Shown here: piece after piece, positions 1 to 35,256 of the stretch | Layout of the letters: every line of letters begins with the position of its first letter | Numbering within the stretch: position 1 is the first letter of the stretch | DNA from: Desulfuromonadales bacterium | GTDB lineage: Bacteria > Desulfobacterota > Desulfuromonadia > Desulfuromonadales > Geopsychrobacteraceae | DNA: 35,256 nt | Assembly (NCBI GenBank): GCA_019429255.1 | Contig: JAHYIY010000025.1 | Span: forward strand, 1-35,256 | Direction of reading: 5' to 3' | The notes under the pieces: generated by a model | Told to the model about the DNA's origin: nothing | Seen by the model: only the letters and a program-made list of their open reading frames with translations | Database searches by the model: none | Translations under genes and position numbers: made by a program

Positions 1-146
1 AGCACCGGGCCTTTGAATCCTATGTCAAGGGACGCGATTGTTTCCCGTTGGGTCATCCATGACCGCTTTTTGTCGCCGTCCATGGCGACAAAAACCCTTG
101 CCACAGGATCCAAAGGCCCTGCGCAAGGATAGAGCTGACCAGATAC
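1..146 (+). repeat. MITE-like dispersed repeat, copy A (left end cut by window)
   Basis: This is a non-coding multi-hairpin element. Its outer arms pair (GGGCCTTTGAATCC at 7-20 with GGATCCAAAGGCCC at about 106-119), next come TGTCAAGGG and CCCTTGCCACA, and inside are two perfect hairpins: GGTCAT/ATGACC at 51-64 and TTTTTGTCGCC/GGCGACAAAAA at 67-94. The right end GCTGACCAGATAC (134-146) matches the ends of the other copies, and the left end is only represented by its last bases AGC. The element stops 58 bp before the EF-P start codon. The same core recurs at 2656-2801, 29063-29216 and, inverted and shorter, at 1381-1499. Confidence 0.85.
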
Positions 147-204
147 AATAAGAAAAGTATATTTTTTGTCCGTCGTAATTTCATTCCAAGGAGTATCCCA
201 ATTT

Positions 205-768
205 ATGATCGAAGCAAGTGATTTTCGCCGTGGTGTCATTTTTCAGCATGATGCCGCTCCCTGTCTGGTGGTGGATGTCAGTTTCCAGTCGCCGACAGCG
301 CGCGGTGGTAACACCCTGGTCAAAACCAAATATCGCAATCTGCTGACCGGCCAGGTGTTAAGTGGATCTTTCAAGTCGGGCGATCGCTTTGATGAGGCTG
401 ATTTTTCCCGCCGCAAAGGGCAGTTTTTATACGCTGCCGATGACCATGGCGTGTTTATGGACAATGAAAGTTTCGAACAGTATGAGCTGGGCGGCGATAT
501 CTATGAGGACATTCGCGGTTACCTGCTTGAAGGAGCCGAAGTCACCCTCGGCGTGTATAACGATCAGGTCGTCACTATTGATCTGCCGCAGGTGGTTGAA
601 TTGACGGTGACCGAAACCGCTCCGGCGATTCGTAACGCTACTGCCACCGCTCAAAGCAAAGAGGCCGTGCTTGAAACCGGCATCAGCGTTCAGGTTCCGG
701 GTTACCTTGAGAGCGGGGAAAAAATCAAGGTTGATACCCGGGAGTGCCGCTTCGTCTCCAGGGCCTGA
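205..768 (+). CDS. efpL: EF-P family translation factor, EfpL (YeiP)-like
   Basis: The 187-residue product has the three-domain length of elongation factor P, which binds between the ribosomal P and E sites and relieves stalling at proline-rich stretches. The loop at about residues 30-40 reads SPTARGG, as in E. coli YeiP/EfpL (SPTARGA), and not the lysine-containing PGKG loop of canonical EF-P, so an arginine sits at or beside the loop tip. The C-terminal part has the family signature around SGEKIKVDTRE. The start at 205 is preferred over an in-frame TTG at 166 because AAGGAG lies at 188-193 and the protein then aligns with the family N-terminus. The NUDIX gene starts in its stop codon. EF-P proteins of this bacterial group can carry this loop, so whether it acts as the main EF-P or as a paralogue cannot be decided from the window. 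Confidence 0.85.
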   Translation: MIEASDFRRGVIFQHDAAPCLVVDVSFQSPTARGGNTLVKTKYRNLLTGQVLSGSFKSGDRFDEADFSRRKGQFLYAADDHGVFMDNESFEQYELGGDIYEDIRGYLLEGAEVTLGVYNDQVVTIDLPQVVELTVTETAPAIRNATATAQSKEAVLETGISVQVPGYLESGEKIKVDTRECRFVSRA

Positions 769-1370
769 TGCCCATGATAGATCTGGAACAGATCAGATCG
801 GGGCTGATCCAACATCAGCCACAACTGTTGACGCAGCAGGATTTTCGCCGGGCAGCGGTCGCCATGCTGCTGCGCGAGCAGGCCGGTGACACGGAAGTTC
901 TGTTTATCCGGCGCGCCGAGCACGAGCTGGATCCCTGGTCGGGGGATCTGGCTTTTCCGGGGGGCGGCGTTGATCCGACAGACCTCAGTCCACGGGCCGC
1001 TGCCGAACGGGAAACCTTCGAGGAAATCGGGCTGGAGCTTGCTCCACACCTGTATCTTGGCCGCAGTGATGATCTGGCCGGGGCTTATTTATCGATTCAC
1101 ATTGCCTGTTTTGTCTATCAGCTGGAAAACGAGGCGAACTTTTGCCTCAATGGTGAAGTGGTCGATCTATTCTGGGTACCGTTTCGCACCTTGCTTGATC
1201 CGGCGCGCAATTGCCTGCACGAGTTTCACTATCGCGGCGCCGGGCGCTGCCATCCGGTTATTGAATTGCCTGAGTGGAGCAATCGCCCGCTGTGGGGGAT
1301 CACCTATCGCCTGCTGCAGAATTTTCTCGGGCGCTTCGGCCTTTCCTTCCGTCATCCGGAACGTTTTTGA
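768..1370 (+). CDS. NUDIX hydrolase, CoA pyrophosphatase (NudL)-like
   Basis: The protein of about 200 residues has a NUDIX box around residues 60-85: FPGGGVDPTD, then RETFEEIG. The RExxEExG half is intact and would bind the metal ions that cleave a diphosphate. The first half resembles E. coli NudL (FPGGAVDDTD), with the upstream glutamate of the classic box not conserved, as in CoA diphosphatases. The substrate could therefore be CoA or another nucleoside diphosphate derivative; this is inferred from the motif only. The ATG at 768 overlaps the EF-P stop (TGATG), implying translational coupling; a second ATG at 774 is an equally possible start. The gene is followed 10 bp later by repeat copy B. 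Confidence 0.8.
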   Translation: MPMIDLEQIRSGLIQHQPQLLTQQDFRRAAVAMLLREQAGDTEVLFIRRAEHELDPWSGDLAFPGGGVDPTDLSPRAAAERETFEEIGLELAPHLYLGRSDDLAGAYLSIHIACFVYQLENEANFCLNGEVVDLFWVPFRTLLDPARNCLHEFHYRGAGRCHPVIELPEWSNRPLWGITYRLLQNFLGRFGLSFRHPERF

Positions 1371-1380
1371 AAAAATATTG

Positions 1381-1499
1381 GTAATTACTCAGCACCCAAT
1401 TTGCATCGGATCGGGGCTGCCATGACAAGGGCGTCTGTCGCCATGGACAGCGAAAGAGTCCCTTGACACAGGCCTCCCGACCCGGTGCTGAACAGGTAC
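1381..1499 (-). repeat. MITE-like dispersed repeat, copy B (short, inverted)
   Basis: The ends GTAATTACTCAGC (1381-1393) and GCTGAACAGGTAC (1487-1499) are imperfect inverted repeats of each other and match the ends of the other copies. Read on the minus strand the core has the same order (TGTCAAGGGAC, then GTCCATGGCGACAGA, then CCCTTGTCA), but it is about 30 bp shorter because the GGTCAT hairpin is missing. No flanking duplication is visible. It fills nearly the whole gap between the convergent NUDIX and GGDEF-like genes, so its hairpins may also stop transcription from both sides. Confidence 0.8.
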
Positions 1500-1506
1500 A
1501 AAACAG

Positions 1507-2475
1507 TCACCCTCGCCGGCGACACATTTTGACGCTGCTTCCACTCGACTGTTTGGCCAGTTTTTTCATCTCGGTGCAGGCGTCGATCATCTCCAGGACA
1601 CTGCTAAAGCGTCGCACCGCCAGATCAATCCCCCCCAAACTTAAGTTGACCAAAGGAAAAAACTGTTCAACTCCCTCACGGTTAGCCGCCACGATGTGGC
1701 CACGTTGACGATCATCGGTGGAGTAAAATTCAGGGATTCCCAGATCGATACGGCGCAAGATGTCATCAGTGACTTGGGCGGCGACACTTGAGGGCAGGGT
1801 AAACATGAAATCATCGCCGCCAATATGGCCAAGAAAGGCATTGCCGCAACCGGCAGCGTGGAGGGCAACGCGGATCACGTTTGCCGTAAAGATGATCATG
1901 TCATCGCCACGGGCGAAGCCGTAGACATCGTTGTAAGGTTTGAAATGATCAAGATCGGCATAGATAACGCAGTACTCTTCATTGCTGTTCAGTACCCGCT
2001 CCAATTCCTGATGTATGCTGTTATTGCCCGGCAGACCGGTATTGGGGTTAGCGTCGAGGGCGAGGGTGTTGAGACGTTTGAGCTCAACCAGAGCGGTCTT
2101 AAGTTTTAACTGATTTTTGACCCGCGCCTTAACCGATGGAGCAGTAAATGGGCGGGCGATGTAGTCAGAGGCGCCGCACTCAAAAGCTCTTTCCTCCTGC
2201 TGCGGCGAAGATTGTGGTGCAATAAAGATGACGGGGAGGTGGCTGGTTTTTTCGTCCTGCCGTAATCTCTCACAAAGCTGGAACGGGTCTTCTCCCGGCA
2301 GGCGCGTATCCAGCAACAGCAAGTCGATGGACTGCTGATGGAGCAGTGTTAACAGCTGATCGCTGGAGTTGGCGGTAACGACATGATAACGATCCTTCAA
2401 GGTTCCGATCAGGCTGGCTACACCCATCAGGTCGGCATCGGCGATCAGGATGCGGCAGCGGTCAGTGGTGGGCAT
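1507..2475 (-). CDS. Response regulator with divergent GGDEF domain
   Basis: The 322-residue protein has an N-terminal receiver domain (about 1-120) with a phosphoacceptor aspartate in LLLLDTRLPG, followed by a GGDEF-type domain (about 140-310). The signature is GHIGGDDFMF: the catalytic Glu of GG(D/E)EF is Asp, and the usual receiver lysine near residue 108 is Arg (IARPF). The metal and substrate region IYADLDHFKPYND is well kept. It may be a weak or inactive diguanylate cyclase, or a c-di-GMP or GTP sensor. GGGAGAT lies just before the ATG. No partner kinase is adjacent. Residues near the C-terminus (KMCRRRG) look unstructured. Confidence 0.85.
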   Translation of the reverse strand: MPTTDRCRILIADADLMGVASLIGTLKDRYHVVTANSSDQLLTLLHQQSIDLLLLDTRLPGEDPFQLCERLRQDEKTSHLPVIFIAPQSSPQQEERAFECGASDYIARPFTAPSVKARVKNQLKLKTALVELKRLNTLALDANPNTGLPGNNSIHQELERVLNSNEEYCVIYADLDHFKPYNDVYGFARGDDMIIFTANVIRVALHAAGCGNAFLGHIGGDDFMFTLPSSVAAQVTDDILRRIDLGIPEFYSTDDRQRGHIVAANREGVEQFFPLVNLSLGGIDLAVRRFSSVLEMIDACTEMKKLAKQSSGSSVKMCRRRG

Positions 2476-2530
2476 GAGATGATCTCCCTTAACGGTTTTT
2501 TCAGCAGCGACCTTTATTTATAATCAAAAA

Positions 2531-2915
2531 CTATGTCCCAACCTGCAGATGCTCGAACAAATGATCCTCGTTGCGTAAAGAGACAGACCCCTGTTGCTGC
2601 AACTGCTCAATTTTGCGCCAGGAGCGCCCGTCGGTAAAGTTATTTTTTTGCTGCGGTATCTGTTCAGCACCGGGCCTTTGAATCCTATGTCAAGGGACGC
2701 TTTTCGTCATCCATGACCGCTTGTTGTCGCCGTCCATGGCGACAAACACCCTTGCCACAGGATCCCCAACCCGGTGCGAAGGACAGCAGCTGAATAGTTA
2801 CTTGCTGCGGATCAATCAGGTAGACGGGTTTGCCCAATGTTTGCGCTTCCAGTGCCAGATCCAGACAGCTCAGGTTTCCCTCCCCCCACCAGTTGGTTGC
2901 AATGACACAGATATC
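2531..2915 (-). pseudogene. Broken gene remnant split by repeat copy C
   Basis: On the minus strand two in-frame coding-like segments flank the repeat. The upstream part (about 2915 to 2802) reads DICVIATNWWGEGNLSCLDL...LGKPVYLIDPQQ. The downstream part (about 2655 to 2531) reads IPQQKNNFTDGRSWRKIEQL...HLQVGT and then stops. The repeated PQQ at the junctions comes from the 8-bp target duplication. Upstream of DICVIA the frame is closed by TAA at 2916-2918, so the 5' part is already lost. I do not recognise the family; the hydrophobic strand followed by NWWGEGN and the YLIDP strand resemble a small Rossmann-like domain. Confidence 0.6.
2656..2801 (+). mobile_element. MITE-like element, copy C, with 8-bp target site duplication
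   Basis: The ends are GTATCTGTTCAGC (2656-2668) and GCTGAATAGTTAC (2789-2801), an imperfect 13-bp inverted pair. The element is directly flanked by TTGCTGCG at 2648-2655 and TTGCTGCG at 2802-2809, a perfect 8-bp direct repeat. The core carries the TGTCAAGGG / CCCTTGCCACA arms and the TTGTCGCC-GTCCAT-GGCGACAA hairpin. It has no coding capacity, so it would have to be moved by a transposase elsewhere. Ends starting GTAA together with 8-bp duplications are typical of IS66-family elements (family knowledge, link inferred). It interrupts the remnant gene described separately. Confidence 0.85.
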
Positions 2916-3024
2916 TTAAAATATGGTCTGTTCAGGGAAGCTGTTGCCAAATAAAGTCAGGTTCTGAACTATCTCGGTGCAAAAGGCTTGACAGCCACTG
3001 CCTTTCGTCAGACCATCGTCCACC

Positions 3025-4026
3025 ATGCGAAAAGGATTTACCACCGGAACCGCTGCAGCGGCTGCTGCCAGAGCCCATGCCCGGTTCATCATTCATCAGC
3101 TGAACGGCGATTATGTCGACGTCATGCTCCCTGACGGAGGGAGGCTGGGTGTCCCTGTTGTCTGCCGGTCCCATGGTGCCATGGTCACCAAGGACGCCGG
3201 TGACGATCCCGATGTCACCCACGGCGCAGCGATATGGGCGGGGGTGGAGTTGCGTGAGGACGACACCGCCATCCATATCGTCGGCGGCGAAGGGGTTGGC
3301 CTGGTCACGCGCCCCGGTTTGCAGATTCCCGTCGGGCAGGCCGCCATCAATCCGGTTCCCCGCGCCATGATCGAAGCCAATGTGCGGGCGGAGATCGGTG
3401 CGGCTCGCGGCGCTGTCGTGACCATCTGGGTGCCGGACGGCAAGCGGCTGGCAGGGCGGACCTTCAATGCGCGTCTGGGTATTGAGGGGGGGATCTCCAT
3501 CATCGGCACCACGGGAATCGTCGAACCCATGAGCGTTCAGGCGCTGGTGGACACCATCCGCTGTGAAATTGACGTACAACTGGCTGAAGGCCATCCCATC
3601 ACCCTGGTGCCCGGCAAGATCGGTGAAAAATACCTGCAAGCGCTGCACCCCGGCACCAGTGCCGTGCTGGTGAGCAACGCTTTTGCCGAGGCCCTGGCTT
3701 ATCTGCGCCGGCGACAGGTAGACAAACTGACCCTCGCCGGGCATCCCGGCAAGCTGGCTAAATTAGCCATGGGCTGCTATAACACCCACTCCAACGCCTC
3801 CCCCCAGGCGCAGGGTTTTGTCGCCGCTATGCTGGGGCTGACCGGGGCCTTCAATACCGTCGAGGAAATTTGTCAGCGCTATCCGGCGGCTTTTGCTCCG
3901 GTGGCGCAGCGCATAGCCGGTCGGGTGCAGAATGATTACGGTTTTTCTCGAGTTGACGTGTTGCTGTTTGATATGGCGGGAATGCTTTTGGCAAGTTATC
4001 CCACAGCAAATTCAGGTGACCTGTGA
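3025..4026 (+). CDS. cbiD: Cobalt-precorrin-5B C1-methyltransferase CbiD
   Basis: CbiD adds the C1 methyl group during anaerobic corrin ring contraction using S-adenosylmethionine. The N-terminus has the family start RKGFTTGTAAAAAAR (family form GYTTGTCAAAAAKA, with Ala in place of Cys here), a central GIEGGISIIGTTGIVEPMS segment and the C-terminal NTHSNASPQA region. At 333 residues it is slightly short for the family. It opens the plus-strand operon cbiD-E-F-G-H-J. No convincing ribosome-binding site precedes the ATG at 3025 and I found no clear promoter, so an upstream alternative start cannot be excluded. The large minus-strand frame across this gene is an antisense shadow. Confidence 0.93.
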   Translation: MRKGFTTGTAAAAAARAHARFIIHQLNGDYVDVMLPDGGRLGVPVVCRSHGAMVTKDAGDDPDVTHGAAIWAGVELREDDTAIHIVGGEGVGLVTRPGLQIPVGQAAINPVPRAMIEANVRAEIGAARGAVVTIWVPDGKRLAGRTFNARLGIEGGISIIGTTGIVEPMSVQALVDTIRCEIDVQLAEGHPITLVPGKIGEKYLQALHPGTSAVLVSNAFAEALAYLRRRQVDKLTLAGHPGKLAKLAMGCYNTHSNASPQAQGFVAAMLGLTGAFNTVEEICQRYPAAFAPVAQRIAGRVQNDYGFSRVDVLLFDMAGMLLASYPTANSGDL

Positions 4027-4655
4027 ATCAACAACCCCGCATTTTTATCATCTCCATGGGTCCCGGTAGCCCCGAGCTGCTGACGGTACGCGCCCGTCAG
4101 GCGCTGGAAACCATCGACCTGGCCGTCGGCGCGCCGCGCCTGACCGGGGGGCTGACGATCCCCTGTCATGAGCCGGTGCCGCTGGTCAGCGGGACGATCG
4201 AGTATATCCGTAACCATCCGGACCAATGCATCGGTGTGCTGGTCAGCGGTGATGCCGGGTTCTACAGCCTCAGCCGCGCCGTTGTGCAGGTATTCGGCCG
4301 GGAATCAGTGACTGTTATTCCCGGCGTCAGCGTCGTTCAGGCCGCTTTTGCCGCTATTGCCGAACCCTGGCAGGAGGCCCGATTCTTTTCTGCTCACGGA
4401 CGGCAGGAGCTGGACATTGCGGCTATCATGGCAAGCGCACGTTTTTTGCTGCTCTGCGATCACAGCCACCATCCCCGCACGATTCTGGAGCGCTACAGTC
4501 TACTTCTTGAGCACTTTGACCTCTGGGTCATGAGTAACCTCAGCCTTGATAATCAAATGATCGTCCCCGTAACCAGGAAAACGGTCATCCCTGTAGATCC
4601 CTTGAGTTGTGTGGTGGGAGTAAAAAAAGATGCTTTTGCAAAAAGTGTCTACTGA
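4023..4655 (+). CDS. cbiE: Cobalt-precorrin-7 C5-methyltransferase CbiE
   Basis: This tetrapyrrole methylase (210 residues) methylates C5 of the corrin ring. The SAM-binding start is IISMGPGSPELLTVRA, followed by GVLVSGDAGFYSL and VIPGVSVVQAAFA, all typical of the family. The GTG start overlaps the cbiD stop (GTGA). The catalytic CbiE domain appears complete. It ends GVKKDAFAKSVY, which resembles the first residues of the linker that joins CbiE to CbiT in fused CbiET/CobL proteins. The stop codon is immediately followed by a palindromic repeat (4656-4781) and no CbiT domain follows. The protein may be a naturally stand-alone CbiE or a fused protein cut by the repeat. Confidence 0.9.
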   Translation: MNQQPRIFIISMGPGSPELLTVRARQALETIDLAVGAPRLTGGLTIPCHEPVPLVSGTIEYIRNHPDQCIGVLVSGDAGFYSLSRAVVQVFGRESVTVIPGVSVVQAAFAAIAEPWQEARFFSAHGRQELDIAAIMASARFLLLCDHSHHPRTILERYSLLLEHFDLWVMSNLSLDNQMIVPVTRKTVIPVDPLSCVVGVKKDAFAKSVY

Positions 4656-4781
4656 GATGGCTAGGCAAAAAACACCAAATGCAAGGCGCGCAATTTTCGA
4701 GCTAGGAGGCGTACTTACGTACGTCGAGGAAGCGAGACGATTGCAGCAACACCGCAGTTGGTGAATTTTTGCGACGCCATC
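4656..4781. repeat. Long imperfect palindromic repeat between cbiE and cbiF
   Basis: The outer arms GATGGC (4656-4661) and GCCATC (4776-4781) are exact complements. Inside, GGCAAAAAACACC pairs with GGTGAATTTTTGC, and the centre contains GGCGTACTTACGTACGTC. The whole 126 bp can fold into one long hairpin. Its sequence is unrelated to the GTAA-ended elements elsewhere in the window. It begins directly after the cbiE stop and ends 22 bp before cbiF, inside what should be one transcript. From memory, palindromes with a TACTTACGTACGTC-like centre recur in deltaproteobacterial genomes; only one copy is present here. Confidence 0.75.
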
Positions 4782-4803
4782 AAAAAAGAGAAGGAACATT
4801 AAT

Positions 4804-5574
4804 ATGATGGATAACAGTCAGCGTCCTCAGGTCTATTTTATCGGTGCCGGACCCGGCGATCCGGAGCTGATCACCCTCAAAGGGATTAACGCCATCAAGC
4901 GCTGTCGGACGGTCATCTACGCCGGCAGTCTAGTGGCTCCGGAAATCCTTGATCACTGCGTTGCCGGTGCGGCTATTCACAACTCTGCCTCCATGAATCT
5001 GGAGCAGATCATCGCCGTCATGGTCGCGGCCACCGGCGAGGGTCACAGCGTGGCGCGTCTGCACACCGGCGATCCCTCCCTTTACGGCGCTATTCAGGAG
5101 CAGATGGCCGAGCTCGACCAACGGGATATTTTCTATTCGGTCATTCCCGGCGTCACGGCGGTGTTTGCGGCGGCCGCCGCCCTGCGCACCGAGCTGACTG
5201 CTCCGGAACAGTCCCAGACCCTGGTCATCAGTCGCATGGCCGGACGCACGCCGGTGCCCGAGGATGAAGAGGTGGCGCGCCTGGCCTGCCATGGCGGCAC
5301 CTTCTGTTTCTACCTTTCGGTGGATCGCTTCGGCGAGATTGCCCGAAAGTTTCTCGATCAGGGCTGGAGTCCGCAAACCCCCGTAGCCATGGTCTATCGC
5401 GCCAGCTGGCCCGATGAGCTGATGCGGCGCGGTACCCTGGCAGACATGGCCGGACAGATTGCCGAGAGTGGTGTCAACAAACACGCTGTGGTGATTATCG
5501 GCAAGCCTTTGGGTGCCATCGGCGCTTATTCAAAACTCTATGACCGGGAATTCAGCCATGGCACCCGCCCCTGA
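4804..5574 (+). CDS. cbiF: Cobalt-precorrin-4 C11-methyltransferase CbiF
   Basis: This 256-residue tetrapyrrole methylase methylates C11 during corrin synthesis. It has the SAM-binding loop FIGAGPGDPELITLKG at about residues 12-27, the YAGSLVAPEIL segment characteristic of CbiF/CobM, RLHTGDPSLYGAIQEQ and VIPGVTAVFAAAAAL. AAGGAA lies about 10 bp before the ATG at 4804. It is separated from cbiE by a 126-bp palindrome. The next gene, cbiG, starts before the cbiF stop codon, so the two are likely coupled. Confidence 0.95.
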   Translation: MMDNSQRPQVYFIGAGPGDPELITLKGINAIKRCRTVIYAGSLVAPEILDHCVAGAAIHNSASMNLEQIIAVMVAATGEGHSVARLHTGDPSLYGAIQEQMAELDQRDIFYSVIPGVTAVFAAAAALRTELTAPEQSQTLVISRMAGRTPVPEDEEVARLACHGGTFCFYLSVDRFGEIARKFLDQGWSPQTPVAMVYRASWPDELMRRGTLADMAGQIAESGVNKHAVVIIGKPLGAIGAYSKLYDREFSHGTRP

Positions 5575-6349
5575 AGTTGCAGTGATCGCTGTCACCGGGG
5601 CCGGGGCGCGGCTGGCGGCCGAAATCAGCGTCGGACTGGGCGGTCGTCTCCATCTGCCTCGAAGAATGGCCACGGCATATGATGCCGGCCCCTACGATTC
5701 CCTCGCCGACCAGTTCGCCATGTTGATGGGCGGCAGCAAGCGCGGGATTGTCGCAGTCATGGCCCAGGGGATCGTCACCCGTATGATCGCCCCCCACCTG
5801 CAGTCCAAATACCAGGACCCTGCCGTGGTCACCTGTGACGAGGTGGGACGCTTCGCCATCAGTACCCTTTCCGGTCACGAAGGGGGTGCCAACCATCTTG
5901 CCCACGCTGTGGCGTCTATCACCGGTGCAACCCCGGTCATCACCACCGCTACCGAGGCCAACCGCTGTCATGTGCTGGGGATCGGCTGCCGTCGCGGCAC
6001 CTCCAAAGCGGCGATTCTGCACGCTATCCGTTGTGGCTGTGAACAGGCGGGGATTACGACTGATCAACTGCGGCTGATAACTTCGGCCTGGCTCAAGAAG
6101 GATGAAGCGGGTCTGCTGGATGCGATCGTCGAGCTGGGGCTTTATCTGCGCTTTCTGCCCCGCAGCGCCTATGAGAACTCCCTCTATCATTTTACTGTTC
6201 ACGACGGCCCCATGCGCCATCTGGGGATTCCCGGCGTGGCCGAGCCCTCGGCCCTGCTGGCAGCCGTCAACCCGCGCCTGTTGTTGCCGCGCACCGTTAT
6301 CGACTCTGTCACCATCGCCATCGCCCGGGAAGGACTCATTCATGCCTGA
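5558..6349 (+). CDS. cbiG: Cobalt-precorrin-5A hydrolase CbiG
   Basis: CbiG opens the delta-lactone of cobalt-precorrin-5A and releases the two-carbon fragment as acetaldehyde. Visible family segments are VAVMAQGIVTRMIAP, the VTCDEVGRFAISTLSGHEGGAN block and the C-terminal VLGIGCRRGTS block, which begins the CbiG C-terminal domain. At 263 residues it is shorter than many CbiG proteins (about 330-350), mainly in the N-terminal and linker parts. The ATG at 5558 lies inside the end of cbiF; in-frame starts at 5540 and 5513 would add a non-conserved N-terminus. It overlaps cbiH by 8 bp. Confidence 0.92.
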   Translation: MAPAPEVAVIAVTGAGARLAAEISVGLGGRLHLPRRMATAYDAGPYDSLADQFAMLMGGSKRGIVAVMAQGIVTRMIAPHLQSKYQDPAVVTCDEVGRFAISTLSGHEGGANHLAHAVASITGATPVITTATEANRCHVLGIGCRRGTSKAAILHAIRCGCEQAGITTDQLRLITSAWLKKDEAGLLDAIVELGLYLRFLPRSAYENSLYHFTVHDGPMRHLGIPGVAEPSALLAAVNPRLLLPRTVIDSVTIAIAREGLIHA

Positions 6350-7088
6350 TGGAATTCTGTTTGTGGTTGGAACCGGCCCCGGATCGGAGGCCTACATGGC
6401 TCCCGCCGCCGGTCACGCCATCTCAAGCGCCGACTACGTCTGTGGTTATAAACCCTATCTGGAGCAGATAGAGCATCTGATCCCCGCAACCGCCCAGGTC
6501 TTCAGCAACGGCATGACCGGCGAGAAGGAGCGGGTGGAGAAGGCTCTGGCCGCCATGGAGCAGGGGCAGCGCGTTGCTCTGGTTTGTGGCGGAGATGCGT
6601 CGCTGTACTCCCTGGCCTCGCTGGTTTTTGAGTTGGCCCACGCCACCGATGCCATCGAAGTGATCCCCGGCATTACCGCCGCCATGGCCGCCTCGGCGCG
6701 CCTCGGTGCCCCCATCGCTGACGATCTGGCCATCATCTCCATGTCCGACCTGCTTACCCCCTGGGAACTGATCCGGAAGCGCATCGAGGCGGTCAACAGC
6801 GGCGACTTCGTCTGCGCCATCTATAACCCGCGCAGTAAAAAGCGCACCAGCCAGCTCGCCTACACGGTGCAGCGCTTCATGGCCGAGCGCGGTGACCTTG
6901 CCTGCGGCTTCGTGCGCCACTGTTACCGGGAGGGGGAACGCACCTGGACCGGCTACTTAAGTCAGCTTGATCTGGAAAGTATCGACATGAGCACCCTGGT
7001 CATGGTCGGCAGTACCCGCACCATCCTTAAAAACGGCAAGCTGGTAACACCGCGCGGCTACACCGCCAAATACGGAGAGCGCCCATGA
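6342..7088 (+). CDS. cbiH: Cobalt-precorrin-3 C17-methyltransferase CbiH
   Basis: The 248-residue methylase catalyses C17 methylation and ring contraction. Signatures are LFVVGTGPGSEAYMAPAA near the N-terminus, ADYVCGYKPYLEQI, ALVCGGDASLYSLAS, VIPGITAAMAASARLGAPI, and the YNPRSKKRTSQL segment that distinguishes CbiH/CobJ. The ATG at 6342 is preceded by GGGAAGGA and lies 8 bp inside cbiG. The longer in-frame extension to 6102 is only read-through of the cbiG region and is not conserved. The stop overlaps the cbiJ start (ATGA). Confidence 0.95.
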   Translation: MPDGILFVVGTGPGSEAYMAPAAGHAISSADYVCGYKPYLEQIEHLIPATAQVFSNGMTGEKERVEKALAAMEQGQRVALVCGGDASLYSLASLVFELAHATDAIEVIPGITAAMAASARLGAPIADDLAIISMSDLLTPWELIRKRIEAVNSGDFVCAIYNPRSKKRTSQLAYTVQRFMAERGDLACGFVRHCYREGERTWTGYLSQLDLESIDMSTLVMVGSTRTILKNGKLVTPRGYTAKYGERP

Positions 7089-7771
7089 TCCTCGTGCTGG
7101 GCGGCACCTCCACCACCCATCAGGTGGTAGCTGAACTGGACGAAGCGGAGGAGCAGCCCCTGATCATCAGCGTTGCCACCAACTACGGTCTGCGGGAATT
7201 CGGCATCCGCTATCCGGGACGGGTCATCCACACCCGTTTCAGTTTGGAGAGTTTGGCACGCTTTATCGCTGAACAGGGCATCACCCGGATCATCGACACC
7301 ACCCACCCTCACGCCAGGGAAATCAGCGCCATCGCTCGTCAGGTTGCCGAAGAGTGTGCGATTGCCTGCGAAGACCGGGTACGCCCGGTCGCCGAACTCG
7401 AAGTAGAACCGGGAATCGTGACCTGCACCAGCGCCGACGAGGCCGCCGCCTATCTGCAGAACTCCCCCCATCAACGCATCCTCTTCACCACCGGCAGCAA
7501 CAGCATTGACCGCTTCGCTCTTCTTTCTTCACGGGGTTACGCCCGCGTTCTTCCCTTTGAAGACTCCATCGCCAAATGCGTCGCCGCCGGATTTCCTCGC
7601 TCGCGCATCATCGCCCTGCAGGGGCCGTTTTCCACCGACTTTAACCTGGCCCTCTGTCGCGAGTACCGCATTGACTGCATGGTGACCAAGAACAGCGGGG
7701 AGGGAAGTGGCTTTGAACAGAAGCGGCAGGCCTGTCGGGAGTTGGGGATCGAGCTGGTGGTGATCGGGTAG
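7085..7771 (+). CDS. cbiJ: Cobalt-precorrin-6A reductase CbiJ
   Basis: CbiJ reduces cobalt-precorrin-6A with NAD(P)H. The 228-residue protein starts with the nucleotide-binding MILVLGGTSTTHQV loop and has the family-specific IIDTTHPHAREIS segment, ILFTTGSNSIDRF, and the C-terminal CMVTKNSGEGSGFEQKR block. The ATG overlaps the cbiH stop. It is the last recognised gene of the plus-strand cobalamin operon; a short unrecognised coding-like remnant follows. Confidence 0.95.
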   Translation: MILVLGGTSTTHQVVAELDEAEEQPLIISVATNYGLREFGIRYPGRVIHTRFSLESLARFIAEQGITRIIDTTHPHAREISAIARQVAEECAIACEDRVRPVAELEVEPGIVTCTSADEAAAYLQNSPHQRILFTTGSNSIDRFALLSSRGYARVLPFEDSIAKCVAAGFPRSRIIALQGPFSTDFNLALCREYRIDCMVTKNSGEGSGFEQKRQACRELGIELVVIG

Positions 7772-7836
7772 GGGGTCAACCATTTAAGAATGTCCCCAGG
7801 ATCAGATAACTGGGCGACCAGAACGCTGCAAACTGA

Positions 7837-8025
7837 TCTGGAACCGATAAAAAAGTTGCCGAAGTGCTACGCAAACGCAAACCGCTGGTGTTGAAATGTG
7901 TCAAGGCCAAAGGCGAGATTCCTGCTGGGAAACCAGAGAGGATTGAGCGTCCGGACCAGCTTGAAAGGCCGGGAGGATGTGGTGCCCCCGGTGGTGGAGG
8001 TTCGTCTGGGGGTAGTGGAAGGTAA
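7837..8025 (+). pseudogene. Unrecognised coding-like fragment after cbiJ
   Basis: Between stop codons at 7834-7836 and 8023-8025 an open frame of about 62 codons reads, among others, KKVAEVLRKRKPLVLKCVKA and then a Gly-rich tail with PGGCGAPGGGGSSGG. The charged, protein-like composition and the Gly-rich C-terminus suggest the 3' end of a real gene. There is no ATG or ribosome-binding site, and the frame is closed just upstream. I do not recognise the family. A small gene starting at an internal GTG or TTG is a weaker alternative. Confidence 0.3.
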
Positions 8026-8163
8026 ACATAGCAATGCCAGTTGTGCAAAAAATTAGAGTAACAGGTTTTCAGCAGATGCTCGGAATGTGCAGGAAAGGTC
8101 GTGACCTGATATCGGTGGGTTGGCCTGGTCCTATCCCGTCAGGCCCAAAGAAAGCGTAGAAAT

Positions 8164-8211
8164 CCGGGGGCATAATACCAATCAATGTCAAAATTGATAT
8201 TATACCCCCGG
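8164..8211. terminator. Strong hairpin between convergent cbiJ and cytochrome genes
   Basis: CCGGGGG (8164-8170) pairs with CCCCCGG (8205-8211), and the stem continues through ATAATA/TATTAT and ATCAAT/ATTGAT with small bulges around a short loop. The position between two convergent transcripts fits a bidirectional terminator. There is no long T-run on either side, so the function is inferred from the structure and place. The rest of 8026-8163 shows only a smaller GGCCTG/CAGGCC stem (about 8122-8145). Confidence 0.5.
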
Positions 8212-8269
8212 TATGTTCAGGCGAAGGTCAAACTCCTGTCTTCTCCCACGGCCATTTTCCGTCTGAACG

Positions 8270-8358
8270 TCACATTTCCTTAGGCACTCCTTCGCCGTAA
8301 GGCTTAACTGTATGGGGAGTGTTTGCCCAGTCCCTGAATTTTGCATGGCAGCCCAAGC
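8270..8358 (-). pseudogene. Out-of-frame 3' end of the cytochrome gene with a seventh haem motif
   Basis: Just after the stop codon of the cytochrome, the minus strand in another frame reads CLGCHAKFRDWANTPH and continues to a stop at 8270-8272, about 29 codons. CLGCH is a c-type haem attachment motif and the segment looks like a natural end of the same protein. The two frames join if one copy of the AAAT tandem at 8359-8370 is removed, giving ...GSNKCLGCH. It is therefore the detached C-terminus of the cytochrome and not a separate gene. Confidence 0.75.
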
Positions 8359-8370
8359 ATTTATTTATTT
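8359..8370. repeat. ATTT x3 tetranucleotide tract causing a frameshift
   Basis: The plus strand has three perfect ATTT units (AAAT on the coding strand) at the end of the cytochrome gene. Three units put a TAA in frame. Two units, or five, would keep the frame open into the CLGCH-containing C-terminus. Short tandem tracts of this kind are prone to slippage, so this is either phase variation, a fixed loss, or an assembly error. Confidence 0.8.
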
Positions 8371-9833
8371 GAGCCTGCGGCAACTTCGTTCCCCATTAAA
8401 TTTTTTGCAATAACTTTAGTGTCATCAGTTTTTTTCGGAGATTTTGCGAACATCTTGTCAGTTTTATTCACACCCGTCTCTGCTACCTGCCAGGGCCACT
8501 TGTTTTCCGCCGGCCACTCGGATTCAGGCAAACCGATCACCCGCCCTTCGGCGTCCAGACGGAAGGTGTGCTGATTCTTTTTCCCTGCAAATCCGGCGTC
8601 GTCTCCATCCCATCCGCGGGTGCCGTCCATGACGGCGGAAATTTTCTGCGGGGTGTCATAGTCGCTGTGGCAGGTAACACAGGTATCCACCAGCGATTCT
8701 TTGAGCATGAGCCCTTCGCCGTTTACGCTGTGAAGACTGTGACACTGTGTGCAGGACCAATCGGCTTTGGGTCCGAGCTTCAGATCAAAGGACATCTGAT
8801 GGTCTCCACGCCCCTTGCCGTCTGCGGAAACCCTCCTCCACGCTTTACCCCATGTCGGGACGATTGTCTCCACGAAATCTTCCACCTTGTCACCGGGACG
8901 GAAGCCCAGGGCGTCCCCCCAACGGTATTCCGGATCAAAATCTTTATGGGTAGCCGTGCGGGTATGGCACTGGGCGCATACGTCGAATTGCTGCGTCTTG
9001 GTGAGGTCATCGGGATTGACGATATTGCTCACCAGCGGGTTTGCAATATGATCACTGCCTGGTCCGTGGCACGATTCACAGCCGACACCGATGTCGGCAA
9101 TAATCTCGCCGGCTGTCAGGCTCGGGTCGGCTTCCCACTTCTCGATGTCATAGCCGGTGGCGTGGCAGCCGACGCAGTTATTCTGCCAGATGCGGTCGTC
9201 ATTACGGTCTATCCACCTTCCCAGCGGATTTTTTTCATTGGCACGGTCTTTTCTGAACTGCCACTTGAGAAGGCGGTTGCCTGACCCGTCACCGACATTT
9301 ACGACATAGGTCTGCCGGTTCGTTTTGCCGTGGCCGAAAACCATCACATCCGTTGTGTGAACTGCCGTTCCACTTTCGTTGAGAAAACGGGCGAGGAACT
9401 TCCCTTCCTCGTACTTGACATAAACACCGTCAACATCCGTGAGCTTCGTACCGTCGCTCAAAGAGAAGTCTTTGGTCCCGGATATCCCGGTATCCTCGTT
9501 TTTATCATAGCAAACCGGATTGCCTGGAGTGTCGCCGAATCGTTCAATCCAGAGACCAAACAGGTCATTTGTCTTGAGGCCGAAACTGTACAGATCGTTA
9601 AAGCCATTAAATGCCTCAGGATGCAGGGTTTCCCGCCATCCAGCGTAGGCTTCGGGGTGACATGCCTGGCAGGTATCGGCACCCACATAGGCCGCAAGAA
9701 CAGGAGTTTCCGGATCTGGCGTAGCGACCGGAGTGAACAAGCGCGAAGAACCGCAAGCGACCAGTCCTCCTGCCAGAGTCAGCGCTACGGCCAGTGCCGG
9801 CAACGATCTCCACTTTTTGTAAAAAACCTGCAT
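8361..9833 (-). CDS. Multihaem c-type cytochrome lipoprotein (frameshifted at 3' end)
   Basis: The 490-residue product has a signal peptide with lipobox LVAC (Cys27), so it should be exported and lipid-anchored. Six CXXCH haem sites are visible: CQACH (55), CVGCH (220), CESCH (252), CAQCH (286), CTQCH (361) and CVTCH (385). Segments such as CQACHPEAYAGW, NNCVGCHATGYD and GVGCESCHGPGS resemble cytochrome c554-type multihaem proteins of metal reducers. A seventh site lies just past the stop in another frame (see the AAAT tract). GGAGG lies 7 bp before the ATG. A sigma-54-type promoter lies about 135 bp upstream, next to a sigma-54 activator gene. The likely role is electron transfer across or outside the inner membrane; partners are not encoded nearby. 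Confidence 0.85.
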   Translation of the reverse strand: MQVFYKKWRSLPALAVALTLAGGLVACGSSRLFTPVATPDPETPVLAAYVGADTCQACHPEAYAGWRETLHPEAFNGFNDLYSFGLKTNDLFGLWIERFGDTPGNPVCYDKNEDTGISGTKDFSLSDGTKLTDVDGVYVKYEEGKFLARFLNESGTAVHTTDVMVFGHGKTNRQTYVVNVGDGSGNRLLKWQFRKDRANEKNPLGRWIDRNDDRIWQNNCVGCHATGYDIEKWEADPSLTAGEIIADIGVGCESCHGPGSDHIANPLVSNIVNPDDLTKTQQFDVCAQCHTRTATHKDFDPEYRWGDALGFRPGDKVEDFVETIVPTWGKAWRRVSADGKGRGDHQMSFDLKLGPKADWSCTQCHSLHSVNGEGLMLKESLVDTCVTCHSDYDTPQKISAVMDGTRGWDGDDAGFAGKKNQHTFRLDAEGRVIGLPESEWPAENKWPWQVAETGVNKTDKMFAKSPKKTDDTKVIAKNLMGNEVAAGSNK

Positions 9834-9967
9834 AAAACCTCCTTCTCGGTTGTGGCCGAATGTCTCTGCTTTCGGTCGGATTAAGCTCCGGGGTCGTATC
9901 TCTTTGACTTGTTGTGCAGTCCCTGGTCAGGTTCATTCAGGAACCGTGTAATCGGATTAAGCTTACA

Positions 9968-9982
9968 GCAAGAGCCGTGCCG
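9968..9982 (-). promoter_or_regulatory. Putative sigma-54 promoter of the cytochrome gene
   Basis: On the minus strand the sequence is CGGCAC-GGCTC-TTGC, matching the sigma-54 consensus TGGCAC-N5-TTGC with both invariant elements (GG at -24, GC at -12) at the right spacing. It points toward the cytochrome gene and leaves a leader of about 120 bp. The neighbouring regulator carries the GAFTGA motif needed to activate sigma-54 polymerase. Confidence 0.6.
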
Positions 9983-10186
9983 TCCTTTTCTGTGACGTGA
10001 CTCTTCGATCTTGCGCGCCGATCAGCTCTATTCAACCGGGAACGGGACAGACTTTGTGCGGGGGGTTCTAAATAAGGAGAAGCGGCCGGGAGATTGAAAT
10101 TGAGGACACTACGTGATTGGGCGAAGGTCTGTTTTGATGTTTCATCGGAAGAAGCAGCACGGATACCCTGTCGTTCTGAGAAAAAA

Positions 10187-10222
10187 TGTCTGATCTGGAC
10201 AATTAGCTATGTCATTTTGACA
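10187..10222. promoter_or_regulatory. Possible activator binding sites (TGTC/GACA pairs)
   Basis: Two inverted half-site pairs lie close together: TGTC-N7-GACA at 10187-10201 and TGTC-N5-GACA at 10210-10222. They sit about 205-250 bp upstream of the sigma-54 site, a usual distance for enhancer elements of NtrC-type activators. The rest of 9834-10267 shows no gene. Sequence-only suggestion; the different spacers weaken it. Confidence 0.3.
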
Positions 10223-10267
10223 AAAATTTGAGGTTCAGATGGGAAAATGTCAGTAAAGTGGGCGGTT

Positions 10268-11608
10268 CTACTCTGCTCCGAGCTTGCGGTAGAGGGTTTT
10301 GAGCCCGATTCCGAGGATGCGTGCCGTCTCTGTCTTGTTGCCGCCGGTTCGGGTCAGTGTTCGCTGGATCGCGGCCCGCTCGATCTCGTCGAGTCCGTGA
10401 GTACCGTCGAGCAACGGCTCATCGCTGCTGGGGACGCTAGGTCCGCGCACATGGTGGGGCAGGTCCACCAGCAGGATTCGCTCGCCGGCACCGGTGATCA
10501 CCAGTTCCTCGATCAGGTTGCGGAGTTCACGGACATTGCCGGGCCAGGGATGGGCGCGCAGCGCATCCATAACCCCTCTGCCGAGTGCCGGAGCTGCCGG
10601 AAGTTCATAACGATGCGCAAGCTCCTCCAGGAAGTGGTTCACGAGAGGCGAAATGTCGTCGATCCTGTCCCGGAGAGGGGGGATGTCAATGGTGACGACC
10701 TTAAGGCGGTAATACAGGTCCTCGCGGAATCCTCCCTCCTGGATCATCCGCTCGAGGTCGCGGTTTGTCGCCGCCACAAGTCGCACATCCACCTTGAGAG
10801 AGGTCGACCCGCCGACCCGTTCCACTATCTGGTCCTGCAGTACGCGCAGGATCTTGGTCTGAATAATCGGTGAGAGGTCGCCGATCTCATCGAGAAACAG
10901 GGTGCCGCCGTTCGCCTGCTCTATTTTGCCGGCACGAGGGCGTACCGCGCCGGTAAAGGCCCCCTTCTCGTGCCCGAAAAGCTCGCTTTCCGCGAGCGAC
11001 TCAGTGATTGCAGCGCAGTTGACGATGACGAGGGGACCGGTTCGGCGCCGGCTGGCGCGGTGAAGTTGCCGTGAAACGAGTTCCTTGCCGGTTCCGGACT
11101 CCCCTCGAACCAGAACCGTCGCGTCCGTTCCGGCCACTACCGCGACGCGCTGCAGAACTTTGCGGATCGGGTCCGACTGGCCGATAAGGGGCGATTCTGC
11201 CGGCGGGACCGGGGAAACGATCTCGCCGTGGCGGCGACAGTTGCCGATGACTCGATCGAGAGTGCGAGCGAGATGGTCGAAACTAACGGGCTTCGCAAAG
11301 TAGTCTGCAGCCCCTTCACGCATGGCCTCGACCGCGACATTGACGCTCCCGTATCCAGTGATGACGACAACCGGTAGCCCGGGACGGATCTGGCGCACCT
11401 TGCGAAGAAGGCCGATGCCGCTCATGCCCCCCATGAGAACATCGGTCACCAGCACGTCAAGCGGTGCACCCAACGTCAGGGTGAGGGCCTCCTCGGCGGA
11501 TGCAGCTGTCGTCACCTCGAAGCCGTCCTGACGAAGTCCGCGCGTCATCGCCTTGCGCGTTGAAGCATCGTCATCAACAAAGAGAACTCGCCCTCGAACA
11601 CCGGCCAT
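10268..11608 (-). CDS. NtrC-family sigma-54-dependent response regulator
   Basis: The 446-residue protein has a receiver domain (1-120, phosphoacceptor Asp56 in LVTD, Lys106), an AAA+ domain with Walker A GESGTGKE (169-176), the sigma-54-contacting GAFTGA loop (216-221) and Walker B LFLDEIGDL, and a Fis-type helix-turn-helix at the C-terminus (KTETARILGIGLKTLYRKL). It should activate sigma-54 promoters after phosphorylation by the adjacent kinase. The ATG at 11608 is chosen because GGAGG lies 8 bp upstream and the receiver domain then begins normally; the open frame to 11914 is an upstream artefact inside the kinase gene. It starts 31 bp after the kinase stop, so both are co-transcribed. Likely target: the cytochrome gene downstream. 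Confidence 0.93.
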   Translation of the reverse strand: MAGVRGRVLFVDDDASTRKAMTRGLRQDGFEVTTAASAEEALTLTLGAPLDVLVTDVLMGGMSGIGLLRKVRQIRPGLPVVVITGYGSVNVAVEAMREGAADYFAKPVSFDHLARTLDRVIGNCRRHGEIVSPVPPAESPLIGQSDPIRKVLQRVAVVAGTDATVLVRGESGTGKELVSRQLHRASRRRTGPLVIVNCAAITESLAESELFGHEKGAFTGAVRPRAGKIEQANGGTLFLDEIGDLSPIIQTKILRVLQDQIVERVGGSTSLKVDVRLVAATNRDLERMIQEGGFREDLYYRLKVVTIDIPPLRDRIDDISPLVNHFLEELAHRYELPAAPALGRGVMDALRAHPWPGNVRELRNLIEELVITGAGERILLVDLPHHVRGPSVPSSDEPLLDGTHGLDEIERAAIQRTLTRTGGNKTETARILGIGLKTLYRKLGAE

Positions 11609-11639
11609 TTCTGAATCCTCCATAGATAAAACCTGATAC

Positions 11640-13247
11640 CTAAGCCGTATCGCAACCCGCTGCCGGGGCGCAATCCCGGAGGGTAACCATGAAGGCCGCA
11701 CCGCCCAGATCTTGCGCATCCCCAACATCGAGAGAACCACCGCAGTCCTGAAGAATGTGTTCCACAATTGCAAGCCCCATACCAGTGCCATCCGGGTGCG
11801 TCGTAAAAAAGGGTTCCCGTATCCGTTGGCGCATCGCCTGCGGAACACCGGGTCCGGAGTCCTCGACGAAAATCCGGACCCGTTCCGAGTCAAGAAAGGC
11901 CCGGACGCGCACACGACCTCCGTGCGGAGTGACCTTCACGGCGTTACTCACGAGATTGGTCAGGATCTGGCGGATGTGGTTTGCGTGGGCGGGAAGCAAA
12001 CGAACCTCAGGCGCGATTTGCTTCTCGATTACCACCCCCGCGTGCCTGGCTTCGGCCCCCATCAGAAAAATCGCAGATTCGACGACCGGTCCGAGCGGCT
12101 CGGGATCCGGCTTTGGCATGGGTCGCCGAACGCGCGCCATAAATTGATTCAGCGTCTCCACGATCCGCTGCACCTCCCGGTTCATGTCGCCGAACAGTTC
12201 GCCAATCTCTTCGTCATCGCCGCCACCGCGCCGTAGACTGCGCCCCAGCAGCTGCAGGTGCAAGGCCATGGCGTTCAAGGGCGTCCGAATCTCGTGCGCG
12301 ATTTCGACCGAGACGGTCCCCATGGCCGAGAGGTGTTCCAAATGCATGAGATTCGAGTAGACCAGGTCGAGTTCACCACTCAGGGAATCGATCCTTTGCG
12401 TCCCCTCACGTACCCGATTTTCGAGTTCTGCACGGGCTTCGCGCAGCCGACCGGCCATAGTGATGAATGAGGCGTGAAGGATCGCAATCTCGTTCTCCCC
12501 CCGCGGCCCGTGAAGATGTTGGAAGTCGCCCCCTTCCAGACTCCGGATGTCCGACTCGAGCCGCGCCAGCGGCTGGCGAACCAGCACTCGGAAGAGCCCC
12601 CAGAAGGACAAAAGAGAAGCGAGCACCACTGCCACCGCCAACCAGACGAAGGAGATATGCCTGCGAGTGAGTTCAGCATAGAAGGGGGTGAGTTCGAGAG
12701 ACATGAGCAGCATCCCAAGGATCTCCTGGCGCGAATCGTGGCAACGCCGGCATGCGCTCCCGTTCGTGATCGGAAATCCCTCGTGATAAACCGGCTGACC
12801 ATTCCTCGATGTGTACTCTCGGCTTTCAGAGTGGATTCCACCCGCCGTGTGGCAACCTCCGCATACCTGCTCAGTCGTCGGGTCGAAGAGCTTTCCGATC
12901 TCCTCCGGGTGATGAGAAAAAGCGACCCGCCCGTTGGCTGCGACGACCAGGATGTCATGGATATCCGGAAGCTCGACAAGATTCCGCGCCAGGTAGTCCT
13001 CGTGAACCGGGAACTTGTCCGGATCGACCGCTTCGAAACTGCGGAGGACAAGGTTGGCCGTCAACGCCGATTTGGATTGCAGTTCCGCTTGCCATCGTGC
13101 CACGATGCCGGTATCGCGCCACACGTTGACAACTGCGAGCACCGCCACAAGAAGAGCCGCTGTGGCGATTGTCATTCGCACGGTGATCGAATTCTTCAGT
13201 TTCAAAGGAATCTCGCCCTGATAACTGATAACAATATCGTTAAACAA
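11640..13247 (-). CDS. Sensor histidine kinase with di-haem c extracytoplasmic domain
   Basis: The 535-residue protein has a first membrane segment at about 26-43, an extracytoplasmic region of about 155 residues, a second membrane segment at about 200-219, a HAMP-like linker, a coiled coil, a dimerisation H-box (AHEIRTPLNAM, His318) and an HATPase_c domain with NLVSNAVKVTPHGG, EDSGPGVP and GTGMGLAIVEHI. The sensor region contains two haem c attachment motifs, CGGCH (129-133) and CRRCH (156-160), so haem is probably bound on the periplasmic side and used to sense redox state or a gas. The start is uncertain: TTG at 13247 follows GGGAGGGG, while in-frame TTG 13205 and ATG 13175 are alternatives. 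It is 30 bp downstream of bluB. Confidence 0.9.
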   Translation of the reverse strand: MFNDIVISYQGEIPLKLKNSITVRMTIATAALLVAVLAVVNVWRDTGIVARWQAELQSKSALTANLVLRSFEAVDPDKFPVHEDYLARNLVELPDIHDILVVAANGRVAFSHHPEEIGKLFDPTTEQVCGGCHTAGGIHSESREYTSRNGQPVYHEGFPITNGSACRRCHDSRQEILGMLLMSLELTPFYAELTRRHISFVWLAVAVVLASLLSFWGLFRVLVRQPLARLESDIRSLEGGDFQHLHGPRGENEIAILHASFITMAGRLREARAELENRVREGTQRIDSLSGELDLVYSNLMHLEHLSAMGTVSVEIAHEIRTPLNAMALHLQLLGRSLRRGGGDDEEIGELFGDMNREVQRIVETLNQFMARVRRPMPKPDPEPLGPVVESAIFLMGAEARHAGVVIEKQIAPEVRLLPAHANHIRQILTNLVSNAVKVTPHGGRVRVRAFLDSERVRIFVEDSGPGVPQAMRQRIREPFFTTHPDGTGMGLAIVEHILQDCGGSLDVGDAQDLGGAAFMVTLRDCAPAAGCDTA

Positions 13248-13277
13248 ATCACAACCTATGCCCCTCCCTTTGCCGCG

Positions 13278-13985
13278 TCAAGCAAATCCTCCCCCTGCCG
13301 GATCGATAGACTGTCCCCAGCGATCAGTAAAAACAAGCTCTTCCAGCGGCAGGCGGGGTTGCCAACCGGCTGTTTCCAATTCGGGTTTGTTAAAAAAGAA
13401 ATCGGTATAGCCAAGGCATAAATAGGCGACGGGGACGATCCTTGCCGGGATATCCAGGATCTCCTTGAGGCGTTGCTCATGCAGGATGCTGACCCAGCCG
13501 ACACCGATATTTTCAGCCCGCGCCGCCAGCCACAGATTCTGGACGGCACAGACGCAGCTGTAGAGATCCATCGTTTCCACATGCGTGCGACCGATTACCA
13601 CCGGCCCGGTGCGCTCACGATCACAGGTAACGCAGATATTGATCGGCGCTTCACGAATACCTTCCAACTTGAATCCCTGATAGGCACTGCGGCGAAGCGG
13701 ATCAAACATCTCTGCCGCTTCGCGGTTCGCTTGCGCGAAGTCATTGTATACCGACTGTTTGATGTCGGGATCTTTGATGACGACAAAATTCCACGGCTGC
13801 ATGAAGCCCACCGACGGAGCATGATGGGCGGCGTTCAGAATCCGGCCCAATACCTCATCAGGTACGTCATCCGGTTTGAATTGACCGCGCACATCCCTGC
13901 GGCTGAAAATCGCCTTGAACAGGCCTTTTTTTTCTTTGGCAGAAAATACGTCTTCGGCTTGCAGATGGGATTTGATTTTATCCAT
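13278..13985 (-). CDS. bluB: 5,6-dimethylbenzimidazole synthase BluB
   Basis: BluB breaks down reduced FMN with oxygen to make 5,6-dimethylbenzimidazole, the lower ligand of B12. The 235-residue nitroreductase-fold protein shows the BluB-specific pattern: RRDVRGQF (with the Asp at about residue 31), AAHHAPSVGFMQPWNFV, LEGIREAPINICVTCDRERTGP, DLYSCVCAVQNLWLAARAENIGVGWVSI and LCLGYTD. General nitroreductases lack the CVTCDR block. It follows cbiC on the same strand. The enzyme needs molecular oxygen, which is unexpected in an otherwise anaerobic-type cobalamin cluster. Confidence 0.9.
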   Translation of the reverse strand: MDKIKSHLQAEDVFSAKEKKGLFKAIFSRRDVRGQFKPDDVPDEVLGRILNAAHHAPSVGFMQPWNFVVIKDPDIKQSVYNDFAQANREAAEMFDPLRRSAYQGFKLEGIREAPINICVTCDRERTGPVVIGRTHVETMDLYSCVCAVQNLWLAARAENIGVGWVSILHEQRLKEILDIPARIVPVAYLCLGYTDFFFNKPELETAGWQPRLPLEELVFTDRWGQSIDPAGGGFA

Positions 13986-14048
13986 GATCGATTCATTCCT
14001 GAAGTCAGATTTGCTGGTGGTTAATGGGGAATGGTGGATATGCCGGGA

Positions 14049-14678
14049 TTATTCAGCTGACAAGAGATCATTCAGCACCACCAGCAGCCCGTTGATCACT
14101 GTGGCGGCGCAGGGGCTGCCGCCCTTGGGACCGCGATTGGTGACGTGGGGGATAGTGGTTTGGCGCAGCAGATCCTTGGATTCTTCGGCCTTGACGAACC
14201 CCACCGGCAGTCCGGCAACAAAGGCGGGCTGCATTCTGCCGGTGGCGGTGAGTTCCAGCAGTTTCAAGAGCGCGGTGGGGGCGTTGCCGATGGCGAAGAT
14301 GGCGTCGGGGTAGCGTTCGGCGGCGTAGAGCATGGCGGTTTCGGCGCGGGTCAGGTTGTCGGCAGCGGCGCGGGTCAGCACGTCCGGCTGGCTGATGAAG
14401 CAGTGCACCTGATTGCCATAGCTCTGCAGGTAGCGGCGGGTAATCCCGACCCGCACCATTTCCACATCACAGATGATGGGTGCGCCACGACGCAGGGCCG
14501 CAACGCCCGCTTCTATAGCGCCGGGCAGGATGCAGGTCAACTCGGCGAATGCCGTATCGCCGGTGGTGTGAATCAGTTTGCGGGCGATGACTTGCTCAGC
14601 GCTGTTAAAGCGGCTGAGGTCGGTTGCAGAGTCGATGATGGCGAAGCTGTCTTGCTCTATCTGTAGGCCTTTGTCCAT
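14049..14678 (-). CDS. cbiC: Cobalt-precorrin-8 methylmutase CbiC
   Basis: CbiC moves the methyl group from C11 to C12 to form cobyrinate. The 209-residue protein has the catalytic histidine in RKLIHTTGD (His37), ICDVEMVRVGI, FAIGNAPTALLKLLEL, GLPVGFVKAEESK and the end motif NRGPKGGSPCAATVING. The ATG at 14678 is preferred because GGAG lies 6 bp upstream; an ATG at 14690 is in frame but has no ribosome-binding site. A GTAA-ended repeat (14721-14872) sits between it and the upstream gene cbiA. Confidence 0.95.
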   Translation of the reverse strand: MDKGLQIEQDSFAIIDSATDLSRFNSAEQVIARKLIHTTGDTAFAELTCILPGAIEAGVAALRRGAPIICDVEMVRVGITRRYLQSYGNQVHCFISQPDVLTRAAADNLTRAETAMLYAAERYPDAIFAIGNAPTALLKLLELTATGRMQPAFVAGLPVGFVKAEESKDLLRQTTIPHVTNRGPKGGSPCAATVINGLLVVLNDLLSAE

Positions 14679-14720
14679 TGCATGCTCCATGTTCTATGTT
14701 TTTTGGTGGATGCGATTATC

Positions 14721-14872
14721 GTAACTATTCAGCTTCGTAGCGAGAGCCTATCAATTGGCATATTTTCACTTGCGAAAATGAACTCGCTTCGCTTAAACAA
14801 ATTTCCGCAGCGTTCAAACATACCAATTGCAGGCTCATTGCTGAGTTGTTTCTCAAGATGCTGAACAGTTAC
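14721..14872. mobile_element. MITE-like element, copy E, different core with the same ends
   Basis: The ends GTAACTATTCAGC (14721-14733) and GCTGAACAGTTAC (14860-14872) are inverted repeats with a single mismatch and match the ends of copies A-D. Flanks CGATTATC and GCATTATC share six of eight positions, consistent with a decayed 8-bp target duplication. The interior is unrelated to the other copies but also folds: GAGCCTATCAATTGG pairs with CCAATTGCAGGCTC, and TTTTC/GAAAA forms a small hairpin. It lies in the 200-bp gap between cbiA and cbiC and has no coding capacity. Confidence 0.75.
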
Positions 14873-14889
14873 GCATTATCTGCCAATAT

Positions 14890-16200
14890 TTATCGCTCCA
14901 GCAACCAGTCCAGCAGCGAGGGTTGGGATAAAAAGTGAAAGTGTACATAGCCCGCCAGGGTTTTTCCCTTGCTGAAGCCGTCGCGGCTGCGCGCGCCATT
15001 GGTCACTTTCTCCAGGGAAAAGACATAAGGTTCATTGACGTCCTCCAGGGTGGAGTAGCGAAATTCGTGTCCTACCAGTCCCTTCAGCGCGACTGGTTCC
15101 TTCACCCGCACATAGCCCAACGCCTGGCGTTTGCCGGTCATATGGCAGCGAGCGTCAAAGATTCCGGTCATCGGGTGGTGCCGGCCTTCACCGTCAACAA
15201 TGCCTTGTGTCAACAGCATCATCCCTCCGCATTCGGCCAGCAGGGGACGTCCGGCGGCGCTGTGGCGGCGCAACCACTGGTGCAGCTCCTGGCGGGTGGA
15301 TAGAGTTTCGGCGTACAGCTCAGGGTAGCCGCCGCCGATGTAGATAAAGTCGGCGTCGGGAACGGTTTCCCCGGCCAAGGGGGAAAAGAAACGCAAAGCG
15401 TACCCGCGGCGCTCTATCTCCCGCAAATTGGCCTCGTAGTAAAAGCTGAAGGCCTGGTCACGCGCTACGGCACAGATGCGTGACCTTTCCGGCATGGTTT
15501 CTTGGCACCGGCTTGCCGGGGGCATGGTCAGCTCGATGGCAGCCAGCGCCGCCAGGTCGATATGCTCCTGCACCAGATCGGCGCAGGTTTCGTAGTAGTT
15601 TTCATCCATTTCGGCCGACGTGGCGATACCCAGGTGCCGGGTGGGTGCCAGGGGCGTTGCCTGGCGCGGCACACAGCCAAGTAGCGGGATGTCGGTATGC
15701 TGCTCCAGAGCGCTGCGGATCAGCCGTTCATGGTTGTTTGATGCCAGCTGATTGATGATGACTCCCACCAGAGGCGTGGATCGGCAAAGGCTCTGTAACC
15801 CTCGCAGCAGAGCGACGATGGTGTAGGAACAGGAGGCAGCATTCATTACTGCCACCACGGGTAGCCCCAGTTGCACAGCCACGTCATAGGAGCTGCCACC
15901 GAAACGGCGTGGTTCAATGCCGTCAAAAAGGCCCATCACTCCTTCCACCAGAGCCATGTCACAACCTTGGCAGCCCCGGGCGAAGATCTGACGCAGAGTC
16001 GCTTCGCCGAGCATGATGGAATCCAGATTTTCCACCGGGTTGCCGGCGGCCCGAGCCAGATGGCGGCTGTCGATGTAATCGGGGCCGCACTTGAAGGGGG
16101 CCACCCGCAGCCCCTGACGGCTCAGGGCGCGGGCAATACCGGTGGTGATGGTGGTTTTGCCGGAGCCGCTGCGCTCGGCTCCAATCAACACACCTTTCAC
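14890..16200 (-). CDS. cbiA: Cobyrinate a,c-diamide synthase CbiA
   Basis: CbiA amidates the a and c side chains of cobyrinate with glutamine and ATP. The 436-residue protein starts with the P-loop GAERSGSGKTTI, has FKCGPDYID and VEGVMGLFDG in the synthetase half, and a glutamine amidotransferase half with YIGGGYPELYAE and the Cys nucleophile in LLAECGGMMLL. The GTG start at 16200 overlaps the stop of the upstream gene (GTGA) and follows AAAGGGGA; the longer open frame to 16431 lies over the SirC-like gene and is not conserved. Confidence 0.95.
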   Translation of the reverse strand: MKGVLIGAERSGSGKTTITTGIARALSRQGLRVAPFKCGPDYIDSRHLARAAGNPVENLDSIMLGEATLRQIFARGCQGCDMALVEGVMGLFDGIEPRRFGGSSYDVAVQLGLPVVAVMNAASCSYTIVALLRGLQSLCRSTPLVGVIINQLASNNHERLIRSALEQHTDIPLLGCVPRQATPLAPTRHLGIATSAEMDENYYETCADLVQEHIDLAALAAIELTMPPASRCQETMPERSRICAVARDQAFSFYYEANLREIERRGYALRFFSPLAGETVPDADFIYIGGGYPELYAETLSTRQELHQWLRRHSAAGRPLLAECGGMMLLTQGIVDGEGRHHPMTGIFDARCHMTGKRQALGYVRVKEPVALKGLVGHEFRYSTLEDVNEPYVFSLEKVTNGARSRDGFSKGKTLAGYVHFHFLSQPSLLDWLLER

Positions 16201-16670
16201 GGCAAATCCCCTTTGTCCAGCAGTTCGCCGATACGATCCCGCAGTCGTCGCGCCAGGGAGGGACTTTTCCCCTGGGTGGAGACGGAGATCACCAACCCGG
16301 CGTCTTCGTCCATATGCACGGCGGGCAGGTGGAAATCGCACAGCCAGGGGTCGTCGGCCACATTGACCGGCACGCGCAGTTCTTTGGCCCACGCCGCCAG
16401 GGCGGCGTTGCGCTCGCGCTTGTCGGTACACAAAAAAGCGTAATCGCAGTGATTGAGATCATCCTCACGGGCTTCGCGCTCAATGGCCTCAATGGTTCCG
16501 GCGGCTGCCAGGGCGCGTAGCTCGTCGTCGATGCGCGGGGCGATCACCCGGATAGCTGGCTCCATGGGCAGCAGGGCACCGATCTTGCGGGCGGCCACCT
16601 TGCCGCCGCCGACAAAGAGCAGCCGTTTGCCGCTGATATGGATCAAAAAGGGATAGTAGACAAGTTTCAC
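16197..16670 (-). CDS. sirC: Precorrin-2 dehydrogenase (SirC/Met8/CysG N-terminal type)
   Basis: The enzyme oxidises precorrin-2 to sirohydrochlorin with NAD+, the step before cobalt insertion by CbiK. The N-terminus YYPFLIHISGKRLLFVGGGKVAARKI contains the NAD-binding GGGxVA motif; NVADDPWLCDFHLPAV and VISVSTQGKSPSLARRLRD complete the core. At 157 residues it lacks much of the C-terminal helical tail found in roughly 200-residue relatives and ends exactly at the cbiA start. The ATG overlaps the cobQ stop. The Met8-type ferrochelatase activity may be absent; only the dehydrogenase core can be supported. Confidence 0.85.
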   Translation of the reverse strand: MKLVYYPFLIHISGKRLLFVGGGKVAARKIGALLPMEPAIRVIAPRIDDELRALAAAGTIEAIEREAREDDLNHCDYAFLCTDKRERNAALAAWAKELRVPVNVADDPWLCDFHLPAVHMDEDAGLVISVSTQGKSPSLARRLRDRIGELLDKGDLP

Positions 16671-18154
16671 AGCAGTCCTTCCAACATGGCGTCAATGTCG
16701 CAGTGTTCTTCCAGGGTTTGAGCCAGCAAGTTCAGCTGACGCTCCTTTTCGTTCTGATAGTCCACGACCGGCAGGGGGAGGCGCAGCAGTTCGGCCAGAA
16801 TCCGCAGATTGGCGGCGCTGTCAAAAAGTCCGTGCAGATAGGTGCCGAAAATGCGCCGGGAGCCATCCCACAGGCACAGGCCATCGGCACTGAGATGTTC
16901 CACGCCGCTGGCGACACAGGAACGCCCCACATGCATCTCGTAACCGCTGAGGGTTTGCCCTGCCCAGCGGCCCATGCCCGCCCAGCTTCCCTTGCGCAGG
17001 GTTTTGTTCCGCGCCATGATCGTGGTCAAAGGCAGCAGTCCCAGGCCCTGGACCGCCCCCGGCTGCCCCTCAACGCCATGAGGGTCTTCCAGCCGTTCAC
17101 CCAGCATCTGCAAGCCGCCGCAGATACCCATGATGGGGATGCGTCCTGCCACAGCGTGCAGGGACGTGGCAAAGCCGGAGCGCTGCAGGAAGTCCAGATC
17201 GTGGAGGCTGTATTTGCTACCGGGCAGGATGACCAAATCGCAATGTGACAGTTCTGCGGGGTTGTGTAGATAGGTAAGGTGAACTTCTTCCATGGCTTTT
17301 AACGCAGCGAAGTCGGAGAAGTTGCTGATGTGGGGTAGACGTACGACCCCAACGCGCAACCTGGTATTCATTTTGTCGGTGTCCGACGCCAGATCCTGGG
17401 AGTCCTCCTCCTCCAGACTCAGGCGCAGCCAGGGGATCACTCCCTGTACCGGCACCGGCACCAGGTCGGCAAACATCTCGATTCCCGGTTGCAGCAGGCT
17501 GACATCGCCCCGGAACTTGTTGATGAGAAAACCGTGGATCAGCGATCTGGCAGCGTCGGGCACCAGGTCGTAGGTGCCCTTGAGCCAGGCAAAAACACCG
17601 CCCCGATCGATGTCCCCCACCACAAATACCCGCGACCCGGCGTATTGTGCCATCCGCATGTTGACGATATCGGTGCCCTGCAGATTGATTTCCGCCGGGC
17701 TCCCCGCTCCTTCCAGAACGATGAAGTCATATTCGCTGCTCAGGGAATCGTAGGCAGCGCTGGCGATAGCAAGATTTTCACTGGAGAGGGTGTAATATTC
17801 GCGGGCACTGTATGTTCCCGTCACGCGCCCCAGGCGTACCAGTTGCGAGCGGGATTGCCCCTGGGGTTTGAGGAGGATCGGATTCATGCGCACGTCGGGC
17901 GCCAGGCACGCTGCCTCAGCCTGAAGAATCTGGGCGCGCCCCATCTCCAGCCCATCGGCGGTCACCCCGGCATTCAGGGCCATGTTCTGAGACTTAAAGG
18001 GCGCCACCCGCACCCCGCGTTGCTGCAGTAGACGGCAGAAGCCGGCCGTGATCAGACTCTTGCCCACGCCCGATCCGGTGCCCTGAAACATGATGGATGG
18101 CACTTTGCGTTTGTTTGAGGTATTCTGCAAAACCTTTTTCACTCCTATTGACAT
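16667..18154 (-). CDS. cobQ: Adenosylcobyric acid synthase CobQ (CbiP)
   Basis: It amidates side chains b, d, e and g of adenosylcobyrinate diamide. The 495-residue protein has the P-loop FQGTGSGVGKS at about residues 23-33, FKSQNMALN, VLEGAGSPAEINL, GDIDRGGVFAW, and the amidotransferase half with ILPGSKYSLHDL and the Cys nucleophile in IMGICGGLQMLG. The ATG at 18154 is only 13 bp from the cbiL start codon on the other strand and has no clear ribosome-binding site; later in-frame starts are possible. It heads the block cobQ-sirC-cbiA-cbiC-bluB. Confidence 0.95.
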   Translation of the reverse strand: MSIGVKKVLQNTSNKRKVPSIMFQGTGSGVGKSLITAGFCRLLQQRGVRVAPFKSQNMALNAGVTADGLEMGRAQILQAEAACLAPDVRMNPILLKPQGQSRSQLVRLGRVTGTYSAREYYTLSSENLAIASAAYDSLSSEYDFIVLEGAGSPAEINLQGTDIVNMRMAQYAGSRVFVVGDIDRGGVFAWLKGTYDLVPDAARSLIHGFLINKFRGDVSLLQPGIEMFADLVPVPVQGVIPWLRLSLEEEDSQDLASDTDKMNTRLRVGVVRLPHISNFSDFAALKAMEEVHLTYLHNPAELSHCDLVILPGSKYSLHDLDFLQRSGFATSLHAVAGRIPIMGICGGLQMLGERLEDPHGVEGQPGAVQGLGLLPLTTIMARNKTLRKGSWAGMGRWAGQTLSGYEMHVGRSCVASGVEHLSADGLCLWDGSRRIFGTYLHGLFDSAANLRILAELLRLPLPVVDYQNEKERQLNLLAQTLEEHCDIDAMLEGLL

Positions 18155-18167
18155 GAGGTGCTAGCCA

Positions 18168-18875
18168 ATGACGTCAACAATGATCTGCGGTGTCGGTCTG
18201 GGTCCCGGTGACCCGGAACTGGTCACCATGAAAGCCGTACGTGCCATGGAACAGGCCGATCTCGTGGTCGTGCCCCAGTCCGATGTGACCGGGCGCAGTA
18301 TTGCCGCCGATATCGTCGCCCACTATGTTCCCGCCGAAAAAATCCATATGTATCACTTTCCCATGACCGGCAACAGGGCTGATCTGGATATCCGCTACAG
18401 CGCACTGGCGGGTGAAATGGCTCGCTGGGCCAATGAAGGAAAGCGCATATGCTACGTGACCATTGGTGATACCCCGGTTTACAGCACCTTTAACTATCTG
18501 CGTGACAAGCTGCTGGAGCAGGGGATCGTCACGCAGATGGTGCCGGGAATTTCGGCCTTTTCGGCGGCAGCCAACGCCCGGAGCTTGCCCCTGTGCGAAA
18601 AGGACGGCTCCTTCTGTGTCATCGAAATGCCTGAATCAGTGGCTGAACTCTCCGCCTTGCTTGAGCGCTTTACCTCGGTTGTGCTGATGAAGGTGCATAA
18701 GCGACTCCCCGCCCTGTGTGCGTTCGTGCGTCAGGCCGACCTGGCGCAGGCCTGGTTGTTTCAGCGTATCAGCCTGCGCGACGAGCAGGTGTACGACCTG
18801 CTGACCCAGGATCCGCCGGAAGCTGCCGGTTATCTGTCCACCGCCATTGTCCAGGGAAAGCCGAAAGAGGGGTGA
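18168..18875 (+). CDS. cbiL: Cobalt-precorrin-2 C20-methyltransferase CbiL
   Basis: CbiL carries out the first methylation after cobalt insertion, at C20. The 235-residue methylase has GVGLGPGDPELVTMKAV at the N-terminus, CYVTIGDTPVYSTFNYL and MVPGISAFSAAAN, all family hallmarks. GAGGTG lies about 7 bp before the ATG. It is the only plus-strand gene between 8 and 29 kb, convergent with the CbiR-like gene and divergent from cobQ with a 13-bp gap, so its promoter must lie within the cobQ coding region. Confidence 0.95.
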   Translation: MTSTMICGVGLGPGDPELVTMKAVRAMEQADLVVVPQSDVTGRSIAADIVAHYVPAEKIHMYHFPMTGNRADLDIRYSALAGEMARWANEGKRICYVTIGDTPVYSTFNYLRDKLLEQGIVTQMVPGISAFSAAANARSLPLCEKDGSFCVIEMPESVAELSALLERFTSVVLMKVHKRLPALCAFVRQADLAQAWLFQRISLRDEQVYDLLTQDPPEAAGYLSTAIVQGKPKEG

Positions 18876-18891
18876 CGCCCTGTTTCCCCCA

Positions 18892-19560
18892 TCAGAGGTC
18901 GCGCAACAGAGCGATTGATTCGCGTAGTCCCGCTTCCTGAAAAATCTCCAGACAGATGGTCAGCTCTTTTTCCAGAGCAAATTGTTTGATGGTCCGCAGC
19001 AGGCCGGGGTCGATCCATTTGAGACTGCGGTGGTCGCGCCGGCCGTCGCTGCCGTGCAGATGGAGCAGGGTGATCTGTTCCCGATGCCTGGACAGAACCG
19101 CCTCCACATCCTGCCTAAAATGAATCATGTGACCGACATCGACACAAAAATCGACGGGTAAGGCTGCCGCCTGGTCAAACAGTTGGGCGTCGTCACCACT
19201 GTTTTCGACACTGATGATCCCTGCATTTGAGGCGGCAAAAGTCTCCAGCTGACGAAAAAATTCGCGCTGTGGTTGCAGGTGGAGGGTATGTGTCTGCGCT
19301 CCAAGCGGTCGCAACCGATCGACGAAGGTTTGCAGCGTCGACCATGATTCCACCAGGGTCAGGTCGCGGTCGTAGGGCAGGTGGACGTTATAGCGCAGCG
19401 GCTCCAGCGCCAGTTGGGTCACTTCCTGTTCGTCGGGCAAGTCTTCCGGCTGCCGGCTGCAAAAATAGAGTAACTCGATTTCATCAACCAGGCCGCGCAC
19501 ATATTGCACATTCGCCAGACGTTCTGCCGGAATAATAAAGGAAGGGGCCGCTATGCGCAT
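18892..19560 (-). CDS. cbiR: TIM-barrel protein, candidate cobamide remodelling enzyme CbiR
   Basis: The 222-residue protein belongs to the xylose isomerase-like/AP endonuclease 2 barrel family. Metal-binding-type strand ends are visible: YNVHLPYDRD, HTLHLQPQ, IISVENSGDD, FCVDVGHMIHF, LLHLHGSDGRRDH and ICLEIFQEAG. The CbiR enzyme described in Akkermansia muciniphila is a member of this superfamily and removes the nucleotide loop of cobamides by hydrolysing the phosphoribosyl bond, allowing the cobinamide to be rebuilt with another lower ligand. The assignment here rests on fold, length and the position overlapping cbiB by 10 bp inside a cobalamin operon. A generic sugar-phosphate isomerase is the alternative. 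Confidence 0.6.
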   Translation of the reverse strand: MRIAAPSFIIPAERLANVQYVRGLVDEIELLYFCSRQPEDLPDEQEVTQLALEPLRYNVHLPYDRDLTLVESWSTLQTFVDRLRPLGAQTHTLHLQPQREFFRQLETFAASNAGIISVENSGDDAQLFDQAAALPVDFCVDVGHMIHFRQDVEAVLSRHREQITLLHLHGSDGRRDHRSLKWIDPGLLRTIKQFALEKELTICLEIFQEAGLRESIALLRDL

Positions 19561-20525
19561 GGGTACCTCATTGCAATGTGCAGGGAGAGGTACAAGATTG
19601 CGGTAAACAGAGCCAGCAGGGTGGTTGCCCTGATGAACAGTCCGGTCGCGTCGGTGATCAGTGCCGTCTCGTCGATCCGGGCTCCGTCACCGATACAGGG
19701 CTTCTCCTTGCGGAGGCCGAAATAGGTTGCTGTGCCGCCGAGGCGGGTGTCAAGGGCGCCGGCAAAGGCGGCCATACTATGGGCTGAATTGGGGCTGGCG
19801 TGGGCCAGGCGGAAACGGCGACCGATACGCCAGGCATTGCCCGGGTTCAGGCGACTGCCGAACGCTGCGGCAGGAATCAGCAGCAAGGCCAGCCGCGCCG
19901 GAATGAAGTTGAGGACATCATCGGCACGGGCGGCAAATTTGCCGAACTGCTCGTAGCGCGCATTGCGATAGCCGACCATTGAATCCAGGGTACTGACGGC
20001 CTTGAACAGCATCGCCCCGGCCGCGCCGCCTAGTGCGGCGAACACAACCGGCGACAACACGCCGTCGGTAAAGTTTTCCGCCACCGATTCGACGGTGGAG
20101 CGAATCACCATTGCCTGATCCATCCCGGCGGTATCGCGGCTGACGATCATGGACAGTGCCTGGCGGGCACCCTCAAGGTCACCGGCAACCAGCGGGGCAT
20201 GAACCGCCAGGGCGTGTTGCACCATGGAGCGGGCACTGACAGCAAAAAAGATAATCAGCGTATTGACAACAAGATAGAGGGCAACATGGATGCGGATTGC
20301 CGCCCACAGCAGAACCAGGGTCATGGCGACGGCGACCGTTGTTGACAGTAATGTCAGCAGCGCGCCGCCGCTGAAGCCAAGGGGATATAACCGGTGTTCC
20401 AGTCGGCGGTTCAGACGTCCCAGCAGGCAGACCGGGTGCCAGGATGTACGCGGATCGCCAATGACATGATCAAGCAGCAGGGCGACAATCACGCACAACA
20501 GGTTGAGGGCGATGAAGGTTGTCAT
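19551..20525 (-). CDS. cbiB: Adenosylcobinamide(-phosphate) synthase CbiB
   Basis: CbiB attaches aminopropanol or its phosphate to adenosylcobyric acid in the membrane. The 324-residue protein has the N-terminal DHVIGDPRTSWHPVCLLGR motif, several hydrophobic membrane segments, VIRSTVESVAENFTDGV, and LDSMVGYRNARYEQFGKF, all typical. The ATG overlaps the stop of the downstream-coded cobD gene (ATGA arrangement). Its natural substrate partner is the product of CobD, encoded immediately upstream. Confidence 0.95.
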   Translation of the reverse strand: MTTFIALNLLCVIVALLLDHVIGDPRTSWHPVCLLGRLNRRLEHRLYPLGFSGGALLTLLSTTVAVAMTLVLLWAAIRIHVALYLVVNTLIIFFAVSARSMVQHALAVHAPLVAGDLEGARQALSMIVSRDTAGMDQAMVIRSTVESVAENFTDGVLSPVVFAALGGAAGAMLFKAVSTLDSMVGYRNARYEQFGKFAARADDVLNFIPARLALLLIPAAAFGSRLNPGNAWRIGRRFRLAHASPNSAHSMAAFAGALDTRLGGTATYFGLRKEKPCIGDGARIDETALITDATGLFIRATTLLALFTAILYLSLHIAMRYPCA

Positions 20526-21559
20526 GCCAGTTCCCGAAAGGCGTTCAGCAGCGGTGTCATATCGTTTTTTATGCTGAAGCGGATGTGCTCGCCGACAAGT
20601 CCCTTGAAGTTGCCGCAGTCACGGATCAACACCCGGCGCGCCAGGCAATGCTCGAATAGTTCCGCTGCCCGTCGTCCCTGCAGCCGGCAGAGGATGAAAT
20701 TTACCGTTGACGGCAGGGCCTGCAGCCAGGGGAAGCTGTCCAGCTCATTGAGCAGCTGTCGTCGCTGGGCGGCAATGCGTTGTGCCATCGGCCGGTTGTC
20801 GATATCGATCAGCCGCAGGCCGAGTTCCTGGGCCGGGCAGTTGACGTTCCAGGGGGAGCAGCGCTGCTCCAGTTGCGCCGTTAATTCCCGGTTGCCGCTC
20901 AGGGTGAATCCCAGTCGCAGTCCCGGCAGACCGTGAATCTTGGAGAAGGAGCGCAACACCAGCAGATTCGCGCTGAGCTGGGTTGTCAAACTGAGGGCTT
21001 CTTCTTCCAGGTGAAATGGCAGGTAGGATTCGTCGACGACAAACAGGGTGGCGGGATGCCGGGCGATCAGCGCTACAAGGTCGGCGCGCGCCACGCTTGT
21101 GCCGGTGGGGTTGTTGGGATGGCACAAAAAACAGAGTTCGCTGTCGATGCGCATATCGTCCAGGGTAAAGGCATAATCGGGCGCGGGCGCGACAATCGAT
21201 GTGATGTCAAGAGCAGCGGCGTGGGCAAAGTGCTGGTAGTCACTGTAGGTCGGCGTAAAAATAGTGACCCGCTTGCCGGCAAAAAGAGCGCAGAGCCGTT
21301 CGATGGCCTCCGTGGTGCCGGCGCTAACACAGATGTTTTCAGGCGCAATTTGGTAGTGAGCAGCCAGGGCCGCCCGCAGGGTGTGGCTGTGTGGTTCCGG
21401 CAGGCGGCCAAGCAGACGCGGAAGATCAAGGTCTTTGACAACTGCCGGCTGGCTGTCGGCGACATTCGAGCTGTAATCGCGAATGGCATCGGGGCTGCAA
21501 CCCAGTATGGCCGCTGCCCGGTAGATGTTGCCGCCGTGATGTTCCTGGTGCACGATCAA
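20522..21559 (-). CDS. cobD: Threonine-phosphate decarboxylase CobD
   Basis: This PLP enzyme makes (R)-1-amino-2-propanol phosphate for the nucleotide loop. The 345-residue protein starts HQEHHGGNIYRAA, has AGTTEAIERL, FLCHPNNPTG, the SFSKIHGLPGLRLGF segment with the PLP lysine, and a C-terminal RDCGNFKG. A TTG start at 21559 is chosen because GGAGG lies 5 bp upstream, inside the end of cobS; a GTG at 21553 is an alternative. The open frame up to 21634 runs over cobS and is not conserved. Its substrate threonine phosphate requires a kinase (PduX-like) not found here. Confidence 0.9.
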   Translation of the reverse strand: MIVHQEHHGGNIYRAAAILGCSPDAIRDYSSNVADSQPAVVKDLDLPRLLGRLPEPHSHTLRAALAAHYQIAPENICVSAGTTEAIERLCALFAGKRVTIFTPTYSDYQHFAHAAALDITSIVAPAPDYAFTLDDMRIDSELCFLCHPNNPTGTSVARADLVALIARHPATLFVVDESYLPFHLEEEALSLTTQLSANLLVLRSFSKIHGLPGLRLGFTLSGNRELTAQLEQRCSPWNVNCPAQELGLRLIDIDNRPMAQRIAAQRRQLLNELDSFPWLQALPSTVNFILCRLQGRRAAELFEHCLARRVLIRDCGNFKGLVGEHIRFSIKNDMTPLLNAFRELA

Positions 21560-21560
21560 T

Positions 21561-22265
21561 TTACCCTCCAAGCACAACCGCCGCCAGCAACAATACTGCC
21601 TCGCACACTTCGCAGAGGGCGCCGAGCATGTCACCGGTGACGCCGCCGATCATCCGCCGATACCACCACAGGATCAGGGCAAGAAACGCCAGATAGACAC
21701 CAAGAATGCCGATAAACAGCCCGAAGGGGAGCGCAAAAAAGGCCAGCGCCGGCAAGATCAGGCCGGGGACGATCAGCCCGGAGCGTTCACCGGTGAAGAA
21801 TGGTTTGGCCAGCCCGTCCTGGCGGGCGTAGGGCAGGCGGTGCATGGCAATGGCCATGGCAAAGCGCGACAGCGCCGGAATCAGCACCAGCAGGGCGATG
21901 CTGCTGAGATGGGCAAAAGCTACCCCCTTGGCCCCAAGCACCAGGATAAGTGCTACCACGCCCATGGTGCCCGCGTGGACATCCTTCATGATAGCCAGTT
22001 TTTTTTCACGGTCGCGGTGGGAGAAGAGGGCGTCGGCACTGTCGCACAGACCGTCCAGATGCAGAGCGCCGCTGATCACCACCAGATAGAGCACCAGGAC
22101 AAAAGGCGCGATGGTAACCGGGGTGAGCCAGTGCAGCAGCGCCAGCCCGGCACCGATGAGCAGCCCGACCCAGGCAAAGGCGGCGGTTGCCCTGGCGCCG
22201 TCGAAGGGTGCGGAGCCCAGGCGGATAATGGTGAGAAAGTTCAGAGCGCTGAGAAAGCCCTTCAT
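21561..22265 (-). CDS. cobS: Adenosylcobinamide-GDP ribazoletransferase (cobalamin synthase) CobS
   Basis: CobS joins adenosylcobinamide-GDP and alpha-ribazole (phosphate) in the membrane. The 234-residue hydrophobic protein has the family motif SGALHLDGLCDSADALF, SHRDREKKLAIMKDVHAGTMG and a C-terminal GGVTGDMLGALCEVCE, with about seven membrane segments. Its ATG overlaps the cobU stop (ATGA), and its end carries the ribosome-binding site for cobD. Confidence 0.95.
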   Translation of the reverse strand: MKGFLSALNFLTIIRLGSAPFDGARATAAFAWVGLLIGAGLALLHWLTPVTIAPFVLVLYLVVISGALHLDGLCDSADALFSHRDREKKLAIMKDVHAGTMGVVALILVLGAKGVAFAHLSSIALLVLIPALSRFAMAIAMHRLPYARQDGLAKPFFTGERSGLIVPGLILPALAFFALPFGLFIGILGVYLAFLALILWWYRRMIGGVTGDMLGALCEVCEAVLLLAAVVLGG

Positions 22266-22783
22266 CGCTGTGCCTTGACGGGGACGGCAATACCGCTGAC
22301 CATCAACAGCACCTCATCGGTCAGCGCGGCGACGCGGCGGTTGATGAGTGCCAGCAGAGCGCAGTAGCGGCGGGTCATGGGGTTGGCCGGAATCACCCCC
22401 AGTGATACCTCGTTGGTGACGATGATGGTGCGCCGCGTCGAGGTGGCGAGGAGCGCCAGAAATTGTTCCAGAGGTTCCTCTTGTGCTGTCTCTGTGAAAA
22501 TCAGGTTGCTCGCCCAGAGGGTCAGGCAATCGATGAGAATGGTGTCACAGGGGAGATCCAGGGCGCGCTGATAGGCGTCGGCGAGCTGCAGCTGTTCCTC
22601 AATGGTGGTGTAGGAGGCATCCCGTTCCCCCTGGTGGACACGGATTTTGCGATCCATTTCTGCGTCGAGGCTGGTCGGTGCGGTGGCGATGTACGCCTTG
22701 CGCAACGCTGGAGCCGCCAGGCCAAGGGCATGATGGGTTTTGCCGCTGCCGACACCGCCGGTGATCAGGGTTGTGTATGACAT
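22262..22783 (-). CDS. cobU: Adenosylcobinamide kinase/guanylyltransferase CobU
   Basis: CobU phosphorylates adenosylcobinamide and transfers GMP to it. The 173-residue protein has the P-loop ITGGVGSGKTHHA, the YIATAPTSLDAEM strand, RVHQGERDASY (guanylyl-accepting His region), ILIDCLTLWASNL and VTNEVSLGVIPANPMTRRY. AAGGAGC precedes the ATG. It is separated from cobO by about 50 bp without any other feature. Confidence 0.95.
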   Translation of the reverse strand: MSYTTLITGGVGSGKTHHALGLAAPALRKAYIATAPTSLDAEMDRKIRVHQGERDASYTTIEEQLQLADAYQRALDLPCDTILIDCLTLWASNLIFTETAQEEPLEQFLALLATSTRRTIIVTNEVSLGVIPANPMTRRYCALLALINRRVAALTDEVLLMVSGIAVPVKAQR

Positions 22784-22835
22784 CTTCGTGCTCCTTGTGG
22801 GAACCGCGCGTTCCAGGGTGGAGAAACCCCACCCC

Positions 22836-23357
22836 CTATTTCTCTATTCCTGTTCGCGCGGCGACGCCCTGCTGATAATAGTGCTTTATCTCGCACATTT
22901 CCGTTACCAGGTCGGCTTTCTCTATCAGTTCGGCCGGGGCGTTGCGTCCGGTCAGTACCAGTTCGGTGCGTGGCGGGCGCAAGTGCAACAGATCAAATAT
23001 CTCGTCAATGTTGACCAGCCCTTTGGTCAGGAGGCCGAGCAGTTCATCCAGCACGATCAGGTCGTAGGCGCCGGATGCCAATGCCGCTTGTGCCTCCGCT
23101 ATGCCGCACTCTGCAAGCTGCCGATCTTCAGCTGAAGGCGTGCTGCGGATGAATTCCCCGGTGCCGAAGGCACGGTGGATGATGCGCTCCTGCAGGTGCT
23201 GCAGGGCGGTCCATTCCGACGAATCCCCCTTTTTTAGAAACTGACAGAAGAAGACTTTCCCTCCGGCTCCGGCGCAGCGTACCGCCAGTCCTAGCGCTGC
23301 CGTAGTCTTGCCTTTGCCGTTGCCGGTGTAAATCTGTACATACCCTCGCCCAGGCAT
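22836..23357 (-). CDS. cobO: Corrinoid adenosyltransferase CobO/BtuR
   Basis: This enzyme transfers the 5'-deoxyadenosyl group from ATP to reduced corrinoid cobalt. The 173-residue protein is of the BtuR/CobO class, with P-loop IYTGNGKGKTTAALG, FFCQFLKKG, DLIVLDELLGLL and LVLTGRNAP. The start codon directly follows the SUMT stop. The corrinoid reductase that supplies cob(I)alamin is not encoded in the window. Confidence 0.95.
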   Translation of the reverse strand: MPGRGYVQIYTGNGKGKTTAALGLAVRCAGAGGKVFFCQFLKKGDSSEWTALQHLQERIIHRAFGTGEFIRSTPSAEDRQLAECGIAEAQAALASGAYDLIVLDELLGLLTKGLVNIDEIFDLLHLRPPRTELVLTGRNAPAELIEKADLVTEMCEIKHYYQQGVAARTGIEK

Positions 23358-24077
23358 CTAAACCTCTGCGAGCATCGCGACTTTACCGATGATGATGGTG
23401 GCAGGGTGACTGATCTGCCGGTTGGCGATGCAGGACAGTACCTCGTCCAGGGTGGTCGAGAAAATTCGCTCCTGCTCGGTTTCCAGACTTTGACCGATCA
23501 GCACCGGCGTGGTGGCCGCCATGCCGTGCATGAGCAACTGATGGCGGATGACGGGCATGTTTCTGACCCCCATGTAGATGACAATGGTAAAGCCGAGGTT
23601 TACCAGGGCGTCCCAGCGGTAGCTGGTTTCCAGGTTATCAGCCTTGGTGTGACCGGTGATAAAGACCACTCCTGCCGCAGAGCGGCGATCGGTCAGGGCA
23701 CCCTGGACCCTGGCGACCAGGGATGAGGCCGAGGTAACACCAGGGATGAGGGTGACGCGGGCACCGACGGAGCGGGCGGCTTCTACTTCCTCCACGGTGC
23801 GGGCAAAGACCGAGGTGTCACCCCCTTTGAGGCGGACGACGCGCTTGCCCCGTTGCAGTTGCTCGATAATTAACGCATTGATCTGGACCTGGGTCCGGCA
23901 ATGAGCGTCGTAGGGGCGCTTGCCGACGTCCAAGGCCTCACAGCTGATCTGCGCGCGGATGGCGGGATGAATCAAGCGGTCGTAGAGGACGACCTCGGCA
24001 CGGCGGATCGCTTCGATCCCTGCAAGGGTGATGGATTGTGCGCCCAAACCGGCGCCGACGATAATAAGTTCGCTCAT
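23358..24077 (-). CDS. cobA: Uroporphyrinogen-III C-methyltransferase (SUMT), divergent
   Basis: SUMT methylates C2 and C7 of uroporphyrinogen III to give precorrin-2. The 239-residue protein keeps VLYDRLIHPAI, VRLKGGD, LIPGVTSASS and a VFITGHT segment. It departs from the usual consensus at the SAM loop, where VGAGPGDP is VGAGLGAQ (residues 7-14), and after RLKGGD, where PFVFGR is TSVFAR (88-93). It lies between cbiK and cobO with gaps of only 0-6 bp. It is most likely functional in this pathway given its place, but the changed loop residues are worth testing. Confidence 0.85.
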   Translation of the reverse strand: MSELIIVGAGLGAQSITLAGIEAIRRAEVVLYDRLIHPAIRAQISCEALDVGKRPYDAHCRTQVQINALIIEQLQRGKRVVRLKGGDTSVFARTVEEVEAARSVGARVTLIPGVTSASSLVARVQGALTDRRSAAGVVFITGHTKADNLETSYRWDALVNLGFTIVIYMGVRNMPVIRHQLLMHGMAATTPVLIGQSLETEQERIFSTTLDEVLSCIANRQISHPATIIIGKVAMLAEV

Positions 24078-24083
24078 CTTATC

Positions 24084-24980
24084 TCACAAGTCGATGGCCG
24101 CTTGCTGTGCGGCTTGTTTCAGTAACTTCAGAAAAATCGCCCGTACGGCAGGGTTCTGTCCGAGACCTTCGAAGACAGGGGTTACCTGATAGCCATCCTT
24201 CTCAAGCAGGGTCAGCCACGAGTCCTCCTCGTCCCCGGCCATGTCATTGCGGGCATGATCCCCGGCTACGTACATCAGCGGCTTTAACAGCACCTTGCGG
24301 GTTTCGGCGGCGGCCAGTTTTTCCCGCACGGTTTCAAAGTCGGGCAGCCCTTCCACCAGGCCGATGCACACGGGAATGCCATATTCACGCCGCAGCAGGA
24401 TTTCCAGTTCGTAATAGGCGCCCTGGGCCATGTGCTCATTACCGTGACCCATGTAGACCAGGGTGGCATCAGCGGCCCGTGCCGCATCGATATCGGGCTT
24501 CAGCGCCCGCACCAGGCCATTGAGCTGGTCGCGATGATCAAAAGCGCCCAGCAGGGGCTTGCCGAGGGCGACTTTTTCGAAGGGTTGCCATTGCGGTTTG
24601 CTGGTTCTGATCGCGCCCAGAGCTTCTACATACGCAGCCAGGTCACGGTACTCCTCGCCGTCAACGATCAGTACCGGCTGGACGACGATCCGCCGATAGC
24701 CCTCATTCTGCAGGTCGGCCATGGCGCCCAGCACGTTTTTGACGGTATAAATCTGTTTGGGAATGGCCGGATGTTCACGGCGGTAGTTTTCGTCTCCAGC
24801 CCGCTCATGCCATTTGCGCCGAATGATGTTGGATGTGAAAGCCAGGCGGACAGGAACGTCGGGATAACGCTCTTTGACATCGTGCAGCATGGCCAGAATC
24901 GGTTCCAGGGTTGTCGGATAGGTGGTACCGAAGGCTGCCAGGACGATGGCTGTAAGAGTCTCCTGTTCGCACTGCTTCAT
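24084..24980 (-). CDS. cbiK: Sirohydrochlorin cobaltochelatase CbiK
   Basis: CbiK inserts Co2+ into sirohydrochlorin. The 298-residue protein has the N-terminal VLAAFGTTYPTTL, the catalytic metal-binding His179 in VYMGHGNEH, and His243 in MYVAGDHARNDMAGDEEDSW. No signal peptide is visible, so it is the cytoplasmic form and not the exported form found in some sulfate reducers. It overlaps the cobT stop by 4 bp and precedes SUMT, which places the first three committed steps side by side. Confidence 0.95.
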   Translation of the reverse strand: MKQCEQETLTAIVLAAFGTTYPTTLEPILAMLHDVKERYPDVPVRLAFTSNIIRRKWHERAGDENYRREHPAIPKQIYTVKNVLGAMADLQNEGYRRIVVQPVLIVDGEEYRDLAAYVEALGAIRTSKPQWQPFEKVALGKPLLGAFDHRDQLNGLVRALKPDIDAARAADATLVYMGHGNEHMAQGAYYELEILLRREYGIPVCIGLVEGLPDFETVREKLAAAETRKVLLKPLMYVAGDHARNDMAGDEEDSWLTLLEKDGYQVTPVFEGLGQNPAVRAIFLKLLKQAAQQAAIDL

Positions 24981-26041
24981 GATCGTATATCCACCAGATA
25001 GTCGCCGTTAATCATGGCTTCGTCGAAGGTTGCCATGCCGGTTAACATGCCCAGTGCAGCATCGATAATGCCGAAGGCCAGCGGGCAACCGCTGCCTTCA
25101 CCCAGGCGCATGTTCAGATGCAGCAGCGGTTCCAGATCCAGTTCGCGCATGATATGAACGTAGCCGGGTTCCGCCGACAGGTGGGAGGGGATCATGTACT
25201 CCCGGACCAGCGGATTGAGGCGGTATGCCACCAACGCGGCGGCGGCAGAGATAAAGCCATCGATGACCACCGGCACCTTGCAATAGGCGGCACCCAAAAA
25301 GCAGCCGGCCATGCCCGCCACGTCCAGGCCACCGACTTTGGCCAGGACGTCCAGCGGATCGTTCGGGTCGGGCTGGTGGAGCGCCAGGGCTGCGCTGATC
25401 ACCTGTTTTTTGCGCGCCAGGGCTTCGTCACTGATGCCGCCGCCCTTGCCGACGGCGACATCAGCATGGGCGCCGGTAAAGGCCATGTAGACGGCGCTGC
25501 TGCAACTGGTGTTGCCGATTCCCATTTCGCCGGTGCCGATCAGATTATAGCCTTCGGCGACCAGACTTTTGACCATCTCGATACCGACCAGCAGGGCCTG
25601 CTCCGCTTCGCGGCGCTCCATGGCGGGTTCCTTGGCGAAATTGGCGGTGCCGGGACGGATTTTGCGTTCGATCAGGCCAGGATGAGAGATGGTCGGCTTA
25701 ATGCCGATATCGACCACGCGCAGGTCGGCGCCGTTAGCGGCGCTGATGACGCAGATACCGGTGATGTTCTTGAGCATATTGATGGACTGGATAGCGGTCA
25801 CTTCCTGGGGGGCGCAGGCAATCCCCTCTGCGACAACCCCGTGATCGGCGGCCATGACGATCGTGCATTTTTTGCGGGGTGCAGGGGTGATGGTGCCGCT
25901 GATGGCGGCCACCTGCGCAGCAATTTCTTCCAGTTTTCCCAGACTGCCGGGGGGTTTGACCAGACTGTCGATGTGCGTCTGGGCGGCGGCACGGATTGCG
26001 GCGCTGACGGGTTCGATGGTCTCAATGATGGTCTTTAACAT
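24977..26041 (-). CDS. cobT: Nicotinate-nucleotide-dimethylbenzimidazole phosphoribosyltransferase CobT
   Basis: CobT activates the lower-ligand base to alpha-ribazole phosphate. The 354-residue protein has DSLVKPPGSLG, IVMAADHGVVAEG, TGEMGIGNTSCSSAV and the catalytic Glu in NMRLGEGSGC near the C-terminus. The ATG at 26041 is chosen because AAAGGAG lies 5 bp before it; the longer frame to 26137 runs into cbiO. It is next to the cobalt transporter genes. Confidence 0.95.
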   Translation of the reverse strand: MLKTIIETIEPVSAAIRAAAQTHIDSLVKPPGSLGKLEEIAAQVAAISGTITPAPRKKCTIVMAADHGVVAEGIACAPQEVTAIQSINMLKNITGICVISAANGADLRVVDIGIKPTISHPGLIERKIRPGTANFAKEPAMERREAEQALLVGIEMVKSLVAEGYNLIGTGEMGIGNTSCSSAVYMAFTGAHADVAVGKGGGISDEALARKKQVISAALALHQPDPNDPLDVLAKVGGLDVAGMAGCFLGAAYCKVPVVIDGFISAAAALVAYRLNPLVREYMIPSHLSAEPGYVHIMRELDLEPLLHLNMRLGEGSGCPLAFGIIDAALGMLTGMATFDEAMINGDYLVDIRS

Positions 26042-26054
26042 CACGGCTCCTTTA

Positions 26055-26885
26055 TTATTTGTTTCCGTTGTCAACAATATAACGACACAGTTCCTCGACA
26101 CTGCGGGGCGGGGTGCCCTCGGCAGAGCCCAGCGCATTCCACACCTGCATCACCTGGGGAAGCCCGAGTCCAAAGCGGGTAAGCACCTCCTGCTGTGCCG
26201 CCAGTGTGTCAGTCGCAATGTGCGCTACGCACTTGCCGGCGTCCATAATGACCATCGTGTCACTCCACTGATAGGCAAAATCGAGATCATGGGTAGCCAG
26301 CACAACACTCAATCCGCTCACGTGGAGTTCGTCGAGCAGGCTCAGAAATTCACGTTGCATGGCAGGGTCGAGTCCGGCCATCGGTTCATCCAGAATCAGC
26401 ACGCGGGGATGCATGGCCAGCACGCCGGCCAGACAGACCCGTTTTTTCTGCCCGAAACTCAAGTGTTGCACCGGTTTGTGGGCGCAATCGTTCAGGTGAA
26501 CGGCAGCCAGCGCCCGGTCAACCCGGTGTCCGACTTCATCTGCTGCCAGTCCCAGGTTAAGGGGCCCGAAAGCAACATCTTCGCGCACACTGGCGGAAAA
26601 AAGCTGACTGTCAGGATTCTGGAACACCATGCCAATATCGGTACGCAGGCGGATGAGTTCAGCGCGGCGGTAGCTCAGGAGCCGATCATCATAGCGCACC
26701 TCTCCCTGCTGGGGCCGCAGCAGACCGTTGGTATGCAGCAACAAGGTGGTTTTGCCGGCACCGTTAGCCCCCAGGATGGCGGTCCGCTCCCCTTCTGCAA
26801 TCATCAAGGTGCAATCATCAAGGCCTTTGCTGCCGTCGGGATAGCGGTAGTGTACCGCCTGAAATTCGAGAATAGCGCCTGTCAT
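26055..26885 (-). CDS. cbiO: Cobalt ECF transporter ATPase CbiO
   Basis: The 276-residue ATPase powers cobalt uptake with CbiMNQ. It has Walker A GANGAGKTT (about 39-47), a Q-loop in MVFQNPDSQLF, the ABC signature LSFGQKKRV, Walker B VLILDEPMAGLD and the H-loop ATHDLDF. It overlaps cbiQ by 4 bp (ATGA). Confidence 0.95.
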   Translation of the reverse strand: MTGAILEFQAVHYRYPDGSKGLDDCTLMIAEGERTAILGANGAGKTTLLLHTNGLLRPQQGEVRYDDRLLSYRRAELIRLRTDIGMVFQNPDSQLFSASVREDVAFGPLNLGLAADEVGHRVDRALAAVHLNDCAHKPVQHLSFGQKKRVCLAGVLAMHPRVLILDEPMAGLDPAMQREFLSLLDELHVSGLSVVLATHDLDFAYQWSDTMVIMDAGKCVAHIATDTLAAQQEVLTRFGLGLPQVMQVWNALGSAEGTPPRSVEELCRYIVDNGNK

Positions 26886-27628
26886 CCAGCGATCACCACG
26901 ACGATATTCAGGCTCGCTCCCGCCAGCAGGGCAATCAGGCCGTCGCGCCCGGCATGGGGAAAAGTCTGATCGGCAAAACGCAGAGGGCCCTCGCCTGATC
27001 GTGCTTGAGCAGCGGCATGCAACTGTTCCGCCCGTTGCCAGAGTTGCAGGGTGGTATGGGCGATCAGTATTCCCAGGGAGCGCAGGGCGCGCTGGGTGCT
27101 GATATATCCCAGGCGTGCTATTTGCGCCGTACGGGTAGCGCTTACGACTTGCGCGAAAACAAAAAGCGAACGATAACCCAGCACCATGATATCGATCAGC
27201 AACTCAGGGGTACGCAAGCGCCGCAACAGTGCCATCAAATCCCTTAACGGGGTGGTCAACGCCAGAAACAGCAAGGAGCAAAGGCAGGCGAGGGAGCGGG
27301 TGCACACCAGCGCCGCCTGCTTGAGCTGCTCCGCCGGAAAAGATAAGGATACATCACGCCATGATTCCCCCCAGGTGATGGACAGGGCGATGGAAAATGC
27401 ACTCAATACCAGAAAAAACAGCGCCGGAGCGAGAATGAGCAGATAAGAGCGCCATGCAACCCGCGCCACGCCCAGCGTCAGGAACGCAAACATCAGCGCT
27501 ACGCCGGCGGCTGCCGCCACGCTGGCGGCCAGAAAGGCCGCGCACAAACCGCTCAGGGTAAAAATCCCCTTGGCACTCGGCGCAACATGCCGCCAGGCAC
27601 TCTGGTGACTGAAGCGCTCTATGTGCAT
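26882..27628 (-). CDS. cbiQ: Cobalt ECF transporter transmembrane subunit CbiQ
   Basis: CbiQ is the membrane coupling protein of the cobalt importer. The 248-residue protein has about six hydrophobic segments and the cytoplasmic coupling motif with Ala-Arg-Gly (HAAAQARSGEG). The ATG at 27628 follows AAGG at 7 bp; an ATG at 27646 is in frame but has a poorer site. It overlaps the 3' end of cbiN by about 10 bp. Confidence 0.93.
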   Translation of the reverse strand: MHIERFSHQSAWRHVAPSAKGIFTLSGLCAAFLAASVAAAAGVALMFAFLTLGVARVAWRSYLLILAPALFFLVLSAFSIALSITWGESWRDVSLSFPAEQLKQAALVCTRSLACLCSLLFLALTTPLRDLMALLRRLRTPELLIDIMVLGYRSLFVFAQVVSATRTAQIARLGYISTQRALRSLGILIAHTTLQLWQRAEQLHAAAQARSGEGPLRFADQTFPHAGRDGLIALLAGASLNIVVVIAG

Positions 27629-27939
27629 GGCTGCCCTTGCTGCCATGCACGTCGCATTCGCACGCGGGTGATGGAGACGCCCAGATAGTAACCGATGAAG
27701 CCGCCGCCAAGAGCGGCCTGCAAGGCAAACAGAAGGGATTCAATCTCTCCACTAGGGGGCTCCCAGAACGGGTTGAACCAGGGTTCGTAGTCCGGCGCAA
27801 TTTGGTTAATGGCCACCATGGCCTCGCCGTCTGCGCCGGTGAATGTCTCCACATCCTTATCCGTTTGCACCACCCCTAGCGGCAGTAGCGCCAGCAGAAT
27901 GACTGCCAGTATTAACAGCAGGTTCTGGTGCTTTTTCAT
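27619..27939 (-). CDS. cbiN: Cobalt transport protein CbiN
   Basis: The 106-residue small membrane protein has an N-terminal membrane segment (about 5-24), an extracytoplasmic loop with TFTGADGEA and [21 protein letters not shown], and a second segment (about 70-92). This layout and loop are typical of CbiN, which helps CbiM load cobalt. The ATG overlaps the cbiM stop. Confidence 0.95.
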
Positions 27940-28613
27940 GGTTGTGCCTCGCGCGCTTGCAGCAGGTTCATCTGCCGCAGTTCCTGTGGGTTAAAGCGTG
28001 CCAGGGCATTAAATATCAACACCGACAGCAACCCTTCGATGATGGCCAGCGGGAGCTGCGTCAAAGCGAAAATGGCAGCAAACTTGACGAAAGAAGCCAC
28101 GAAGCCGCCCGCCGGATCGGGAAACGCCAGTGCCAGTTGCGCCGACGTCGTGAGATAGGTCATCAGGTTAGCACTGCAGGTAGCAAGAAATATGGCCATT
28201 CCAAAGGGTGAACGGACCATGCGCGCCAGCCGGAATACACCGTAGGCAACAAAAGGCCCGACAATTGCCATGGAAAAAACGTTGGCACCCAGCGTTGTGA
28301 TGCCACCATGGGCCAGTAAGAGCGCTTGAAAAAGCAGAACCACGAGTCCAATCGGTGCCATCGCCGTGGGACCGAACAACAGAGCGCCAAATCCCGTTCC
28401 GGTTGGGTGGGAGCTGCTCCCGGTAACCGATGGAATTTTGAGCGCCGAAAGAATAAAGGTAAAGGCCGCTGCAACGCCGAGGAGCATACGATACTCCGGA
28501 TGTTTTTTGACTTTTTTACCAAGGGAATAGACGCCGTAGGCAACAATGGGAGCCGACACCAGGCTCCAGCCGATTGCGTGACCAGCCGGGAGAAACCCTT
28601 CCATGATGTGCAT
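27936..28613 (-). CDS. cbiM: Cobalt transport substrate-binding subunit CbiM
   Basis: CbiM binds Co2+ and forms the import path. The 225-residue protein starts [16 protein letters not shown]: the N-terminal Met-His-Ile-Met contributes the metal site, which fixes the start at 28613, where AGGAG also precedes the ATG. The longer frame to 28742 crosses the terminator and is not coding. Further signatures are [17 protein letters not shown] and [17 protein letters not shown]. It is the first gene after the riboswitch. Confidence 0.95.
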
Positions 28614-28651
28614 TTTTTCTCTCCTGTCTCCCATTTTTGAAACGCAAGAGG

Positions 28652-28693
28652 CGCAATAAAAAACCCGCACCCTGAAAAGACAGGGGCGGGTTT
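28652..28693 (-). terminator. Riboswitch-linked intrinsic terminator before cbiM
   Basis: On the minus strand AAACCCGCCCCTG pairs with CAGGGTGCGGGTTT around the loop TCTTTT and is followed by TTTTTTATT. This is a full intrinsic terminator located between the aptamer and the cbiM start, as expected for an expression platform that stops transcription when cobalamin is bound. Confidence 0.85.
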
Positions 28694-28751
28694 CCGAATT
28701 TAAAGCCGCGCGTGCCCACGCTCCCTGGCCCGGGGAGATCAAAGTGGATGT

Positions 28752-28955
28752 TTCACCGGCAGGTCTTCTGACTTGCGAGCGCTCGGCTTATAATAACCGG
28801 TATCTCGTACGGCCTTCCCAGTTGAAAAAACCAGTGGCATGGTTGTACAAGATCTAACTCGCTTACAGCGGCGGGTCCGTGGAGGATTTTCACCTCACTT
28901 CCCGTTGTTGTCCTACCCAGGGTAGAGTAACAAGCCTTGCGGCACCGGCGAAACG
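28752..28955 (-). promoter_or_regulatory. Cobalamin riboswitch (B12 element)
   Basis: On the minus strand the conserved blocks appear in order: GGTGCCGCAAGGC, CGGGAAGTGAGGTGAAAATCC, ACGGACCCGCCGCTGTAAGCG, the B12 box GCCACTG (28832-28838), GGGAAGGCC, and GTCAGAAGACCTGCC (28759-28773). It controls cbiM and probably the close-packed genes behind it, shutting off cobalt import and synthesis when cobalamin is plentiful. No second element was found before cbiD or cbiL. Confidence 0.95.
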
Positions 28956-28969
28956 TTCGATTGTGGATC

Positions 28970-28999
28970 GTTATAGGGACTGAAGCGGGAAGATGTCAA
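28970..28999 (-). promoter_or_regulatory. Sigma-70-type promoter of the riboswitch transcript
   Basis: On the minus strand TTGACA (28999-28994) is an exact -35 box, followed after 18 bp by TATAAC (28975-28970), one base from the -10 consensus. It lies immediately before the aptamer, so transcription would start about 10-15 bp upstream of the first riboswitch block. Confidence 0.75.
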
Positions 29000-29062
29000 G
29001 AATTAATCCTCCGGTAGGTGTTTTCAAGGGTGGTTGAAACATGTAAAAATGTTAGTTTGTTC

Positions 29063-29216
29063 GTATATGTTCAGCACCGGCTCGGGGAGCCTATGTCAAG
29101 GGACGCGATTGTTTCCCGCCGGGTCATCCATGACCGCTTGTTGTCGCCGTCCCTGGCGACAAACACCCTTGCCACAGGAACCTCGATCCTGCGCAAGGAC
29201 GGTAGTAACTAGTTAC
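29063..29216 (+). mobile_element. MITE-like element, copy D
   Basis: The left end GTATATGTTCAGC (29063-29075) and right end AGTAACTAGTTAC (29204-29216) match the ends of the other copies more loosely. The core is nearly identical to copies A and C: TGTCAAGGGACGC, GGGTCATCCATGACC, TTGTCGCCGTCCCTGGCGACAA and CCCTTGCCACAGGA. The second hairpin has lost one pairing base in its loop (CCCTGG). Flanking octamers GTTTGTTC and AATTGCTC share only about half their positions, so any target duplication has decayed. It lies 49 bp before the DUF1015 start codon. Confidence 0.8.
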
Positions 29217-29265
29217 AATTGCTCTACCTATCATTCAATCATGTTGGAAGGAAAGGAATCGAATC

Positions 29266-30609
29266 ATGATTTATGAACATATCGGCTTGCAGGTGCCTAA
29301 CATTCTGCTACCGAAAAAAGGGGTCGACATGCAGCGCTGGGCAGTGATTGCCTGCGATCAGTACACCTCCGACCGTAACTACTGGCGGCATCTGGACGAG
29401 CAGGTCGGCCTGGCGCCCTCAACCTTACGGTTGACCCTGCCGGAAGTCTACCTTGAAGATACGGACGTTGAGGAGCGCATCCAGGCGATCAACCGCACCA
29501 TGGAAAGCTATCTGGTGCAAGGGATTTTGGAAGAACAGCCGCCGGGGCTGATTCTGGTCAATCGGCGTACTTCTGCCGTGCCGTCACGCAAGGGTCTGAT
29601 GGTAGCTCTTGATCTGGAGCGTTATGATTATCGCCCCGGTTCCCAGAGTCTGATCCGTGCTACCGAAGGAACTATCATCGAACGGCTGCCGCCGCGCATT
29701 CGGGTACGACAAAATGCAGCAATTGAACTACCCCACATCATGGTGTTGATCGATGATCCGCAGCGTACCGTCATCGAACCGCTGTTCGAAGAAAAGCTTG
29801 AGAAGGTTTATGACATCGAGCTGCTGTGCCAGGGGGGGCATCTGACGGGGTATCGCGTTGATCAACCGGCATTGCTTAACCAGGTCGCTAATGCGTTGGA
29901 AAAACTCGCCGATCCGCAATCCTATCGCAATCGTTACAATGTCGAAGGGGAGGTCATGCTCTACGCCATGGGGGACGGCAACCATTCTTTCGCCACCGCC
30001 AAGGCGATCTGGGAAAAGCTTAAAGAAGAGGCTGGTGATCCCCAGCAGGTGATGGATCATCCGGCACGCTTTGCCCTGGTGGAACTGGTCAATGTGCATG
30101 ATCCGGGGTTGGAATTCGAAGCGATTCACCGGGTATTATTTGATGTTGATGGCGAGGGACTCAAGCAACAGATGGAGACTTTTTTTGCCCAGCGCGGCAC
30201 GCCTCTGACCATCTCCTCCTGCAGTGATTTGAAAGGAGCCAAAGCCTGCCTCGATGAAATTCAGGGGGAGCACACTTTCGTGATGGTTGTGGAGAGTCAA
30301 TATTTTGCCTGCGATATCGCTGATCCGGAGTACACCCTTGAGGTTGCTTCTTTGCAGGCTTTCCTTGACGAATTTTTAAGCACTAACCCGCAGGTTCGCA
30401 TTGACTATATCCATGGAGATCATGAAGTGGCCGAACTCGGCAGCAAAGAGCACAACGCCGGATTTTATCTGCCTTCCATCTCCAAACATGACTTGTTCCG
30501 CACCATAGTGCTTGACGGCGCCCTGCCGCGCAAAACCTTCTCTATGGGCGAGGCGGACGAAAAACGTTTTTACCTGGAGAGTCGGCGGATTACGGCTGAC
30601 AAAGCATGA
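29266..30609 (+). CDS. DUF1015 family protein
   Basis: The 447-residue soluble protein matches the DUF1015 family, whose members are found beside serine biosynthesis genes in some bacteria and have no settled function. Recognisable parts are LPKKGVDMQRWAVIACDQYTSD near the N-terminus, the central MLYAMGDGNHSFATAKAIWE motif, which is the best conserved part of the family, and a C-terminal HNAGFYLPSISKHDLF. GGAAGGAAAGGA precedes the ATG. It is coupled by ATGA to a HAD phosphatase; no serA or serC is visible here. Confidence 0.85.
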   Translation: MIYEHIGLQVPNILLPKKGVDMQRWAVIACDQYTSDRNYWRHLDEQVGLAPSTLRLTLPEVYLEDTDVEERIQAINRTMESYLVQGILEEQPPGLILVNRRTSAVPSRKGLMVALDLERYDYRPGSQSLIRATEGTIIERLPPRIRVRQNAAIELPHIMVLIDDPQRTVIEPLFEEKLEKVYDIELLCQGGHLTGYRVDQPALLNQVANALEKLADPQSYRNRYNVEGEVMLYAMGDGNHSFATAKAIWEKLKEEAGDPQQVMDHPARFALVELVNVHDPGLEFEAIHRVLFDVDGEGLKQQMETFFAQRGTPLTISSCSDLKGAKACLDEIQGEHTFVMVVESQYFACDIADPEYTLEVASLQAFLDEFLSTNPQVRIDYIHGDHEVAELGSKEHNAGFYLPSISKHDLFRTIVLDGALPRKTFSMGEADEKRFYLESRRITADKA

Positions 30610-31223
30610 AACCAGGGGCGGCAGCAGTCAACTATATTGTCTTCGATCTGGGCAAGGTGCTGATTGATTACAGCTATGTCGATTTCTTTGCCCTGTTACG
30701 TGAGCACGGCGTGCAAGCGGCCAAGGTGGAAGATTTTTTGCTGCAGGCCGGATTGCATGACTACGAACACGGCTATTTAGCCTGTGACGATTTTCTCGCC
30801 GGGATGAATAGCCTGCTCGCCCGGCCCCTTGCTCAAGAACAGTTGAGGCAAGCCTGGAACGGTCTCTTTGCTCCGATACCTGAAATGCTTGAATTAGCGG
30901 CTGAGCTTAAAAACCATTATCCGGTGTATCTGCTCTCCAATATTGGCAAGCTCCACTGGGATTTTCTGTCAGCAACCTACGCACTGGATGCTTATTGTCA
31001 CGACCGCCTGGCCTCTTTTGAGGCCGGCGCCATGAAACCAGCCGCCACCATTTACCACGCTGCACAACAGCGCTTTGCCCTTGAGCCCGCATACACCTTG
31101 TTTATTGATGACAAACCGGAAAATATTCGTGGTGCCATCGCCTGTGGATGGCAGGGTTTTGTCCATCGTGATCCGGCGGCTACCAGAGACTGCTTGTACA
31201 AGTTGACCGGTTTTGCGAACTAA
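30606..31223 (+). CDS. HAD-superfamily phosphatase, YihX-like
   Basis: The 205-residue hydrolase has motif I FDLGKVLID (nucleophile Asp, with Gly where most HAD phosphatases carry the second Asp or Gly-Val pair, as in YihX-type FDLGNV), motif II VYLLSNIGKLHWDF, motif III Lys in AGAMKPAATIY and motif IV LFIDDKPENIRGA. It probably acts on a small phosphorylated sugar or metabolite; the substrate is unknown. Its start overlaps the DUF1015 stop and its stop lies about 30 bp before the DcuS-like kinase. Confidence 0.85.
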   Translation: MKPGAAAVNYIVFDLGKVLIDYSYVDFFALLREHGVQAAKVEDFLLQAGLHDYEHGYLACDDFLAGMNSLLARPLAQEQLRQAWNGLFAPIPEMLELAAELKNHYPVYLLSNIGKLHWDFLSATYALDAYCHDRLASFEAGAMKPAATIYHAAQQRFALEPAYTLFIDDKPENIRGAIACGWQGFVHRDPAATRDCLYKLTGFAN

Positions 31224-31254
31224 TCAGTTGTTGCCAACAGGGCGGAAACACCGG

Positions 31255-32874
31255 ATGGATGCACTGTTCCAGTTAATTGATCGCCTTTTGCCCCGGCGCC
31301 TGCAGGTCAAACTCAGTCTGCTCGTGACGATTCTGCTGATGATGCTGGTCAGTTTGATCGGAGCACTGTTTTCCGATTTTTCCGAGCGCACCCTGCGCGA
31401 GCAACTCGGACGTGAAGCACTGAACATTGCCCAGTCGCTGGCGATGAATCCGGTGATTATAGAGGGGATAAAAAACCGGGATGTGGCATCTGTTCAACTT
31501 TTTGCCGAGAAGCTGCGCGCCGTTACCGGAGCGGAATATGTCGTCGTTGGTGACCGCGAAGGAATTCGTCTGTCCCACCCGGAACCGGATCGGATTGGCA
31601 GGGCTTTTGTTGGTGGAGATCTTGGCCCGGCCCTGAGCGAAGGACGATCGTACGTTTCAGCAGCGGTCGGCACCCTCGGCCCGTCATTACGAGGTATTGT
31701 TCCGGTCGTGAATGGTGATGGGCACGTTATCGGTTTTGTCGCGGTTGGTTATCTGACCAGTCAGATCAATGATCAGATCCGGTCACAACGCAATCAAATT
31801 ATCGGTTATGTTGCGATTGTCCTGCTGTTTGGTGTCTTCGGTGCAACCCTCATTGCCCGTGGCCTGAAGGCAGCGATCATGGGTCTTGAAGTTCATGAGA
31901 TCGGAGCCCTGTTCAAAGAGCGCAGTGCGATTATCGGAGCGGTACGTGAAGGGATTATCGCGGTTGACGGACGTGGATATCTGACCTTTGTCAATACCGC
32001 CGCACTGAAATACCTTGAGCGTAGCGATATGGATGATCTGCGCGGGGAGCCTCTGGCCGAAATCTGTCCCTGCCCGGATCTGGCAGAAGCTCTCAAAGCC
32101 GGTAAGCAGGTTCTCGACCAGGAAATGCTCCTGGCCGGACGGGTGATGCTGGTCAACATTGTTCCACTGCAGCATGCGGATGGTGGCATGGTGGTCAGTT
32201 TCCGCCCCAAGGATGAGCTCGACCGTTTGACCCGGGAACTCACCCACGTCCAGGAGTATTCCGAACTGCTGCGCACCCAGACCCATGAGTATTCTAATAA
32301 GATGCACACCATCGCCGGATTGCTCCAGCTCGAAGCCTATCAGGAAGCCCTTGATCTGGTGATTAACGAGTCCAGCGGCTATCAGGAACTGGTGCGCACC
32401 CTGGCTGAGGCGGTTCCTGATCCGGTGATTGCCGGATTGATCCTGGGTAAATACAACCGCGCCTGCGAGCTGAAGATCACGATGGAATTTGATCCGCAGA
32501 ATTCCTTCGTTGATCTGCCCTCCCATCTGGATCGTGACGCGCTGGTAACCATCCTTGGAAATCTGCTGAACAATGCCTTTGAAGCGGTGCGCGAGCGGGG
32601 CGAGACGATGCTGGTTCGATTGTATCTGACCGATCTGGGACCCGACCTGGTGATTGAGGTGGAAGATTCCGGCGTTGGCGTTGCTCCTGCCATTGCTGAG
32701 AATCTGTTTGATCTGGGCGTGACAACCAAACAAGGGAAGGGGCGCGGCACCGGACTGCCTCTGGTCAAGCATGCGGTTACCCGACTGCAAGGGGAAATTA
32801 CCTACAGCCAGGGGGAGCTTGGTGGGGCTTTATTTACCGTGATGATTCCCAAACAGCAAAGGGCCAACGCATGA
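31255..32874 (+). CDS. DcuS/CitA-family sensor histidine kinase
   Basis: The 539-residue kinase has membrane segments at about 18-40 and 182-203, enclosing a periplasmic PAS-like sensor with the family pattern RLSHPEPDRIGRAF and SLRGIVPVV that binds C4-dicarboxylates or citrate. A cytoplasmic PAS domain (about 222-315), an H-box with His344 in THEYSNKMHTI and an ATPase domain (NLLNNAFEAV, EDSGVGV, GRGTGLPLVK) follow. The ATG at 31255 is preferred over a TTG at 31213 (AGGGCGG lies upstream). Adjacent dcuR-like and transporter genes suggest sensing of fumarate, succinate or malate. The ligand is inferred from context. Confidence 0.92.
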   Translation: MDALFQLIDRLLPRRLQVKLSLLVTILLMMLVSLIGALFSDFSERTLREQLGREALNIAQSLAMNPVIIEGIKNRDVASVQLFAEKLRAVTGAEYVVVGDREGIRLSHPEPDRIGRAFVGGDLGPALSEGRSYVSAAVGTLGPSLRGIVPVVNGDGHVIGFVAVGYLTSQINDQIRSQRNQIIGYVAIVLLFGVFGATLIARGLKAAIMGLEVHEIGALFKERSAIIGAVREGIIAVDGRGYLTFVNTAALKYLERSDMDDLRGEPLAEICPCPDLAEALKAGKQVLDQEMLLAGRVMLVNIVPLQHADGGMVVSFRPKDELDRLTRELTHVQEYSELLRTQTHEYSNKMHTIAGLLQLEAYQEALDLVINESSGYQELVRTLAEAVPDPVIAGLILGKYNRACELKITMEFDPQNSFVDLPSHLDRDALVTILGNLLNNAFEAVRERGETMLVRLYLTDLGPDLVIEVEDSGVGVAPAIAENLFDLGVTTKQGKGRGTGLPLVKHAVTRLQGEITYSQGELGGALFTVMIPKQQRANA

Positions 32875-33569
32875 CCGTAGAAAAGATCAGAGTCCTGGTG
32901 GTCGAGGATGATCTGCGCATTGCCGATCTGCATCAGCGCTTTGTCGCTAAGCTGGAGGGGTTCGAGGTTGTCGGTATCGCCGTGCGGATTGACGATGCGC
33001 TGGAAATGATTGAGGTGCTGCAGCCCGATCTGGTACTGCTCGATCTGTTCTTCCCTGAAGGCAACGGCATGGATCTGTTGCGTCATATCCGTGCCGGTGA
33101 TCAGCCCTGCGATGTGATTCTGATTACCGCCGCGCGTGAAATGGCCACCCTGCAAAATGCCCTGCGCGGCGGCGTGTTCGACTATATCGTCAAACCGGTA
33201 TTTTTCCCGCGGTTTCAGGAGTCGCTGCAGAATTTCCGTACCCTTCATCTGGCCTCCCGCAGTGGTTCCTCCCTGGAGCAAAAAGATATCGATCGGCTCC
33301 TGCATGCGCAGATTCCGGTGACGGCGGACGCAGGTTCCATGCCGGTGCCCAAAGGGATCGACCCCTTAACCCTGAACAAGGTGCGGCAGGCTTTTGCTGA
33401 TCCACGGGTAGTTGATTTGAGTGCCGAAGATGTCGGTAAGACCATCGGTGCCAGTCGCTCCACCGCGCGCCGTTATCTGGAATATTTAACCACGGAAGGG
33501 TATTTAACCGCCGACCTGCTCTACGGTGTTGTCGGTCGCCCGGAACGGCGCTATGTGCGCAATCGCTAA
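32871..33569 (+). CDS. DcuR/CitB-family response regulator
   Basis: The 232-residue regulator has a receiver domain with Asp58 in LVLLDLFFPEGNG, Lys in DYIVKPVFF, a linker and a C-terminal winged or helix-turn-helix domain (DVGKTIGASRSTARRYLEYL). The start overlaps the kinase stop (ATGA). It most likely activates the Dcu-type transporter gene that starts 177 bp downstream. Confidence 0.92.
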   Translation: MTVEKIRVLVVEDDLRIADLHQRFVAKLEGFEVVGIAVRIDDALEMIEVLQPDLVLLDLFFPEGNGMDLLRHIRAGDQPCDVILITAAREMATLQNALRGGVFDYIVKPVFFPRFQESLQNFRTLHLASRSGSSLEQKDIDRLLHAQIPVTADAGSMPVPKGIDPLTLNKVRQAFADPRVVDLSAEDVGKTIGASRSTARRYLEYLTTEGYLTADLLYGVVGRPERRYVRNR

Positions 33570-33648
33570 ACGGGCATCTGTTATTTTGGTCGTGAACACA
33601 ATCATCATAATCCCCGCAAAAGAATAAACTCTTTTTAATTCCACAATA

Positions 33649-33677
33649 TTTACAGTTTGATCAACGACTCCTAGTCT
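33649..33677 (+). promoter_or_regulatory. Weak promoter candidate before the Dcu transporter
   Basis: TTTACA (33649-33654) and TAGTCT (33672-33677) are separated by 17 bp. The -10 match is poor, which would fit a promoter needing an activator such as the neighbouring response regulator. No binding site for it could be defined in 33570-33745; nothing else is seen in this gap apart from a short A/T hairpin at 33618-33635. Confidence 0.25.
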
Positions 33678-33745
33678 GGTGACAACAAGGTCCCGGGGTT
33701 TCTGCTTCCGGATTAGTGTTCACCTGTTTCCTCAAGGAGTCTGCC

Positions 33746-35074
33746 ATGTTGTATATCCAGTTTTTTTTCTTGCTGCTGATTCTCTATGTCGGCAGCCGCT
33801 ATGGCGGGGTCGGTCTCGGCGTCGTTTCCGGCATCGGTCTGTGCATTCAGGTTTTCATCTTTAAAATGCCACCCACCAGCCCACCGATCACCGTCATGCT
33901 GATCATTATTGCCGTTGTCACCTGTGCCGCCATTCTGGAAGCAGCCGGTGGTCTCAAGTACATGCTGCAGATCGCTGAGCGGTTGCTGCGCTCCAAACCG
34001 AAAATGGTGACCATCCTGGGTCCGTTGGTTACCTACACCATGACCTTCATGCTCGGCACCGGCCATGCCGTTTATACTATCATGCCGATCATCGGCGACG
34101 TTGCCCTGAAAAATGGCATCCGCCCGGAACGCCCCATGGCTTCCGCCTCGGTCGCATCACAAATGGGCATTACCGCCAGCCCGATCTCAGCCGCTGTTGT
34201 TTACTACCTGTCGCAGATGACCGATCTGGTTCCCAACCTGACCCTGCTGTCGATTCTCATGGTCACGATACCGGGCACCCTGGCCGGAGTACTGCTCATG
34301 TCCCTTTACAGTATGCGTCGTGGTGTGGATCTGGAGAAAGACCCTGAATATCAGCGTCGTCTGCAAGATCCCTTGTGGAAAAAGCGGATTGAAGAAACCA
34401 CCTCGACAACCCTTGGTGAAACCCTGCCGACCTCGGCGCGCACTGCGGTGTTGATCTTTCTCCTGGCCCTGGCCTCCATTGTTGTCGTCGCCATGATTCC
34501 CGAGTTGCGTACTCTCAATGTGGGAGATAAGCCGATCGGTATGGCCGTTATCATTCAGATGATGATGCTGGCTTTCGGTGGTCTGATTCTGATCGTTACC
34601 AAAACCAAGGCCTCTCTGGTGCCGGAAGGGGTCGTATTTAAATCCGGCATGGTTGCCGCCATCGCCATCTTTGGTATCGCCTGGATGAGTGACACTTACT
34701 TCAAGTTTGCCCTGCCCAGCTTTCAGGGCGGTATCACTGAAATTGTCACCAACCACCCCTGGACCTTCGCCTTTGCCATGTTCATCGTTTCTGTCGTAGT
34801 TAACAGCCAGGCCGCAACCTGCCGGATGATGCTCCCCGTCGGTCTGTCCCTGGGCCTGCCGCCGGCACTTTTGATCGCGATTATGCCATCATCCTACGGC
34901 TATTTCTTTATCCCCAACTATCCGTCGGATATCGCCACGGTCAACTTCGACAGTTCCGGCACCACAAAAATCGGCAAATGGTACTTCAACCACAGCTTCA
35001 TGGTGCCCGGCCTGATCGCCGTCCCCACCGCCTGTATCGTCGGTTATATTATTGCTATGGTCGTGATTGGCTGA
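33746..35074 (+). CDS. dcuB: Anaerobic C4-dicarboxylate transporter, DcuA/DcuB family
   Basis: The 442-residue membrane protein has about ten to twelve hydrophobic segments and strong family segments: GSRYGGVGLGVVSGIGL at the N-terminus, LGPLVTYTMTFMLGTGHAVY, RPERPMASASVASQMGITASPIS and the C-terminal PSSYGYFFIPNYPSD. Dcu proteins exchange fumarate, malate or aspartate for succinate during anaerobic growth. AAGGAG lies 6 bp before the ATG at 33746; the upstream in-frame start at 33716 has no such site. It is preceded by a DcuSR-like pair and followed by a strong hairpin. DcuA and DcuB cannot be separated from sequence alone here. Confidence 0.92.
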   Translation: MLYIQFFFLLLILYVGSRYGGVGLGVVSGIGLCIQVFIFKMPPTSPPITVMLIIIAVVTCAAILEAAGGLKYMLQIAERLLRSKPKMVTILGPLVTYTMTFMLGTGHAVYTIMPIIGDVALKNGIRPERPMASASVASQMGITASPISAAVVYYLSQMTDLVPNLTLLSILMVTIPGTLAGVLLMSLYSMRRGVDLEKDPEYQRRLQDPLWKKRIEETTSTTLGETLPTSARTAVLIFLLALASIVVVAMIPELRTLNVGDKPIGMAVIIQMMMLAFGGLILIVTKTKASLVPEGVVFKSGMVAAIAIFGIAWMSDTYFKFALPSFQGGITEIVTNHPWTFAFAMFIVSVVVNSQAATCRMMLPVGLSLGLPPALLIAIMPSSYGYFFIPNYPSDIATVNFDSSGTTKIGKWYFNHSFMVPGLIAVPTACIVGYIIAMVVIG

Positions 35075-35100
35075 GGGGAAAACTGCTCAGAGTGCTATTG

Positions 35101-35133
35101 CCGCCCTTTGCGTCTATATGATGCAAAGGGCGG
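35101..35133 (+). terminator. Intrinsic terminator after the Dcu transporter
   Basis: CCGCCCTTTGC (35101-35111) and GCAAAGGGCGG (35123-35133) form a perfect 11-bp stem with an 11-nt loop, 27 bp after the stop codon. The downstream sequence is only moderately T-rich (GGCGTTTGAATTGCTTTCTT). Confidence 0.75.
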
Positions 35134-35203
35134 TGGCGTTTGAATTGCTTTCTTGCCCCTGCTTCCCTGAAAGGTTAACATCCCTCTTGGCGAAGGGGGG
35201 GGC

Positions 35204-35256
35204 ATGAACACACAGAACCACAACCATAACCGCAACGCACCGGCTGAAACAAAAGC
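35204..35256 (+). CDS. Possible start of a truncated gene at the window edge
   Basis: An ATG at 35204 follows AAGGGGGGGG and opens a frame that continues to the window end, reading MNTQNHNHNRNAPAETK. The polar, Asn/His-rich start is not enough for identification. The frame may equally be chance. Confidence 0.35.
   Translation, partial: MNTQNHNHNRNAPAETK

What the first reader, a model, noticed from the sequence alone, without database searches (positions are those of the whole stretch)
1..29216. Family of non-autonomous elements with 13-bp GTAA inverted ends, five copies in 30 kb
Copies at 1-146, 1381-1499, 2656-2801, 14721-14872 and 29063-29216 share ends close to GTAACTRTTCAGC. Four share a multi-hairpin core (outer TGTCAAGGG/CCCTTGCCACA arms enclosing GGTCAT/ATGACC and TTGTCGCC/GGCGACAA hairpins); the fifth has a different core with the same ends. 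None encodes a protein. GTAA ends plus an 8-bp duplication fit mobilisation by an IS66-type transposase. That one set of ends carries two unrelated folded cores suggests a modular MITE family in this lineage.
Basis: partly seen in the sequence, partly recalled or inferred. Interest (0 to 1): 0.75.

Follow-up and report, generated by a model that had tools for sequence, protein, structure and literature searches.

The report
Modular hairpin MITEs with IS66-type ends
Short hairpin-forming DNA elements without genes have spread to about 150 places in this bacterium's genome by carrying the end signal of a known transposon type, and the same end signal carries unrelated hairpin cargos here and in related bacteria, although the enzyme that should move them was not found in this genome.

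Summary
The window elements belong to a family with at least 148 non-overlapping copies in this 2.74 Mb genome, a genus-mate of Pelovirga terrestris (inferred). Of 135 matches with both flanks, 51 have a perfect 8-bp target duplication, and the signal is specific for 8 bp. Window copy 2656-2801 has a clean empty site in P. terrestris. The IS66 call holds: single-gene IS66-family elements with GTAACTATTCAGC-type ends occur elsewhere in the order and phylum, six with perfect 8-bp duplications, and in Geobacillus as ISGka4 and ISGst1. No IS66 transposase was found in this genome. Modularity is real. Core 2 has another copy with a perfect duplication, and its hairpin also occurs without the ends. 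Another genus of the family carries a third, 53-71 bp core with the same ends. Core-1 arms pair through compensatory changes yet reassort among copies. These are type II MITEs of an ISBst12-like IS66 element: a new family of a known kind.

The parts
1..146 (+). core-1 MITE copy, left end cut off by the contig start; shared with P. terrestris
1381..1499 (-). core-1 MITE copy with internal deletion and decayed ends; absent at the corresponding place in P. terrestris, but the immediate flanks have diverged
2648..2655 (+). left copy of the 8-bp target duplication TTGCTGCG
2656..2801 (+). core-1 MITE copy, perfect 8-bp duplication TTGCTGCG, clean empty site in P. terrestris
2802..2809 (+). right copy of the 8-bp target duplication TTGCTGCG
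14721..14872 (+). core-2 MITE copy (long hairpin) with exact ends on both sides; between the cbiC and CobB/CobQ-like genes; 99% identical copy at the same place in P. terrestris
29063..29216 (+). core-1 MITE copy with decayed ends, shared with P. terrestris; 49 bp upstream of a DUF1015 ORF

Best explanation
[quoted passage not shown] Each is a piece of hairpin-forming DNA bounded by a 13-bp inverted end (consensus GTAACTRTTCAGC). This is the end found on a single-gene, ISBst12-like branch of the IS66 family. The transposase, supplied in trans by an IS66 element not found in this genome, binds the two ends and inserts the piece into AT-rich 8-bp targets, which are duplicated; copies are mostly found between genes. 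Only the ends appear to be required, so unrelated palindromes (core 1, core 2, the G022 core) have each become cargo. Shown: ends, 8-bp duplications, empty sites, IS66 elements with the same ends elsewhere, several cores, and a form of the core-2 hairpin without ends. Inferred: mobilisation in trans by that transposase, that it visited and was lost, and that cargo is captured between two ends.
For: At least 148 copies. Of 135 matches with both flanks, identical 8-bp flanks in 51, 7 of 8 in 20 more. Clean empty sites in P. terrestris for window 2656-2801 and C20:47403-47546. IS66 transposase loci between two such ends: 6 of 6 in the order and 6 of 10 in the phylum sample; six of these twelve have a perfect 8-bp duplication, for L281 with its outer left end. 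Geobacillus ISGka4 and ISGst1, 36% identical in protein, have ends of the same type with perfect 8-bp duplications. The transposase matches NF033517 IS66 (1.5e-85, above cut-off) and PF03050. Control: the ten other PF03050 loci of the relatives (six long, four fragments) have no such end within 1 mismatch. MITEs and IS share only about 13-16 bp at the ends (by eye). Core 2: second copy with perfect duplication AATTATAG; copies without ends. G022: 10 exact elements with another core, 8 with a perfect duplication.
Against: No transposase with these ends was found in this genome or in the three genus-mates (E up to 1e-30; two of them have IS66 transposases without these ends), so mobilisation in trans is not shown in any host. 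Of 41 genomes, 22 have exact ends but only one (G008) has a PF03050 transposase between such ends. Four of ten phylum loci are not bracketed: L277, L280 and L282 have one end only, L278 (41% identity) none. 28 of 135 matches agree at 2 or fewer of 8 flank positions. The genome is in 61 contigs, several starting or ending in a MITE, so a repeated IS may be missing from the assembly.
Confidence: 0.9

Rival explanations
1. The repeats are functional RNA or DNA hairpins (terminators, attenuators or mRNA-stability elements) kept by selection, and mobility is incidental or past.
For: Core 1 keeps its fold through compensatory changes: 16 of 51 pairs changed on both sides against 7.6 (sd 1.7) in shuffles, over 17 hand-picked sequences from several genomes. 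By simple ORF of 148 copies lie between two ORFs.
Against: Copies lie in tandem, divergent and convergent settings (54, 24, 18), and in tandem settings in either orientation (30 against 24); 42 of 148 overlap an ORF of at least 80 aa, 22 of these ORFs being under 310 nt, and 10 could not be placed. Position is not conserved: window copy 2656-2801 and some of the sampled copies are absent from P. terrestris. Correction of quasi-palindromes by template switching can keep pairing without function (recalled). No Rfam family reached its cut-off at the window copies.
Confidence: 0.15
2. REP/BIME-type repeats moved by a Y1 (TnpA-REP or IS200/IS605) transposase.
For: Palindromic, mostly intergenic, high copy number.
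Against: Those enzymes leave no target duplication (recalled); here the duplication is 8 bp, and the ends are those of a DDE IS66 element. No search for Y1 transposases was made.
Confidence: 0.02
3. A DDE transposase from outside IS66, not yet found, moves these MITEs in Pelovirga, and the match of the ends to IS66 elements reflects older history.
For: No IS66 transposase with these ends in the four genomes of the genus that were searched.
Against: A 13-bp end and an 8-bp duplication identical to those of IS66 elements in several lineages. Other transposase families were not searched for.
Confidence: 0.06

Closest known systems
ISBst12-like single-gene IS66 elements (ISGka4, ISGst1 of Geobacillus; the six order-level loci found here)
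   Same: Ends GTAACTATTCAGC or close to it, 8-bp target duplication
   Different: They encode a transposase of about 470 aa; the MITEs share only the ends. The subgroup name ISBst12 is recalled; ISGka4 and ISGst1 come from the record annotation.
Type II MITEs as defined in the review PMC10969869 (passages seen)
   Same: Non-coding, inverted ends, target duplication, homology to the IS confined to the ends
   Different: Several unrelated cores on one set of ends. A find for IS66 in the main text of that review gave 0 occurrences.
Chunjie MITE of Geobacter uraniireducens (as described in PMC10969869; the original paper is not held)
   Same: Multicopy MITE, mostly intergenic, in a Geobacter
   Different: 178-235 bp and 38 copies with conserved ends according to the review; its ends could not be compared here.
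TIMEs, Tn3-derived miniature elements (PMC4133298, passages seen)
   Same: One set of ends with different cargo; mosaic elements
   Different: Tn3-family ends of about 38 bp and a 5-6 bp duplication; the larger ones carry genes.
MITECca01 of Cardinium (PMC9769881, passages seen)
   Same: 169 copies, mostly intergenic
   Different: Derived from a resident IS982-family element that is still present.

Membership tests
MITE | short, non-coding, terminal inverted repeats, multicopy | tested here: met
   119-154 nt for the full window copies, 13-bp ends, at least 148 copies of core 1
MITE | target-site duplication of one fixed length | tested here: met
   51 of 135 matches with identical 8-bp flanks
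MITE | insertion boundaries agree with empty sites | tested here: met
   window 2656-2801; C20:47403-47546; other absent copies have diverged flanks
MITE | mobilised in trans by a related autonomous element | not testable with these tools
   matching IS found in other genomes, not in this one
type II MITE | homology to the autonomous element confined to the inverted ends | tested here: met
   about 13-16 bp shared, by eye, between MITE and IS ends
IS66 family (for the proposed mobiliser) | IS66 DDE transposase | tested here: met
   NF033517 1.5e-85 above cut-off, PF03050 3.9e-46
IS66 family (for the proposed mobiliser) | 8-bp duplication | tested here: met
   perfect in L072, L074, L275, L276, L279, L281 (6 of the 12 loci with both ends)
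IS66 family (for the proposed mobiliser) | ends that begin GTAA (family trait recalled) | tested here: met
   12 of 16 transposase loci from the order and phylum searches lie between two GTAACT ends
ISBst12 subgroup of IS66 | single transposase gene without tnpA and tnpB (recalled) | tested here: met
   1.70-1.73 kb elements in the order, largely filled by one ORF of about 470 aa
REP/BIME with TnpA-REP | no target duplication (recalled) | tested here: not met
   8-bp duplications

The most novel reading that the evidence does not exclude
The GTAACTRTTCAGC end is a deeply conserved, portable mobilisation tag. It is read by ISBst12-like transposases in the window's own phylum, in Bacillota and, in a variant, in Chloroflexota. 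Local palindromic repeats that happen to lie between two such ends are captured as new MITE families, lineage after lineage, and spread in bursts whenever a compatible IS passes through, so that a genome can be full of moved copies without holding the transposase. Within one family, the hairpin arms then reshuffle among copies and are re-paired.
Probability: 0.4. Interest if true: 0.6.

Novelty: new member of a known kind. Interest (0 to 1): 0.42.

Why it matters
It ties a large set of anonymous hairpin repeats to a specific transposase branch by end sequence, duplication length and empty sites. It gives a clear case where one short end signal carries interchangeable hairpin cargo, and a test bed for how MITE families arise, spread without a resident transposase and keep palindromic folds. 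The same repeats also break assemblies: several contigs, this window included, start or end in a copy.

Tried and rejected
Looked for a resident IS66 transposase with PF03050 (the model does ring in control genomes) and with the L069 protein at E up to 10 (no control): none. Consensus folding of 27 copies gave little covariation (1 pair), because copies differ in arm type without matching partners. An alignment of 17 copies hand-picked from several genomes did show it; its structure came from one of the 17, which favours that structure, and one measure there, further pair types, is weaker (16 of 500 shuffles reach it). Arm coupling: 31/17/17/36 (Fisher p 0.0014) in 101 of the 107 copies that could be parsed of 148; 6 parsed copies with an unclear arm type and 41 not parsed were left out. 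Common descent can also give this coupling. Empty-site sample: 20 of 120 eligible copies searched in P. terrestris as joined flanks: 5 sites hold a core-1 copy, 1 holds a different repeat in its place, 4 are continuous across the junction (1 clean, 3 with diverged junctions), 1 is doubtful at 69%, 2 are partial, 7 have no match. Rfam gave only a cobalamin riboswitch in the window. REP-type mobilisation was rejected because of the 8-bp duplication. A first scan for the core-2 hairpin timed out and was replaced by a profile search.

Papers: exact end strings gave one hit by title unrelated, seen as a listing only. MITE wording with Desulfuromonas gave none, ISBst12 with MITE none. IS66 with MITE terms gave four papers: in the passages seen of PMC3189936 and PMC9769881 IS66 is not linked to the MITEs described; in PMC3281130 the one MITE passage is in the introduction; PMC12024412 was seen only as a listing. 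Six papers naming Pelovirga were seen as a listing only. The Geobacter metallireducens and Pelobacter carbinolicus genome papers report multicopy sequences (passages seen); their supplements were not read, so an earlier record of this repeat there is possible. Nothing outside this library was searched.

Full report
WHAT IS THERE. Only 14721-14872 has exact GTAACTRTTCAGC at both ends; 2656-2801 has ends within 1 mismatch; the others are decayed, and copy 1-146 is cut by the start of contig C44. In the whole genome (2.74 Mb, 61 contigs) the end pattern with up to 1 mismatch occurs 115+117 times on the two strands, against 1+3 for the reversed pattern. A covariance model built from 27 copies (26 of this genome, one of G003) finds 150 matches. 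This equals the number the tool scored, so it may be a lower bound. Two of the 150 overlap another match on the opposite strand and were dropped, leaving 148 copies.

MOBILITY. All 150 matches were extracted; 135 have both flanks and at least 130 nt (counted before the two overlapping matches were dropped). Of these, 51 have identical 8-bp flanks and 20 more agree at 7 of 8. Identity of whole flanks peaks at 8 bp (51, against 4 for 7-bp and 2 for 9-bp flanks); 28 agree at 2 or fewer of 8. The 51 duplications are 76% A+T against 49% in the 400 nt on one side. G003 contig C33 is 95-97% identical over window 2802-35256 and 89-93% over the first 2.7 kb. Its length equals that of a Pelovirga terrestris contig (263,143), so I take G003 to be P. 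terrestris and the window's genome a genus-mate. There, window copy 2656-2801 is absent and the site carries a single TTGCTGCG. Copy 1381-1499 is also absent, but its flanks have diverged. Copies 1-146, 14721-14872 and 29063-29216 are shared. In a random sample of 20 of 120 eligible copies, 5 sites in P. terrestris hold a core-1 copy, and 1 holds a different repeat in its place. 4 are continuous across the junction (one clean, three with diverged junctions), 1 is doubtful, 2 partial and 7 without match.

THE MOBILISER. The genome itself has no PF03050 match and no match to the L069 transposase at E up to 10 (the tool warns that an empty answer without a positive control shows little). In relatives, the IS66 transposase of L069 (472 aa) lies between two such ends in a 1.72-kb element. 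A search of 136 genomes of the order with this protein (E up to 1e-30) gave 6 loci in 5 genomes, and all six lie between two ends with at most 1 mismatch each. A sample of 395 genomes of the phylum (E up to 1e-60) gave 10 loci in 6 genomes: 6 lie between two ends, 3 have one end and 1 has none. Six of these twelve have a perfect 8-bp duplication, one of them with a second, outer left end. The ten other PF03050 loci of the 41 relatives (six long, four fragments) have no such end within 1 mismatch. On plasmids, 5 of 20 matching records were read. ISGka4 and ISGst1 of Geobacillus (36% identity) have GTAACTATTCAGC at one end and a one-base variant at the other, with perfect duplications. A Chlorohelix element has variant ends and a perfect duplication, an Oceanisphaera element has both ends exact without a duplication (2 of 8), and in a Halomonas record none was found. 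The protein is an IS66 transposase by NCBIfam and Pfam. I place it next to ISBst12 from memory.

MODULARITY. Among all sequence held, 110 distinct elements with both ends (5 mismatches at most in all) and a duplication of at least 7 of 8 bp fall into five groups by single linkage of cores: 106 of core-1 type and four single elements. One single element is the second copy of core 2 in this genome (perfect duplication AATTATAG); the other three come from G022, G031 and G036. A pattern search for exact short elements (51-81 bp) in 7 genomes hit only G022, another genus of the same family, with 10 elements of 53-71 bp whose cores look related by eye; 8 have perfect duplications, 1 has 7 of 8 and 1 has 4 of 8. 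The core-2 hairpin also occurs without these ends nearby: two adjacent copies and a weaker one in the part of this genome held, and in other genomes. This fits capture of an existing palindrome between two ends; capture itself is inferred.

FOLD AND RESHUFFLING. Core 1 folds into a long stem with two inner hairpins. On 17 hand-picked sequences from several genomes, 16 of 51 pairs show changes on both sides against 7.6 (sd 1.7) in shuffles, and sliding the partners gives at most 9. The structure was taken from one of these sequences, which favours it. Within this genome, two left-arm and two right-arm types occur in all four combinations (31, 17, 17, 36). They are coupled (p 0.0014; mean arm-duplex energy -11.6 against -10.2, sd 0.3, in shuffles) but far from fixed. 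So arms appear to reassort among copies, by conversion or template switching; which is not decided.

CONTEXT. By simple ORF calls, 96 of 148 copies lie between two ORFs in all orientations, 42 overlap an ORF and 10 could not be placed. In the window, the core-2 copy sits between cbiC and a CobB/CobQ-like gene. Other copies lie upstream of an EF-P gene, between a NUDIX gene and a response-regulator gene, and upstream of a DUF1015 gene.

VERDICT. These are MITEs of an IS66, ISBst12-like element: a new family of a known kind. The unusual parts are the copy number, the interchangeable cores, the wide conservation of the end signal, and movement since the split from P. terrestris in a genome where no matching transposase was found.

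Noticed in passing
window about 4630-4781: A second, different mobile repeat of about 150 bp (ends like ATGGCGTCGCAAAAAG) is absent at the corresponding site in P. terrestris and has several matches in G001, G002, G003 and G006.
   Followed up: partly
G000:C41:112798-113111 (L190): A core-1 copy is interrupted by an element of that second repeat type, with an apparent 8-bp duplication CATCCATG by eye.
   Followed up: partly
G003:C3:49486-49656 (L297): At the place of core-1 copy C11:38562-38707, P. terrestris holds a 171-nt insert that looks like the second repeat type instead.
   Followed up: partly
G000:C13:2781-3248 (L122): Three core-1 copies stand head to tail, separated by the same 8 bp AAATAATG, which also flanks the array on one side.
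   Followed up: partly
L281 (G295): An IS66 copy has a second left end 75 bp further out; the perfect duplication fits the outer end.
   Followed up: no
window 28741-28964: Cobalamin riboswitch on the minus strand upstream of a cbiM gene.
   Followed up: no
G000 contigs C8, C19, C35, C43, C44, C55: Contigs start or end inside or at a MITE copy, so the repeats break this assembly.
   Followed up: partly
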